This document shows, one piece after another, positions 1 to 64,000 of a stretch of 64,000 nucleotides of DNA. The number at the start of each line of letters is the position of its first letter. The stretch's first letter is position 1. Location: the NCBI GenBank assembly GCA_947499125.1, contig CANMMP010000001.1:930001-994000 (forward strand). Direction: 5' to 3'. The notes under the pieces are model-generated. The model worked only from the letters and a program-made list of their open reading frames with translations. It made no database searches and was not told the origin of the DNA. Origin of the DNA: an uncultured Pontibacter sp. Its GTDB lineage: Bacteria; Bacteroidota; Bacteroidia; Cytophagales; Hymenobacteraceae. Both the position numbers and the translations under genes were made by a program.

Positions 1-55
1 CTAATGGGGTTTGGTTAAGAGCAGCACCTGCCAGCTTAAGCCGGGTTTCTTTCAT
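1..55 (-). CDS. 5' end of a CDS running off the window, MKETRLKLAGAALNQTPL..., probably NAD+ synthase
   Basis: Reverse-strand ATG at 53-55; N-terminus resembles the nitrilase-domain start of bacterial NAD+ synthases; only 18 codons visible. Confidence 0.45.
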   Translation of the reverse strand, partial: MKETRLKLAGAALNQTPL

Positions 56-318
56 AGTTTGTATTTAACGCAAGTATAAAGTAGCAAGTTAGGTTTAATT
101 GCGGAAATGCTATACTGTAAAATTATGGAAGGCAAAACAGGTGAGTTTGTAGCTCAAAGAATAAAAAACAAGGAAGTAAAAGCTTAAGAAAACTAAGCTG
201 GCATCAGCGCCAGACTACTTTTGGTAAAGTGTTTTGCTATAGTTATTGTTGACTCAACAAAGTATAAAGCTCAGGAGGGATAATCGAACTATGGTTTGGT
301 TTGTTGCAAAACAAAAAA

Positions 319-341
319 GACGCAAGGTATTGCGTCTCTAC
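319..341 (+). repeat. REP-like palindrome gacgcaaggtattgcgtctctac (RAYT1 family, distal copy)
   Basis: Same sequence as the repeats around the RAYT gene at 33.6-34.2 kb. Confidence 0.85.
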
Positions 342-380
342 TTTAAGAATTTAACTATAGCTTGATCAGCACTTTAACAA

Positions 381-1118
381 TCAAGCTATCTTCAATATCT
401 CAAGGGATTTTTCGGCTGCGGCCTGGTCAGCTTTTTTCTTGGATAAACCTACCCCGGTCGCTACTGGTTTGTCGCCGATGTATACTTCGGTAGTAAATTC
501 GGTGGTGTTGCCCTGCTGCTTCTTTTTGATATTCTCAAACCTGATCTCCATGTTCTGGCTTTGCGCCCACTCGATCAGTTTACTTTTAAAGTTTGCAGTT
601 GTATTTACAAGCTGATGCAGGTCAACATGTGGCTTAATCAGTTTGCCAAGTATAAACTGGCGCGTCATGTTGTAGCCTTTATCCAGGTAAATAGCCCCAA
701 CAAGTGCTTCCAGCGCATTGCCGTTCACCGATTTGTGCCTGTTAATGCCGGGCTCAACTTTAACCAGCAAATTAAGGCCAATTTTAAGGGCGATATGGTT
801 CAGCGACTCGCGGTTAACAATGCGCGAGCGTATCTCTGTTAAAAAGCCTTCGTCTTCGTACGGAAATTTGCGAAAAAGAACTTCAGCCACAACAGCCCCT
901 AATACTGCATCGCCTAAAAACTCAAGGCGCTCGTTTGTATCGTGCTTATTGTTGCCTACTGTTTGCCGGGCAAAAGAGGTATGCGTAAGGGCAAGCTTGT
1001 ACAGCCTGACATTATCGGGAGTGCTACCAATAATACCGGCAAGGGCGCGTACTAAATCTCTATCCTTGTTAAAAACTCTGTGGTAGAAGCGCCGAACCGG
1101 TTTAATAGGACCAAACAC
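381..1118 (-). CDS. rnc: Ribonuclease III
   Basis: NERLEFLGDAVLGAVVAEVLF signature and C-terminal dsRBD. Confidence 0.97.
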   Translation of the reverse strand: MFGPIKPVRRFYHRVFNKDRDLVRALAGIIGSTPDNVRLYKLALTHTSFARQTVGNNKHDTNERLEFLGDAVLGAVVAEVLFRKFPYEDEGFLTEIRSRIVNRESLNHIALKIGLNLLVKVEPGINRHKSVNGNALEALVGAIYLDKGYNMTRQFILGKLIKPHVDLHQLVNTTANFKSKLIEWAQSQNMEIRFENIKKKQQGNTTEFTTEVYIGDKPVATGVGLSKKKADQAAAEKSLEILKIA

Positions 1119-2371
1119 TAGTCTTTCAGTTCTCTGAAAATTACAGATGTGTTATGTCCGCCGAAACCAAACGTATTGCTCAACGCTACTTTTACCTCAC
1201 GCTCCTGCGCCTTGTTAAACGTAAAGTTTAATTTCGGATTAAAGCTTTCGTCGTCGGTAAAGTGGTTGATGGTAGGCGGCACCAGGTTATTTTTGATGGC
1301 CAGTATAGAAGCAATAGCCTCTATAGCTCCGGCAGCACCTAATAAGTGGCCCGTCATTGATTTGGTAGAGCTGATATTCAGTTTGTAGGCATGGTCGCCG
1401 AACACGGTCTCTATGGCTTTGGCTTCGCTAACGTCGCCGAGCGGTGTAGATGTACCATGTACGTTGATGTAGTCTACTTCTTCTGGTTTGATGTTGGCAT
1501 CGCGCAACGCATTTTTCATTACGTTAAGGGCGCCTAATCCTTCCGGGTGTGGTGCGGTAATATGGTAGGCATCAGCAGACATGCCGCCGCCTAGTATTTC
1601 GGCATATATCTTTGCGCCACGTGCTTTAGCGTGCTCATACTCTTCCAGTATAATTGCGCCGGCACCTTCGCCAAGAACAAAGCCGTCACGGTCTTTATCA
1701 AACGGCCGTGATGCAGTTTCAGGTGAGTCGTTTCGCTCTGAAAGGGCTTTCAGGGCGTTAAAACCACCTATACCAGCCTCTGTAACTGCTGCTTCCGAAC
1801 CACCTGAAACGATGACATCAGCAATACCCAGACGGATATAGTTGAAAGCATCGAGAATAGCATTCGTAGCAGAAGCACAGGCTGATACTGTTACAAAGTT
1901 TGGCCCTCTGAAGCCATACTTAATGGAGATCTGACCAGCACTGATGTCAGCGATCATCTTCGGGATGAAGAACGGGTTGAAGCGTGGGGTACCATCGCCA
2001 TTGGCAAAGTTAACACACTCTTCCTGGAACGTGCGTAAGCCGCCTATTCCAGATCCCCAGATCACACCAACACGGTCAAGATCTATACTTTCTTCTGTAA
2101 GGTTTGCGTCTTGCACAGCCTCTTCGGCCACTACAAGCGCAAACTGCGTAAACAAGTCCATTTTGCGGGCCTCTTTACGATCAAAGTATTTTTCCGGATC
2201 GTATCCTTTTATTTCACAGGCGAACTGTGTCTTAAACTTACTCGCATCAAAGCGTGTGATAGGCGCAGCACCACTCACGCCATTAGCCAGGCCGTTCCAG
2301 TATTCTGAAACAGTATTTCCAAGTGGCGTGAGTGCGCCAAGCCCAGTAACTACGACTCTCTTAAGCTCCAT
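1118..2371 (-). CDS. fabF: Beta-ketoacyl-ACP synthase II
   Basis: VTVSACASATNAI active site, NVHGTSTPLGD, KSMTGHLLGAAGA. Confidence 0.98.
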   Translation of the reverse strand: MELKRVVVTGLGALTPLGNTVSEYWNGLANGVSGAAPITRFDASKFKTQFACEIKGYDPEKYFDRKEARKMDLFTQFALVVAEEAVQDANLTEESIDLDRVGVIWGSGIGGLRTFQEECVNFANGDGTPRFNPFFIPKMIADISAGQISIKYGFRGPNFVTVSACASATNAILDAFNYIRLGIADVIVSGGSEAAVTEAGIGGFNALKALSERNDSPETASRPFDKDRDGFVLGEGAGAIILEEYEHAKARGAKIYAEILGGGMSADAYHITAPHPEGLGALNVMKNALRDANIKPEEVDYINVHGTSTPLGDVSEAKAIETVFGDHAYKLNISSTKSMTGHLLGAAGAIEAIASILAIKNNLVPPTINHFTDDESFNPKLNFTFNKAQEREVKVALSNTFGFGGHNTSVIFRELKD

Positions 2372-2429
2372 AAGCTGTTACCAGAGGATAGATAGTAGAA
2401 AAAATTCTTATAATAAAAACAGAAGGGTA

Positions 2430-2666
2430 TTATTTAGCGTGCTCTTCCAGGTAGCTTACAGCCTGACCTACAGTAGCAATGTTCTCTGCCTGATCATCTG
2501 GAATAGATACGTTAAACTCTTTCTCAAATTCCATGATAAGTTCAACTGTATCCAATGAGTCTGCGCCAAGGTCATTTGTGAAGCTAGCCTCTGGAGTAAC
2601 CTCTGACTCTTCCACGCCAAGCTTATCGATAATGATAGCCTTTACTTTTTCTGCGATTTCTGACAT
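2430..2666 (-). CDS. acpP: Acyl carrier protein
   Basis: [17 protein letters not shown] phosphopantetheine site. Confidence 0.98.
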
Positions 2667-2818
2667 TTTTCTTATAGTTTATTAAAACACTGTGCAAAGA
2701 AATGTAATTAGGCAGACAATGTCAAAAAAAATTACTCTATTCGTGTTTTAGCAAAAGATTTTAGACTTGTCTGTCGTTTTACAAACTTGCTTCTTAAATT
2801 GTGCACCAAAGCAAAAGT

Positions 2819-3247
2819 ATGAAAACTTTTTACCTTGATACTGACTTCGAATACGATTTTGACCTGTATGGGTTGGTTGCACCTGGTAAAGATTACACAA
2901 TGGCCTGGTGGCTGAATAAAATTTTTGACTTACACCTTACCAGGCAAAAAGACTTATGCTATACATTACCCAGCCGCGAAAAAATACTTGTATCAAACTA
3001 TGAGTTCAGGACCGGGCACAGCATCATCCGGCTGTTCCGCAACAAAGCGCTGGGCACAAATACTGTACGCAAGCCATATTTTTTACCTGACGTGAAAGAG
3101 TATGACTTTGTACTGCAGATCAATGGAACGCTTCCCAAACTGTATCCGCAAAATTTTATAAACACACTGCTGCACATACCGTTAGTACAATATGCACGGC
3201 AGTTCGACCCCTTAACATTAAGGTTTAAAGAGAATCTGATTTTTTAA
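2819..3247 (+). CDS. IPExxxVDY-family protein
   Basis: ORF 2801-3247, likely start at ATG 2819; composition and position before pyk fit this Bacteroidetes family. Confidence 0.65.
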   Translation: MKTFYLDTDFEYDFDLYGLVAPGKDYTMAWWLNKIFDLHLTRQKDLCYTLPSREKILVSNYEFRTGHSIIRLFRNKALGTNTVRKPYFLPDVKEYDFVLQINGTLPKLYPQNFINTLLHIPLVQYARQFDPLTLRFKENLIF

Positions 3248-3249
3248 CT

Positions 3250-4677
3250 ATGAATATTACGTTTAACAAAACTAAAGTACTTGCCACTGTTGGCCCTGCC
3301 TCCAACACGTCGGAGCGGCTGCTGTCGCTGGTGCAAGAAGGTGTAGATGCTTTCAGGCTGAATTTTTCGCATGGAGAGCATTCGGAACACTTAGAAGTGA
3401 TTAACCATGTACGCGAGATCAATAACAAGCACAACATGACCGTGTGCCTGGTACAAGACCTGCAGGGCCCGAAAATTAGAGTGGGCGAAGTACAGAATGG
3501 CGGCGTTGAGATAAAAGAAGGCGAAGAGATTCTTTTGCGTTGCGATGGCTCGCTGAGTGTACCCGGCGTACTGGCAACCAATTACACTCACCTTGCACAA
3601 GATGTTAAGGTTGGCGATGCTATCCTGATAGATGATGGTAAACTGGAGCTGAAAGTACTGCACACCGACCACGACCAGCAAGTGCGCTGCAAAGTAATTT
3701 ATGGTGGCGTTGTAAAGCCCCGCAAAGGTATAAACCTGCCTGATACCAGCGTATCTGCCCCATCGCTTACCGAAAAAGACCTTCGCGACCTGCATTTTGG
3801 TCTGGATAACGATGTAGAGTGGGTTGCCCTATCGTTTGTAAGATCAGTAAGAGATATAAACGAAATTAAGCGCATTATAGAAGAGCGCGGAAAAGACACC
3901 CGGGTTATTGCCAAGATAGAAAAACCGGAAGCGATCAAGAATATCGACGAGATAATTGAAGCAACAGACGCGATAATGGTAGCCCGTGGCGACCTTGGCG
4001 TGGAAGTTGGTATGGAGAAGGTGCCGATGATCCAGAAAATGGTGGTTGAGAAAAGTAACCGGGCTGCCAAGCCTGTTATTATTGCCACACAGATGATGGA
4101 AAGTATGATCGTGAACCCCCGCCCTACCCGCGCTGAGACAAACGACATTGCCAATGCCGTGATTGACGGAGCCGACTGCCTTATGCTGAGCGCAGAGACC
4201 GCTGTAGGCGCTTACCCTGTTGAAACGATACGAAGCATGAACCTGACGATACAAACCGTTGAGGAGCATGCTGACATCTTTAACAAGAGTTATGTACTTA
4301 ACCCGCACTCGCAGCACTTCTGCAACGACAGCCTAGTAGCGAATGCCTGTAACCTGGCCCGCGATACCAATGCACGCGCTATTATTGGCATGACGAAATC
4401 CGGATACACTGCTTTTCAGCTGGCCAAGTATAGACCAAAGTCTGATATCTTTATTTTTACAGAGAACCACAGGCTCCTTAATACGCTGAATATAGTTTGG
4501 GGAGTAAGAGGCTTCTACTACGACAAATTCGAGTCGACTGACGCTACGATATCTGATATCAAAGAAACGCTGTTAAACGGCGGCCATATAAACAAAGGCG
4601 ATGTATTTATTAACACTGCCAGTATGCCGATAAACGAGCAGAAGCGTACCAATATGATAAAGTTAAGTATAGCCTAA
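3250..4677 (+). CDS. pyk: Pyruvate kinase
   Basis: TKVLATVGPAS, VMVARGDLGVEVG, KPVIIATQMMESM. Confidence 0.98.
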   Translation: MNITFNKTKVLATVGPASNTSERLLSLVQEGVDAFRLNFSHGEHSEHLEVINHVREINNKHNMTVCLVQDLQGPKIRVGEVQNGGVEIKEGEEILLRCDGSLSVPGVLATNYTHLAQDVKVGDAILIDDGKLELKVLHTDHDQQVRCKVIYGGVVKPRKGINLPDTSVSAPSLTEKDLRDLHFGLDNDVEWVALSFVRSVRDINEIKRIIEERGKDTRVIAKIEKPEAIKNIDEIIEATDAIMVARGDLGVEVGMEKVPMIQKMVVEKSNRAAKPVIIATQMMESMIVNPRPTRAETNDIANAVIDGADCLMLSAETAVGAYPVETIRSMNLTIQTVEEHADIFNKSYVLNPHSQHFCNDSLVANACNLARDTNARAIIGMTKSGYTAFQLAKYRPKSDIFIFTENHRLLNTLNIVWGVRGFYYDKFESTDATISDIKETLLNGGHINKGDVFINTASMPINEQKRTNMIKLSIA

Positions 4678-4701
4678 GCTTTCAGCTAACCTATAAACCA
4701 T

Positions 4702-4740
4702 AAAGCGCCTGCAGGAGTAAACCTGCAGGCGCTTTTTTTT
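4702..4740 (+). terminator. Rho-independent terminator of pyk
   Basis: AAAGCGCCTGCAGG-agtaaa-CCTGCAGGCGCTTTTTTTT. Confidence 0.9.
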
Positions 4741-4887
4741 ATGCCGTTATACTTTTAAAGTATAGCATCTGTTATTTGTGCAGTATAGTTACAGTGCGCT
4801 TTATACTTTGTGGGTAGTTTATACTTAGTAAACCGAGCAAAGCCAGTTGTAGACCTAGTATAAAGTATAAATCAAAAGAAACACAAA

Positions 4888-4914
4888 AAGCCTTGCGCGT
4901 GTGCACAAGGCTTT
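4888..4914 (-). terminator. Terminator-like hairpin downstream of rpsT
   Basis: AAAGCCTTG...CAAGGCTTT. Confidence 0.7.
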
Positions 4915-4936
4915 GAAACTATAATCTCAGCAAAAA

Positions 4937-5194
4937 TTAAGCTGCCAGTGTATTCACAAACTTTGCCAGTTTAGACTTGTTGTGAGCCGCTTTGTTTTTG
5001 TGGATGATGTTTTTCTTAGCCAGACGGTCAATCATGGAAGAAACTGTTTTGTACAGCTCCTGAGCCTCGGCCTGATCAGTCGTGTTTTTCAGTTTTTTGA
5101 TGAAAGTACGAGTAGTTTTCGCCTGGTATCTGTTACGAAGACGTTTAGCGTTATTCGCTCTGATTCTTTTTAATGCCGACTTATGGTTAGCCAT
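4937..5194 (-). CDS. rpsT: 30S ribosomal protein S20
   Basis: MANHKSALKRIRANNAKRLRNR. Confidence 0.98.
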   Translation of the reverse strand: MANHKSALKRIRANNAKRLRNRYQAKTTRTFIKKLKNTTDQAEAQELYKTVSSMIDRLAKKNIIHKNKAAHNKSKLAKFVNTLAA

Positions 5195-5401
5195 GTTATT
5201 TTATACTGATTAAAAGTTTTTATTCCGTATCTTGAATGAGTTTGCAAAGGTAAACCCTTTAGCGCTAATTTCCAAAGCATGTTCCGCATAAAAATATTTT
5301 TAGCGGCCCTGCAACAGGAAACTCAACTGAAGTACTGCAAATTTAACACAAATCCAGAACTTCCGGTTATTTAAACAGGCAATTCTATTAGCTATAAGCA
5401 T

Positions 5402-5443
5402 AAAAAAAACGGCAGCCACATTTAAGGGCTGCCGTTTTTTTTA
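5402..5443 (-). terminator. Rho-independent terminator
   Basis: AAAAAAACGGCAGCC...GGCTGCCGTTTTTTTT 3' of the 5461-5913 gene. Confidence 0.85.
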
Positions 5444-5460
5444 TTTTAGAAGTATGTTAA

Positions 5461-5913
5461 TTAGTTATTGTCACGGTTAACATCAACGTCTACATCAATA
5501 TCGTCGATCTTACCTAAACGCTTCTGAACTTTATCTTCAAACTCTTTCCATTCAGCTTTAGTAGCTTCCCAGTCACGACGGGTTTCTTCGTCCCAGGTAG
5601 AAGATTCGTTCTCAAATCTCTCTTCTTTTAGCTTATACTCAGCACGCATTTCACGATACTCGTCAGCAGTTACGTTGTCAGCTCTTTCGGTATTTGTTTT
5701 TACCCAGCCTTCAAACTCATTGTACTCCTGATTCATTTCGGTGCCTGCTTCATTCATATCAGCATTCAGCTCGGCATTCTCGTCGCTAAGTTCAGCCTGA
5801 GTTTCATCTACCTCAGCGTTCGTTTCGTTTTGGGTGTCCTGGCTACAGGCAAACATAAAAGTACCCATTGCCAATGCTAATCCTATCGTCTTAAATTTAG
5901 ATGCAATTTTCAT
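5461..5913 (-). CDS. Acidic secreted lipoprotein, unknown function
   Basis: Signal peptide plus lipobox TFMFAC, Glu/Asp/Asn-rich. Confidence 0.8.
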   Translation of the reverse strand: MKIASKFKTIGLALAMGTFMFACSQDTQNETNAEVDETQAELSDENAELNADMNEAGTEMNQEYNEFEGWVKTNTERADNVTADEYREMRAEYKLKEERFENESSTWDEETRRDWEATKAEWKEFEDKVQKRLGKIDDIDVDVDVNRDNN

Positions 5914-6200
5914 AGTGTTAATTGTTGTTTCTGGGGTATTGTACGCATAAAAATAAATAATGATATAAACAAGTCTATAATTTTAACTAAAACAGCTAAA
6001 TAACACTTAATAATACAACTAACTTCTTCATCAATTACAAATAATAACAACTCCTGCCATACATCTAAAATACAATTTACGTCAAAATTATAGCTTTTAC
6101 CAACCCCAAAATTTTTACTAACTTTGCGATACACTGCAAGCATACTATTACAGTTTTACACGTATAAAGAAGTATAGTGTAATACCAAATTCCTACTGCT

Positions 6201-7166
6201 ATGCCTCTTCTTAAATCTACTTACAAAGCACCCTTTTACCTCTTTAACGGGCACCTGCAAACCATTATACCCAGCCTGTTCCGGCAAGTGGAAGGCGTAA
6301 CCTATACCCGCGAACGACTGACCACACCCGACTTCGATTTTATTGATGTTGATTGGTCGCAGGTAGGTGCCGATAGCCTGGTTATACTTTCGCATGGCCT
6401 GGAGGGCGATAGCAGCCGGCCTTATATATTGGGTATGGTGCGTGCTTTTAACGAGCGCGGCCTCGATGCACTTGCCTGGAATTACCGCAGCTGCAGTGGC
6501 GAACCTAACAAACTGCTCCGTTCTTACCACCTGGGCGCTTCCGACGATCTGGCTTTTGTAGTGGAGCATGCGCTTACAACCGGCAACTATAACACCGTAC
6601 ACCTGATCGGGTTTAGCGCTGGCGGCAACATTACATTGAAGTATCTCGGTGAAACACCCGGGCAAGTACCTTCCGAAGTAAAACGGGCAGCGGTGTTCTC
6701 TGTACCCGTAGACCTGAAGGCATCAGCCCAGAAAATATCACGCATTTATACACAACGTTTCCTGAAAAGCCTGGGCGAAAAGCTGGAACAAAAACGCCAG
6801 TTATACCCTGATGATGTGGACCTGACCAACTATAGTATTTTCTGGACTTTCCCTGAGTTTGATGACCGTTATACGGCTCCGCTGCATGGCTTTAAGGATG
6901 CTGAAGATTATTATGCCCGTGTAAGTTCGCGCCAGTTCCTGGGCAATATAAAGCGCCCTACCCTACTGGTAAATGCCAAGAACGACCCTTTCCTGGCGGG
7001 TGGTTGCTACCCTATTGATGAAGCCAAACATAACCCTAACCTATTCTTAGAAATGCCGGATAACGGTGGTCATGTTGGTTTTACTGAAGATTTTAGAAAA
7101 GATATTTATTATTCTGAAGCACGGGCTGTACGTTTCTTGCTTGATGACGCAAGGAATTACCTATAG
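6201..7166 (+). CDS. YheT-family alpha/beta hydrolase
   Basis: NGHLQTIIPSL, LSHGLEGDSSRPY, GFSAGGNITLKYLGE. Confidence 0.9.
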   Translation: MPLLKSTYKAPFYLFNGHLQTIIPSLFRQVEGVTYTRERLTTPDFDFIDVDWSQVGADSLVILSHGLEGDSSRPYILGMVRAFNERGLDALAWNYRSCSGEPNKLLRSYHLGASDDLAFVVEHALTTGNYNTVHLIGFSAGGNITLKYLGETPGQVPSEVKRAAVFSVPVDLKASAQKISRIYTQRFLKSLGEKLEQKRQLYPDDVDLTNYSIFWTFPEFDDRYTAPLHGFKDAEDYYARVSSRQFLGNIKRPTLLVNAKNDPFLAGGCYPIDEAKHNPNLFLEMPDNGGHVGFTEDFRKDIYYSEARAVRFLLDDARNYL

Positions 7167-7657
7167 TTACCTCTATTAATTCCTGCTTATAGATATCCTG
7201 TCATCCCAAGTATTAGCCTTAAGGTCTAATATGTTTTATAGTTGCAAGTCCTGGCAGTGTGCACAAATCCTTCGAGTCGAAGATCCCGAACTTGTTTCAG
7301 GACGTCTGTCAGCCTATATCTTCTCATTTGTCATTTCGAACTTTGTGAGAAATCTATTTCGGCTTATAGTTGAAGTCTATACTTTCTTGAACCAAGTTAT
7401 ACTATCATAGCATACTCCTATCCTGGGAGCTTTACTTACCTATCGTTTTATAGTTGGCTTTGGTGCGCTCACGGCCGCGAGGCCCCGTCTTCGGGCATCG
7501 CGCTGTGCGAATCTCTTTTGCTCCTGCGTCGCACTGCCTCACGGCACCAGATATTCACAAGGCGCTCAACCCAAAGACTGGGAAATTTCTCATAGCTATA
7601 GCTTAATCATAGTTTATACTTTAAGCTTCGACCTTTCTCATGGTAGTATTTCCGTAG

Positions 7658-7677
7658 GGACAGGTCGCGACCTGTCC
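7658..7677. repeat. 20-bp perfect palindrome GGACAGGTCGCGACCTGTCC
   Basis: Read directly. Confidence 0.9.
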
Positions 7678-7732
7678 ATTCTTGGTCTGTAACTATAAAA
7701 CTATAGCCAGAACTGTAGCAAAAGCAGAAAGT

Positions 7733-7748
7733 CCCCCTTTGAAGGGGG
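7733..7748. repeat. Palindrome CCCCCTTtgAAGGGGG
   Basis: Read directly. Confidence 0.85.
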
Positions 7749-7814
7749 CGAAGGGGGATGTTAGACCGTACCTGATCTCTCTCGTTTGTTCGAGATGACA
7801 AAATAGTAAAAGCT

Positions 7815-7859
7815 CCCTCTCCTGTTTTGGGGGTAGGGGCCCTCTTCAAAAGGAGAGGG
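7815..7859. repeat. Inverted repeat CCCTCTCCT...AGGAGAGGG
   Basis: 9-bp arms with 27-nt spacer. Confidence 0.8.
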
Positions 7860-7923
7860 TTGGGGTGAGGTGAAACATTAACTATAGCCACCGCAACTGC
7901 AATTCCTGTCCCTATCGGGCCAG

Positions 7924-7972
7924 TTGAGTCTGGAGACTCAACACCATCATAAGTCACGAGTCTGGAGACTCG
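7924..7972. repeat. Two tandem palindromes TTGAGTCTggAGACTCAA and CGAGTCTggAGACTCG
   Basis: Same core, different outer base pairs, both self-complementary. Confidence 0.85.
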
Positions 7973-8009
7973 CGCCATAGTATAAGCACTGACTATGAAA
8001 CTATAGCTA

Positions 8010-8053
8010 AATCCTGTACATCCAAAATAATCCTGTAAATCCTGATTCAGACA
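8010..8053 (+). repeat. TCCTGtaAATCCTGATtCAgaCAA dispersed element abutting the rsmG stop
   Basis: Related copies at 37588-37620 (inverted) and 37799-37826. Confidence 0.6.
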
Positions 8054-8055
8054 AA

Positions 8056-8697
8056 CTACTTTCTCAATGGCACATAAACCACTTTCTTTGTCTCGAAAAA
8101 ATCCTCGGTAAAGTAATCGTTCAGATTAAACTGTTTTGTTATAAGCCCTGATTCAGCGATCTCTTCTTCCAGGTCGCCGCCTTTTAAGTAGTATAAACCT
8201 TCTATAGGCGAGCCCGTTTTTTTGAAGCTGTTCATTACCCAGGGCCAGAAATTGGCTAGGCGCGTAACGGCACGGCTAACTATAAAATCGTATTTATCAC
8301 GCACCTGCTCGGCTCTTGTATGCGATGCCGTAACATTATGCAAATGCAATTCCCGGGCAATTTCCTCTACCACATGTATCTTTTTGCCAATAGAATCTAC
8401 CAGGTGGAATTTAACATCCGGGAACATAACAGCAAGCGGCAGACCTGGCAAACCACCACCTGTACCAACATCCATCACAGTGCTGTGCTCCGGAAACTGA
8501 ACTACTTTAGCAATGCCCAGCGAGTGCAGAATGTGGTGCGTACCGATCTCATCCATATCCTTGCGCGAGATCACGTTTATCTTCTGGTTCCACTCGCGGT
8601 ATAGCTCGCCCATTTGCTCATATTTCTGCAACTGGTCTTCGGTAAGGTCCGGAAAGTAACCTGATAGCAAAGTGCGGATAGCGGTAGAGTGTGGCAT
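8056..8697 (-). CDS. rsmG: 16S rRNA (guanine-N7) methyltransferase
   Basis: VMDVGTGGGLPGLPLAVMFPD, VSRAVTRL. Confidence 0.96.
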   Translation of the reverse strand: MPHSTAIRTLLSGYFPDLTEDQLQKYEQMGELYREWNQKINVISRKDMDEIGTHHILHSLGIAKVVQFPEHSTVMDVGTGGGLPGLPLAVMFPDVKFHLVDSIGKKIHVVEEIARELHLHNVTASHTRAEQVRDKYDFIVSRAVTRLANFWPWVMNSFKKTGSPIEGLYYLKGGDLEEEIAESGLITKQFNLNDYFTEDFFETKKVVYVPLRK

Positions 8698-8729
8698 ATC
8701 TATAGTTATGATTTTTAAAATAAGAGTTA

Positions 8730-8951
8730 TCAGGCTGTGGTAAAGTATAAAACTATAGTTACCAAACCCACTAAAGCAACAGCAGCCAGGGCCATAAACA
8801 CATCGAATAAAAGTGTAAGCCCTGCATTACGGTACTGCCCGTCATATTTTATACTTAGCTCCTGCTCTATTTTAGCCGGATGGCGTAGCCGAAACTGCAG
8901 GTATAACTTCCCTGCTTTCGCTAACAACTTATCGCCTAAAACTGCTTTCAT
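8730..8951 (-). CDS. Small membrane protein, unknown function
   Basis: One C-terminal TM helix. Confidence 0.6.
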   Translation of the reverse strand: MKAVLGDKLLAKAGKLYLQFRLRHPAKIEQELSIKYDGQYRNAGLTLLFDVFMALAAVALVGLVTIVLYFTTA

Positions 8952-9013
8952 CTAACGTATAACCTATGCGGGTGCAAAAGTATAAAATAAGTACGGTATA
9001 GGCAGCAAAAGTA

Positions 9014-9049
9014 TAAAGCCCCGGCTGCTTTAGGGCAACAGGGGCTTTA
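9014..9049 (-). terminator. Terminator-like hairpin
   Basis: AAAGCCCC...GGGGCTTT 3' of the sigma factor gene. Confidence 0.55.
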
Positions 9050-9136
9050 AACGTAATCAATATCTTTTTAATGGCTAAGTGGGTGTGTTGTTAAATAGTC
9101 AAAAAAACAACAATTAAACAATACAACCTTCAGCAA

Positions 9137-9745
9137 TTAAATCAGGTGCTTTTTGTTTTTAACCATGTCGTACAGCAACTCGCGGGCGCGGTGCAACTGG
9201 GCTTTTACAGTACCAAGGGGCGCGTTCAACTCAGTAGCTATCTCTTCGTAGCTTAGTTCGTTAAAGTAACGCAGTGTTACCAGGCGCTGGTATTTTTCTG
9301 GCAGCTTTGCCACCACATACTGCATTATCTCAATTTTCTGGTTCTTTATGGCTTCTTCCTGCGGGTTCAGGTTCTTATCCTTAAAATCGATCGTGATCTC
9401 GTCGCCATTATCAATTTTAATGGCTGAGTCGATGCTCATCGTTTTAATGCGGTTCTTCCGGATAAAGTCGATACAGTTGTTTGTAGCGATACGGAATAAC
9501 CACGTACTGAACGCATATTCAGGGTTGAACTTGTGCAGGTTACGGAACGCTTTGGCAAATGCTTCGATCGTAAGATCTTCGGCATCGTCGGCGTTACGCA
9601 CCATTTTAAGTACCACATGATATACCGGCTTTTTATAGATACTCATCAGCTCGGCATAGGCTTTTTCGTCGTTATCTTCTACGGCAGCTTGTATAAGCTT
9701 AAAGTCATGCTTCGCTTTCGCTGAGAATTGTTTGTTTACTTCCAT
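9137..9745 (-). CDS. ECF-type RNA polymerase sigma factor
   Basis: DAEDLTIEAFAKAF region 2, YEEIATELNAPLGTVKAQLHRAR region 4. Confidence 0.95.
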   Translation of the reverse strand: MEVNKQFSAKAKHDFKLIQAAVEDNDEKAYAELMSIYKKPVYHVVLKMVRNADDAEDLTIEAFAKAFRNLHKFNPEYAFSTWLFRIATNNCIDFIRKNRIKTMSIDSAIKIDNGDEITIDFKDKNLNPQEEAIKNQKIEIMQYVVAKLPEKYQRLVTLRYFNELSYEEIATELNAPLGTVKAQLHRARELLYDMVKNKKHLI

Positions 9746-10839
9746 CTGATTCGTTTATACAGTACTACAGATACTCCAAGGAACAGGTAAATAAAAAAGT
9801 ACACTACATCGAGTACTGGTAATAAAAATAAGGAGAGCTTATCGTTAAGTCTGCGAGCTGCCATTATATAGGCGGTAAATACTACGAGATACCGCAAACC
9901 GATTATACCGGCTAATATAGCTAAATGACTATTTACGACAAGAAGAATGATAGCTAATACGTAAAAAAATATATTTGAGATTACGAATACGCCAATTTTT
10001 CTTTTGTCTTTTGCCTTATACTTCTTTCCAGCAGACAGGTGCCGTCTTTTTTGCGTGATCCATGCCCAAAACGTCTTTTTGGGAATGCTCCAGGTCTGTG
10101 CCTCCTGATCTATAACAATGTTTACTTTGCTATTGTTGACGGCATCTCTTACAAATAGGTCGTCGTCGCCGCCGGTACTTTTGATATGAGAGGCAAAACC
10201 TTTGTTTCTAAAGAAACAAGCTTTCGTATAGGATAAGTTTCGACCTACTCCCATATACGGCCGCCCTTTGTTTGCCTGTGACAGATACTGAATTGCTGTC
10301 AGTAATGTTTCATAGCGGATAAGATGATTCAAAAATCCTTTTAATTGTGCATATGGAGAGTAGCCAAGTACAATATCAGCCCCTGTTACGTAGCCGCTTT
10401 GCATTTTCTCTATCCATTTTGTGCTGTATGGCCGGCAGTCTGCATCGGTAAAAAGCAGGTGCTCGTGTTTAGCCGCCCGTATGCCCAGCGCAAGTGCATA
10501 TTTTTTTGAATTCAGATATTCGGGTGTTCTTTTAACTGTTACAACCTTAAAGTGCGGAAACTGTTTTTCCAGCTCGTGCAGGTAAAATTCGGTATCGTCG
10601 TCGGAGCGGTCGTTCACCAACACGATCTCAAACTCAGGGTAATCCTGGTCGAGCAGCATGGGCAGTAGCTCAAACAGGTTGTCCTGCTCGTTATGCGCGG
10701 CAACTATAACCGAGACCGGCACACGCTGGGTTACCTCCGGATCTTTATAGCGGCTAAGCGGAAAGAAGTATATTAAAGCAAAGTATAGCTGCGCCAGTAC
10801 GCAAAGGCCAAGCAGCCCCAGGAGTATAATTGAAATCAA
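9736..10839 (-). CDS. Family 2 glycosyltransferase, membrane-anchored
   Basis: VSVIVAAHNEQDNL, VLVNDRSDDDTE, TDADCRP, TM helices. Confidence 0.92.
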   Translation of the reverse strand: MISIILLGLLGLCVLAQLYFALIYFFPLSRYKDPEVTQRVPVSVIVAAHNEQDNLFELLPMLLDQDYPEFEIVLVNDRSDDDTEFYLHELEKQFPHFKVVTVKRTPEYLNSKKYALALGIRAAKHEHLLFTDADCRPYSTKWIEKMQSGYVTGADIVLGYSPYAQLKGFLNHLIRYETLLTAIQYLSQANKGRPYMGVGRNLSYTKACFFRNKGFASHIKSTGGDDDLFVRDAVNNSKVNIVIDQEAQTWSIPKKTFWAWITQKRRHLSAGKKYKAKDKRKIGVFVISNIFFYVLAIILLVVNSHLAILAGIIGLRYLVVFTAYIMAARRLNDKLSLFLLPVLDVVYFFIYLFLGVSVVLYKRIRWK

Positions 10840-11096
10840 TATTTTAAGCTATTAAGGCGTTTACAGATCGGGTAAATTGCCAAAAAGTCTTCCGTACCTC
10901 TACCTTCTCAACAATTATGGCATTCCCTCCCCAAAAATAGGTATTCTGCGGCCATTTCCGAATGCTGGTAATTAATAAATGTATAAGTTTTATAGGTTTG
11001 CTCTTCGTATCTTTGCCGGTTAATTATAAAAACTATAAACAGCTGCCTTAAAGCAATGGCAGGTACCCTTTTTCTTAAAAGGGATTTAATTACGAT

Positions 11097-12227
11097 ATGC
11101 AATTTTCGTTAGTAGCAACCGATCCTCAATCTAAAGCGCGTGCCGGCGTGGTGCAAACCGACCATGGTGCCATCGAAACGCCCATTTTTATGCCCGTTGG
11201 CACAGCCGGCACTGTTAAAGCCGTGCACCAGCGCGAACTGAAAGAAGATATTAAAGCTGAAATTATACTTGGCAACACCTACCATTTATACTTGCGCCCG
11301 GGCCTTAATGTGCTGGAGCAGGCAGGTGGTTTGCACAAATTTAACGGCTGGGACAGGCCTATACTTACCGATAGTGGTGGCTACCAGGTTTTTTCGCTGG
11401 CAGGCACACGCAAAATAAAAGAAGAAGGCGTAAAGTTTAAGTCGCATATAGATGGCTCTGCCCTCGACTTTACTCCTGAAAATGTAATGGACACGCAACG
11501 CACCATCGGGGCAGATATTATAATGGCTTTTGATGAGTGTACCCCTTACCCTTGCGATTATACTTACGCCAAAAACTCGATGGAACGCACGCACCGCTGG
11601 CTGCAACGCTGCGTGGATAGGTTTGATAGTACCGAACCAAAGTATGGCTATTCGCAAACGCTGTTCCCGATCGTGCAGGGCAGTACCTACAAAGACCTGC
11701 GCGTGCAATCAGCGGAAACTATAGCCAGCTTTGGCCGCGAAGGAAACGCCATAGGTGGATTATCGGTAGGCGAGCCAGCCGAGATGATGTACGAGATGAC
11801 CGACCTGGTGTGCGATATACTACCAAAAGACAAGCCGCGTTACCTGATGGGCGTAGGCACCCCAGCCAACATACTCGAAAACATTGCTTTAGGTGTAGAT
11901 ATGTTTGACTGTGTGCTGCCAACCCGTAATGCGCGTAACGGCATGCTGTTTACTACACAAGGCATTATCAATATCCGGAATAAAAAATGGGCCGACGACT
12001 TTAGCCCGATAGATGCGGAACTGGGCGGCTATGCGAGTACGTTTTACACAAAGGCTTATCTGCGCCACCTGGTACACAGCGGCGAGTACCTTGGCGGACA
12101 AATAGCCAGTATACATAACCTTACGTTTTATTTATGGTTGGTAAAGCAGGCCCGACAGCAAATACTGAACGGCACATACCGCGATTGGAAAGACGTGATG
12201 GTAAAAAAATTAATGACAAGACTATAA
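11097..12227 (+). CDS. tgt: tRNA-guanine transglycosylase
   Basis: LTDSGGYQVFSL, GGLSVGEP, MGVGTPANILE, FDCVLPTRNARNG. Confidence 0.98.
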   Translation: MQFSLVATDPQSKARAGVVQTDHGAIETPIFMPVGTAGTVKAVHQRELKEDIKAEIILGNTYHLYLRPGLNVLEQAGGLHKFNGWDRPILTDSGGYQVFSLAGTRKIKEEGVKFKSHIDGSALDFTPENVMDTQRTIGADIIMAFDECTPYPCDYTYAKNSMERTHRWLQRCVDRFDSTEPKYGYSQTLFPIVQGSTYKDLRVQSAETIASFGREGNAIGGLSVGEPAEMMYEMTDLVCDILPKDKPRYLMGVGTPANILENIALGVDMFDCVLPTRNARNGMLFTTQGIINIRNKKWADDFSPIDAELGGYASTFYTKAYLRHLVHSGEYLGGQIASIHNLTFYLWLVKQARQQILNGTYRDWKDVMVKKLMTRL

Positions 12228-12305
12228 CGAGCAGGTTAAAAGCTATACTTCGTGATGTATAATGATCACGCTTAGCCGATAACTTTTAACCCTTAACAAA
12301 ACCAA

Positions 12306-13382
12306 GTGAAAATACTCGACTGGTATATCCTGAAGAAGTTCCTGAGCACGTTTGTGTTTGCAGTACTCATATTGGTGTCCATCATCCTGGTAATTGATTT
12401 TACGGAGAAGAACGACGACTTTATACAGCAGAACGTGTCGGTATCAGAGATCATTTTTGATTATTATATCAACCTGGTTCCGTTTTATGCCAACATGCTC
12501 AGCCCGATCACGGTGTTTATCGCTACCGTTTTTGTAACGGCTAAACTGGCATCGCATACCGAAATTGTGGCTATGCTGAGCAGTGGCATCAGCTTCCGCA
12601 GGTTACTGGTTCCCTATGTTATCGGGGCTACAGTAATTGGCGCACTTATTTTTGGACTTATAGGTTGGGTTATACCTAACGCGAACAAAAAGAGCGTGGC
12701 TTTTCAGGTGAAGTATGTAAAAAACCCTTTTACTTACGACAGCCGCAACATCCATATTAAAATAGCACCAACTGCTTATGTGTATATGGAGAGCTACAAC
12801 AACAACGCACACATAGGCTACAACTTTGCGCTGGAGGAAATTGAAGGAACAACATTAAAAAGCAAGATCACCTCGAACAGCATTAGCTGGGACGAAGAGG
12901 CCGGCAAATGGCACATGGACTTTTATACGCTGCGCACCTTTAACGGCGAAGAAGAAACCATACACAAAGGCCAGGACCTAGACACCACCCTGAACATGCT
13001 GCCCAAAGATTTTGAGAGCACCTATAAACTGGAACAAACGCTTACTTTGCCCGAGCTGAACAGGCTGATAGACGAAAAACGCCAGCGAGGCGCCGACGAT
13101 ATTGAGCTATATCTGGTGGAAAAGTATGAGCGCTTCAGTTACCCATTTGCCATTATTATACTTACTGTAATTGGTGTAATTGTGAGCGCCCGAAAAGCCC
13201 GTGGCGGTGTGGGTGTACAAATAGCACTGGGTTTCTTCCTGGCTTTTGTGTTCATTGTTTTTGTTATTACCAGTCGTAGCCTGGCGCAGGTTGGCGATAT
13301 TCCGCCACATATTGCCGCCTGGATACCAACTATAGTTTTCACTGGAATCGGCTTTTTACTTTACCGTTATATACCACGTTAA
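12306..13382 (+). CDS. LptF/LptG-family LPS export permease (GTG start)
   Basis: YjgP/YjgQ topology, LDWYILKKFLSTF N-terminus. Confidence 0.92.
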   Translation: MKILDWYILKKFLSTFVFAVLILVSIILVIDFTEKNDDFIQQNVSVSEIIFDYYINLVPFYANMLSPITVFIATVFVTAKLASHTEIVAMLSSGISFRRLLVPYVIGATVIGALIFGLIGWVIPNANKKSVAFQVKYVKNPFTYDSRNIHIKIAPTAYVYMESYNNNAHIGYNFALEEIEGTTLKSKITSNSISWDEEAGKWHMDFYTLRTFNGEEETIHKGQDLDTTLNMLPKDFESTYKLEQTLTLPELNRLIDEKRQRGADDIELYLVEKYERFSYPFAIIILTVIGVIVSARKARGGVGVQIALGFFLAFVFIVFVITSRSLAQVGDIPPHIAAWIPTIVFTGIGFLLYRYIPR

Positions 13383-14323
13383 TGCCTCGCTTTAAAGATT
13401 TTGCTGAGCTACACTTTGTTATTTTGCTGTGGGGATTCACGGCTATACTTGGCAAGCTGATTACGATACCTGCTGTAGAGTTGGTAGCCATCCGTACACT
13501 GATAACGGCGCTGGCACTGGGTGCGATCATCTATAAAAACAATACGCCTTTCTGGATGGGCCGCAAAGTAGCCTTGCAGCTGTTGGGTGTAGGCTTTTTA
13601 ATTGCCGGCCACTGGATCCTGTTCTTTGCGGCAGCACGGGTAGCTTCGGTGTCTATCTGTTTAATTGGTATGGCTACTGCCAGCCTCTGGACCTCTTTCC
13701 TGGAACCGTTCTTCACTAAAAAGAAGATAAAGCCTTATGAGGTATTCCTGGCCCTGCTCATTATTGTTGGCCTGTATATCATTTTCCAGAACGAGACCGA
13801 GTTTAACAGCATTTTAGGTATAAGCATGGCCATCGCCTCGGCTTTGCTGGCTTCTATCTTTACTATCCTGAATGCCGACCTGGTAAAGAGAATACCTTCC
13901 ACAACTATAACCAGTTACGAAATGGCCGGTGCTTTTATAGGTACAGTGCTCTTTTTCCCGGTCTATACTTTATACTTCGCAGAAGGCAACCAGCTTAACT
14001 TTAACATGGTACCGATGGATTGGTTATACATGGGCATCCTGATCTTTGCCTGCACCGTGTATGCCTATACTGCCGGCGTACGCTTAATGGAGCGCATCTC
14101 CGCTTATACCATGAACCTGACCGTTAACCTGGAACCTGTGTATGGTATTATACTGGCTATCTTTATTTTTAATGAAAGCAGCCAGTTATCGGAGCAGTTC
14201 TATATCGGGGCCGGAATTATACTTCTGAGCGTGTTCATTTACCCGGTTATAAACTCTATTGCAGAGCGCCGCAAAAAATTACAACAGGCCTTTCCAGATG
14301 AGGTAGTGTTGCGGGAAGACTAA
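13382..14323 (+). CDS. DMT-family (EamA) transporter
   Basis: Ten hydrophobic segments, ILLWGFTAILGKL. Confidence 0.9.
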   Translation: MPRFKDFAELHFVILLWGFTAILGKLITIPAVELVAIRTLITALALGAIIYKNNTPFWMGRKVALQLLGVGFLIAGHWILFFAAARVASVSICLIGMATASLWTSFLEPFFTKKKIKPYEVFLALLIIVGLYIIFQNETEFNSILGISMAIASALLASIFTILNADLVKRIPSTTITSYEMAGAFIGTVLFFPVYTLYFAEGNQLNFNMVPMDWLYMGILIFACTVYAYTAGVRLMERISAYTMNLTVNLEPVYGIILAIFIFNESSQLSEQFYIGAGIILLSVFIYPVINSIAERRKKLQQAFPDEVVLRED

Positions 14324-15088
14324 GTTAGCCGGCTCATCGCCTTTAAAGATGCCATACACTGCTGAGCCCGAACCGGTCATGGAGGCATAAACTGCCCCTG
14401 CTTCGTACAGGTTTTCTTTTAGCGCTTGTAGCTCCGGGTATTTCGGGAACAGCGATCTTTCGAAGTCATTGACCAGCAGATCTTTCCAAAGGGTTATATC
14501 CTGCTTTAAAATAGTTTCAATGTTGCAGCTTGGCTTTTCGGGGGTAACATTACTATAAGCTTCGGCTGTGGTGATATGGATGCCCGGGTAAACTATAACG
14601 CAACTATAGCCGCTTAAACTGAGGTCTGTTTCCGTAAAAACATCGCCTTTCTCAATGGCAATAACCGGCTTGTTCTCTATAAAAAAAGCGCAGTCACTGC
14701 CGAGCTGGCGGGCATAATTTTGCTGTTCTTCTACTGTCAGGTTCAGGTCGAAGAGCTTATTCAGTAGTTTTATCGCGAAGGCTGCATCCGAAGAACCACC
14801 GCCAAGTCCGGCACCCATAGGTATAACTTTGTGCAGGTGCATGTATATAGGTGGCAGGTTATGCTTTTGCTGTAGCAGGTTATAGGCTTTCAGGCAAAGG
14901 TTTGTATCGGGGTTGCCGGGCACAGGCAGGCCGCTCATCTCAAACTTATTTTCCGGGGCCGGCACTATCTCCAGGGCATCGCACCACTGCACCGGGTAAA
15001 AGCACGACTCCAGGTTATGAAAGCCATCTGGCCGTTTTTCGATCAGTTGTAATCCTAAATTTATTTTTGCGTTCGGAAAATCAAGCAT
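14279..15088 (-). CDS. ispE: 4-diphosphocytidyl-2-C-methyl-D-erythritol kinase
   Basis: NAKINLGLQL, PMGAGLGGGSSDAA, MTGSGSAVYG. Confidence 0.97.
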   Translation of the reverse strand: MLDFPNAKINLGLQLIEKRPDGFHNLESCFYPVQWCDALEIVPAPENKFEMSGLPVPGNPDTNLCLKAYNLLQQKHNLPPIYMHLHKVIPMGAGLGGGSSDAAFAIKLLNKLFDLNLTVEEQQNYARQLGSDCAFFIENKPVIAIEKGDVFTETDLSLSGYSCVIVYPGIHITTAEAYSNVTPEKPSCNIETILKQDITLWKDLLVNDFERSLFPKYPELQALKENLYEAGAVYASMTGSGSAVYGIFKGDEPANLVFPQHYLIWKGLL

Positions 15089-15355
15089 AGAGATACAGGT
15101 TTAGCCTGCAATTAAGCAAATAACGACAACAGGCCATAGTTGTTCCGTTTAGTTTTTAGCGTGATGCTCCAGCATAAAACATCTGCTTTATTGCAAACAT
15201 ACTGAAAACTATATACGTATGGCTTAGCTGCACCTGTACTTCAGAAATTTGCTGCCAGTATATGATCTTTAAAACAAGTATCGTTTGCTACATACAAGGC
15301 ACGCTGTTCAGATAAATTTTGCTTACTTGTACCCACTAAATCACCCTTTACCCAG

Positions 15356-16495
15356 ATGACACAGTTTAACTACAGACCCGGTCGCATTTTTTTGTCGGTG
15401 CCCCACATGGGCGGGCACGAACGCAACTACGTGCAAAAGGCCCTCGAAGACAACTGGGTAACAACAGCCGGCCCAAACATACCTGGCTTTGAGCACGACG
15501 TATGCCAGCATACCAATGCCCAGCATGCGGTTGCTGTAAGCTCTGGCACCGCTGCTATACACCTGGCCTTACGTGTAATGGGTGTTAAACCTGGCGACGA
15601 AGTGATTTGTCCTACTTTTACTTTTGTAGCATCAGCTAACCCGATTCTATACTTAGGCGCCACCCCTGTGTTTGTAGACAGCGAACCCGAAACCTGGAAC
15701 TTGAACCCTGAACTGCTCGAAGAAGCTATTAAAGAAGGTATAGCACGAGGCAAAAAACCAGCCTGTATTATTGTGGTGCACCTGTATGGCATGCCGGCTA
15801 ACATGAAGGCGATCATGGCTATTGCAGATCAGTATGAAATTCCTGTGCTGGAAGATGCGGCAGAAGCGCTGGGCTCACGGTTTAGCGGCCACCAGGTAGG
15901 TACATTTGGCAAGGCCGGCATATTCTCTTTCAGCGGCAACAAGATCATCACTACATCGGGTGGGGGCGTAATAATAACTGCTGAAGAAGAACTGGCTAAA
16001 CAGGCTGCTTTCCTGGCAAACCAGGCCAAAGACGAAGCACCTTATTACCTGCACTCGCAAATGGGCTACAACTATACATTAAGTAATATTAATGCAGGTA
16101 TAGGCCGCGGGCAAATGGAGATGCTGGAAAAACGTGTGAAACAGCGCCGCGAAATTTATACTTACTACTATAACAAACTGAGCGATATAGAAGAATTATA
16201 CTTTTTGCCTGAGCCTAAAACAAGCTTTTCGAACCGCTGGCTGACAACTATACTTTTACCCAAGCCATTTGACCCGGAACAGGTGCGCCAGGAACTGGAG
16301 AACGAGAATATCGAAGCCCGACGCCTCTGGAAACCGATGCATCAGCAACCGCTTTTTGCCCAAAACAAATTTTATGGCAATGGCACCAGCGACAAACTTT
16401 TTGAGCGCGGCCTTTGCCTGCCAAGCAGTAGTTTGCTCACCGAAGAAGACCTTGATAAGGTAGTTAAAACGCTTCGCCAGGCTTTAGAAGTATAA
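15356..16495 (+). CDS. DegT/DnrJ/EryC1/StrS-family PLP aminotransferase
   Basis: SSGTAAIHLALR, FSFSGNKIITTSGGGV. Confidence 0.95.
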   Translation: MTQFNYRPGRIFLSVPHMGGHERNYVQKALEDNWVTTAGPNIPGFEHDVCQHTNAQHAVAVSSGTAAIHLALRVMGVKPGDEVICPTFTFVASANPILYLGATPVFVDSEPETWNLNPELLEEAIKEGIARGKKPACIIVVHLYGMPANMKAIMAIADQYEIPVLEDAAEALGSRFSGHQVGTFGKAGIFSFSGNKIITTSGGGVIITAEEELAKQAAFLANQAKDEAPYYLHSQMGYNYTLSNINAGIGRGQMEMLEKRVKQRREIYTYYYNKLSDIEELYFLPEPKTSFSNRWLTTILLPKPFDPEQVRQELENENIEARRLWKPMHQQPLFAQNKFYGNGTSDKLFERGLCLPSSSLLTEEDLDKVVKTLRQALEV

Positions 16496-16496
16496 C

Positions 16497-17627
16497 TTAT
16501 ACTTTTGAAAGACCTTTTTCCAGATCTGCTATAATTTCCTCCGGCTCCTCAATACCCACCGATAACCGGATAACTCCGGCTGTTATACCTATTTTTTCTT
16601 GTTGCTCTTTCGATAGCGACCTGTGCGAAGTGCCTAATGGGTAAGAAATAGAGGTGCTGACTCCTGCCAGCGAAGGCGCGAAAGGTATAAAGGTCAGTCC
16701 CTGCATAAACCTGTTCACTGCCTCAGTTTCGTCTTTTATCCGGAAGCTTAGCATACCGCCAAACAAACCGTTTCCTTGTTCACTAGCTAGTTTATGTTGG
16801 GCATGTCCGCCCAGGCCAGGGTACCATACTTTCTCTACTTTTGGGTCCTGCTGCAGGAACTCGGCTATAGTTTGGGCGTTACTGCAATGTTGCTTCATGC
16901 GCAGGCGCAGGGTTTTAAGCCCGCGTGCTGCCAGCCAGCTCTCAAAAGGACTCAGGTTTAAGCCATAGGTCAGCATCACCTTCTGCACGCGTTGCAGGTC
17001 TTCCTGTGTCTTGCAAACCACTACACCGGCTGTTACATCGCTGTGCCCCGACAGGTATTTTGTTACACTGTGTATTACTATATCAGCGCCCAGTTGCAAA
17101 GGCTTTGTAAGTATAGGCGTGGCAAAGGTGTTATCTATTACGAGCTTTATATTGTGCTTTGTGGTTTGTTCGGCCAGGCGCTTAATATCAAACACCAGCA
17201 GCAGCGGATTACTTGCCGTTTCAGTCAGGAACAGGCGAGTGTTGGGCTTTACCAGTGCATCGAAACTATAAGTTGTGTCGGTTGGCACATAAGTAACTTC
17301 TATGCCGATCCGGCTCAGTTCCTGGGTCAGTAAAGCCGAAGTACCGCCATATATCTCTTCAGCGCACAACACATGGTCGCCGGCTTTGCAAATGCTAAGT
17401 ATAGCCGCCAGTATAGCCGACATACCCGACGAGGTAACTATAGCCCCTGCCCCATTCTCCAGTTTGTTCACTTCCTCCGCCAACTCATCAGAGTTTGGGT
17501 TGGCATAACGCGAATACATAAAGCGCTGCCCCGGTTGCTCAAAGTATAGCTCCAGTTCGTTCAGGTCATCGAACGTGAAAACAGAGGTCTGGTAAATAGG
17601 TGTAGATTTCGGTTTTATGTGCGGCAT
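16497..17627 (-). CDS. Trans-sulfuration PLP enzyme (cystathionine gamma-synthase/lyase family)
   Basis: IHSVTKYLSGHSDVTAGVV. Confidence 0.94.
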   Translation of the reverse strand: MPHIKPKSTPIYQTSVFTFDDLNELELYFEQPGQRFMYSRYANPNSDELAEEVNKLENGAGAIVTSSGMSAILAAILSICKAGDHVLCAEEIYGGTSALLTQELSRIGIEVTYVPTDTTYSFDALVKPNTRLFLTETASNPLLLVFDIKRLAEQTTKHNIKLVIDNTFATPILTKPLQLGADIVIHSVTKYLSGHSDVTAGVVVCKTQEDLQRVQKVMLTYGLNLSPFESWLAARGLKTLRLRMKQHCSNAQTIAEFLQQDPKVEKVWYPGLGGHAQHKLASEQGNGLFGGMLSFRIKDETEAVNRFMQGLTFIPFAPSLAGVSTSISYPLGTSHRSLSKEQQEKIGITAGVIRLSVGIEEPEEIIADLEKGLSKV

Positions 17628-17701
17628 AAGGCAAGTATAAATCAGGCTTTAAGTTAAGCAGGAAATGTATATATTAGATTGAATTTCTAACGAATTTAGC
17701 T

Positions 17702-17911
17702 GTGCACTCTCCCATTCTGATCATAGTCGCCATTCTATTGCCTATCCTATTCATCGGTATTGGGTATTTCTACGACTATAAGCACGATAAGAAAAAATTT
17801 ATACGAACTATAAAAGGACTTGCATTAGCTATAGTTATGCTTCTGTTTAGTTATATGGTTGGTGATGTTTTAATAGAGCAACTGTATTTGTTGTTAAAAG
17901 GAGTTTGGTAG
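17702..17911 (+). CDS. Small two-TM membrane protein
   Basis: Hydrophobic helices flanking a KHDKKKFIR segment. Confidence 0.55.
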   Translation: MHSPILIIVAILLPILFIGIGYFYDYKHDKKKFIRTIKGLALAIVMLLFSYMVGDVLIEQLYLLLKGVW

Positions 17912-17968
17912 AACGCGTCCAGGTGTAGTGTAGACGAATGTACAATTGCTCCTTTCTGGAGTTAGAAA

Positions 17969-18838
17969 ATGATGAGAACCCTTCTGGTATTGATGTTCTT
18001 TCTTACTTCTTTTGAAGTTGTATCACAAAATGTAGTAAAGGGTTTTGTGATTGATCTTGACGGAAATGGACTCCCTAAAGTATTAATAACTGAAGTTAGA
18101 ACTGCTAATAGAACGGAAACCAATACTCGTGGCTATTTTACATTAACTACTGCTAATGATACCAGTCATATAGCCTTTAGTTATATTGGCCTTGATAGCC
18201 AAACGATTGTTATCACAGCCGATACTACCCTGAACATCATCTTAACCCGGGAATCTTACGATACACGTTGGTTAACTTTCGGGATAAGCCATGCCCCTCT
18301 AAACTCGGCAGTAGGATTTCAGATAAGTAACGGAGTAGATGAAGAACCCTTGATTCACTTCGAAGATTTTCAAGATAATGTATTGTTTAAGGTACATGCA
18401 CAATCTGATTTCAATAGGAATTATTCCTATGGCGCTGAATTAGGAATTCATTTATTACGATACATCGGCCGGACTACGCTGAAATATGATGTCATTCGTT
18501 TTAAAGAGGCTGACATTTTCCTAACTGACTTTAACCTTACATCCAAATTAAGGTATTTCGGCAACACAGGCCTTATCTTCAGAACAGGATATCAGAAATT
18601 TAATGACAAAAACAAGTTTGGGCTTGGGCTTGGTTTAGAACAAAATAGGCGGAATTTCTATATTGGTATCAACTCCCGTTACTATTTTGATTATTTCCAT
18701 CATGAAGTTTATTTGCAGTATAAAATTCCTGCTAAAAGCTTTATTAGTTTCCTAACTGTCTATAATCGAATAGATGACAAGAATTTACTTTCACTCGGAT
18801 TAAATTACTCATTCGCGAGGAACAGCTACCGCCAATAG
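17969..18838 (+). CDS. Carboxypeptidase-regulatory-like domain protein with beta-barrel-like C-terminus
   Basis: Signal peptide, VVKGFVIDLDGNGLPKVLI. Confidence 0.7.
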   Translation: MMRTLLVLMFFLTSFEVVSQNVVKGFVIDLDGNGLPKVLITEVRTANRTETNTRGYFTLTTANDTSHIAFSYIGLDSQTIVITADTTLNIILTRESYDTRWLTFGISHAPLNSAVGFQISNGVDEEPLIHFEDFQDNVLFKVHAQSDFNRNYSYGAELGIHLLRYIGRTTLKYDVIRFKEADIFLTDFNLTSKLRYFGNTGLIFRTGYQKFNDKNKFGLGLGLEQNRRNFYIGINSRYYFDYFHHEVYLQYKIPAKSFISFLTVYNRIDDKNLLSLGLNYSFARNSYRQ

Positions 18839-18895
18839 AAACTATGAATTGATAGGTTCTATAATTAAGTAAACCCTTTAATTATACTTCAAAAC

Positions 18896-18935
18896 AAAAA
18901 ACGCCTTCTGCTCAATTAGAACAGAAGGCGTTTTT
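18896..18935 (-). terminator. Rho-independent terminator of atpDC
   Basis: AAAAAACGCCTTCTG...CAGAAGGCGTTTTT. Confidence 0.85.
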
Positions 18936-18955
18936 GATATTGTAGAAAGATGTTG

Positions 18956-19201
18956 TTACTCGATCACAGATTCGGCAAGTACAATGATCTTGTTGTTCAG
19001 TACTTCTACCACACCGCCATCTACGGTAAAGAACTCTTGTCCTTGTTTGGTAGTCACCCGGATTCTGCCTCTTTCCATGGTGCTGATAAGGGGAGCGTGC
19101 AGGTTCAGCACTTCGAAAGAGCCATTGGCTCCCGGGAACTGGGCTGCATCTACCTCACCGGCAAAAACCTTTTTATCTGGTGTGATTATCTCTAAATACA
19201 T
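18956..19201 (-). CDS. atpC: ATP synthase F1 epsilon subunit
   Basis: MYLEIITPDKKVFAGEVDAAQFPGANGSFEVL. Confidence 0.96.
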   Translation of the reverse strand: MYLEIITPDKKVFAGEVDAAQFPGANGSFEVLNLHAPLISTMERGRIRVTTKQGQEFFTVDGGVVEVLNNKIIVLAESVIE

Positions 19202-19294
19202 CTTTATTAGTTAAGAGTTTAGAGTTAAGAGTTATGAGCTATAGTGGCGTAAGCCAACTTGTAACTTTTAACTCTTAACTTTTAACTATAAAAC

Positions 19295-20869
<1,575 letters not shown>

Positions 20870-21111
20870 TTATATCCATGCAAGACCTTAAAAAGTTTTG
20901 CCTCCGGTACTACTCGCGCGCTCACCCGGCTAACATAGCATAAATTAAGACCTTCCTATATTAAACTTTTATGTATTTCGGTAGTCTGAGTATAAAACAG
21001 GGGATAAACCTGCTCCTTTATACTTATAATTGCCTTTACTGTAAGTATAAACTTGCCTGTCTTTAACCTGAACAATACAATTTCTAATCTTTTTCAACCT
21101 TTTAGCCTAAA

Positions 21112-23628
21112 ATGAGAAAAATTTTCCTCCTGTCCTTCTTCCTGCTTTTCTGTGTGGGGGCACAGGCACAGTCTCCTGCCAAAGGCAATTACCAGTTGGC
21201 ATCGCGTTTTTCGCCTAAAAAATTACAGAAGCTCATCTTCAGCACAAGCGTAAACCCGCACTGGCTTAAACAGTCAGACAGGTTCTGGTACGAGTACGAA
21301 ACGAGCAACGGTAAAAGCTGGTACATTGTAGACCCCGCCAACAAATCAAAAAAGCAGCTGTTCGATAAGGACAAAATGGCCTCTGCTATCACCATGATCG
21401 TGCAGGACCCATTTGATGCCCAGCACCTGCCTATTGAGAACCTGAAATTTTTACCGGACGAGCAGAATATACAGTTCGAGGTAAAGAGCTCTATTGATGA
21501 AGTTAAGAAAGACAGGATAGACATGAAAGCAGCTGATTCGCTGCAGAAGAAAACGTTTTTCTTCCGGTATAACCTGAACACCGAACAACTACAGGAGCTG
21601 AAAGACTTTGATAAGCCAAAGGATAACGAGCGCTGGGCATCTATCTCCCCGGATCAGAAAGTAGTAGTGTTTGCCCGCAAGCATAACCTGTACTGGATGG
21701 ACATGGCCAACTACCAGAAAGCCCTTAAAAACGAGAAAGATACCACTATAGTAGAACATCAGCTTACAAAAGACGGCGTGGAATACTATACTTATGGCGA
21801 CTCGAGAGGCGAAACAAATGTAGAGCGCGAGAAGAACAAGAATAAGCGCCAGGCAGCCCGAATACTCTGGTCCCCGGACTCAAAGCAGTTTGCCATGATC
21901 AGGACGGATGAGCGCAAAGTAAAAGCGCTTTGGATCATACATAACACTGCCAGCGGCAGACCGGAACTGGAAACATACAAGTACCAGATGCCCGGCGAGA
22001 AAGAAGCTCCTGTAAGAGAACTGCTGGTTTTTGATTTTGCCAACAAGACATCTAAAAAGATAAACACTACCGCCTTTAAAGACCAGGAAGTAGGCTTATG
22101 GAGCGCGCCTGAACTTAAAAAGAACCGCGACGACGAATACCGCCCTGATATATGGCACGGCACCAACAACAAGCTATACTTTACACGCACCAGCCGCGAC
22201 CTTAAAAAGATAGACATCTGTGCGCTGGATGTGGCTACCGGTACTGTTACTCCTGTTATTAAAGAGCGCTTTAACACCTATGTGGAAGTACAGCGCGTTG
22301 GTTTGGTTAACGGTGGCAAAGAACTTATACATTGGTCGGAGCGTGATGGCTGGGGGCATTTTTATTTATATGATGGCAACGGTAACCTGAAAAACCGCAT
22401 TACCACCGGTGCCTTCCACAGCGAAAGTATTGAAGGTATTGATGAGAAGAACCGTGTGCTATACTTTACGGCTAATGGCCGCGAAGCTGGCGAAGACCCA
22501 TACCTGATGCACCTGTACCGCATTAACTTCGATGGCAGTGGCCTGACCCTGTTAAACAAAGGCAACTTCGACAACAATGTTAGCCTGAACGACAACAATA
22601 ATTACTTTGTAAACACCTCCTCCAGAGTTAATACCGTTCCGGTGTCTGCGCTGTACAACAACAAAGGCCGCAAAGTAATGGACCTGGAAACAGCCGACCT
22701 TACACGCCTGATGACAACTGGCTATAAGTTTCCGGAGCCATTCCAGGTGAAGGCTGATGATGGCATTACCGATATCTATGGGGTAATGTATAAGCCATTC
22801 GATTTCGACTCTACCAAAACATACCCGATCATTGCTTACGTGTACCCTGGTCCGCAAACCGAGGCTGTAAACAAATCGTTTGGCCGCAGCATGGACCGCA
22901 TCGATCGCCTGGCCCAGCTTGGCTTTGTTGTGATAACTGTTGGTAACCGTGGTGGCCACCCGGCCCGCTCTAAATGGTACCATACGTATGGTTACGGCAA
23001 CCTGCGCGACTATGGCCTGGCAGACAAAAAAGCAGCTATAGAGCAACTGGCAGACCGACATAAGTTCGTTGATATTACGCGTGTAGGTATAACAGGCCAC
23101 TCCGGTGGTGGATTTATGTCTACGGCAGCTATGCTGGTTTACCCTGATTTCTTTAAAGTAGCTGTATCGGGTGCGGGTAACCACGAAAACAACATTTACA
23201 ACCGTTGGTGGAGCGAAAAACACCATGGCGTTAAGGAAACGATCACGCCAAAAGGCGACACCACTTTTATCTATAACATCGAGAAAAACCCGGACCTGGC
23301 GAAAAACCTGAAAGGCCACTTGATGTTGGCAACCGGCGACGAAGACAATAACGTGCACCCTGCCGGAACTATACGTATGGCAAATGCCCTGATCAAAGCA
23401 AACAAGCGTTTTGACTTTGTATTGCTACCAGGCCAGCGTCACGGCTTCGGCGACATGACAGAATATTTTTTCTGGATGATGGGCGACTACTTCACAAAGC
23501 ACCTGTTAGGAGATTTCTCTCAGCCAGTAGATATGTATGAAATAAACCGCGAAATTGAACTGACCGGTGAAAAGAGAAGAGGAAGAGCAGCTGGTGCTGG
23601 CGGAGGCCGCATAGCTGAAGACGAATAA
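21112..23628 (+). CDS. S9-family prolyl oligopeptidase (DPP-IV-like), secreted
   Basis: Signal peptide, DPPIV_N propeller, GITGHSGGGFMSTAAML, C-terminal GQRHGF. Confidence 0.95.
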   Translation: MRKIFLLSFFLLFCVGAQAQSPAKGNYQLASRFSPKKLQKLIFSTSVNPHWLKQSDRFWYEYETSNGKSWYIVDPANKSKKQLFDKDKMASAITMIVQDPFDAQHLPIENLKFLPDEQNIQFEVKSSIDEVKKDRIDMKAADSLQKKTFFFRYNLNTEQLQELKDFDKPKDNERWASISPDQKVVVFARKHNLYWMDMANYQKALKNEKDTTIVEHQLTKDGVEYYTYGDSRGETNVEREKNKNKRQAARILWSPDSKQFAMIRTDERKVKALWIIHNTASGRPELETYKYQMPGEKEAPVRELLVFDFANKTSKKINTTAFKDQEVGLWSAPELKKNRDDEYRPDIWHGTNNKLYFTRTSRDLKKIDICALDVATGTVTPVIKERFNTYVEVQRVGLVNGGKELIHWSERDGWGHFYLYDGNGNLKNRITTGAFHSESIEGIDEKNRVLYFTANGREAGEDPYLMHLYRINFDGSGLTLLNKGNFDNNVSLNDNNNYFVNTSSRVNTVPVSALYNNKGRKVMDLETADLTRLMTTGYKFPEPFQVKADDGITDIYGVMYKPFDFDSTKTYPIIAYVYPGPQTEAVNKSFGRSMDRIDRLAQLGFVVITVGNRGGHPARSKWYHTYGYGNLRDYGLADKKAAIEQLADRHKFVDITRVGITGHSGGGFMSTAAMLVYPDFFKVAVSGAGNHENNIYNRWWSEKHHGVKETITPKGDTTFIYNIEKNPDLAKNLKGHLMLATGDEDNNVHPAGTIRMANALIKANKRFDFVLLPGQRHGFGDMTEYFFWMMGDYFTKHLLGDFSQPVDMYEINREIELTGEKRRGRAAGAGGGRIAEDE

Positions 23629-23651
23629 TTTTATACTTCCTGTAAAACCTG

Positions 23652-23684
23652 AAACGCAGCCAGAAACCCTGGCTGCGTTTTTTT
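23652..23684 (+). terminator. Rho-independent terminator
   Basis: AAACGCAGCC...GGCTGCGTTTTTTT. Confidence 0.85.
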
Positions 23685-23732
23685 ATTTTAGCCTGGCAGG
23701 TGTTATTTTGATTTAGAGATGCAGGTTATGGC

Positions 23733-23966
23733 CTACAATGTTTTTAAGAGCTCGATCTGGTCGTCGTTTAGTAAGATATACCTGTTGTTAAAGGGGTTTG
23801 CGAAAAACTTCTCAGCAATTACATATTCGCCGCTTTTAAGCTTGTGGATGTTGTAACTAAAAAGGCTATTGGAGCGCTCAATAACCAACTCTGTTGTACT
23901 CAGGTCAAGCTGTCGGCCACAAGTAGTTGTGATCAGCTCACGGTTCGAAGTTGTTGTAGTAGGCAT
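23733..23966 (-). CDS. Hypothetical protein
   Basis: Intact 77-aa ORF between annotated genes. Confidence 0.5.
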   Translation of the reverse strand: MPTTTTSNRELITTTCGRQLDLSTTELVIERSNSLFSYNIHKLKSGEYVIAEKFFANPFNNRYILLNDDQIELLKTL

Positions 23967-24188
23967 AATAAAGTATAAGTATAAGGGAGTTCCTTCTTTA
24001 CGGAACTGTTAGCAGTTGGTGACATTACATTTTAAATTATTCCTTATTTTTTTCTGACCTCTAGTATAAGTTAGCACCTGTATAAGTATAGCCTTGCAAG
24101 AGGTAAACTATAAAATCCTTTAATCTGCTGTTCTCTTACAGTTTAAGTTCCTATTTTTGCTAATCCGTTACATCAACCCAGGCAAAAC

Positions 24189-26405
24189 GTGGAAAATCAA
24201 CTGACAACAGTAGAAACTGCTCAGAAGCTCGGCCTTCTGGAAGAAGAATTTGAAAAGATAAAACAGATTCTGGGCCGCACGCCCAATTTCACCGAGTTAA
24301 GTATCTTCTCCGTAATGTGGTCGGAGCACTGCTCTTACAAGAACTCTATTGTCTGGCTTAAAACGCTGCCAAAAGACTCGCCACGCATGCTGGCTAAAGC
24401 CGGAGAAGAAAATGCAGGCCTTGTTGACATCGGCGACGGTTACGCCTGCAGCTTCAAGATCGAATCACACAATCACCCATCTGCCATCGAGCCTTACCAG
24501 GGCGCCGCAACCGGTGTGGGTGGTATCAACAGAGATATTTTTACAATGGGTGCCCGTCCTATCGCGCAGCTTAACTCGCTTCGCTTTGGCAACCCTAAAT
24601 CAGAAAAAACGCAGCGCTTGCTACGTGGTGTAGTGAAAGGCATCGGCGATTATGGCAATGCTTTTGGTATACCTACCGTAGGTGGCGAGCTTTTCTTCGA
24701 CGAGACTTACAACATCAACCCATTGGTAAATGCCTTCTCAGCAGGTATAGTTAAAGTAGGCGAAACTGCTTCGGCAACCTCTTATGGCGTAGGTAACCCT
24801 GTGTTTATAGTTGGTTCTGCCACCGGTAAAGATGGTATACATGGTGCCGCCTTTGCATCTAAAGACATCACCGAAGATTCAGCCAAAGACTTACCGTCCG
24901 TTCAGGTGGGCGACCCGTTCCAGGAAAAATTGTTACTCGAAGCTACACTGGAGATCATTCAGTCGGGCCACGTAATAGGTATGCAGGATATGGGCGCGGC
25001 CGGTATTACCTGCTCTACTTCCGAAATGAGTGCCAAAGGCGAGCACGGCATGGATATATGGCTGGATAAAGTACCGATGCGCCAGGCCAACATGGTTCCG
25101 TTTGAGATCCTGCTTTCTGAAAGCCAGGAGCGCATGCTTATAGTTATGAAAAAAGGCTATGAGCAAACTATAAAAGATATCTGCGATAAGTGGGACCTGT
25201 ATTGTGAGCAGATAGGTGTTGTTACCGAAGGCGGCCAGTTAAGATATTACCAAAATGGCGAATTAGTAGCTGAAGTACCTGCCGACGACCTGGTGCTGGG
25301 CGGAGGCGCTCCGGTTTACCACCGAGAGTGGCGCGAGCCGGCTTATTTCCAGGAATCAAAGAAATTCAACATAGACCAGGTGCAGGAACCGGAAGATTAC
25401 CAGGCTGTAGCCGAATTCCTGACCACGCACCCGAACATTGCCTCTAAGCGCTGGGTGTATCGCCAGTACGACTCTATGGTTGGTACGGCCACCATGACGA
25501 CCAATGCCCCTTCGGATGCGGCTATAGTTAAAGTAAAAGGCACCAACAAATCGATAGCAGTAACGGTAGATTGCAACAGCCGCTACGTATACGCCGACCC
25601 GGAAGAAGGAACTGCTATTGCCGTTGCAGAAGCTGCGCGTAATATAGTTTGTTCTGGCGCCGAGCCGGTAGCTATTACCAACTGCCTGAACTTTGGTAAC
25701 CCGTATGTGCCGGAAGTATACTGGCATTTTGTAGGCGCTATTAAAGGTATGGGCAAAGCTTGTACTGCTTTCGACACGCCGGTAACTGGTGGTAACGTAA
25801 GTTTCTACAACCAGTCATCCGACGAAGGCCCGGTTTTCCCGACGCCAACTATAGGTATGCTGGGCATCCTGGAGGATAAGAACAACAAAATGACGCTTGC
25901 TTTCCAGAACGCCGGCGACATTATTTATATGATGGGTGATGCGCAGAACGACATCGCTTCGTCGGAGTACCTGTACTCTTATCATAACGTGAAGCTCTCT
26001 CCTGCCCCATACTTTAACATGGACGCAGAACTGAAGCTGCAAACGGCAGTAAAAGATGTAATCGCAAACAAGCTTATTAACTCAGCGCACGACGTGGCAG
26101 ATGGTGGTTTATACATCACATTACTGGAGTCGGCGATGCCAAAAGAGCTGGGCTTTGATATTGAAACAGATAAAAATTTCAGAAAAGATGCCTTTTTATT
26201 CGGCGAGAGCCAGAGCCGCGTAGTTGTTTCGGTTGCTCCGGTAAAACAGGCTGAGTTTGAAAAAGCATTGCAAAATAACGGTGTGAATTTCACCAAATTA
26301 GGTACTGTAACTGCGCATGATTGCCACATTGACGGCGAACTTTTTGGAGGCATTACGGTGGCTAAAAAACACTATGACACAGCGCTTGAGCAGATTTTAG
26401 ACTAA
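24189..26405 (+). CDS. purL: Phosphoribosylformylglycinamidine synthase PurL (GTG start)
   Basis: SVMWSEHCSYKNS, SHNHPSAIEPYQGAATGVGGI. Confidence 0.98.
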   Translation: MENQLTTVETAQKLGLLEEEFEKIKQILGRTPNFTELSIFSVMWSEHCSYKNSIVWLKTLPKDSPRMLAKAGEENAGLVDIGDGYACSFKIESHNHPSAIEPYQGAATGVGGINRDIFTMGARPIAQLNSLRFGNPKSEKTQRLLRGVVKGIGDYGNAFGIPTVGGELFFDETYNINPLVNAFSAGIVKVGETASATSYGVGNPVFIVGSATGKDGIHGAAFASKDITEDSAKDLPSVQVGDPFQEKLLLEATLEIIQSGHVIGMQDMGAAGITCSTSEMSAKGEHGMDIWLDKVPMRQANMVPFEILLSESQERMLIVMKKGYEQTIKDICDKWDLYCEQIGVVTEGGQLRYYQNGELVAEVPADDLVLGGGAPVYHREWREPAYFQESKKFNIDQVQEPEDYQAVAEFLTTHPNIASKRWVYRQYDSMVGTATMTTNAPSDAAIVKVKGTNKSIAVTVDCNSRYVYADPEEGTAIAVAEAARNIVCSGAEPVAITNCLNFGNPYVPEVYWHFVGAIKGMGKACTAFDTPVTGGNVSFYNQSSDEGPVFPTPTIGMLGILEDKNNKMTLAFQNAGDIIYMMGDAQNDIASSEYLYSYHNVKLSPAPYFNMDAELKLQTAVKDVIANKLINSAHDVADGGLYITLLESAMPKELGFDIETDKNFRKDAFLFGESQSRVVVSVAPVKQAEFEKALQNNGVNFTKLGTVTAHDCHIDGELFGGITVAKKHYDTALEQILD

Positions 26406-26455
26406 ATATTTCAGATTTTTTTGCGGCAAATGTTTGCAGTTTAAAATCGTCTCTC

Positions 26456-26463
26456 TATCTTTG
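26456..26463 (+). promoter_or_regulatory. Bacteroidetes -7 promoter box TATCTTTG upstream of tRNA-Gln
   Basis: TAnnTTTG, with TTTG at 26433-26436 at -33-like spacing. Confidence 0.75.
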
Positions 26464-26512
26464 CATCACTGAACGACGAAGGGGCTTCCACTCTGAAATC
26501 TAGTAGGTAGCT

Positions 26513-26585
26513 TGTCCGATGGTGTAACTGGCAACACGTCTGATTTTGGTTCAGAAGAGTCCAGGTTCGAAACCTGGTCGGACAA
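26513..26585 (+). tRNA. tRNA-Gln (anticodon TTG)
   Basis: 7-bp acceptor TGTCCGA/TCGGACA, anticodon arm TCTGA-ttTTGgt-TCAGA, T arm CCAGG-TTCGAAA-CCTGG. Confidence 0.96.
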
Positions 26586-26586
26586 C

Positions 26587-26622
26587 TTAAAAAGCCCTTA
26601 GATCTGATCTAAGGGCTTTTTT
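26587..26622 (+). terminator. Rho-independent terminator of tRNA-Gln
   Basis: AAAAAGCCCTTAGATC-tGATCTAAGGGCTTTTTT. Confidence 0.9.
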
Positions 26623-26682
26623 GTTTTCAGGTAAGTCTTTCCTGGTTCAACTATAATTTCTTTTCCGGCTAAATCTCTCCTT

Positions 26683-27180
26683 ATGCCAACTATAACAACC
26701 ACCACTATAGTTAACGCACCCCCCGAACTTTGCTTCGACCTTTCGAGAAGTATAGACCTGCACATGATCTCGACAAAGCGAACAGGTGAGCGGGCTGTGG
26801 CTGGTGTAACTTCCGGCCTGATAGGGTTGAATGAAACAGTTACCTGGCGAGCAAAACACCTGGGTATCTGGCAACACCTTACCAGCAGGATAACGGAATA
26901 CAACCGCCCCGTTTTTATAGTTGACGAAATGGTGAAAGGCGCTTTTAAACGCTTCCGGCACGAACACCACTTTGAGCAACAGGGCAACTCTACGATCATG
27001 ACGGATGTATTTGATTACACTTCTCCGCTGGGTTTGCTGGGCAAACTTGCTGATGTGCTATTCCTCGAAAAGTATATGACCAGGTTTTTATTAGAGCGAA
27101 ACCTGGCCATAAAAGTATACGCAGAAACAGATAAGTGGCAGCAACTTCTCCCCTCCTCTTCCTCAGAAATAACTAAGTAA
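26683..27180 (+). CDS. SRPBCC/START-like protein
   Basis: ITTTTIVNAPPELCFDLSRSIDLH, C-terminal helix. Confidence 0.8.
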   Translation: MPTITTTTIVNAPPELCFDLSRSIDLHMISTKRTGERAVAGVTSGLIGLNETVTWRAKHLGIWQHLTSRITEYNRPVFIVDEMVKGAFKRFRHEHHFEQQGNSTIMTDVFDYTSPLGLLGKLADVLFLEKYMTRFLLERNLAIKVYAETDKWQQLLPSSSSEITK

Positions 27181-27221
27181 ACAGCTCTGCCCCGGGACTT
27201 TAGAAAAACTACAATCACTTA

Positions 27222-27235
27222 TATCGCTTGCGACA
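27222..27235. promoter_or_regulatory. Candidate operator 1, TATCGCTTGCGACA
   Basis: Imperfect copy of the palindrome at 27259-27272. Confidence 0.65.
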
Positions 27236-27250
27236 TAGATATTTTCTGCG

Positions 27251-27258
27251 TACATTTG
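27251..27258 (+). promoter_or_regulatory. -7 promoter box TACATTTG of the GPx-MarR operon
   Basis: TAnnTTTG directly 5' of operator 2. Confidence 0.7.
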
Positions 27259-27272
27259 TATCGCAAGCGATA
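27259..27272. promoter_or_regulatory. Candidate operator 2, TATCGC-AA-GCGATA
   Basis: Perfect inverted repeat abutting the -7 box. Confidence 0.7.
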
Positions 27273-27290
27273 TAATTTAACAACAGAACT

Positions 27291-27776
27291 ATGCAAGAAC
27301 CATTTTATACTTTATCAGCAAAAACACTACAAGGCAAAGAAGTTACACTGGATACTTTTAAAGGAAAGGCCGTGTTGGTTGTAAATACAGCCTCGCAGTG
27401 CGGCCTTACACCACAGTTCGAAGGGTTGGAAAATCTCTACCAGAAATACCAGGACAAAGGGTTGGTTATACTTGGTTTTCCGTGTAACCAGTTCGGCAAC
27501 CAGGAACCCGGAGATGAAAAATCGATCGCGGAAGGCTGTGTGATAAACTATGGCGTTACGTTCCCGATGTTTGCCAAAGTAGACGTAAACGGCGATAATG
27601 CGCACCCGGTGTTCAAATACCTGAAAAGCGAGTTAAAAGGACTTTTAGGCACGGGCCGCATCAAGTGGAATTTCACGAAGTTTCTGGTTGATAAAAATGG
27701 CAAACCTTTAAAGCGTTTCTCGCCAACTACCAAACCCAAGAAGATCGAAAAATACCTCGAAACTATACTTAACTAA
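27291..27776 (+). CDS. Glutathione peroxidase family
   Basis: VVNTASQCGLTPQFEGLE, GFPCNQFGNQEPG, WNFTKFLVDKNG. Confidence 0.96.
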   Translation: MQEPFYTLSAKTLQGKEVTLDTFKGKAVLVVNTASQCGLTPQFEGLENLYQKYQDKGLVILGFPCNQFGNQEPGDEKSIAEGCVINYGVTFPMFAKVDVNGDNAHPVFKYLKSELKGLLGTGRIKWNFTKFLVDKNGKPLKRFSPTTKPKKIEKYLETILN

Positions 27777-27796
27777 GTATAACTGCCTTACTGACT

Positions 27797-28240
27797 ATGA
27801 ATTCCGAACATCTTAAACTAAGTAACCAGGTTTGTTTTCCGGTCTATGCTGCGTCGCGCCTTATTACAAGAGAGTACCAGCCGTACCTGGACAAACTGGG
27901 TATAACTTACCCGCAGTACCTGGTGCTGCTAGTGCTCTGGGAAACCGACGGAATATCAGTGAATGATATTGCCCATAAACTAATACTGAACACGAATACG
28001 GTTACCCCACTTTTAAAACGCATGGAGGCGCAGGGGCTTATCCGACGAAACAGGGCACAAACCGATGAGCGTAAAGTAATTATAGAGCTTACTGCAGAAG
28101 GCAAAAAGATGAAGCAGCAGGCAGTAACTATACCGCATGACCTGGTTAAAAACCTGCAGGCCGATGGTGTGACAGTAGACGAATTGGTTGGCCTGCGCGA
28201 GCAACTTAATACGCTTATTCAGCAACTTTCACGTAAATAA
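27797..28240 (+). CDS. MarR-family regulator (OhrR-like)
   Basis: LSNQVCFPVYAASRLITREYQPYLDKLGITYPQYLVLLVLWE, winged helix. Confidence 0.93.
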   Translation: MNSEHLKLSNQVCFPVYAASRLITREYQPYLDKLGITYPQYLVLLVLWETDGISVNDIAHKLILNTNTVTPLLKRMEAQGLIRRNRAQTDERKVIIELTAEGKKMKQQAVTIPHDLVKNLQADGVTVDELVGLREQLNTLIQQLSRK

Positions 28241-28436
28241 CCAGCCTCAGCATAACTATAACCTATACTTACTGTTATTCATTTTACTGAACTAACTATA
28301 GTTCAGGTTTTTGAGACTAGACTCCTGTTTTAAATCCGCTTACAATTTATCGTTATAATCAGGAGAGGCTAACGAGTTATTTTGTAGCTTTGCAGGCATA
28401 GTCAACCTAAACCCTTAATTAGCTTTAATTAAAACT

Positions 28437-29366
28437 ATGCCCCAGGTAAAGATCTTCTCCGGCTCACAATCCCAGTATTTAGCTGAAAAAATTGCGACCG
28501 CCTATGGCACTAAGCTTGGCGATTTAACAATCTCACGTTTTAGCGATGGCGAGATCGGAGTACACTATAACGAGTCGGTGCGTGGTGCCGAGGTTTTTAT
28601 AGTGTTGTCTACGTTCCCTCCTGCTGATAACCTGATGGAGCTGATGCTGCTGGTAGATGCTGCCAAGCGTGCTTCGGCGCACAAAGTAATTGTGGTAATG
28701 CCTTACTATGGCTATGCCCGCCAGGACAGAAAAGACAAACCCCGTGTTTCGATCGGTGCAAAAGTGCTGGCCAACGCCATACAATCATGTGGTGCCGACC
28801 GCCTGATGACCTGCGACCTGCATGCAGGCCAGATCCAGGGCTTTTTCGATATTCCGGTAGATCATCTGGATGGTTCGGCCATTTTTGTGCCTTACCTGCG
28901 TAGCCTGAACCTGGGCTCCGACCTGATATTCGCTTCTCCGGACGTGGGTGGTGTGGTAAGAACTCGCAGCTTTGCCAAGAACTTCGGATCTGAAATGGTT
29001 GTCTGCGACAAGCATCGTAAACGCGCTAACGAGATCGCCTCGATGCAGGTGATCGGTGATGTGGAAGGCATGGATGTTGTGCTGGTAGATGATATGGTAG
29101 ACACTGCCGGAACTATAACCAAAGCTGCCGAACTGCTGAAAGAAAAAGGTGCCAAATCGGTACGCGCTATTGCAACGCACCCTGTGCTATCGGGTCCTGC
29201 TTATGAGCGCATCGAAAACTCGGTACTGGAAGAACTGGTAGTGTCGGATACAATTCCGCTAAGGCAGGAATGCTCTAAAATAAAGGTGCTTTCCTTTTCA
29301 GAATTGTTCGCGCGCGCTATCAACAATGTAGTTACCCACGAGTCCATCAGCTCGCTGTTCATATAA
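28437..29366 (+). CDS. prs: Ribose-phosphate pyrophosphokinase
   Basis: MTCDLHAGQIQGFFDIPVDHL, VLVDDMVDTAGTITKAA. Confidence 0.98.
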   Translation: MPQVKIFSGSQSQYLAEKIATAYGTKLGDLTISRFSDGEIGVHYNESVRGAEVFIVLSTFPPADNLMELMLLVDAAKRASAHKVIVVMPYYGYARQDRKDKPRVSIGAKVLANAIQSCGADRLMTCDLHAGQIQGFFDIPVDHLDGSAIFVPYLRSLNLGSDLIFASPDVGGVVRTRSFAKNFGSEMVVCDKHRKRANEIASMQVIGDVEGMDVVLVDDMVDTAGTITKAAELLKEKGAKSVRAIATHPVLSGPAYERIENSVLEELVVSDTIPLRQECSKIKVLSFSELFARAINNVVTHESISSLFI

Positions 29367-29505
29367 TCAAGCTTGTTGGATGGCTGTATCGTTAAATTGT
29401 TGATTCTCTTTCAGATTATTTTCGACAATAAAACAATTCAACCTTCAACAATTAAAATAAAAAGCCATACCTTTGTGGCTCGAAAAATTTTAACAAATTC
29501 ATTTT

Positions 29506-30096
29506 ATGAAAACTTTAGAGATTATAGGGTTTAAAAGAGCAAATCTCGGCAAAGCGCAGTCAAAAGAGTTGCGCAATGAGTCTTTTGTACCAGGTGTACT
29601 TTATGGCGGTGCTGAGCAAGTACATTTTTATGCACCTGCTATCCTGTTCAGAGACTTAGTTTATTCTCCGGAAGTATACGAAGTAGACCTTAACATTGAA
29701 GGTACTCACTACAGAGCTATATTACAGGACCTGCAGTTCCACCCAGTAAATGAAATGTTATTACACGTTGACTTCCTGCAGTTACAGGACGACAAAGCTG
29801 TGAAAATTGACATTCCGGTTAAAATGGTTGGTACATCTCCAGGTGTTATTGTTGGTGGTAAGCTTGTTACTAAATTGCGTAAGCTTAAAGTAAAAGCACT
29901 TCCTGCAAACCTGCCGGATTATATTGAAGTTGATATCTCTGAACTTGAGCTTGGTAAATCTATCAAAGTAAGCAAGATCAACACAGGTGGTAACTACGAG
30001 ATCCTTACCAATGCACTTGCACCAGTTGCAACAGTAACTATTCCTCGTGCTCTTAAGAGTGCGCAGGCTGAAGAAGCTCGTGGCGGTAAAAAATAA
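29506..30096 (+). CDS. rplY: 50S ribosomal protein L25/general stress protein Ctc
   Basis: SFVPGVLYGGAEQVHFYAP, LHVDFLQL. Confidence 0.96.
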   Translation: MKTLEIIGFKRANLGKAQSKELRNESFVPGVLYGGAEQVHFYAPAILFRDLVYSPEVYEVDLNIEGTHYRAILQDLQFHPVNEMLLHVDFLQLQDDKAVKIDIPVKMVGTSPGVIVGGKLVTKLRKLKVKALPANLPDYIEVDISELELGKSIKVSKINTGGNYEILTNALAPVATVTIPRALKSAQAEEARGGKK

Positions 30097-30119
30097 GCAT
30101 CAAACGCTTTTCATTAAAG

Positions 30120-30156
30120 TCCTGTCCTGCTGCCAAGCGGGGCAGGATTTTTTGTT
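30120..30156 (+). terminator. Terminator downstream of rplY
   Basis: TCCTGtCCTGC...GGGGCAGGATTTTTTG. Confidence 0.65.
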
Positions 30157-30281
30157 TTAAGTAAAAGGCTGAAAGGTTAAAAAGTTTAATTGTTAAATTG
30201 CTGCATTGTTAGATTGTCGTATTTATTAGATCGTAAGCTATTTTCAACAATTTAACCAGTAACAATTTAGCCAATAAGCAC

Positions 30282-30926
30282 TTGAGCAACGCTACTATTA
30301 ATACTATAAAACAATGGCTGGGCTTTGCACCCGATGCACCGGCCACACCCGAAGATACAACCATGAAATACCTTATAGTTGGCTTAGGAAATATTGGGCA
30401 GGAATACGCTGAAACGCGCCACAATATCGGCTTTATGGTGCTGGACCACCTTGCAAAGAAACACGGTGCCAGCTTTGATACCGGACGCCATTCTTTTGTG
30501 ACCGAAATAAAGACCAAAGGGCGCACATATGTATTAGTAAAGCCTACCACTTACATGAACCTGAGCGGCAAAGCTGTCGGCCATTGGCTGAACACACTAA
30601 AACTGCAACCCGAACAAATGATGGTGATAACCGATGACATTGCCATTCCTTTCGGAAAGATCAGGATAAGAACAAAAGGCAGTGCCGGCGGGCACAATGG
30701 CCTGAAACATATTGAGCAGACATTGGGGCACAACAACTACCCGCGTATGCGCTTTGGGGTGGGCGACGCTTTCCATAAAGGCAAACAGGTAGACTATGTG
30801 CTGAGCAGCTTTAGCGACGACGAGCAAGCCGAACTACAGACGCTTATAGAAAAAGCGGCAGACGCTATACTTGCTTTCGGCACTATCGGGCTGGAGCGCA
30901 CCATGAACCAATACAATACCAAATAA
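30282..30926 (+). CDS. pth: Peptidyl-tRNA hydrolase
   Basis: LIVGLGNIGQEYAETRHNIGFMV; true start may be MKYLIVG at 30363. Confidence 0.97.
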   Translation: MSNATINTIKQWLGFAPDAPATPEDTTMKYLIVGLGNIGQEYAETRHNIGFMVLDHLAKKHGASFDTGRHSFVTEIKTKGRTYVLVKPTTYMNLSGKAVGHWLNTLKLQPEQMMVITDDIAIPFGKIRIRTKGSAGGHNGLKHIEQTLGHNNYPRMRFGVGDAFHKGKQVDYVLSSFSDDEQAELQTLIEKAADAILAFGTIGLERTMNQYNTK

Positions 30927-30932
30927 GCATAC

Positions 30933-32009
30933 ATGGCTACCACGCAGCTAAAACAGGCACAAAGCAGAGTTACCTCCCTGGACTACGTGCGGGGATTGGC
31001 TGCTTTTGGCATTTTGCTGTACCATTTCCAGAGCTGGACGCTGGGCCACATGGAAGCGGATAGTTTCTGGGGGCGCATTGGCTTGTATGGCGTAGCTATA
31101 TTTTATGTTTTGAGCGGGCTTACTTTATACCATGTATACGAGCAGCGTTTACAACTTAAAACTGCCAGCCTCACCGATTTTTACCTCAAGCGCATATTCA
31201 GGCTTTTTCCGTTGCTCTGGCTTATTATGCCGGTTTACCTGTACACAAACCCCGAGCTCCGCGACTGGGACCGTATCGTGCTCAATTTTACCGGTTTATT
31301 CGGCTTCGTAGCCTGGGATCAGCCTATAGGTGTGGGTGTATGGTCTATCGGTAACGAACTGGTCTTTTATTTTTTCTTCCCGATATTCCTGTTCTCGGCA
31401 AAGTATAGCCGTTTGGCTTTTACTGTTGTTTGCGCTTTTATACTTGGGTTGGGTATCTATTTCGCATTTTATAGTATAAATGAAGCGGTGCCGCTTGCAG
31501 AGCAATGGCGCGATTATGTAAACCCTTTTAACCAGATCTTTTTGTTTTTGGGTGGGGTGGCTATTGGCTATTTTACAAAGTACAGGCCGTTGCCAGCTTT
31601 TCCGCTTATCCTGCTGTTATTTTCGGGTATAGCTGTTTTTATACTTTATTATGCGGCTGGCAATACGGTAGTGCTGGTTACAGACTGGAATCGTTTTGTT
31701 TTTTCAGCAACCTGCCTGGCTGTTTGCCTGGCTATGTATAAACTGCCATTTACTTTTCCGGCAGTGCTGCATACCCCGCTTCAGTTTTTAGGCGAAGTAA
31801 GCTATGCCTTATACCTGTTGCATCCGCTGGTGTATAAAGTAGTTAGCTTTGCGGCCAAACAATTCCAGTTCTCGCCGTGGGTAACTATAACTGTATCCAT
31901 TATCGCAACGCTGCTCATGAGCCACTTCGTGTACCGGTACTACGAGCAACGCTTCATCAGGCTGGGGCAAAAGGTAAGCAAAACTATAACTGCCCGCTTA
32001 TCTTCCTGA
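30933..32009 (+). CDS. Acyltransferase family 3 (OafA-like)
   Basis: LDYVRGLAAFGILLYHFQSW, multi-TM. Confidence 0.93.
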   Translation: MATTQLKQAQSRVTSLDYVRGLAAFGILLYHFQSWTLGHMEADSFWGRIGLYGVAIFYVLSGLTLYHVYEQRLQLKTASLTDFYLKRIFRLFPLLWLIMPVYLYTNPELRDWDRIVLNFTGLFGFVAWDQPIGVGVWSIGNELVFYFFFPIFLFSAKYSRLAFTVVCAFILGLGIYFAFYSINEAVPLAEQWRDYVNPFNQIFLFLGGVAIGYFTKYRPLPAFPLILLLFSGIAVFILYYAAGNTVVLVTDWNRFVFSATCLAVCLAMYKLPFTFPAVLHTPLQFLGEVSYALYLLHPLVYKVVSFAAKQFQFSPWVTITVSIIATLLMSHFVYRYYEQRFIRLGQKVSKTITARLSS

Positions 32010-32203
32010 AAAGTTTTAAAGCAACAGGTCTTTTTAGCTTTTAGCCTAAACTATAGTTTCCGGTTTGATCGATTTATAAGTATACTTACCTGCATTCTGT
32101 ATCTAATTTATACTTCTTAACCAGGCAGCTTCCCTATTAATCTGTTTCCGGTTTCGGAGCGTTTAGCTATATTTCGTGCTTACTTGCGTGCTGCACCAAT
32201 TCA

Positions 32204-33445
32204 ATGAAAAAGATTCTCCTACTATACCGTAACGCATTTGGCGGACTCTCGAAGCCCGCCTGGATGATGTCGGTGGTGATGCTGATAAACCGCAGCGGCG
32301 CCATGGTGATACCTTTTTTAGGAGTATACCTTACCTCAGAACTGGGCTATACTTTAAAAGAGACGGGTGCTATACTTAGTATTTATGGGTTAGGTGCTGT
32401 ATGCGGGGCATTCCTGGGAGGTTGGTTAACTGATAAGATCGGCCATTTTAAAGTACAGTTTGTAAGCCTGGTGCTGGGCGGTGCATTATACTTTCTGTTG
32501 ATAAATCTGCGGCAGTTCGAGTACATGGCAGCCGGGGTGTTTATACTTAGCCTGGTTAACGACATGTTGCGCCCGGCCAACTCTGTTTCCATTGCCTATT
32601 ACTCCCGCCCCGAAAACGTAACCCGCGCTTTTTCGCTAAACCGCATGGCCATAAACCTGGGTTTTTCAATTGGTCCGGCTATAGGTGGTTTGGTGGCAGC
32701 CATTTCTTATAAGTGGCTTTTTATTGCAGATGGGGCTACATGTATAGCTGCCGGCATTTTCTTTTTCTTTTATTTCAGATCGCAGCAAGGCCATAAACCG
32801 GGCACCAAAAAAGATAAGGAAACAGCTGATATTCCTCCTTCCAGGTCGCCGTACCGCGATGGCTGGTTTATGCTGTTCATCATACTTTGCAGTTTTTATG
32901 CGATGTTGTTTTTCCAGCTGTTCTCTACGTTGCCGCTATACTATAAGCAGGTACATGTGCTATCGGAAAGCAAGATCGGATTGCTGATGGCTCTTAACGG
33001 GTTGATCGTATTTTCGCTGGAGATGATATCGGTATACCTGCTAGGTAACAGGTTCTCGAAGTCGGTGCTTATAGTTGGCGGCACGCTTATACTTGGGCTG
33101 TCGTTTGTATTGTTAAACCTGCACGCCCATGTCAGTATCTTGTTCGTGTCGATGGCGTTGTTAAGCATTTCAGAGATATTGGCCATGCCGTTTATGGCAA
33201 CTATAACCGTAGAACGATCAGACGAAAGCAACCGTGGCTCTTATATGGGTTTATACACTATTTCGTATGCGGTGGCGCATGTAATCGCTCCTTATTTAGG
33301 TACCACTATTATTGCGGATTACGGTTTCGAAATGTTGTGGTGGGCTACCGGCGGGTTAGCCATTTTCACATCTGTAGCGCTCTATTTCGTAGTTCACCAA
33401 CTCGAGCGGCAGCGCTATGCCAGGCAAGTACCTGTAGCTAGTTAA
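32204..33445 (+). CDS. MFS transporter
   Basis: 12-TM pattern, GGWLTDKIGHFKV. Confidence 0.93.
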   Translation: MKKILLLYRNAFGGLSKPAWMMSVVMLINRSGAMVIPFLGVYLTSELGYTLKETGAILSIYGLGAVCGAFLGGWLTDKIGHFKVQFVSLVLGGALYFLLINLRQFEYMAAGVFILSLVNDMLRPANSVSIAYYSRPENVTRAFSLNRMAINLGFSIGPAIGGLVAAISYKWLFIADGATCIAAGIFFFFYFRSQQGHKPGTKKDKETADIPPSRSPYRDGWFMLFIILCSFYAMLFFQLFSTLPLYYKQVHVLSESKIGLLMALNGLIVFSLEMISVYLLGNRFSKSVLIVGGTLILGLSFVLLNLHAHVSILFVSMALLSISEILAMPFMATITVERSDESNRGSYMGLYTISYAVAHVIAPYLGTTIIADYGFEMLWWATGGLAIFTSVALYFVVHQLERQRYARQVPVAS

Positions 33446-33540
33446 TATTACATCTCCTGTGACAGGCCTAAGTAAATAGCTTTATAGTTTAAGTAGCAAT
33501 AGTTTTTCCATTTGGTAAAAGCCACTGCTATTTGATTAGC

Positions 33541-33570
33541 CTTTGAAGACGCAAAGTATTGCGTCTCTAC
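33541..33570 (+). repeat. REP-like element, RAYT1 family, upstream copy
   Basis: ctttgaaGACGCAAagtaTTGCGTCtctac. Confidence 0.9.
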
Positions 33571-33597
33571 ATCTTACTTTCTTTCGTAGATAAAGCT

Positions 33598-34170
33598 ATG
33601 GAGAAGTTTAGAAACAACTTCAGAATTCCTTCTGCCAGATTAACTAACTGGGATTATGGCTCGCATGGCTTATACTTTATAACCATCTGCACAAAGAATA
33701 AGGAACATTACTTTGGAGAGGTTAACACACTTTCAAAAACGTCGTTGCATCCAGAGCCGCCTTTGGAAACGCAAAGTATTGCGTCTCTACAAAAAACAAC
33801 GATTGGAGAAATTGCATTCAAATACTGGGAGCAGATAACTGCCTACCATCCGTTTGTGGAGCTGGATGAATTTATTGTTATGCCAAACCATGTGCATGGG
33901 ATTATATTCCTCAATAAGTCCGATCAGAAACAGTGGCAGGCAAACCAATTTGGGCCGCAGTCAGGTAATCTGGCTTCCATAATCAGAGGGTATAAAGCGG
34001 CAGTTAAGAAGTATGCAACTATAAACCACATAGATTTTGCCTGGCAAAGCCGCTATTTCGACAGAGTTATACGATCAGATAAAGAGCTTCAAAACATCAG
34101 AAACTACATTTTCAATAACCCTGCAAATTGGGAAGCAGAAAAAAACAATCCTGAGAATCTATTTATGTAG
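33598..34170 (+). CDS. REP-associated tyrosine transposase (IS200-like Y1, RAYT1)
   Basis: HGLYFITICTKNKEHYFGEV, VMPNHVHGIIFL (HUH), FAWQSRYFDRVIRSDKELQNIRNYIFNNPANW; TTG start at 33559 rejected in favour of ATG 33598. Confidence 0.93.
   Translation: MEKFRNNFRIPSARLTNWDYGSHGLYFITICTKNKEHYFGEVNTLSKTSLHPEPPLETQSIASLQKTTIGEIAFKYWEQITAYHPFVELDEFIVMPNHVHGIIFLNKSDQKQWQANQFGPQSGNLASIIRGYKAAVKKYATINHIDFAWQSRYFDRVIRSDKELQNIRNYIFNNPANWEAEKNNPENLFM
33761..33790 (+). repeat. REP-like element inside the RAYT1 coding sequence
   Basis: ctttggaaACGCAAagtaTTGCGTctctac, translated PLETQSIASLQ. Confidence 0.9.
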
Positions 34171-34174
34171 CAAT

Positions 34175-34206
34175 GTAGAGACGCAATACCTTGCGTCTCC
34201 AAAGGC
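34175..34206 (-). repeat. REP-like element, RAYT1 family, inverted downstream copy
   Basis: gtaGAGACGCAAtaccTTGCGTCTCcaaaggc. Confidence 0.9.
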
Positions 34207-34287
34207 AGATCAAATAGTAATGACCCACCTTAAATGTAAAAAGCTCCGGTATTCAAACTATAAATCTATTTTGACTCGTCTGTCGCA

Positions 34288-34313
34288 GGAGACGCAAAGT
34301 AATGCGTCTCCAC
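34288..34313. repeat. REP-like element, RAYT1 family, second downstream copy
   Basis: GGAGACGCAaagtaaTGCGTCTCC. Confidence 0.88.
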
Positions 34314-34376
34314 ATAAAAAAAAGCCCTGCAACTATAGATAGCTGCGGGGCTTTTCTTTAATGATCAAACTGTAGT

Positions 34377-36419
34377 TTACGACACGGTACCGCCAGGCTT
34401 TACTTCTTTGCTTGGCTGCACAAACGCCAGCGAGCCATCAGCATTTTCAGCCATCAGGATCATGCCCTGGCTAGTTATACCTTTGATCTCGCGTGGTGCT
34501 AAATTCACCAATATACTTACCTGCTGCCCCACAATCTCATCGGGGTTGAAGAACTCGGCAATACCACTCACAACCGTGCGTTGGTCTATACCCGTATCTA
34601 TAGTTAACTTCAGCAGCTTTTTGGTTTTGGCTACTTTCTCGGCAGTCAGTATAGTTCCGATACGGATATCCATTTTAGAGAAGTCTTCGAATGAGATGTT
34701 CTCTTTTATCGGTTCTGTTACGGCGTTGGCCATTTCGTTCGCTTTTTTAGTATCTAATAATTTTTGCACCTGTGCTTCTACGGCGGCGTCTTCTACTTTC
34801 TCAAATAGCAAGGCAGGCGTTCCAATTACGTGTCCATCTTTCAGCAAGTCAGGAGATCCGGCATCAGCCCACATGCCAGCTTCCATGTTCAGCATGGCAC
34901 GTAACTTAGCAGCAGAATCCGGCAGGAATGGCTCCATTAGTATAGCTAAGCTACCAGATATCTGAAGCGCAATGTTCATGATGGTTTTTACGCGCTCCTC
35001 GTCTGTTTTTATCAATTTCCACGGCTCGGTATCTGCCAGGTATTTATTGCCTAAACGCGCCAGGTTCATCAGCTCACTCAACGAGTCTCTGAACTTGTAA
35101 CGCTCAATATGCGCGGCAATCACCATCGGCATGCCTTCCAGCACACCCAGCACTTCTTTGTCGTAGTCCTGCAACTCACCACGAGTAGGTACAGCGCCGT
35201 TGTAATACTTTTGGGTAAGCACTACGGCGCGGTTTATAAAGTTGCCTAGAATGGCCAGCAGTTCGTTGTTGTTGCGAGCCTGGTAATCTTTCCAGGTGAA
35301 GTCGTTGTCTTTGGTTTCAGGGGCATTGGCACACAGGGCATAACGCAGCACATCGCCTTTGCCTTTAAAGTCTTCGAGGTATTCATGCAGCCACACCGCC
35401 CAGTTTCGCGACGTCGAGATCTTATCGCCTTCCAGGTTCAGGAATTCGTTGGCAGGTACGTTATCAGGTAGTATATAATCGCCGTGCGCTTTTAGCATGC
35501 TCGGGAAGATGATGCAATGGAAAACGATGTTATCCTTACCGATGAAATGCACCAGCTTAGAATCTTTGTCTTTCCAGTATTTTTCCCAATCCGGAGTTAA
35601 GGCTTTGGTAGCAGAAATGTACCCGATAGGCGCATCGAACCAAACATACAGCACTTTCCCTTCTGCACCTTCAACAGGCACAGGTACGCCCCAGTCCAGG
35701 TCACGGGTTACGGCGCGTGGCTGCAAGCCCTGGTCTATCCACGATTTGCACTGGCCGTAAACATTTGGTTTCCAGTCGCCTTTGTGGCCTTCTACTATCC
35801 ACTCGCGCAGCCAGGCTTCGTACTCGTTAAGCGGCAGGTACCAGTGCTTTGTTTCGCGCATTACCGGTACGGCGCCGCTCAGTGTACTTTTCGGGTTTAT
35901 CAGGTCGGTAGCGTTAAGAGAAGTACCGCAGGCTTCGCACTGGTCGCCGTAAGCATTTTCGTTGCCGCATTTTGGGCAGGTACCAACTATGTAACGGTCC
36001 GCTAAAAATTGCTTCGCTTCTTCGTCGTAATACTGCTGGGTGGTCTGCTCTATAAACTTACCGTCGTTATATAGTTTCAGGAAAAAATCCGAAGCAGTTT
36101 CGTGGTGTATTTTAGAAGAAGTGCGGTCGTACACATCAAACGAGATATTGAAATCTGCGAACGATTGCTTGATCAGCTCATGGTATTTATCTACAGCCTG
36201 CTGCGGTGTAATGCCTTCTTTTTTGGCGCGTATGGTTATCGGCACACCATGCTCATCGGAGCCACAAATAAATTTAACATCGCGGTTTTGCAGGCGCAGG
36301 TAACGCACATAAATATCAGCCGGCAAATAAACCCCAGCCAGGTGGCCGATGTGAACCGGGCCGTTGGCATAAGGCAAAGCTGCCGTTACAGTATAGCGTT
36401 TGGGAGTAGTTGTTGTCAT
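34377..36419 (-). CDS. metG: Methionyl-tRNA synthetase
   Basis: [28 protein letters not shown]-terminal tRNA-binding domain; likely start MTTTTPKRY. Confidence 0.98.
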
Positions 36420-36562
36420 CTTTCTTCTTAAAAAAGCAAATATACGAATAGCAGCCACAATGCGCCCTGCAACCTGAGCATAACCTGTAAAAATGACCGC
36501 CTTATAGTTACCAATATCGATATGCTGCGTACAATCAACATCAAACTACTGTATACTATACC

Positions 36563-36772
36563 ATGAAGCAGAAAGATAACACCCACATTAAAAAAGGCGA
36601 CGGCGATACGCTGGGCGAAAGCAAAAAGAAAACTATAAGTAAAAACCCTGCTCCAAAAGAAGACCCGCGTGAATCGGAGACCACACCACCAGACAATGAA
36701 GTGTATGTAGACCTGGAGCCGGACGAACTGCACCTTGGCGACGAAGAGATAGAGGATGCAGAATCAAAATAA
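36563..36772 (+). CDS. Small charged protein, unknown
   Basis: 69-aa ORF, acidic C-terminus. Confidence 0.45.
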   Translation: MKQKDNTHIKKGDGDTLGESKKKTISKNPAPKEDPRESETTPPDNEVYVDLEPDELHLGDEEIEDAESK

Positions 36773-36780
36773 ATTTATTT

Positions 36781-36828
36781 AAAGTATAAAGCCGCAATTA
36801 CCATACAGTAGTTGCGGCTTTATACTTT
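36781..36828. terminator. Bidirectional terminator, 17-bp perfect stem
   Basis: AAAGTATAAAGCCGCAA...TTGCGGCTTTATACTTT between convergent ORFs. Confidence 0.85.
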
Positions 36829-37177
36829 AGTTTCCTCCACGGACAGGTTTAATTGGCCTTGGCGTATGTTTTGTTGTATCGGAGGGGGCATTGGGTAAGC
36901 GTTCCGGTCTTACTTCAGGTGGCTTCATGGCTGGTCCGTTTCTGTCGAATTCACCGATGTTCCGTTTGCGGTTTATCTCACTTGATTGTTCGTCCATCCG
37001 ATCGCGCAGGGTAGCACCGGCATCACCACGGTACCTGACACGTTGCTCCTGGTTTACGCCAGGCATTCCCTCCTCTCCTTCTGATAAAGATGTACAAGCG
37101 GTTATACTTATCAATGCCAGTCCTGCTATAGTTAATTTATATGTCGTCATGTTATACTTGTTCGTAACAGGCGCCAC
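36827..37177 (-). CDS. Small secreted/lipoprotein-like protein
   Basis: LALISITACTS lipobox. Confidence 0.55.
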   Translation of the reverse strand: MAPVTNKYNMTTYKLTIAGLALISITACTSLSEGEEGMPGVNQEQRVRYRGDAGATLRDRMDEQSSEINRKRNIGEFDRNGPAMKPPEVRPERLPNAPSDTTKHTPRPIKPVRGGN

Positions 37178-37253
37178 TTAAAACAGCACCCCTACTATAA
37201 GTATACGACAGATTTGCAGGCACTTACAGGACAATAAAGAGTTTATACTTGTA

Positions 37254-37514
37254 TTATCGGGAGTTCAGGGCTTTTTGGCCAACAGGTGTCAGCATCAGCC
37301 CTTCAGGCGCAGGGTTAACATAGCCTTCTTTAGTTAAATGATGCTCGGCCTCTTTTTGCACATCTTTATACTTCGGGTATTTTTCCTGTAATACAGGGTA
37401 CAGGTCCTGGTAGCGCAGCACTTCGCCCTCCTTTATACTTTTAGCCTGAAAGGTATCCATAATGCACTGCGACAGCTTTTCAATATTTTCTGCTTCTGAG
37501 TGTAGTTCAGTCAT
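37254..37514 (-). CDS. Hypothetical protein
   Basis: 86-aa ORF, AACTATG start context. Confidence 0.55.
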   Translation of the reverse strand: MTELHSEAENIEKLSQCIMDTFQAKSIKEGEVLRYQDLYPVLQEKYPKYKDVQKEAEHHLTKEGYVNPAPEGLMLTPVGQKALNSR

Positions 37515-37587
37515 AGTTTTATACTTTATAGTTCAGGATAAAAAGTACGGCTGGCTGCGTTTATAGTTAGACCAGCGATAAAACTGA

Positions 37588-37826
37588 TGTGTTTGGATCA
37601 GGATTTTCAGGATAAGATTTGGCTGTGTGAGGAGTTTCTGCTGGTTTCTGGAGTTACATGCGTGGTCCAACCACCCATACCCCTCCTTGTCTAAGGAGGG
37701 GAGTTTTTACCTCCTATGCTACAGTTTATTTTGTAGTTATAGGCAACTAATAGTATTATCGCGGGATGTCTTCACTGAACCAAAATTCTGTAATGCTTTA
37801 AATCCTAAAAATCCTGATGCAGGCAA
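37588..37826. mobile_element. Candidate MITE-like element bounded by imperfect inverted repeats
   Basis: Left tgtttggATCAGGATTTTCAGGATaagattt; right aaATCCTaAAAATCCTGATgcaggcaa; internal CCCCTCC...GGAGGGG palindrome. Confidence 0.5.
37663..37713 (+). repeat. CCCCTCCTTgtctAAGGAGGGG palindromic element
   Basis: Aligns over ~50 nt with 58339-58391. Confidence 0.8.
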
Positions 37827-38378
37827 TTATTTCTTAGCCACAAAATCTAATGCAGCGGAGTTAAGGCAGTAACGCAGCCCGGTTGGCTTGGGGCCATCGT
37901 CGAAAACGTGGCCCAGGTGGCCGCCGCAGCGCGCGCAAACTACTTCAGTTCGAATCATACCATCGGTTCTGTCGGGTACTTCTTTTATTCTATAGTTAGC
38001 AATTGGTTTCCAGAAGCTGGGCCAGCCGGTACCCGAATCGAACTTGGTGGAGGAGCTAAAAACCGGGTTGCCGCAACCTGCACAATGGTACATCCCTTTG
38101 GCTTTGTTAGCATCGTATTTGTTCCGGAAAGCAGGCTCCGTCCCTTTTTTGCGAAGCACATAAAACTCCTGTGGCGTCAATATCTTCTTCCATTCGGCTT
38201 CGGTCTTATACACCGTATCGCGTTGTGTTTGCTGGTTTAGACCGGCAGTCTGGGTTTCGGTTAAAGGGGCATCGCCAGTGTCAGCGGTGGTATATTCGGC
38301 ATCGGTCGTGCGGTTGGGCTGGTCACAACCAAACAGTAGCATCGCCGGTAGCAGGCATAATAAATAAGTTACTCTCAT
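37827..38378 (-). CDS. msrB: Peptide-methionine (R)-S-oxide reductase, lipoprotein form
   Basis: [53 protein letters not shown]; lipobox LFGC. Confidence 0.97.
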
Positions 38379-38562
38379 AAGTATAGATACGGTATAAAAA
38401 AGCCTTGGGCTCAGTGTTTTGCAGTTAATAAGCTATAAATGAACAAACTTCCATGCCCTTATGTTTGCCTCTTAACCTGTGCTGACAGCCTGGTTTTAAA
38501 TAAAAAATAAAAACATAACATCTTTATTTCGAGCGGGCTACTGAAATGTGACGCATTTTCCG

Positions 38563-38570
38563 TACTTTTG
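38563..38570 (+). promoter_or_regulatory. -7 promoter box TACTTTTG of typA
   Basis: TAnnTTTG 21 nt upstream of the ATG. Confidence 0.65.
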
Positions 38571-38590
38571 CGGCTCGAAAAACCAATTCA

Positions 38591-40402
38591 ATGCAGAACA
38601 TTCGTAATATCGCGATCATCGCACACGTAGACCACGGCAAGACAACGCTCGTGGACAAGATCATTCATGCTTCTAAGCTTTTCGCTGAGCACCAGCACTT
38701 TGATGACCTGATACTGGACAACAACGACCTGGAGCGCGAGCGTGGTATCACGATCGTTTCTAAGAACGTGTCGGTTCGCTACAAAGACGTTAAGATCAAC
38801 ATTATTGACACGCCTGGTCACGCCGACTTTGGTGGTGAAGTAGAGCGTGTACTTAAAATGGCCGATGGTGTACTACTTCTAGTAGATGCCTTTGAAGGTG
38901 CCATGCCTCAGACACGTTTCGTGTTGAGCAAAGCGATACAATTAGGCCTTAAGCCAATTGTAGTAGTTAACAAAGTAGACAAAGAGAACTGCCGTCCTGA
39001 TGAGGTGCACGAGCAGGTATTCGACCTGATGTTTAACCTAGATGCTACTGAAGATCAGCTTGACTTCGTAACACTTTATGGTTCTTCTAAGCAGGGCTGG
39101 ATGAGCACTGACTGGACGCAGCCAACTGATAATATTACTCCTCTTTTAGATGCTATCATTGATGTGATACCAGCTGCACCTTACCGTGAAGGTACTCCGC
39201 AGATGCAGATCACGTCGCTTGACTATTCTTCTTTCGTTGGTCGTATTGCTATCGGTCGTGTGCACCGTGGTACGCTTAAAGAAGGTATGCCTATCGCGCT
39301 TTGCAAAGCAGATGGTTCTATTAAAAAAGGTAAGATTGCTGAACTACAGATATTTGAAGGCCTTGGCCGTAAGAGTGTTCCTGAAGTATCGGCTGGCGAA
39401 ATTTGCGCTGTAACAGGTATCGAAGGTTTCGACATTGGCGATACTATTGCTGATGCTGAGAACCCGGAGCCACTGCAGCGTATCTCTATAGATGAGCCAA
39501 CGATGAACATGTTGTTCACGATCAACAACTCTCCTTTCTTCGGTAAAGAGGGTAAGTTCGTAACATCGCGTCACCTTCGTGATCGTCTGTTCAAAGAAAC
39601 TGAGAAAAACCTGGCACTGCGCGTACAGGAAACCGACCGTGAAGATACTTTCCTGGTATTTGGTCGTGGTATCCTTCACTTGTCAGTACTTATCGAAACT
39701 ATGCGCCGCGAAGGGTATGAGTTACAGGTAGGTCAGCCACAGGTAATCTATAAAGAAATTGATGGTGTTCGTTGCGAGCCTATCGAGCACATGGTTGTTG
39801 ACGTGCCTGAAGAAACTGCCGGTAAGGTAATTGAACTGGTAACGCAGCGTAAAGGTGAGTTAACTATAATGGAGCCTAAGGGAGACCTGCAGCACCTGGA
39901 GTTCAACATTCCGGCACGTGGTCTTATCGGTCTTCGTAACAACGTACTTACAGCAACTGCCGGTGAGGCGATCATGAACCACCGTTTCATGGCGTATGAG
40001 CCGCACAAAGGTCATATCCCAGGTCGTATCAACGGTTCTATTATCTCTATGGAGCAGGGTCCGGGAACGGCTTACTCTATCGATAAGCTTCAGGACAGAG
40101 GTGTATTCTTCGTTGATCCGGGTGTAGATGTGTACATGGGCCAGGTAATTGGTGAGCACAGCCGCCAGAACGATATCACAGTTAACATTCAGAAAGGTAA
40201 GAAGCTGACAAACATGCGTGCTTCCGGTTCTGATAACAACGTGAAGATCGCTCCTGCCAAGAAATTCTCGCTGGAAGAAGCTATGGAATACATCCAGAAG
40301 GATGAATTGCTGGAAGTAACGCCTAAGAGCATCCGCATGCGCAAGATCTACTTAGACGAGAACGAGCGTAACCGCATGAGCAAGAAAGAAGAAGTAGCAT
40401 AG
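38591..40402 (+). CDS. typA: Translational GTPase TypA/BipA
   Basis: NIAIIAHVDHGKTTLVDKI, RERGITIVSKN. Confidence 0.98.
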   Translation: MQNIRNIAIIAHVDHGKTTLVDKIIHASKLFAEHQHFDDLILDNNDLERERGITIVSKNVSVRYKDVKINIIDTPGHADFGGEVERVLKMADGVLLLVDAFEGAMPQTRFVLSKAIQLGLKPIVVVNKVDKENCRPDEVHEQVFDLMFNLDATEDQLDFVTLYGSSKQGWMSTDWTQPTDNITPLLDAIIDVIPAAPYREGTPQMQITSLDYSSFVGRIAIGRVHRGTLKEGMPIALCKADGSIKKGKIAELQIFEGLGRKSVPEVSAGEICAVTGIEGFDIGDTIADAENPEPLQRISIDEPTMNMLFTINNSPFFGKEGKFVTSRHLRDRLFKETEKNLALRVQETDREDTFLVFGRGILHLSVLIETMRREGYELQVGQPQVIYKEIDGVRCEPIEHMVVDVPEETAGKVIELVTQRKGELTIMEPKGDLQHLEFNIPARGLIGLRNNVLTATAGEAIMNHRFMAYEPHKGHIPGRINGSIISMEQGPGTAYSIDKLQDRGVFFVDPGVDVYMGQVIGEHSRQNDITVNIQKGKKLTNMRASGSDNNVKIAPAKKFSLEEAMEYIQKDELLEVTPKSIRMRKIYLDENERNRMSKKEEVA

Positions 40403-40423
40403 GCTATACTTTAGATAACTATA

Positions 40424-40460
40424 AAAGCCCCGGTCAGTTAATTCTGGCCGGGGCTTTTTG
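40424..40460 (+). terminator. Rho-independent terminator of typA
   Basis: AAAAGCCCCGGtcag...CTGGCCGGGGCTTTTT. Confidence 0.85.
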
Positions 40461-40506
40461 TTTGGGTGTGATATAGTACTCGTTTTGTGTAATTTAAGGA
40501 GCTTAT

Positions 40507-40555
40507 GTCTTCGCTCGCCTCTGGCGAGTGTAAGCTATCCTTTGGCCTCCGGCCG
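40507..40555 (+). repeat. Left ~48-bp repeat of the RAYT2 unit
   Basis: Two hairpins CTCGCCtctGGCGAG and GGCCtccGGCC; inverted copy at 41143-41190. Confidence 0.92.
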
Positions 40556-40599
40556 GTTTTGTTATCTCAGCGTAAAGAAACAGAAAATGACAATAGCTG

Positions 40600-41130
40600 A
40601 TGAGCGAGTATCGTAAGACAACGGTTGGTGAACTATACTTTGTGACATTAACTGTAGCAGGTTGGGTAGATGTTTTTACAAGAAAGGACTATAAAGATAT
40701 CCTGGTTGAAAATTTGAAGTATTGCCAGGAGAAAGAAGGATTAGAGATTTTTGCTTATGTTATTATGACAAACCACATGCATCTTATTGCCAGAAGACAG
40801 GAAGGTGATTTAACTGAATTGCTTGGCAGATTTAAGAGCTATACTGCCAAAAAAATCATTACTGCAATAGAAGCGAACCCAGAGGAGAGCAGAAAGGAGT
40901 GGTTGCTTTACTTGTTCAATCATTTTGCGAAGACAAACACTCAATACAGCAAATATCATTTCTGGAACTATACCAATTACCCGGTTCTGCTTTGTACAAA
41001 TGCAGTCATTGATCAGAAGGTCGAGTATATTCATCAGAATCCTGTTCGGGCCGGGATTGTTACCGAGCCTGAATATTACACCTATAGCAGTGCCTGTGCT
41101 GACAGTCCTTTAGTTGTATCTGAATTGTAG
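40600..41130 (+). CDS. REP-associated tyrosine transposase (IS200-like Y1, RAYT2)
   Basis: YFVTLTVAGWVDVFTRKDYK, VIMTNHMHLIA (HUH), YIHQNPVRAGIV. Confidence 0.93.
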   Translation: MSEYRKTTVGELYFVTLTVAGWVDVFTRKDYKDILVENLKYCQEKEGLEIFAYVIMTNHMHLIARRQEGDLTELLGRFKSYTAKKIITAIEANPEESRKEWLLYLFNHFAKTNTQYSKYHFWNYTNYPVLLCTNAVIDQKVEYIHQNPVRAGIVTEPEYYTYSSACADSPLVVSEL

Positions 41131-41142
41131 TTTACAGTGTAG

Positions 41143-41190
41143 CGGCCAGAGGCCAAAGCATAGCTCACACTCGCGGGACGCGAGCGAGGA
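41143..41190 (-). repeat. Right ~48-bp inverted repeat of the RAYT2 unit
   Basis: Reverse complement reads tcctcgCTCGCGtccCGCGAGtgtgagctatgctttGGCCtctGGCCg. Confidence 0.92.
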
Positions 41191-41192
41191 TA

Positions 41193-41236
41193 AACTATAA
41201 AGTCCGGCCAGGTACTTTTGGCCGGGCTTTATAGTT
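41193..41236. terminator. Terminator-like hairpin with AACTATA/TATAGTT stem ends
   Basis: AACTATAAAGtCCGGCC...GGCCGGgCTTTATAGTT. Confidence 0.75.
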
Positions 41237-41375
41237 GCTGCTATTTTGTAAAACATTATAGTTCTGCTATATTAATGGTATAAACGAATTACGAAGTAAA
41301 GTAATTTCGCATATAGTGCAGATAAGCGTATGTTTTCGTTTATACAGTAGTTGTAGGCAATTTAAACTATAAGTT

Positions 41376-42083
41376 ATGAAACAAATAAATTGGTTGTTGC
41401 TCTTGTTTTTTGTCTTTCTATCACTTGCTTCAGGATGTGTAAAGAAAGAAGATGACTTGATTGGTCCCACTTGCCAAAACTGTACGGTAATAAAAGGGCG
41501 ACTTACTTCTGGTGATGGAACAATTCCTGTTGCGAATGCTAAAATCACCACAAACTGGGTAAACACCATTTACCTTCAGGGCGGCACCGTCAGAAAGAAA
41601 GCGGTCTCAACTACTGATTCTAAAGGGTACTATGAGTTAAAGTTTCAAATTCGAGATGACGAGAAAGGAGAAGGCTATTTCGAGACGGAAATTCTCCCTC
41701 CTTCAGTAGAATACCTTTCCTGTTCCAATAGCGGTCACAGTTTCGCTTTTTTTGGATTGGAAAAAGACACAACCATAACAGTTAATTATTTTATACCTAA
41801 AAGAGCATTTGTTGAAGTGCGCTTAACTAATCAAAGTCAAATAAAGGCTTCTGATTACTTTGCAAGCTCATTTGATTCAAAGATGGGGATAGACGGAAAA
41901 CAATCCTGTGGACCAGTCATAACTTGGAGCAGTGGGCTACCCTCCAATCCTGTTCTTGAAGTAGCTGCTGGTCAGCCTGTCATTATCACGACACACAAAA
42001 CAAAGAATGGGGTTAAAACTACAACCTATGACACTTTAAACCTTTCAGATGGTCAAAAAGCTGTTTATAATGCAGAGTTCTAA
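41376..42083 (+). CDS. Lipoprotein, unknown
   Basis: FLSLASGC lipobox. Confidence 0.75.
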   Translation: MKQINWLLLLFFVFLSLASGCVKKEDDLIGPTCQNCTVIKGRLTSGDGTIPVANAKITTNWVNTIYLQGGTVRKKAVSTTDSKGYYELKFQIRDDEKGEGYFETEILPPSVEYLSCSNSGHSFAFFGLEKDTTITVNYFIPKRAFVEVRLTNQSQIKASDYFASSFDSKMGIDGKQSCGPVITWSSGLPSNPVLEVAAGQPVIITTHKTKNGVKTTTYDTLNLSDGQKAVYNAEF

Positions 42084-42167
42084 ATAAAACTACCTACAAC
42101 AACAGCTAAAAAGCATTAAAACGCCTTTTAGCCCAGCCGTTAAATATCAGGCATATAATAACATCGA

Positions 42168-42524
42168 ATGACTTTTGAGAACCCTATCGTTTTAATCACG
42201 CTGATAACGGGAGTATTATTTATAGTTGCAGGGCTTATCCTATTAAAGTTTCCGCCCAAAAGCATTAATGAACTCTATGGGTATAGGACGTCAGGTTCTA
42301 TGAAGAATCAGGAAAGATGGGATTTTGCACAAAAGTACTCGGCGAAAGAAATGATCAAGTTCGGAGGAGTTCTATTACTCTTCTCAATTCCCGGCCACTT
42401 TTTTGAACTACCTAAAAGCATCTCTGTGATAATCGGTGTAGGGCTTCTTTTATTAGTTGTTGCAGGCTTAATTTATAGCGTTGAGGAAGCAATTAAAAGA
42501 AGGTTTAACTCCACCAATATATAA
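42168..42524 (+). CDS. SdpI-family membrane protein
   Basis: FPPKSINELYGYRTSGSMKNQERWDFAQKYSAK. Confidence 0.88.
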   Translation: MTFENPIVLITLITGVLFIVAGLILLKFPPKSINELYGYRTSGSMKNQERWDFAQKYSAKEMIKFGGVLLLFSIPGHFFELPKSISVIIGVGLLLLVVAGLIYSVEEAIKRRFNSTNI

Positions 42525-42624
42525 AGCCGCCGATAAATGGATGCTGTATAACTTTAAGTTCGACGAGAATTTTGATGACGAACTTGAGGAAATTATGAAG
42601 TTGGAGTACCTGACAGGCAAATAA
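42484..42624 (+). pseudogene. Possible 3' gene remnant ...LTPPIYKAADKWMLYNFKFDENFDDELEEIMKLEYLTGK*
   Basis: Stop-free, protein-like reading frame with no start, overlapping the SdpI 3' end in another frame. Confidence 0.35.
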
Positions 42625-42779
42625 TACAGGTAAGTATAAACTAAAAGCAGGCTCAAAAACTGCACTATACCAATACCTAGTTTCCCTGAAACCTGCCTTA
42701 CAAAAGTATAAAGGCTTAAATTGTAAACATTATATATCATTTACGTTAGATAGGGTCGAGATTATATTCTTGATTAACT

Positions 42780-44372
42780 ATGAAACTGATATATAAGCAC
42801 ACAATTTGGGTGCTGCTACTTATACTTTTTGCAGGTTGTGCCCGCAAAAACTTCTACGCCGACACCCCGGTAACCGACTCTTCTGTTTACAAGCAGCTGC
42901 AAACCGAGCCGCAAGCTGTTGATAGCGTAACCATACAAGCTGGCAAACACTATAAGCGTGGCTGGCTGCACCGTTTATTCTGGGGCAAACACTATCGCCC
43001 TGTGTGGCTTGCCGAAGTTACAGTTCCTGTGTTCGAGATGGACAGCCTGAAGGGGGGCCTTAAATTCGAGAAACTCGGCGGCGGTTTTCAGACCACCAGC
43101 ATGACCCTTTCGGATAGCACCGGCTTTACGTATGCCCTGCGCTCCCTCGATAAAGACCCTGTACTGGTTGTACCTAAGCCACTCCGCAAAACTTTTGTAG
43201 CTAATATACTCCGCGACCAGACCACCGCCATGAACCCATATGGTGCGCTCGCGGTGCCGTCTCTCGCCGAGGCTGCCGGTATTCCGCACTCAACCCCGAA
43301 GCTATACTATGTGCGCCCTAACGACACTGCCTTTGGCGAAAATGCCGAGCTGTTCAGCAACAAAGTATTTATGCTGGAAGAGAAATTTGACGGTAAAAAC
43401 ACGTTGACTCCTGCCCTCGGCGATGCCGTGGATATTTCGGGTTCCGGTAAAATGCTGCGCAACAGGTTCGAGGAAGATGACCATTTTATAGATCAGCAAA
43501 CGTTTGCCAAAGCCCGCCTCCTGGACCTGCTCATACATGACTGGGACCGCCACGAGGGCCAATGGGAATGGGCTGAATACGAAAAGAACAACAACAAAAT
43601 ATACCGCCCTATACCAAAAGACCGCGACCAGGTATTCTACCGTTTCCAGGATGGCATTTTCCCCTGGATATTTAGCCGCAACTGGGCCATCCGTAAGTTC
43701 GAATCTTTTGATGATGAACTGAAAGATGTGTACGCCCTCACCATGAATGCCGAGTTCCTGGATAGAAGAGCTCTGGGCCAGGTTACCCGCGAGCAGTTCG
43801 ACTCGTTAGCTATAGTGCTGCAAAATAACATTACCGACAACGTTATTAACGAAGCCGTGCGCAGTTTCCCGGAACAGGTTTACCAACTGGAAGGCGAAAC
43901 CACGGCACGCAAACTACGCAGTCGCCGCGACCAGTTACGCAAAGCCGCCGCCGAGTTTTATGAGATTCTGGCAGAAGAACCGCTTGTGATCGGAACGGAT
44001 GAGGAAGATGAGTTTAAAGTTAACCGCCTGAACGATAACGAGACCGAAGTTATAGTAACCCGGAAATCAGATGACGCTGTTATATTCAGGAGAACTTATT
44101 ATCGCTCCGAAACAAAAGTTATTACCCTGCATGGCCTTGATAACGACGATGAATTTGAAGTTAGCGGCGAAGTAGATAAAGGTATAAAAGTGGTTATAGT
44201 GGGTGGCCTCGGCGAAGACGAAATAAAAGACAAGTCGCGGGTGAAAGGCTGGAGCAAAAAAACCTGGGTGTACGACACCAAACGTGGCACCGAGCTCGAA
44301 GGCAGCAAAGAAACCAAAGACAAAACCACCCACGACATAAGAGTACACGCCTTCGATCGTGAAGGCTTTTGA
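42780..44372 (+). CDS. Large lipoprotein with kinase-like DRH signature (copy 1)
   Basis: Lipobox LFAGC; LLDLLIHDWDRHEGQWEW...YRPIPKDRDQVF. Confidence 0.8.
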   Translation: MKLIYKHTIWVLLLILFAGCARKNFYADTPVTDSSVYKQLQTEPQAVDSVTIQAGKHYKRGWLHRLFWGKHYRPVWLAEVTVPVFEMDSLKGGLKFEKLGGGFQTTSMTLSDSTGFTYALRSLDKDPVLVVPKPLRKTFVANILRDQTTAMNPYGALAVPSLAEAAGIPHSTPKLYYVRPNDTAFGENAELFSNKVFMLEEKFDGKNTLTPALGDAVDISGSGKMLRNRFEEDDHFIDQQTFAKARLLDLLIHDWDRHEGQWEWAEYEKNNNKIYRPIPKDRDQVFYRFQDGIFPWIFSRNWAIRKFESFDDELKDVYALTMNAEFLDRRALGQVTREQFDSLAIVLQNNITDNVINEAVRSFPEQVYQLEGETTARKLRSRRDQLRKAAAEFYEILAEEPLVIGTDEEDEFKVNRLNDNETEVIVTRKSDDAVIFRRTYYRSETKVITLHGLDNDDEFEVSGEVDKGIKVVIVGGLGEDEIKDKSRVKGWSKKTWVYDTKRGTELEGSKETKDKTTHDIRVHAFDREGF

Positions 44373-46038
44373 TCAGATCGTGAAAACAGCACCTACATAT
44401 ACACAGCAGCCGGCTAAGATACAGTCGCTGTTGGCATCGCTTACTTTTATACTTTTGTTGGTGCTGCAGGCTGCCTGTACGCGCTATCCGCATACTATAA
44501 AACAAGTGCCGGATGCCCCTGCCCAACATGCCACTATAAAAACCTATACCGATAGCACCATTACGCTACCGGTTGGGGCACATTACGACCGGGGCACACT
44601 CCACACCTTACTGTATGGCAAGCACTACCGCCCTGCCTGGATCACGCCAGTACCCATTAAGGTGCTGGACCTGGGCACTGCCTATGGCGGGCTTACACCT
44701 ATTAAAATGGGAGGCAGTCGCCAGACTATAAGCCTGCGCGCTTACACCCCGGATAGTATAGAGTACGTGTTGCGTTCTGTTGATAAAGAGCCGGCCGGAG
44801 CCTTGTCGCCCAGGTACCAGAAAAGCTATATTGCCAACATAGCCCGCGATGCCACTTCAGCTACTCACCCGTTTGCGGCGCTGGTTTTACCGGATATGGC
44901 CCAAGCCATTGGTATTTACCATACTAACCCGGAACTGGTGTACGTGCCCCACGACCCTCGCCTGGGCGAATACCTGGATAAGATAGGTGGAACGGTAGTG
45001 TTGATGGAACGCCGCCCCGATGGTAACCAGAGCGACAACCCCGATATGGGCAATGCCGAAAAAGTAAAAAGTACCCGCTCCATGCTAACAGAGCGGCTCT
45101 CGGATAACGATACGAAGGTGGATGCCCGCAATTACCTCAGAGCCCGTTTATTTGATATGCTGATAGGCGACTGGAGCCGACACGAAGACAACTGGCGCTG
45201 GGCCGAACTGGAACCCGAAGAAGATGCCTACCTGTATCGCCCCGTGCCTCGCGACCGCGATAACGTGTTCTATAAACTACACGATGCGCCTATTCCTTGG
45301 ATAACAAGATGGCTAAAGTTTAAGCCGCACTTCCGGACATATCGCAAAAATGTAGGTAACCTCGAAAAGCTGAACTATAACGCGCGCCATTTAGATGCGC
45401 TTATACTTTCGGAACTGGAGCAACAGGATTGGATCGAAATTGCAGATAGCGTAAAAGCAGCATTAACCGACCAGGTCATTGAAGAAGCTTTCAGGAAAAT
45501 GCCTGACACGATCCATCGTTTGACCGCCGAGCCCATTATTAATAAGCTAAAATACCACCGGGATCATGTACAGCAAATGGCACAGGACTATTTTGCTATA
45601 CTTGCTAAACAGGCGATTGTGGTTGGCTCTGATAAACACGAACGGTTTATAGTTAATGTACTTAGCCCTACCTCGGTACAGGTGCAGGTATTTAAAACAA
45701 ATAAGCAGGACGAAATAAAAGAACTACTGTTTGAGCGCACTTACCATAAAAACCAGACAAAAGAACTATTACTCTATGGTTTGGCAGGCAAGGACCATTT
45801 TATACTTACCGGTGATCAAAAGCCAGGTATAAAGATAAGTATAATGGGAGGTGATGGCGAAGACACGTACACAGCAGAGAACAGATCTAAAAGCACAAGC
45901 AGCCGCATCTGCATCACTGACAGCACCTACGGCAATGAGTTTGAAGTTGGCGATCGGGCAAAAGTAATCCACAACGACGACCTCCGGGCCAAAGAGTTTT
46001 CCGGTGCCGGCTGGCTCCTCCACTTCTACCTCGACTAA
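44359..46038 (+). CDS. Large lipoprotein with kinase-like DRH signature (copy 2)
   Basis: Lipobox LQAAC; LFDMLIGDWSRHEDNWRW...YRPVPRDRDNVF; paralogous to the upstream gene; GTG start overlaps its 3' end. Confidence 0.8.
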   Translation: MKAFDQIVKTAPTYTQQPAKIQSLLASLTFILLLVLQAACTRYPHTIKQVPDAPAQHATIKTYTDSTITLPVGAHYDRGTLHTLLYGKHYRPAWITPVPIKVLDLGTAYGGLTPIKMGGSRQTISLRAYTPDSIEYVLRSVDKEPAGALSPRYQKSYIANIARDATSATHPFAALVLPDMAQAIGIYHTNPELVYVPHDPRLGEYLDKIGGTVVLMERRPDGNQSDNPDMGNAEKVKSTRSMLTERLSDNDTKVDARNYLRARLFDMLIGDWSRHEDNWRWAELEPEEDAYLYRPVPRDRDNVFYKLHDAPIPWITRWLKFKPHFRTYRKNVGNLEKLNYNARHLDALILSELEQQDWIEIADSVKAALTDQVIEEAFRKMPDTIHRLTAEPIINKLKYHRDHVQQMAQDYFAILAKQAIVVGSDKHERFIVNVLSPTSVQVQVFKTNKQDEIKELLFERTYHKNQTKELLLYGLAGKDHFILTGDQKPGIKISIMGGDGEDTYTAENRSKSTSSRICITDSTYGNEFEVGDRAKVIHNDDLRAKEFSGAGWLLHFYLD

Positions 46039-46136
46039 GAATCTTACCGGTTTATACATTGGTTTTATAAGTATAAACTTGTTTAAGATCTATAGTTTCT
46101 GAAGTATAAAAAAGAGCTATAGTAGGTGTTATCACC

Positions 46137-46196
46137 AACTATAAAATAAAAGCGGGCAGCACCTTTTCAGATGCTGCCCGCTTTTATTTTATAGTT
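46137..46196. terminator. Bidirectional terminator, 24-bp perfect stem
   Basis: AACTATAAAATAAAAGCGGGCAGC-12 nt-GCTGCCCGCTTTTATTTTATAGTT between convergent genes. Confidence 0.92.
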
Positions 46197-46204
46197 CAGG
46201 TATA

Positions 46205-46453
46205 TTATCTGGTCTTCTTATTCGTATTCTGGCCACTATCGCTTCCGCTGCGGTTGTTATGGTCTTTTGCGTTTTTAGCGCCCTGGCCCTGCTGCTGACT
46301 GGCAGTAGCTTTTGTTCCGTTTTTTCCCAGGTCTACAGCGCCTTTATAGTTTGCTTCGTTCGAGATCTCATGCTTTTGCTTTGTAGCAGGCACTCTGCCT
46401 TCGGGGTTTTTACGCTGTTGTTGCTTATTAATATCTTCCTGTGGGTTTTTCAT
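46205..46453 (-). CDS. Small low-complexity hydrophilic protein
   Basis: 82-aa Gln/Lys/Asn-rich ORF. Confidence 0.55.
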   Translation of the reverse strand: MKNPQEDINKQQQRKNPEGRVPATKQKHEISNEANYKGAVDLGKNGTKATASQQQGQGAKNAKDHNNRSGSDSGQNTNKKTR

Positions 46454-46479
46454 AGCTTACATGTATAAATGTTAAATAA

Positions 46480-46515
46480 AAAAGGTGCCCGTTGTTGTAA
46501 CAGGCACCTTTTAAA
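46480..46515 (-). terminator. Rho-independent terminator
   Basis: AAAAAAGGTGCC...GGCACCTTTT 3' of the SDR gene. Confidence 0.8.
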
Positions 46516-46552
46516 GTACGGTTTAACCCATGCCGGGTTTATACTTTCGTGT

Positions 46553-47308
46553 TTATACCTTCTTATTCAGTACTGTAGATGATGCCTGCGCAGCCGGAAG
46601 TATAAGTACTTCAGCGAGGTTTACGTGGGCCGGTCTGCTAACTATAAACGCTATCAGGTCAGCAATATCTTCTGCTAATAGCGGCTGGTAACCCTGATAA
46701 ACGCCGGCGGCACGCTCCTTGTCGCCTTTAAATCGCACCTCCGAAAATTCTGTCTCCACAAGCCCCGGGTTCACTTCCGATACTTTTATACCAGTCTCTA
46801 TCAGGTCGATGCGCATGGCTTTTGAGAGGGCATCCACAGCAAATTTTGAGGCACAGTAAACATTCCCGTTCGCATACACTTCCTTGCCAGCTATTGAGCC
46901 TATATTGATAATGTGGCCACTACCCTGCTTTTGCATAAGTGGAATAACTGCGTGGCTTACATACAGCAGGCCCTTTACATTTATATCCAGCATGGCATCC
47001 CAATCCTGCAGCGAGCCTTCCTGTATGGGTGCCAGCCCGTGAGCGTTACCGGCATTGTTTACCAGCACATCAATTTGCTGCCACTCAGCAGGCAACGAAG
47101 CAATAGCATATTGTACTGCTTCCTTATCGCGTACATCAAACAAAAGCGGCATTACGTTAGTAGTACCACCCAGTTCCTGCTGCAGTTCTTCGAGGCGCTC
47201 TTTGCGGCGGCCTGCAACTATAATACGGTAACCTTGTTTTGCCAGTGCAACAGCTGTGGCACGGCCTATACCAGACGATGCCCCGGTAACAAGTGCTGTT
47301 TTTGCCAT
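46553..47308 (-). CDS. SDR-family oxidoreductase
   Basis: ALVTGASSGIGRATA, NNAGNAHG, YCASKFAVDAL. Confidence 0.96.
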   Translation of the reverse strand: MAKTALVTGASSGIGRATAVALAKQGYRIIVAGRRKERLEELQQELGGTTNVMPLLFDVRDKEAVQYAIASLPAEWQQIDVLVNNAGNAHGLAPIQEGSLQDWDAMLDINVKGLLYVSHAVIPLMQKQGSGHIINIGSIAGKEVYANGNVYCASKFAVDALSKAMRIDLIETGIKVSEVNPGLVETEFSEVRFKGDKERAAGVYQGYQPLLAEDIADLIAFIVSRPAHVNLAEVLILPAAQASSTVLNKKV

Positions 47309-47318
47309 AGTTTATACT

Positions 47319-48092
47319 TTATTCGAAAAAGAGGATGAGCGAAATATTATGGTTTGTCTGCTTTTGTATGTAGCGGCTATACTGGCTGCCCGTAAGTTTG
47401 TGCTGGTTTATAAGGCCATGCGAAAAACGGATCTCGGGAGCAAACTTAAAGAACGGGTAAAACATATCTACGCCAAAGCCATACTCCAGCGCCAGGTCAA
47501 ATTTCTCTATAGCCAGGCCCAGGTCGGGGTTCTCGTCGCTTTTACCGCTACCCAGGTCTATGCCCGGCTTAACGCCTGCAACCAGGTACATACGCGTATT
47601 AGTGCGTCGCTTGGCTCTATACTTAAGCAACACGGGTAACTCCACCATAGTATTGCTTATGGTCTTATCTACGGTCTGTATCTCCCCTGATTCCTGGGGC
47701 ATGTTTGTAAACTCGATCTTACGGCTGTAGAATCCTACACCAGGTACAAAGCGGGCATCCAGGTAATCGGCAAGGCGAACATTAAGTACCAGGCCTGTAT
47801 AAAACCCAGGGCTGAACTTTGCATTAACGTGCGTTGCATCGGCACCACCCGTGGCGCTGGCAGCCAACTGGTCGGCATATTCCTGCGAGTGCTGTATGTT
47901 ATACCGTGTTAGCGGAGCCGCCAGGTAAAAGCCGTAATGTATCAGTTTATCGTCGTAGCCAGGTTTGTTAAGGGTGTTTATTTTTTTCTGGGCCTGTGCT
48001 GCCGGGGCAACTATAAGTATAGCCAGTAAAGCGAACAGGCTTATTTTCGACCGGTGTATATAGAGCTTATGCCAAATGTTAGTGAATGCCAT
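47319..48092 (-). CDS. porT: PorT-like outer membrane protein (type IX secretion)
   Basis: Beta-barrel-like; directly downstream of menG/ubiE as in many Bacteroidetes. Confidence 0.75.
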
Positions 48093-48763
48093 TGTGTAGT
48101 TTTAAAACCAACTTTTTCGTAGATGTCCAGGAATGCGCGCCCGTCCGGGAAAGCCTGCACCGACTCGGGCAGGTAAGTATAAGCGGCATTGTCCTTAGAA
48201 ACGATCTTACCTATAAGTGGTAGTATATTTCGGGAGTAAAAATGATATAATTGTTTCATGGGGAAGCTGCGCGGGTTACTGAACTCCAGCACCACAGCCA
48301 TTCCTCCGGGCTTAAGTACGCGGTGCATCTCTGCAAGTCCTTTCTCCAGGTTCTCGAAGTTGCGCACCCCAAAAGCTACGGTAATTGCATCAAAGGAGTT
48401 ATCCTCGAACGGCAGATTTTCAGAATCGCCATACAAAAGCTCTATCTTATCTGTAAGTCCTTTCTTTACCAGCTTCTCACGGCCAACGGCCAGCATCCCC
48501 TCCGAAATATCCACACCGGTTATCTTGTCCGGGTTCAGGCGCAGGGTTTCTATAGCAAAGTCGGCGGTGCCGGTAGCAATATCCAGTACCTGTTTAGGCT
48601 TAACAGGGGCCAATAAGCTAACAGCTTTTTTACGCCATATAATATCGATACCAGCGCTCAGGAAGTGATTCAGGAAATCGTATTTGCCGGCAATGTTGTT
48701 AAACATCTTTGCCACCTGCGATTTCTTGTTGTCGTCTTCGTTCTTATAAGGTACTACTGCCAT
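48041..48763 (-). CDS. menG: Demethylmenaquinone methyltransferase
   Basis: [39 protein letters not shown]. Confidence 0.96.
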
Positions 48764-48827
48764 AGTTGCAATTAAAAATTAATAAGGCAAAAATACGCTA
48801 CCTATACTTATAATACACGGTTTATAT

Positions 48828-48870
48828 AAAAAAACAGGCCGGGCAAATACCCGGCCTGTTTTTTTATAGT
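48828..48870 (-). terminator. Rho-independent terminator
   Basis: TATAAAAAAACAGGCCGGG...CCCGGCCTGTTTTTTTATA 3' of the PorE-like gene. Confidence 0.8.
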
Positions 48871-48904
48871 TAGTAAGGCTTGCATTAAGCCCTGCTTATA
48901 CTTG

Positions 48905-50860
48905 TTACTGAGCTTCGTTCTGGTCAGCTCTTTCAAGCACCTTAAACTCTGTTCTTCTGTTCAGCTGCATGTTCTCTGCAGATGTGTTCGGAACAGCTGG
49001 TCTGCGTTCGCCGTAGCTTACCGTTACCATACGCTTAGCTGAGATGCCTTTGCTTACTAAGTAATCGAAAGCGGCATCGGCGCGGTTGGTACCAAGTGTC
49101 ATGTTGTACGCATCGCTTGCACGAGAGTCAGCATGACCTTCGATGCTGATGTTAACCATAGGGTTAGCTTTCATGTACTCTGCAATTCTATCCAGTTCGT
49201 TGATCGATTCCGGACGCAGGTTGTACTCATCTGTATCGAAGTAAACCGGGTTAACAGCCATCAGACCGGCACGGGCAGCAGTAGTATCTACATAATCAAT
49301 ATAGAAGTTCTGCGTAATGGTAGTCGTGTCGTTCAGGGTCATTGGCACTTCCAGTTCTTCAGTAGTTATCAGCTTACCATCTTTTGAAAGCTGAACCTGG
49401 AAATTACGTCCTGAAAGTACATCTACCTGGTAAGTTGCAGAATCCGGACGGGTAACATCGCGGTAAGAGATCGGGCGCTTATCTGCCTGCAGACCGTTAA
49501 AGATCAGCTCTACACCTGGTATGGCAAGGCTGTCAACTTTAGAGAATACCTGGCCTTTTACACGCACGTTACGGATGTAGTTGATCGTATAGATATCTTT
49601 CTCACCGTAACCGCCAATTCTGTAAGACGAAAGGTAAGCATAGCTTCCATCCGGGCTCAGACGATAGTAAGTGTCATCGTCAGGAGTGTTAACCGGTGCA
49701 CCCATGTTAACTGGCTTAGCCCATCTTCTGGCAACTGAGTCGTACTTAGAAGCGAAGATATCGTAACCACCCATGGTGTTATGGCCGGTAGATGCAAAGT
49801 ATAAAGTTCCGTTGTGCTCCGAGTAGTAAGGGCTGTCATCATCAAATGGAGTGTTGATGGTAGTACCTATCGATTTAGGCGCTCCCCATGAACCATCAGA
49901 CTGGCGCTGCGATACAAAAATATCAAGGTCGCCGTACTCTGAGTAAGCACTTGATGAGAAGAACAGTCTCTGTCCGTCTTTTGTAATGTAAGCATCAGAC
50001 TCGTAATGCTTCGTATTAATGTTATCGCCGATGCTTTTTGGAGCACCCCACGAACCGTCAGACTGGCGCTCAGCTACCATAATATCGCCGTTGTTATCGG
50101 CACGGTAAAGCAACAGTTTTGTATCGTTGTCAAATAACTGGATAGAAGCATCGTGACCAGGACCATTCAGTTGGCCAGGTACACGCTGGGTCGGAGACCA
50201 CTCGTCTTCGCCAGTTCTGGTTGATTCGAAAATATCTTCGTAGTACTCGCCATCGCGTGCAGGTGTACCACCTGTAGCTTCAGAGCTGCGCGAAGTATAC
50301 AGCAGGTAGTTATCATCAGAAGAGATAACCGGGCTGTGCTCCGAGTAAGCCGAGTTAACTATACCACCCAGGTTTTTAACAAAAACATCTTTCGGGTTAG
50401 CTACCTCACGCTGCGCGTTTCGTGCATGCTGAATCAGCATAGCCAGTTCTTCGCGGCGCTCTTCGTCGCGGCGGCGCAGGTTTTTCTGTGCCTCCTGGTA
50501 ATGCTCAATAGCACTATCAAAACGGTAGTTAATGTGGTCAGCGCGACCTAACCAGTATTCCAGGTCACGGTCAACGTTTGGCTTGATCTGCTGTGCGCGA
50601 TACAGGTAGTCAGCAGCTTTTTCCTTATCAAAGGTCATGTAGCTGATACCGGCGTAGTATAATGCATCGGCATTATCCGGATCGTTGGCCAGCGCCTGCT
50701 CATAAAACTCAACGGCAGATCTATAGTTTTCTTTGGCGAAGAGCTTGTTTCCACTTCTTATCAGCTTTCTGTTGCTTTGTGCCGAAGCCGAAGCTGCCAG
50801 CAATAAGAACACCACTAACAGCATGGAAAATCGTGAAAACGATTTGGCTAATTGATTCAT
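48905..50860 (-). CDS. PorE-like protein: TPR, PD40/WD40 propeller, carboxypeptidase-regulatory-like domain, OmpA C-terminus
   Basis: TPR repeats, FFSSSAYSEYGDLDIFVSQR repeats, ISIEGHADSRASDAYNMTLGTNRADAAFDYLV. Confidence 0.85.
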   Translation of the reverse strand: MNQLAKSFSRFSMLLVVFLLLAASASAQSNRKLIRSGNKLFAKENYRSAVEFYEQALANDPDNADALYYAGISYMTFDKEKAADYLYRAQQIKPNVDRDLEYWLGRADHINYRFDSAIEHYQEAQKNLRRRDEERREELAMLIQHARNAQREVANPKDVFVKNLGGIVNSAYSEHSPVISSDDNYLLYTSRSSEATGGTPARDGEYYEDIFESTRTGEDEWSPTQRVPGQLNGPGHDASIQLFDNDTKLLLYRADNNGDIMVAERQSDGSWGAPKSIGDNINTKHYESDAYITKDGQRLFFSSSAYSEYGDLDIFVSQRQSDGSWGAPKSIGTTINTPFDDDSPYYSEHNGTLYFASTGHNTMGGYDIFASKYDSVARRWAKPVNMGAPVNTPDDDTYYRLSPDGSYAYLSSYRIGGYGEKDIYTINYIRNVRVKGQVFSKVDSLAIPGVELIFNGLQADKRPISYRDVTRPDSATYQVDVLSGRNFQVQLSKDGKLITTEELEVPMTLNDTTTITQNFYIDYVDTTAARAGLMAVNPVYFDTDEYNLRPESINELDRIAEYMKANPMVNISIEGHADSRASDAYNMTLGTNRADAAFDYLVSKGISAKRMVTVSYGERRPAVPNTSAENMQLNRRTEFKVLERADQNEAQ

Positions 50861-51173
50861 GTTGTAAAGGTTTGTTATACTATTTTGTTGGTTATTACTT
50901 AATTGGTCAATGATTTGATAATGGGATACAGACTTACCCCAAACGGTTGTATGGGCATCTATACGGATGATATAAAAAATGGTATATATATAGTATATAT
51001 TTATTTTGGTTTATATACTGCCACCCCTACACTGCAACGCCCTACTGGCTGTTTAAAGCGCAATAAACGAGGCAATATACTATAACGTAACTTATAATCA
51101 ATTGAACAAAGACAAATATATAAAAAATATAGTATATATATATGTTGAGCTGTTGTTTTATAATTTAATAAGA

Positions 51174-51207
51174 AAAAAATGTCGGGCTGCGATAGCCCGA
51201 CATTTTT
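51174..51207 (-). terminator. Rho-independent terminator
   Basis: AAAAATGTCGGGCT...AGCCCGACATTTTT. Confidence 0.85.
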
Positions 51208-51290
51208 GTATACGATAGTGTAAAATTCTGAAACCGGCAATAAGGCTATAGTTCGTACCTTATGTTACTGCAGGCTTTTAAAGTATAATA

Positions 51291-52622
51291 TTAATGCTCC
51301 AGCGATAGGATCTGGTAAATATCAAGTGAGCCAAGTCCGCCCGGTCTGTCAGATGCCATGTAAGCCGATTTGCGGTTGCGGTCCAGGTTAAAGTATAGCT
51401 CGTCGTGCGGAGAGTTTATCGGGAAGCCCAGGTTCTTAACGTCCTGCCACTTGCCTTCGCGCATCTGCGATTTAAACACATCAAACCCGCCCATAGAGTT
51501 ATGCCCGCGCGAGCTGAAGTATAAGGTCTTTGAATTGGAATCGATAAAAGCTGCGTCTTCGTCGTGTTGGGTATTTATAGTTGCACCCAGGTTTATAGCT
51601 GCACTCCATGTACCATCCGGGAAACGTTGGCTTACATACAGGTCTAAGCCACCGAAGCCGCCTGGTCTGTCACTCGAGAAAAAGGCAAACTGCCCGTCTT
51701 CGGTTATATGCACCGATGTTTCGTTGGCAAGCTGGTTAAGCGGAATTGGCAATGGTCGCGGGTTTACCCACGAGTCTTTCGACTGGTCGTAACTACGCAG
51801 GCCATCGGCAGCGGCATACGTGTACAACATGTTACCATTCGGTGAAATAGTAACTATAGCATGGCCTTTTTTGCTATCCGAGGCTTTTAAAAACTCTTTA
51901 GATGATTGCCATGCGCCGTTCTTTCTTCTGGAAATCCTGATCTGCTCAGGGCCTTCCGGGGCTTCGTGGGCAGTAAATAAAAGCACCGAATCATTTTCTG
52001 AAAGTATTGGCACAAACTCTACATCTTTTGAGTTTACGGAAGGGCCCAGGTTAATTACCTGTGCTACCGATGGTTGTGCAAGCAAAGCTATACCTGCATT
52101 GCATTCATCAATACGCTTCCGGATAACTTCTACATAGTTCCAGTCGGCTTTGCCTGTGCTGTAAATCTCCTGCTGGTAGTATTTTTTAGCTTCTTCAAAG
52201 TCATAATCCTGGTGCAGGGCCTCTGCCAGGTTCACGATCACCTTCTCGCCAAACTTAGGGTCGTACTCATATACTTTTGCCAGGCACAATTTGGCTTGTC
52301 GCGGGTTGCGCAACTCCAGGTAGCTTATACCTAATCTATAGAGTGCCTTAACGTTCTTTGGATCTTCTTCAAGGGCTTTTTTATACCAGCCGGCTGCTTC
52401 AGCAAAATCTGCTTTGGCATAAGCCTTGTCGGCACGGCGCATGTTGGCATCCGGGGAGTTGGAGTCTACATCAGGAAGCGCAGCACTGCTCAGGGCAATA
52501 GCACCAGCCAGCAGCATTACGCACACCCCTACCCTCGACCATAATGTATACTGTTTCTTAATTGCAGGCGTTATACCTGTACCTCTTAACCAGGAAAAAG
52601 GCATTATCTTCATGTTTGGCAA
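51291..52622 (-). CDS. TPR + PD40-repeat protein, paralog of the PorE-like gene lacking OmpA
   Basis: LYFSSRGHNSMGGFDVFKSQ, AFFSSDRPGGFGGLDLYVSQR. Confidence 0.85.
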   Translation of the reverse strand: MPNMKIMPFSWLRGTGITPAIKKQYTLWSRVGVCVMLLAGAIALSSAALPDVDSNSPDANMRRADKAYAKADFAEAAGWYKKALEEDPKNVKALYRLGISYLELRNPRQAKLCLAKVYEYDPKFGEKVIVNLAEALHQDYDFEEAKKYYQQEIYSTGKADWNYVEVIRKRIDECNAGIALLAQPSVAQVINLGPSVNSKDVEFVPILSENDSVLLFTAHEAPEGPEQIRISRRKNGAWQSSKEFLKASDSKKGHAIVTISPNGNMLYTYAAADGLRSYDQSKDSWVNPRPLPIPLNQLANETSVHITEDGQFAFFSSDRPGGFGGLDLYVSQRFPDGTWSAAINLGATINTQHDEDAAFIDSNSKTLYFSSRGHNSMGGFDVFKSQMREGKWQDVKNLGFPINSPHDELYFNLDRNRKSAYMASDRPGGLGSLDIYQILSLEH

Positions 52623-52745
52623 ATTAAACGTACCTTTGTAATCTCTTAAGCAACTATAACCAGTAGCTTAATTTAGCGAATTTATACATTTTGGAACCAC
52701 TATATTACAAATTTAAGGGTTTCGAACCAAATCAGAAGTATAAGC

Positions 52746-53354
52746 ATGGTAATTAAAGAAGCAAAATTTTTGATGAGCAACACCCGGGTGGAAGATTGCC
52801 CGGCACCGGACAAACCGGAATATGCCTTTATAGGGCGTTCTAATGTCGGTAAATCATCATTGATAAACATGCTTACCGAACAAAAAGGCCTGGCAAAAAC
52901 ATCTTCTTCGCCGGGTAAAACACAGCTGATCAATCACTTTTTAATTAACGACAGCTGGTACCTGGTCGACTTACCGGGCTATGGTTATGCCAAAGTTAGC
53001 CGTGGCTCGCGCGAAGACTGGCGCAAGATGATCAACTATTATTTCCAGAAGCGCGAAAACCTGACCTGCGTATTTGTACTGATCGATTCGCGCCACGAGC
53101 CATTGAGCACCGACGTTGAATTTATTAACCACCTGGGGCAGATTGGCGTGCCTTTTGTACTGGTTTTCACTAAAGCTGATAAGCAATCGTCTGTTAAGAC
53201 GGACCAAACAATAGCTGCTTACAAGCGTACACTGCTGCAAACCTGGGATGAGCTGCCCCAGATCTTTGCAACTTCTGCAGAAAAAAGAATTGGCCGCGAC
53301 GAGCTGCTAAATTTTATTGACGAAGTGAATGCACAGGTAAAAGCACAGCAGTAA
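52746..53354 (+). CDS. engB: Ribosome biogenesis GTP-binding protein YihA/YsxC
   Basis: AFIGRSNVGKSSLINML, VDLPGYGYAKVS. Confidence 0.97.
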   Translation: MVIKEAKFLMSNTRVEDCPAPDKPEYAFIGRSNVGKSSLINMLTEQKGLAKTSSSPGKTQLINHFLINDSWYLVDLPGYGYAKVSRGSREDWRKMINYYFQKRENLTCVFVLIDSRHEPLSTDVEFINHLGQIGVPFVLVFTKADKQSSVKTDQTIAAYKRTLLQTWDELPQIFATSAEKRIGRDELLNFIDEVNAQVKAQQ

Positions 53355-53392
53355 TTTGTTATTTTTGTATTAATCTAAAGCAATTACCCCTT

Positions 53393-53794
53393 ATGAAAAC
53401 CAAATTCTCATTTTTGTTTCTTTTATTTGCCTTTGCAGCATTTACCGCATCGGCACAAACTACCCAAACCGAAAAAGCAGAGGAAAAACCAACGTACTGG
53501 GTTCCGAATAAAGCCCTGCCTGCTGCCGAGCATTACGAGGGCGGCATTGAGGCCATGTACGAGTTTATAGGTAAAGAACTAAAATACCCGGCCCTTGCCA
53601 TGCGTAACCGTGTGCAGGGCGAAAGCATTATCGGCTTTACTATAAACGAAGATGGTTCTACATCGGGCTTTAAGGTACTGCGTAACCCGGGTGCCGGTGT
53701 TGGCGAAGAGGCCCTGCGTATAGCTCGCCTGCTTAAGTTCAAGTCGCCAGGCTACGCACTTAATGTGAGCATACCGATACAGTTTAAACTATAA
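53393..53794 (+). CDS. TonB C-terminal-domain protein
   Basis: Signal peptide; YPALAMRNRVQGESIIGFTINEDGS. Confidence 0.85.
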   Translation: MKTKFSFLFLLFAFAAFTASAQTTQTEKAEEKPTYWVPNKALPAAEHYEGGIEAMYEFIGKELKYPALAMRNRVQGESIIGFTINEDGSTSGFKVLRNPGAGVGEEALRIARLLKFKSPGYALNVSIPIQFKL

Positions 53795-53822
53795 AACCAA
53801 AACAAAATACCCTATCCTTATT

Positions 53823-54350
53823 ATGCCTATTGATTTAAGACAAGTAGCAGCCATTTCCGGCATGAACGGTTTATACCGCGTGGTAGCCCCTACCCGTACC
53901 GGTATTATTGTTGAATCTCTTTCTGATAAGCCGCAACGTGTGGTAGCCCAGGCCCGCCAGCGTATGTCGTTGCTTGATGAGATCTCGATCTATACTACCG
54001 ACGAAGAAGCTACTGTACCTCTTGCTGAAGTGTTTGAACGCATCCATGAAAAATATGGCGACGACCTGCCATTAAGCGAGAAACCAGACGACCACGAGTA
54101 CCGTGATTTTATGGAGTCGGTAATGCCGGAGTACGACGAGGACCGCGTATACTTGTCTGATATGAAGAAGCTTGCCAACTGGTACAAGATCGTAAAGCAG
54201 TACATTGGCTTTAAACCAGCTGAAGAAGAGAAAGCCAAGGAAACAAAAGCTGAAGACAAAAAAGCTGAAAAGAAAACGACCAAGGCAAAAGCAACTGAAA
54301 AATCAACAGAGGCTAAAGAGGAAAAAAAACCTAAAAAGAAAAAAGAATAA
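53823..54350 (+). CDS. DUF5606-like protein with Lys/Glu-rich tail
   Basis: DLRQVAAISGMNGLYRVVAPTRTGIIVESL. Confidence 0.7.
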   Translation: MPIDLRQVAAISGMNGLYRVVAPTRTGIIVESLSDKPQRVVAQARQRMSLLDEISIYTTDEEATVPLAEVFERIHEKYGDDLPLSEKPDDHEYRDFMESVMPEYDEDRVYLSDMKKLANWYKIVKQYIGFKPAEEEKAKETKAEDKKAEKKTTKAKATEKSTEAKEEKKPKKKKE

Positions 54351-54405
54351 CTTACGTAAAAAGGCCTTCTGAACAAGTAGGCCTTTTTTATTTAAACTGA
54401 TAGCC

Positions 54406-54717
54406 ATGGAATACGCCAACCTGTTACTGGATAGCACTGCCAGGCACCTGCAAAAGCACTTTGGCCAGGACGAACTGCCCTACGCCGATAATATGCCCGA
54501 CCTGGAGCACCATGTACGTCTGGCTGTACTTTACCTGCTTCGCCACGACCTGAACCGCCTGCTGCACATACTTTATCGTATTGATGTAGATGAGCGCGAC
54601 GTAAAACAAGCCATGAAGCTTCCTGCTGAAGACCAGGTAGCCGAACAGGTAGCCCGTTTAATAATAAAGCGGGAACTGCAAAAGGCGCAGACCCGCTTTA
54701 TTTATAGGTATAACTAA
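54406..54717 (+). CDS. Hypothetical helical protein
   Basis: 103-aa ORF. Confidence 0.65.
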   Translation: MEYANLLLDSTARHLQKHFGQDELPYADNMPDLEHHVRLAVLYLLRHDLNRLLHILYRIDVDERDVKQAMKLPAEDQVAEQVARLIIKRELQKAQTRFIYRYN

Positions 54718-54729
54718 GGTATAAGCCGT

Positions 54730-55737
54730 TTAAACAGCCGCTACTTCGCTTTTAATAAACTCCTCTACTTTATCAACCATCTCCGGCGAACCAATTATAA
54801 GTGGGCAACGCTGGTGAAGCTCAGTAGGCTCAATTTCCATTATGCGTGTGTGTCCGTTGGTAGCCTTGCCACCTGCCTGCTCTACAATATAAGCCAGCGA
54901 GTTGCACTCATACATCAGGCGTAGTTTGCCGTTAGGTGCTTTTGCCGTCGACGGGTAAATATAAACGCCGCCTTTAAGCAGGTTACGGTGGAAATCAGCT
55001 ACAAGAGAGCCTATATAACGTGCCGAGTGATTATTTTCGCGGCAATAGTTAATGTATTGTTTTATGCCTTCCGGGAAGCTATTGTAGCTACCTTCGTTGC
55101 AGGAATAAACTGTACCGTTAGCAGGAGTTTTAATATCCGGGTGAGATAAGAAGAACTCGCCCAGCGATGGCTCATAAGTAAAACCATTTACGCCGTGGCC
55201 AGTGGTATAAACCAGCATTGTAGACGAACCATAAATAATATAGCCGGCAGCTACCTGCTGCGTTCCGTTCTGCAAACAATCATCTACAGTACCATCGCCT
55301 CCAGTTTCTGATTTTCTTCTGTAAACCGAGAATATCGTCCCGATCGACACGTTCACATCTATGTTAGATGAACCATCCAGCGGGTCGATAGCTACTATAT
55401 ACTTGCCTTTTTTGTTGCCGGTCTGTATCACTTCATCTTCTTCTTCGGAGATGATAGCGCAAACTTCGCCGCCATTGCGTAGCGCACGTATAAAGCGGAT
55501 GTTTGCGATCACATCCAGCTTTTGCTGTTCTTCGCCCTGTACATTTTGCTGGCCAAAGGCACCGGTCACATCCAGCAGACCGGCACGGTTAATCTCGCGG
55601 TTTACAATTTTGCCGGCTAAGGCAATGTCACGCAGCAACTGCGAAAGCTCTCCGGTGGCATACGGAAAGTCTTCCTGTTTTCTCATTATAAACCTGTCAA
55701 GGGTTGTGCCTACAGGTAAAGCAAGATTTAAGTTCAT
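54730..55737 (-). CDS. fbp: Class 1 fructose-1,6-bisphosphatase
   Basis: [25 protein letters not shown]. Confidence 0.97.
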
Positions 55738-55842
55738 AAAGGGTATTGAGTTGGGTTGATCTATATATAGTAATACAAAAATATCATTTTTTGATTCATA
55801 AACGAAGGCTACTTACTTTTACGTAACATTATCGATATCTGA

Positions 55843-57102
55843 ATGAAAGTTTACAAGTTTGGAGGTGCATCTGTTAAAAATGCAGCGTCGTTCCGGAACC
55901 TGGCACAAATAGTAACATCCAGTGGCAAAAAACATGGTTTACTTATAGTTGTATCGGCTATGGGTAAAACTACCAATGCTATGGAGCAGCTATTTGACCT
56001 GGCTTTTCATAATAAACCATACAGTGACGCTTTTGAGCAAAACCGAAATTATCACCTTGAGGTCGTACAGGCTTTGTTCCCAAACCCTGATGCCCCTGTA
56101 TACGAAGAGTTGGAGCACCTGTTCGCTAAATTATCGCATACCTTAACTAACCTGAACCAACAGGCGGGCTACGACCAACTTTACGACCAGGTAGTAAGCT
56201 ATGGCGAATTGCTGGCTTCTACTATTTTGCACCACTACCTGCAACAGGAAAACATGCCAAACACCTGGGTAGATAGCCGTAAGTATATACAGACTGATAG
56301 CACCTGGCGTGAAGCAAAAATTGACTGGAACTGGAGTGAACGCCTTATAACCCGTGACCTGGCACCCATACTTGCCGACCAGCTTATAGTTACCCAAGGC
56401 TTTTTAGGTGGCACCAACAACGGCTTAACGACAACCCTTGGCCGCGAAGGCTCTGATTTCAGCGCTGCCATATTTGCCTACTGCTTGCAAGCGGAATCGA
56501 TGTGTATCTGGAAAGATGTGGATGGTTTACTGAACGCTGACCCCAAGTATTTTAAAGACACCGTTCGCTATCCCGAAATATCGTACCAGGAAACGGTGGA
56601 AATGGCCTACTATGGCGCATCGGTCATACACCCAAAAACTATAAAACCGCTGGCTAACCGGTCTATCCCTTTATATGTAAAGTCGTTCCTGAACCCTGCC
56701 GGCGAAGGCACTAAAATATGCGACTGCCGTTTCGAGAAGTTGGCTCCGGCTTATATTATTAAAGAGAACCAGTGCCTTGTCTCGTTCAGTGTAAAAGATT
56801 TCACTTTCATCTCCGAAAAAAACCTGGGCACCATTTTTAATGCCTTATCAGAGTTAAGGTTAAAGATAAACCTGATGCAGAACTCGGCAATCTCCTTCTC
56901 GGTGTGCACTGATTTTTATGAGCCACGTCTGCAAAAACTTATACGAACCTTGGAGGATGAATTTGTGATACACTATAATACCGGGCTGACCTTGTTTACT
57001 ATTAAGAACTACGATACTGAAAGTATAAACCGCATGTTAGACGGCAAAAAGGCACTACTAGAACAGCGCACCAGAAATACTTTTCAGTTTGTAAGCAAAT
57101 AG
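55843..57102 (+). CDS. Aspartate kinase (monofunctional)
   Basis: KVYKFGGASVKN, TTTLGREGSDFSAA, C-terminal ACT-like region. Confidence 0.95.
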   Translation: MKVYKFGGASVKNAASFRNLAQIVTSSGKKHGLLIVVSAMGKTTNAMEQLFDLAFHNKPYSDAFEQNRNYHLEVVQALFPNPDAPVYEELEHLFAKLSHTLTNLNQQAGYDQLYDQVVSYGELLASTILHHYLQQENMPNTWVDSRKYIQTDSTWREAKIDWNWSERLITRDLAPILADQLIVTQGFLGGTNNGLTTTLGREGSDFSAAIFAYCLQAESMCIWKDVDGLLNADPKYFKDTVRYPEISYQETVEMAYYGASVIHPKTIKPLANRSIPLYVKSFLNPAGEGTKICDCRFEKLAPAYIIKENQCLVSFSVKDFTFISEKNLGTIFNALSELRLKINLMQNSAISFSVCTDFYEPRLQKLIRTLEDEFVIHYNTGLTLFTIKNYDTESINRMLDGKKALLEQRTRNTFQFVSK

Positions 57103-57229
57103 TATATATTACAGAGAAATTATAGTATATTTGCTATCACAATAGTAGAAATTCATATTATATTACAGTAACCTACTGTATAGAGATGTTGTATATAGTA
57201 TAGCCTTCATCATCTTACAGCTTCGTCTT

Positions 57230-57454
57230 ATGCAACCAGTAGAAAAAGTTAACAAATCATTTTTAGCAAAACTGCTTTTACTTTGCGGCCTATTATATCT
57301 GGGGTTTGTAATGGAAGCACCTCCTTTCGTTAAAACTGTGCAGGCTAAAGAACTGAATGTATATACCAAGCCGAACGAACAGATGCATAAAGCGCAGCAC
57401 CTGCAGGATCTGTATATTCGTGTAGTACCCGAACCTGAAGAAACCGCCATCTGA
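57230..57454 (+). CDS. Small membrane/secreted protein
   Basis: Single hydrophobic segment, 74 aa. Confidence 0.5.
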   Translation: MQPVEKVNKSFLAKLLLLCGLLYLGFVMEAPPFVKTVQAKELNVYTKPNEQMHKAQHLQDLYIRVVPEPEETAI

Positions 57455-57549
57455 AAAACATTGTAGCCTGCCTTTAAGCAGGCTTTTTTTATGGCCTTGC
57501 CACAAAAAGCCTTAAATTAGCTGCACAACAAAAGACTTATACTTTAACT

Positions 57550-58323
57550 ATGGAATTTATACTTGTAACCCCACAGGCACAACCTCATGTTGCGCTTATA
57601 CAGCTAAATCGCCCTAAAGAACTTAACGCACTTAACCTGCAACTGATGGGTGAACTGCGCGATGCCTTAAAAGAACTTGATGAGAATGAAGAAGTACGCG
57701 CTATAGTTATAACAGGAAACGCACGGGCTTTTGCTGCAGGCGCCGATATAAAACAGATGGCCGGCAAAACAGCTATTGATATGCTGAATATCGACCAGTT
57801 CTCTACCTGGGACCAGATCCGTAAGACAAAAAAACCGATTATTGCTGCTGTGTCAGGGTTTGCGTTAGGTGGTGGTTGCGAACTGGCCATGACCTGCGAT
57901 ATGATCGTGGCTTCGGAGACTGCCATGTTTGGCCAACCGGAAATTAAGATTGGGGTGATGCCAGGTGCAGGCGGTACTCAACGCTTAACAAAAGCAATAG
58001 GCAAAGCCAAAGCCATGGAAATGGTACTGACCGGTAAATTTATATCTGCTGAAGAAGCTGAGAAACAAGGCCTGATAAACCGTGTAGTACCTGTAGAATT
58101 ATACTTAGAAGAAGCTTTTAAACTGGCAGGTGAGATCGCCCAGATGTCGCCGGTTGCCGTGAAGTTGGCCAAGGAATCTGTTAACCGCGCTTTTGAAACA
58201 CAACTGGATGAAGGCTTACACTTTGAGCGTAAGAACTTTTACCTGTGCTTCGCCTCTGAAGACCAGACTGAAGGCATGAATGCTTTTGTAGAAAAGCGCA
58301 AGCCAGAGTTTAAGGGTAGGTAA
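57550..58323 (+). CDS. Enoyl-CoA hydratase/isomerase family
   Basis: [43 protein letters not shown]. Confidence 0.96.
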
Positions 58324-58338
58324 CTATAGTTTACTTGA

Positions 58339-58391
58339 GGTCAAACCACCCCTGCCCCTCCTTATCCAAGGAGGGGAGCTCCTGCTCCTCA
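58339..58391 (+). repeat. CCCCTCCTTatccAAGGAGGGG element
   Basis: Same family as 37663-37713. Confidence 0.8.
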
Positions 58392-58509
58392 ATATTTAAG
58401 TTTTTTAGACTATAGTCTCTACTATTATATATTTAAGTATTGATTATATCTATAGTTATAAACCTGAAACCTACCTACAAAGCTATAACCACATTATAGT
58501 AATAACAGG

Positions 58510-58583
58510 GTTCCCCTCCTTGGACTACCGAGAACTAGAGTTTGAAGGTAGCGAGCGTAGCTCTGAGGGGCAGGGGTAGTTTA
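58510..58583 (-). repeat. Inverted, internally expanded copy of the same element
   Basis: Reverse complement reads ttaaactacccctgcccctc...tccaaggaggggaa. Confidence 0.75.
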
Positions 58584-58698
58584 ATCATCTCTGCTTAAAA
58601 GTGAGCATCATTACACTACTTAACTTCCTTCACTCCCCAAGTTCCCCCATCTACGAATAACTTTTGACGCTTTACTTTTTACTTTTAAGTATAAGCCT

Positions 58699-58706
58699 TA
58701 CCTTTG
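58699..58706 (+). promoter_or_regulatory. -7 promoter box TACCTTTG of the fur/perR-ahpC unit
   Basis: TAnnTTTG. Confidence 0.75.
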
Positions 58707-58723
58707 CAGGAACTTTTCTTAGT

Positions 58724-58738
58724 TAAGAATCATTCTTA
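58724..58738. promoter_or_regulatory. Fur/PerR-like box TAAGAAT-C-ATTCTTA
   Basis: Perfect 7-1-7 inverted repeat 18 nt downstream of the -7 box. Confidence 0.8.
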
Positions 58739-58746
58739 CTTAGACT

Positions 58747-59199
58747 ATGCAAAACCTGAACCGAAACGATTTACGACAACGACTGACTGAGTCTGGCTTT
58801 AAAGCCACGCATCAGCGTATTGTTGTGCTCGAGGCGGTAACGGAATTGCACGGGCACCACCCGACTGCTGAGGAAGTATACCAGAAGCTAAATCCGGCTA
58901 ACCCCACTATTTCGCTGGGTACAGTTTATAAAACACTTGATACTTTTGCCGAAGCAGAACTTATTAAGAGAGTGTTAACGGAAGAAGGCGGAAAGCGATA
59001 TGACACCTGCACTACAACGCATAGCCATATCTACTGCAGTAATACACGCGAGATAATCGATTTTGAAGACCCTGAACTTGAAAATCTGCTAAGAGATTTT
59101 TTTAGCAAAAAACAGGTAAACAATTTCGAGATAAAAAGCTTTGCAGTACAGCTAACCGGTAAAAAGGTGGAACCCGACAAACAGATCAGCATTAAATAA
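58747..59199 (+). CDS. Fur-family regulator (PerR-like)
   Basis: LTESGFKATHQRIVVLEAV, HHPTAEEVYQKL, SLGTVYKTLDTFAEAELI. Confidence 0.94.
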   Translation: MQNLNRNDLRQRLTESGFKATHQRIVVLEAVTELHGHHPTAEEVYQKLNPANPTISLGTVYKTLDTFAEAELIKRVLTEEGGKRYDTCTTTHSHIYCSNTREIIDFEDPELENLLRDFFSKKQVNNFEIKSFAVQLTGKKVEPDKQISIK

Positions 59200-59233
59200 T
59201 AAATAATTTTCAAACTAAATAAAAACTATAAAT

Positions 59234-59863
59234 ATGGCAGTATTAGTAGGTAAAAAAGCACCTTCTTTTAAAGCAATGGCTGTTGAGAACGGCGAATTCG
59301 TAGAAAACTTCTCTCTGGAGCAGTATATCGGTAAAAAACATGTGATCTTCTATTTCTACCCAATGGACTTCACTTTCGTTTGCCCTACCGAGATCATCGC
59401 GTTCCAGGACAGAATGGAGGAATTTGAGCGTAAGAACGTTGCTGTAGTTGGTTGCTCTACTGACACACATTTCTCTCACTTTGCATGGCTGAACACTCCA
59501 CGTAACCAGGGTGGTATAGAGGGTGTAAATTACCCGCTTGTAGCCGATGCAGCTAAAACTATCTCTCAGAACTACGACGTATTGGCTGGCCACTACGAGT
59601 ACAACGAAGAAGGCGAAGTTGAATTTGTTGGCGAACCGGTTGCTTACCGTGGCTTGTTCCTGATCGACAAAGAAGGCGTAGTACGTCACCAGGTGGTGAA
59701 CGACCTTCCGCTTGGTCGTTCTATTGATGAGGCGCTGCGTATGGTTGATGCCCTACAGTATTTCGAAGAGAAAGGCGAAGTTTGCCCAGCCAACTGGTCT
59801 GAAGGTAAAGAAGCAATGCAGGCTACTAAAGAAGGTGTATCTAGCTATTTAGCGAAACACTAA
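59234..59863 (+). CDS. Peroxiredoxin (AhpC/Prx type)
   Basis: YFYPMDFTFVCPTEIIAF, EVCPANW. Confidence 0.97.
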   Translation: MAVLVGKKAPSFKAMAVENGEFVENFSLEQYIGKKHVIFYFYPMDFTFVCPTEIIAFQDRMEEFERKNVAVVGCSTDTHFSHFAWLNTPRNQGGIEGVNYPLVADAAKTISQNYDVLAGHYEYNEEGEVEFVGEPVAYRGLFLIDKEGVVRHQVVNDLPLGRSIDEALRMVDALQYFEEKGEVCPANWSEGKEAMQATKEGVSSYLAKH

Positions 59864-59888
59864 GCTTTAACAGCTTAATTATAATACA

Positions 59889-59917
59889 AAAGCCCCGGCA
59901 TATGTCGGGGCTTTTCT
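59889..59917 (+). terminator. Rho-independent terminator
   Basis: AAAAGCCCCGgcatatgtCGGGGCTTTT. Confidence 0.85.
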
Positions 59918-59935
59918 TTTATAGTTATAGTATAG

Positions 59936-60334
59936 TTACACCATACGTATGAGCCACATACCGGTAAACGTTGCAAGTAACCCAAGTAACACACTGGCTA
60001 AAATATAAAGTATAGCCTGCCCATATTGCTCTGTTTGTAGCATATACACCGACTCCAGCGAAAATGCAGAAAAAGTAGTGAAGCCGCCCAGAATTCCGGT
60101 TGCCAGAAAAGGGCGCCATTCGCCGGGCATATTTCCTTTGGCAATCAATGCAAAGACAACTCCCATAAAAAAACAACCTATAATATTTACACCTAAGGTG
60201 CCAAACGGAAAAGGAACAACTGACCGGGTTTGAATATACAAGGTGAGCAGGTAACGCAGTACACCACCTATAAAGCTGCCCGCCCCTATTACAAGTAAGA
60301 TCTTCATGTATGCTTTGTTAGCTTGAGCTATCAA
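59936..60334 (-). CDS. crcB: Fluoride efflux transporter CrcB
   Basis: GSFIGGVLRYLL, FPFGTLGVNIIGCFFMG, TGILGGFTTFSAFSLE. Confidence 0.96.
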   Translation of the reverse strand: MIAQANKAYMKILLVIGAGSFIGGVLRYLLTLYIQTRSVVPFPFGTLGVNIIGCFFMGVVFALIAKGNMPGEWRPFLATGILGGFTTFSAFSLESVYMLQTEQYGQAILYILASVLLGLLATFTGMWLIRMV

Positions 60335-60356
60335 ATATAGAAGATTATAGTTAAAC

Positions 60357-60980
60357 CTACGGAGTGTAAGGTTTTAGTTCTCCGTCTTTCACCAGCCAGG
60401 CTTTATCGGCTTCTTTCAGTATTTCTTCTTTATCGTCGGAGTAGGCTTCTACAATTCTATACTTTTGGCCTTTAAAATACTCGTCTAAACGGGCGATCTT
60501 TTCTTCGGCTTTGCAGGCTTTGCCATCAACCAGGTAGGTGTTGTCGGTATAGTTCGCTCTTGTCCCGAAGAATCCATCGATCTTGTATAGGTCAAAAAGC
60601 GGCTCTACATATATCTCCAGGCCACCTGTAGCGCAAAAAATCTGTACACCTTCTTTCTTCAGCTTATCCAGTCGTTCCTTTATTTCCTGGTTAAAGTTAT
60701 CCGGATACTCCTGCTCCCAGAACTCTTTCGCATATTCCTTTACCTTGTCTGGTGGCAGGTTATCGAGATAATTAAAGAAGTTCTCTTTAAACTCCGTCTG
60801 CCTGATCTGGTGCATTTTAAGCAGCGCTTTATAGTATAGCATCTGTAAATAATAGGCAGCCTTATGCGGCTTTTTAGCACTTACAAACTTAAAGAACTCG
60901 TCTTTAGAGCTCTTGTTATAAAAGGTCTTGTTGAGATCGAAAACGGCTATCTTAATTTCCTGCCCGGTGTTGTCTGCCAT
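60357..60980 (-). CDS. HAD-IB-family phosphatase-like protein
   Basis: IAVFDLNKTFYNKSS, IFCATGGLEIYVEPL, EAYSDDKEE. Confidence 0.85.
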   Translation of the reverse strand: MADNTGQEIKIAVFDLNKTFYNKSSKDEFFKFVSAKKPHKAAYYLQMLYYKALLKMHQIRQTEFKENFFNYLDNLPPDKVKEYAKEFWEQEYPDNFNQEIKERLDKLKKEGVQIFCATGGLEIYVEPLFDLYKIDGFFGTRANYTDNTYLVDGKACKAEEKIARLDEYFKGQKYRIVEAYSDDKEEILKEADKAWLVKDGELKPYTP

Positions 60981-61097
60981 AGTGCATGTGCTGTTAAGGG
61001 TAAGGATAGTACGTAACTATAAGCGTCCAAGCTGAACCTATAGTAAAACTATTGCAGCTTAAACCGCTATATTTGCAGCAGAACACAAACTATAGTT

Positions 61098-62342
61098 TTG
61101 AAACTACTCTACGACATCGGCCTGAAAGCTTACAACGGACTACTTGCAGTAGCTGCTCCTTTTAAACAAAAGGCTAAGTTGATGCTGCAGGGCCGTGACA
61201 TGCAGTTTGAGAAGTTGCAGCAGGCGCTTGCCGGTAATACTGCACCGGTGGTGTGGTTTCATTGTGCATCGCTGGGTGAGTTTGAGCAGGGCCGCCCGGT
61301 TATGGAAGCCTTTAAAGCTGAGTTTCCGGAGTATAAGATCATGCTCACCTTCTTCTCCCCTTCCGGTTACGAGGTGCGCAAGAACTATAGCGGTGCCGAT
61401 TACATTTTTTACCTGCCGCTTGATAGCGCTGCCAATGCCCGAAACTTCATTTCTATAGTCCAGCCTAAGCTGACGGTGTTTGTGAAGTATGAATTCTGGC
61501 ATTATTACCTGCAGGAGCTGGAACAGCGCCAAATTCCTATACTTTCTATTTCGGCTATTTTCCGGCCAGACCAGGTTTTCTTTAAGCCTTATGGGGAGTT
61601 CAACCGCAACATGCTGCGCCGCTTTACGCATATTTACACCCAAAACAAACAATCTGTAGACCTGCTGCAAACTATAGATATAACCAACACAACTATAGCC
61701 GGCGACACCCGCTTTGACAGGGTGCTGCAAACAGCCGCAACTATAAAACCGATTCCGTTGGTAGATGCTTTTACCCGAGGCGGCGATGTATTTATGGTTG
61801 GTAGCAGTTGGCCTGCGGATATTGAGGTGCTGTTACCATTAATCCAGAAGTATAAGTCAACTATAAAATTTATCATCGCGCCGCACGAGATCCACGAGAA
61901 CGGTATCTCTACTTTAATGCAAACTATAGGTGAAGGTGCTGTGCGTTTCTCGAAGGCTGATGCAGCAACTATAGCTAACTATAACGTGCTGGTGATCGAT
62001 AATATTGGAATGCTGTCTGCCCTTTATAGTTATGGCACTTATGCTTTTATAGGTGGTGCGTTTGGTAAGGGCTTACATAATACCCTGGAAGCTGCTGTGT
62101 TTGGATTGCCATTGTTTTTCGGGCCGAAGTATGGCAAGTTCCAGGAAGCGGTGGACCTGGTAAAACTGGGTTGTGCCTTCCCGGTAAATAATGCGGATGA
62201 GCTGTTGGCTGCTTTTGAGAAAGTACATACCACACCCGGAGCACGCCAAACTATAACCGACAAAGAAAAAGCTTACGTACAAGAGCAGGCAGGTGCCACC
62301 ACACAAATTATGGCCGACATACAGCGCCTGTTAAAAAGATAA
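61098..62342 (+). CDS. waaA: 3-deoxy-D-manno-octulosonic acid transferase (TTG start)
   Basis: WFHCASLGEFEQGRPVME, TFFSPSGYEVRKNY, FIGGAFGKGLHNTLEAAVFGLPLFFGP. Confidence 0.96.
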   Translation: MKLLYDIGLKAYNGLLAVAAPFKQKAKLMLQGRDMQFEKLQQALAGNTAPVVWFHCASLGEFEQGRPVMEAFKAEFPEYKIMLTFFSPSGYEVRKNYSGADYIFYLPLDSAANARNFISIVQPKLTVFVKYEFWHYYLQELEQRQIPILSISAIFRPDQVFFKPYGEFNRNMLRRFTHIYTQNKQSVDLLQTIDITNTTIAGDTRFDRVLQTAATIKPIPLVDAFTRGGDVFMVGSSWPADIEVLLPLIQKYKSTIKFIIAPHEIHENGISTLMQTIGEGAVRFSKADAATIANYNVLVIDNIGMLSALYSYGTYAFIGGAFGKGLHNTLEAAVFGLPLFFGPKYGKFQEAVDLVKLGCAFPVNNADELLAAFEKVHTTPGARQTITDKEKAYVQEQAGATTQIMADIQRLLKR

Positions 62343-62343
62343 G

Positions 62344-63267
62344 ATGAAAGGAGTTGTAATAAAATCAACGGGTTCGTGGTACTTGGTTCGGGATGCGGAA
62401 GGCAAACTGCATCGCGCCCGTTTGCGTGGCAAGTTCAAGATAAAAGGCCTGAAAGTAAGTAACCCGCTGGCTGTAGGCGACCGCGTGGAGTTTGATGTGG
62501 AAACTACCGGCGAAGACACGGCCGTGATACATAAAATAGAAGACCGCGAAAACTACATCATCCGCCAGAGCACGCACAAAACGGCTTACTCGCATATTAT
62601 TGCTGCCAACTTAGACCAGGCATTACTTATAGTTACCTTAGTCTCGCCACGTACTTCTTTTGGTTTTATAGACCGCTTTTTAGTTACAGCCGAAGCCTAC
62701 GACATCCCAACGATACTTGTATTCAACAAAACCGATCTGTACGACGATGAAATGCGCAATTACCAGCGCCAGATCAGCCATATGTACGAGCAAATCGGCT
62801 ACAGCAGTATTACGGTTTCGGCGAAGACCAACGAAGGGATAGAAGAAATGAACAGCCTTTTACAAGGCAATACTACGTTGCTCTCCGGCCACTCCGGTGT
62901 TGGTAAATCCACGCTCATCAACCTTATAGTTCCGGACCTGGAGCTGAAGACCTCTGAAATTTCTGACTTTTCGGATAAGGGCGTGCACACTACCACCTTT
63001 GCCGAGATGTTTGAGATAGATAACGAAACATTTATTATTGATACGCCTGGTATAAAAGAATTGGGTATCGTGGATATCTCTAAAAACCAGTTGGGGCATT
63101 ACTTCCCGGAGATGCGCGACCGTATGAACCAGTGCCGCTTTAATAACTGCACTCACTTTAACGAGCCCGGCTGTGCTATAGTAGAGGCCGTGCGCAAAAA
63201 CGACATCTCGCTTACCCGCTACGAAAGCTACCTGAGCATGCTGATGGGTGACGACAACCGCAAGTAA
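62344..63267 (+). CDS. rsgA: Ribosome small-subunit-dependent GTPase A
   Basis: LLSGHSGVGKSTLINLI, DTPGIKELGI, C-terminal Cys/His zinc site. Confidence 0.97.
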   Translation: MKGVVIKSTGSWYLVRDAEGKLHRARLRGKFKIKGLKVSNPLAVGDRVEFDVETTGEDTAVIHKIEDRENYIIRQSTHKTAYSHIIAANLDQALLIVTLVSPRTSFGFIDRFLVTAEAYDIPTILVFNKTDLYDDEMRNYQRQISHMYEQIGYSSITVSAKTNEGIEEMNSLLQGNTTLLSGHSGVGKSTLINLIVPDLELKTSEISDFSDKGVHTTTFAEMFEIDNETFIIDTPGIKELGIVDISKNQLGHYFPEMRDRMNQCRFNNCTHFNEPGCAIVEAVRKNDISLTRYESYLSMLMGDDNRK

Positions 63268-63274
63268 GTATAGC

Positions 63275-63715
63275 CTACTCTGTGATCAGCCATTGCACAG
63301 CGCTCTGTTCGTCATTAAAGTTATGGAATTGCAACGTTGTATCTGAACCGGAAAGTGTGTTCTGAGCGAGTGCCTGTATAAAGTTTTCGCGGTTGAGATT
63401 ATTGGTGCCCAGGCGGGCAACTTTTTTAAGACGTGTACTCACCAGTAGTTTTGCAAAGTTTGTATTCATCTCCACAAATTCTTCGTCGGTAACGCCTTCC
63501 ACATTCTGGTGGGCATCTATCAGCAGCTTTTTTATATCGTAATTCCGGATCTTTTCCAGTAGCACCCCGATCGTATAGTTTAACTCAGCTCCCGTAGAAT
63601 ATTTCAGGTCCAGCCACCTTACTTTCAGAAGGTCAACAGACACATCATAACTCATCTCGGTTAGCCCGTCTTTATGTAAGATCATGCGGTAAAAGCTGTC
63701 AGCTGCTTGATACAA
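63275..63715 (-). CDS. Hypothetical protein (STAS/SpoIIAA-like size and pattern)
   Basis: 146-aa ORF. Confidence 0.6.
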   Translation of the reverse strand: MYQAADSFYRMILHKDGLTEMSYDVSVDLLKVRWLDLKYSTGAELNYTIGVLLEKIRNYDIKKLLIDAHQNVEGVTDEEFVEMNTNFAKLLVSTRLKKVARLGTNNLNRENFIQALAQNTLSGSDTTLQFHNFNDEQSAVQWLITE

Positions 63716-63864
63716 GGCTAATATAGTAAAAATATACTATAGTTGTAGGCCTATAATCCTAAAACCTGAAATTCCTAAGTATAAAAGCTTCAGAGTCGTT
63801 TGTTCAAACCATCTGTTCTTCGTGCCGTTAGTTTTCTGTATAACCTACTCTAAAACGAATACTT

Positions 63865-64000
63865 ATGAAGCTCGACAACGCGAATATTCTGATAACCGGC
63901 GGCACCTTAGGAATAGGCCATGCCACAGCCGAAATACTGATAAAGCACGGTGCCAACGTAGCTATTACTGGTCGCGACGATAAACGTACACACAAGGCTG
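63865..64000 (+). CDS. SDR-family oxidoreductase, truncated by window end
   Basis: MKLDNANILITGGTLGIGHATAEILIKHGANVAITGRD. Confidence 0.88.
   Translation, partial: MKLDNANILITGGTLGIGHATAEILIKHGANVAITGRDDKRTHKA

Follow-up and report, generated by a model that had tools for sequence, protein, structure and literature searches.

In the case of HIP1, the reason for the flooding of some bacterial genomes with short words has been a question for decades. In Haemophilus and the Pasteurellaceae uptake signal sequences (USS) serve as a self-DNA word with two dialects and multi-thousand copies, and to our knowledge readers of uptake sequences are known or predicted for pilus-bearing groups only. The DNA uptake sequences (DUS) of the Neisseriaceae occur as thousands of short asymmetric copies with a short common core; their dialects follow the species tree and some lineages are devoid of them (PMC3630211). 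A further short word, Chi of E. coli, is found almost only on the leading strand, about once per 5 kb (PMC8022716).

The word described here, from Pontibacter, appears closest in behaviour to the dialects of DNA uptake sequences, a parallel that the preliminary description of this DNA mentioned just in passing. It shares with the Neisseriaceae DUS the copy number, the asymmetry, dialects with a common core, the agreement with phylogeny, the devoid lineages and the occurrence in both orientations. Unlike the DUS it is 6-8 instead of 10-12 bp long and denser (about 1.5-3.4 per kb), it belongs to Bacteroidota without a type IV pilus motor, its reader is hypothetical, and its maintenance did not follow the competence genes tested. 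The uptake signal sequences of Haemophilus and the Pasteurellaceae differ in being longer and in depending on pilus-based uptake, for which Pontibacter has no motor. HIP1 and the alternative HIPs of cyanobacteria show over-representation of the same order, within and between genes, and in some lineages other words take their place (PMC4390886); however, they are GC-rich palindromes tied to methyltransferases, whereas the Pontibacter word is asymmetric and AT-rich and no tested methyltransferase tracks it. The parallel to HIP1 that had been drawn for this DNA holds as far as abundance and the substitution of alternative words are concerned but fails for palindromy, as the consensus AASTATAR is asymmetric.

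An asymmetric word in the window and in the genome

The repeated unit in this Pontibacter genome is the asymmetric 8-mer AASTATAR (S = C/G, R = A/G). The window, i.e., the whole stretch of 64,000 nucleotides that was analysed, holds 261 AASTATA sites on both strands (132 AACTATA and 129 AAGTATA), 226 of which show the full AASTATAR consensus, and the flanking sequence adds no information. In dinucleotide shuffles 12.4 AACTATA and 12.3 AAGTATA were obtained for both strands. The recurrence of these half-sites is confirmed and had been understated. Coding sequences of the window contain 129 sites where synonymous-codon shuffles predict 15.1, intergenic regions 90 where a first-order Markov model predicts 5.1, and the genome has 12,651 copies of AASTATAR compared to 642 of the reversed control word. 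By these three comparisons the excess clearly goes beyond two-fold of a codon- and dinucleotide-matched expectation, the genome-wide margin named in the preliminary description as the one below which the motif should be given up. The existence of a genome-wide word phenomenon is secure: like DUS and USS, the word is over-represented many-fold, chromosome-wide and in both orientations. A literature search, in which subscription journals were thinly covered, found no paper on the motif.

The word is sharply defined. All seven positions are needed at once, and most single-base variants stay near background. The palindromes in the window are inverted AASTATAR copies that overlap (Table 1), and the palindrome was discarded as the repeat unit because the word is asymmetric. 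The five positions given earlier for AACTATAGTT are all correct and a sixth one starts at 8751, whereas AAGTATACTT is present but had been placed one nucleotide too far, at 32079. The waaA-like gene with its upstream flank (61001-62341) is dense as claimed, with 13 instead of 11 AACTATA/TATAGTT matches, the palindrome at 61088 being counted twice. At the other extreme, the absence of sites from the strongly constrained atpD indicates that the motif gives way to protein constraint.

Table 1. Palindromic sites and genes of interest in the window.
Feature	Positions	Strand	Remarks
AACTATAGTT	8751..8760	.	two overlapping inverted copies
AACTATAGTT	13328..13337	.	two overlapping inverted copies
AACTATAGTT	28294..28303	.	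two overlapping inverted copies; intergenic
AACTATAGTT	32049..32058	.	two overlapping inverted copies; intergenic
AAGTATACTT	32078..32087	.	two overlapping inverted copies, AAG form
AACTATAGTT	58322..58331	.	two overlapping inverted copies
AACTATAGTT	61088..61097	.	upstream of waaA-like gene
waaA-like gene (Kdo transferase)	61098..62342	+	12 AASTATAR, 9.7 per kb; among the densest genes
atpD (F0F1 ATP synthase beta)	19295..20851	-	0 sites; strongly constrained gene
purL	24189..26405	+	anchor for species comparison

Dialects, site conservation and losses across Pontibacter

Named Pontibacter relatives were retrieved with purL as the anchor, and 50 Pontibacter genomes were compared. In most species one exact word of 6-8 letters is repeated thousands of times throughout the chromosome. 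On a TATA core this word forms clade-wise dialects (AAG-, AAC-, AAS-, AGG-, GG- and YATATA), the AAS- dialect being that of the source genome, and the genus-wide tally comprises at least five dialects and several graded or mixed states. The clade-wise distribution of dialects over 50 Pontibacter genomes is new in this analysis. The three main dialects (AAG, AAC and AGG) are ~16-28-fold enriched, both within and between genes. Sister groups of species use differing dialects and the dialect agrees with the species tree obtained from 12 genes; as in DUS/USS systems, an invariant core is held in common and phylogeny is followed. The word is absent from the other five genera of the Hymenobacteraceae. 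A lineage-specific iterated motif, attributed to a DNA-binding protein, a methyltransferase, repair or recombination, uptake or mutation bias, had been a proposal of the right kind.

Eight of the 50 genomes are free of the word (G154, G160, G174, G176, G180, G183, G184 and G193), leaving 42 that bear it, and it has been lost independently at least five times. Motif-less lineages have larger genomes. A switch between small and long PurL as the cause of the motif was rejected, as there was no correlation. Taken together, the clade dialects and the repeated losses look like a self-DNA mark with a putative reader machine.

Site retention is limited to species pairs with a common dialect. In such pairs 59% of the sites are kept compared to 33% for control words, whereas across most dialect differences only 0-13% are kept compared to 20-26% for the controls. 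On three plasmid-like second replicons the word reaches 0.20-0.30 per kb, near background, versus 0.88-1.55 per kb on the chromosome. This pattern weighs on the idea that mutation or repair bias alone made the word, without any selecting reader. Chromosome-wide enrichment and Poisson sites would fit such a bias. However, it would have to act on all seven positions together while most near misses stay near background, the source words of a single mutational step would become depleted, the plasmid-like replicons are not enriched, conservation is dialect-specific and sister species differ in dialect. Mutation bias as the sole cause, one of the options considered before, is therefore very improbable.

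The word covers the whole chromosome near-evenly. No strand bias was detected, neither locally (chi-square 53.9, 46 df) nor over 19 stretches of one complete chromosome (593 vs 596 sites). The spacing of sites is Poisson, also between genes, and no avoidance of close neighbours was seen. The even coverage, the location of sites both in and between genes, the independence of neighbouring sites and the vertical inheritance of dialects would all suit a binding site for a putative abundant chromosome-organising or nucleoid protein, where each copy brings a small direct benefit and neither uptake nor recombination is involved. Repeated full loss without replacement would be unusual for an essential organiser, and the sequence strictness of known nucleoid proteins is far lower; both points make this explanation improbable.

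AddAB and methyltransferases as candidate drivers

The word might also be the Chi site of AddAB. In that case the helicase-nuclease would halt the destruction of DNA at the word, chromosomes would fill with it because AddAB spares DNA there at double-strand breaks, and dialects would track the specificity of AddB. AddB was found in all 50 genomes, with an adjacent AddA in 49, so that AddAB is present as in known Chi systems. Like the Chi sites of RecBCD and AddAB the word is short, asymmetric, partly degenerate and enriched on the chromosome, and its scarcity on plasmid-like replicons is as expected for a Chi site of the core genome. The tree of AddA and AddB sorts by dialect, with AGG in one clade and AAC/AAS in another. 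On the stem where AAC/AAS originated AddAB changed 5.2 times as much as eight control proteins, and five of the six motif-less lineages show changes at the AddB positions R83 and L370 (post hoc permutation p 0.0175).

The AddAB tree seemed decisive for AddAB as the reader, which was later weakened. The 12-gene species tree sorts by dialect alike, and therefore the clustering of AddAB is weak evidence. Motif-less genomes have lost the word while retaining an intact AddAB, save G184, where no addA was found beside addB. The N-terminus of AddB in the motif-less G193 is nearly identical to that in G147 (AAG dialect), none of the N-terminal AddB columns separates AAG from AGG, and acceleration of AddAB is absent on the AGG, TATATA and GG tips. 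In contrast to E. coli Chi the word shows no leading-strand polarity, and its density is more than 10 times higher. AddAB is retained as a rival, although we consider it rather unlikely.

In a HIP-like scenario an orphan DNA methyltransferase would recognise the word, and methylation-directed mismatch repair would ratchet near misses into perfect sites. Cyanobacterial HIPs have like densities, alternative words in some lineages and matching methyltransferases (PMC4390886), and an asymmetric word of 6-8 bp would suit an adenine methyltransferase acting on one strand. The non-palindromic form of the word counts against methylation, and cytosine methylation cannot be general, as the TATATA dialect is without G or C. 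Two methyltransferase families were tested. PF01555 (N6_N4) is missing from 19 of the 50 genomes, many of them motif-rich, and strong matches to PF07669 (Eco57I-type) are sporadic. A conserved MmeI/DISARM-like methyltransferase of 1156 aa, judged by weak PF07669 matches alone, was likewise sporadic, being detected in a minority of genomes and twice in the motif-less G193. Neither family follows the word, and the methyltransferase option of the preliminary description, like these proteins as drivers, appears quite unlikely.

A putative self-DNA reader

We favour, with a probability of roughly 0.4, the explanation that Pontibacter marks its own DNA with AASTATAR and the sister dialects of this word, in a manner similar to the dialects of DNA uptake sequences. 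A putative sequence-specific reader, inherited vertically and lost repeatedly, would recognise 6-8 bp built on a TATA core. It would give DNA carrying the motif an advantage, either in uptake from relatives or as a recombination donor. Every new perfect copy would be slightly favoured and near misses would gain nothing, so that sites could build up independently wherever protein constraint permits. Upon loss of the reader the sites would decay, and upon a shift in its specificity they would be rewritten. We infer one such reader, acting in either uptake or recombination, and a nearly constant advantage per site (log enrichment about 3).

Support for the self-DNA mark comes from dialects with a common core, which resemble Neisseriaceae uptake sequences, and from the conservation of sites between same-dialect species alone. 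The lack of strand bias, the Poisson distribution, the equal enrichment in and between genes, the near-background variants and the site-poor plasmid-like replicons argue in the same direction, as do the five losses that arose independently and the larger genomes of the lineages lacking the word. In addition, transformation in one Bacteroidota species that has no pilus favours self DNA (PMC7965970). That close neighbours are not avoided counts against the model, since avoidance would be expected if one site per fragment sufficed.

Also counted against it is the absence of a PilB/PilT-type ATPase (T2SSE family) from all 50 genomes; the search gave only stretches of ~20-26 bits over 50-60 residues in a ~650-aa protein. 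The known uptake-sequence machines are therefore absent from Pontibacter: uptake by a type IV pilus was rejected for want of a motor ATPase, and the pilus machine with a minor-pilin receptor that characterises DUS/USS systems was not found. Tentatively, Pontibacter may discriminate DNA independently of pili by a system not described before, in which a genus-specific putative reader of a new family would mark self DNA through a 6-8 bp word. The dialect would switch in situ at thousands of sites, and loss of the reader would be followed by genome growth of about a quarter.

If the self-DNA mark is true, it would account for sexual isolation in pilus-less Bacteroidota, and adding the right word to donor DNA would provide a practical key for transformation. 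A single genus that has no fewer than five dialects, several graded or mixed states and five or more independent losses offers a natural experiment, in which candidate readers face a 50-genome test of presence and specificity. Further candidates were set aside, and the findings on them count against the favoured model. Matches to the Riemerella-type DUF5689 surface protein are unrelated LTD-like/SusD-neighbour proteins and do not track the motif. The competence genes for ComEC and the HhH protein are present in all genomes without tracking the motif, and they are intact in every motif-less genome, G193 included. In G167 both genes are broken, yet site retention equals that of its relatives. 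The genome-wide enrichment in G167 is 5.4 compared to 9.6-14 in the relatives, and the breakage may be recent.

The iterated word in the window and its source genome

The preliminary description had proposed AACTATAGTT/AAGTATACTT palindromes and their half-sites throughout the window, and the half-site counts bear this out. With both strands counted there are 132 copies of AACTATA and 129 of AAGTATA, versus about 12 each in dinucleotide shuffles of the window (maximum 21 copies), and both words rank top among all 7-mers in an unbiased k-mer scan. All palindromes named there were found at the window scan, with an additional sixth copy at 8751. By definition the word falls outside the highly iterated palindromes (HIP), as it is asymmetric: the logo of all 261 sites reads A-A-[C/G]-T-A-T-A and then A or G, non-palindromic and with uninformative flanks. 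The repeated unit was named AASTATAR (S, C or G; R, A or G), and the palindromes are inverted copies overlapping each other, which exceed chance about 9-fold in the window and 40-fold in AAC genomes. Most one-letter variants show near-background counts, which argues for all-or-none recognition.

In coding sequence, where every strand/frame combination is in use, 129 AASTATAR sites were observed versus 15.1 after within-gene shuffling of synonymous codons. Thus neither amino-acid nor codon choice accounts for the coding excess. Between genes 90 sites stand against 5.1 expected (17.5-fold), and the 3.98 Mb genome carries 12,651 copies versus 642 of the reversed word.

Dialects, maintenance and loss

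The window encodes a PurL with 95% identity to that of Pontibacter mangrovi and other named Pontibacter. The word was followed in 50 Pontibacter genomes (17-64 kb sampled from each, plus whole-genome counts), to which 17 named species were assigned by coinciding coordinates; in the 155 genomes of the family's other five genera an excess of AASTATAR over the control word is absent. The main new finding is that species use different words on a common TATA core. AAGTATA is the dialect of 20 of the 50 genomes, P. flavimaris, P. arcticus and P. oryzae among them. P. vulgaris combines AAG with an AAC minority. AACTATA dominates in five (P. populi, P. fetidus, which has a clear minority of AAG, P. 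burrus, strain Tf4 and genome G175), and both forms are about equal in the window's source genome and G159. Twelve genomes, those of P. roseus and its allies, have the AGGTATA dialect, at 20-50 times the control word genome-wide. Two single-genome dialects, called from 42-80 kb and partial genome counts, are TATATA/CATATA in G182 (TATATA 147 versus 6.7 in 80 kb) and GGTATA in strain E15-1 (G188; 87 versus 10 in 42 kb). No enriched word of the TATA-core kind was found in eight of the 50 genomes.

When the data are pooled, the excess of the AAG, AGG and AAC dialects is 16-28-fold, inside genes and outside alike. At the eighth base pure AAC genomes prefer G over A over C and pure AAG genomes A over C and G. 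The source genome prefers A and G over C; this preference of its own, common to C and G forms, suggests one S-type specificity and not two mixed.

Site conservation was determined in syntenic DNA alignments with permuted 7-mers as controls. AAG-AAG species pairs keep 59% of sites versus 33% of controls, whereas most pairs differing in dialect keep sites less than controls (0-13% versus 20-26%). The upkeep of a site thus lasts no longer than the use of its dialect. Of 344 sites compared within the AAC/AAS group, 40 have exchanged C and G at the third base without moving. Motif-less G193 has 6% of its relatives' sites left versus 16% of control words. The motif-less state corresponds to five changes on the tree of the helicase-nuclease AddAB. 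Motif-less genomes measure 5.2-6.5 Mb (mean 5.9) versus 3.8-5.6 Mb (mean 4.6) for the others (p 7.6e-6, without phylogenetic correction); among five independent pairs, too few to reach significance, the size difference is never reversed.

Candidate readers of the word

The word is dense, sharp and dialect-forming, is maintained while in force, has repeatedly been lost and shows no excess on three plasmid-like second replicons, which carry 0.20-0.30 AAG words per kb versus 0.88-1.55 on the matching chromosomes. With a sequence-specific reader, every perfect copy could gain slightly in transmission or fitness; under a simple mutation-selection-drift balance the scaled advantage would be about 3, the log of the 16-28-fold enrichment. 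The likeliest reading, with a probability of roughly 40%, is that the word marks self DNA during uptake or recombination. The word behaves like the dialects of the DNA uptake sequences (DUS) of Neisseriaceae (PMC3630211), but is not classed as a DUS because Pontibacter is without the pilus machine (a PilB/PilT-type ATPase was found in none of the 50 genomes) and the gene link is only putative. Pilus-less Riemerella columbina favours its own DNA (PMC7965970), which makes a self-recognition system independent of the pilus plausible. ComEC is present in all genomes, with internal stops in G167 and G187. An HhH protein is essential for transformation in Riemerella (PMC8459023); its counterpart is present in every motif-less genome and broken in G167. 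The stops in both genes suggest that G167 recently lost natural competence, and it retains sites to the same degree as its relatives do.

Ranked behind the self-DNA mark, and doubtful, is the Chi site of AddAB. AddB occurs in all 50 genomes, and the AddA+AddB tree groups by dialect, as does a 12-gene tree (25 genomes). On the AAC/AAS stem, the very branch on which the word switched its third base, AddAB changed 5.2 times as much as eight control proteins, by either transfer or fast evolution; no such jump is seen on the AGG, TATATA or GG tips. Five of six motif-less lineages have changes at AddB R83 and L370 (p 0.0175; post hoc, like the other AddAB statistics), with motif-bearing G148 as exception. 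AddAB is intact in motif-less genomes, except that no addA was found beside addB in G184. Known Chi is polarised (PMC8022716), whereas the Pontibacter word is without polarity. At the local scale the two strands carry it evenly (chi-square 53.9, 46 df), with totals of 593 versus 596 (19 stretches, one complete chromosome).

Intergenic sites follow a Poisson distribution (chi-square 38.9, 35 df) with some clustering and no short-range avoidance seen, so each site acts independently. A nucleoid protein site is a less probable reading than Chi, and a methylation ratchet is equally improbable. As drivers, PF01555 methyltransferases are missing in 19 genomes, many of them motif-rich, strong PF07669 proteins occur sporadically, and a conserved 1156-aa methyltransferase occurs, judged from weak family matches only, in a minority of genomes with two copies in a motif-less one.

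Further observations

Features and their locations (G, genome; C, contig; L, locus)
Feature	Location	Observation
ComEC and two-HhH protein genes, G167	C1:2771217-2771876 and C1:2078296-2078647	interrupted by stops; single 5.46 Mb contig
MmeI/DISARM-like DNA methyltransferase, 1156 aa	L180:5294-8764 (-); also L183-L197	patchy within the genus, ~80% identity; two copies each in G190 and G193, neighbours variable
addA-addB	L230:3389-10409; homologues L231-L279	AAC/AAS-stem pair far more diverged than other genes
Second AddAB-like gene pair, diverged from the resident one	G157:C13:33024-36438 and G187:C54:158071-161480	
PurL, small form (738 aa)	window:24189-26405; loci compared include L106-L110	25 of the 50 Pontibacter genomes have it intact
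CAGGTA/ACCTGC	e.g. L286-L288	3-4-fold excess genus-wide, higher in genes than intergenic, whatever the dialect
ACCGGTR/ACCGGCA	L024, L054, L062, L020, L074	~8-19-fold excess in 13-22 kb of other Bacteroidota MAGs including Chitinophagaceae
CTAG	window:1-64000	strongly depleted, 48 versus 503 expected from dinucleotides

The 1156-aa methyltransferase is a mobile defence gene. The divergence of addA-addB on the AAC/AAS stem points to a replacement or a burst of change, separate from the motif question. The other 25 Pontibacter genomes carry a long PurL (~1230 aa), and in many of them degraded C-terminal pieces of the small enzyme persist; the replacement of an essential enzyme is thus caught at several stages. 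ACCGGTR/ACCGGCA is perhaps another iterated motif.
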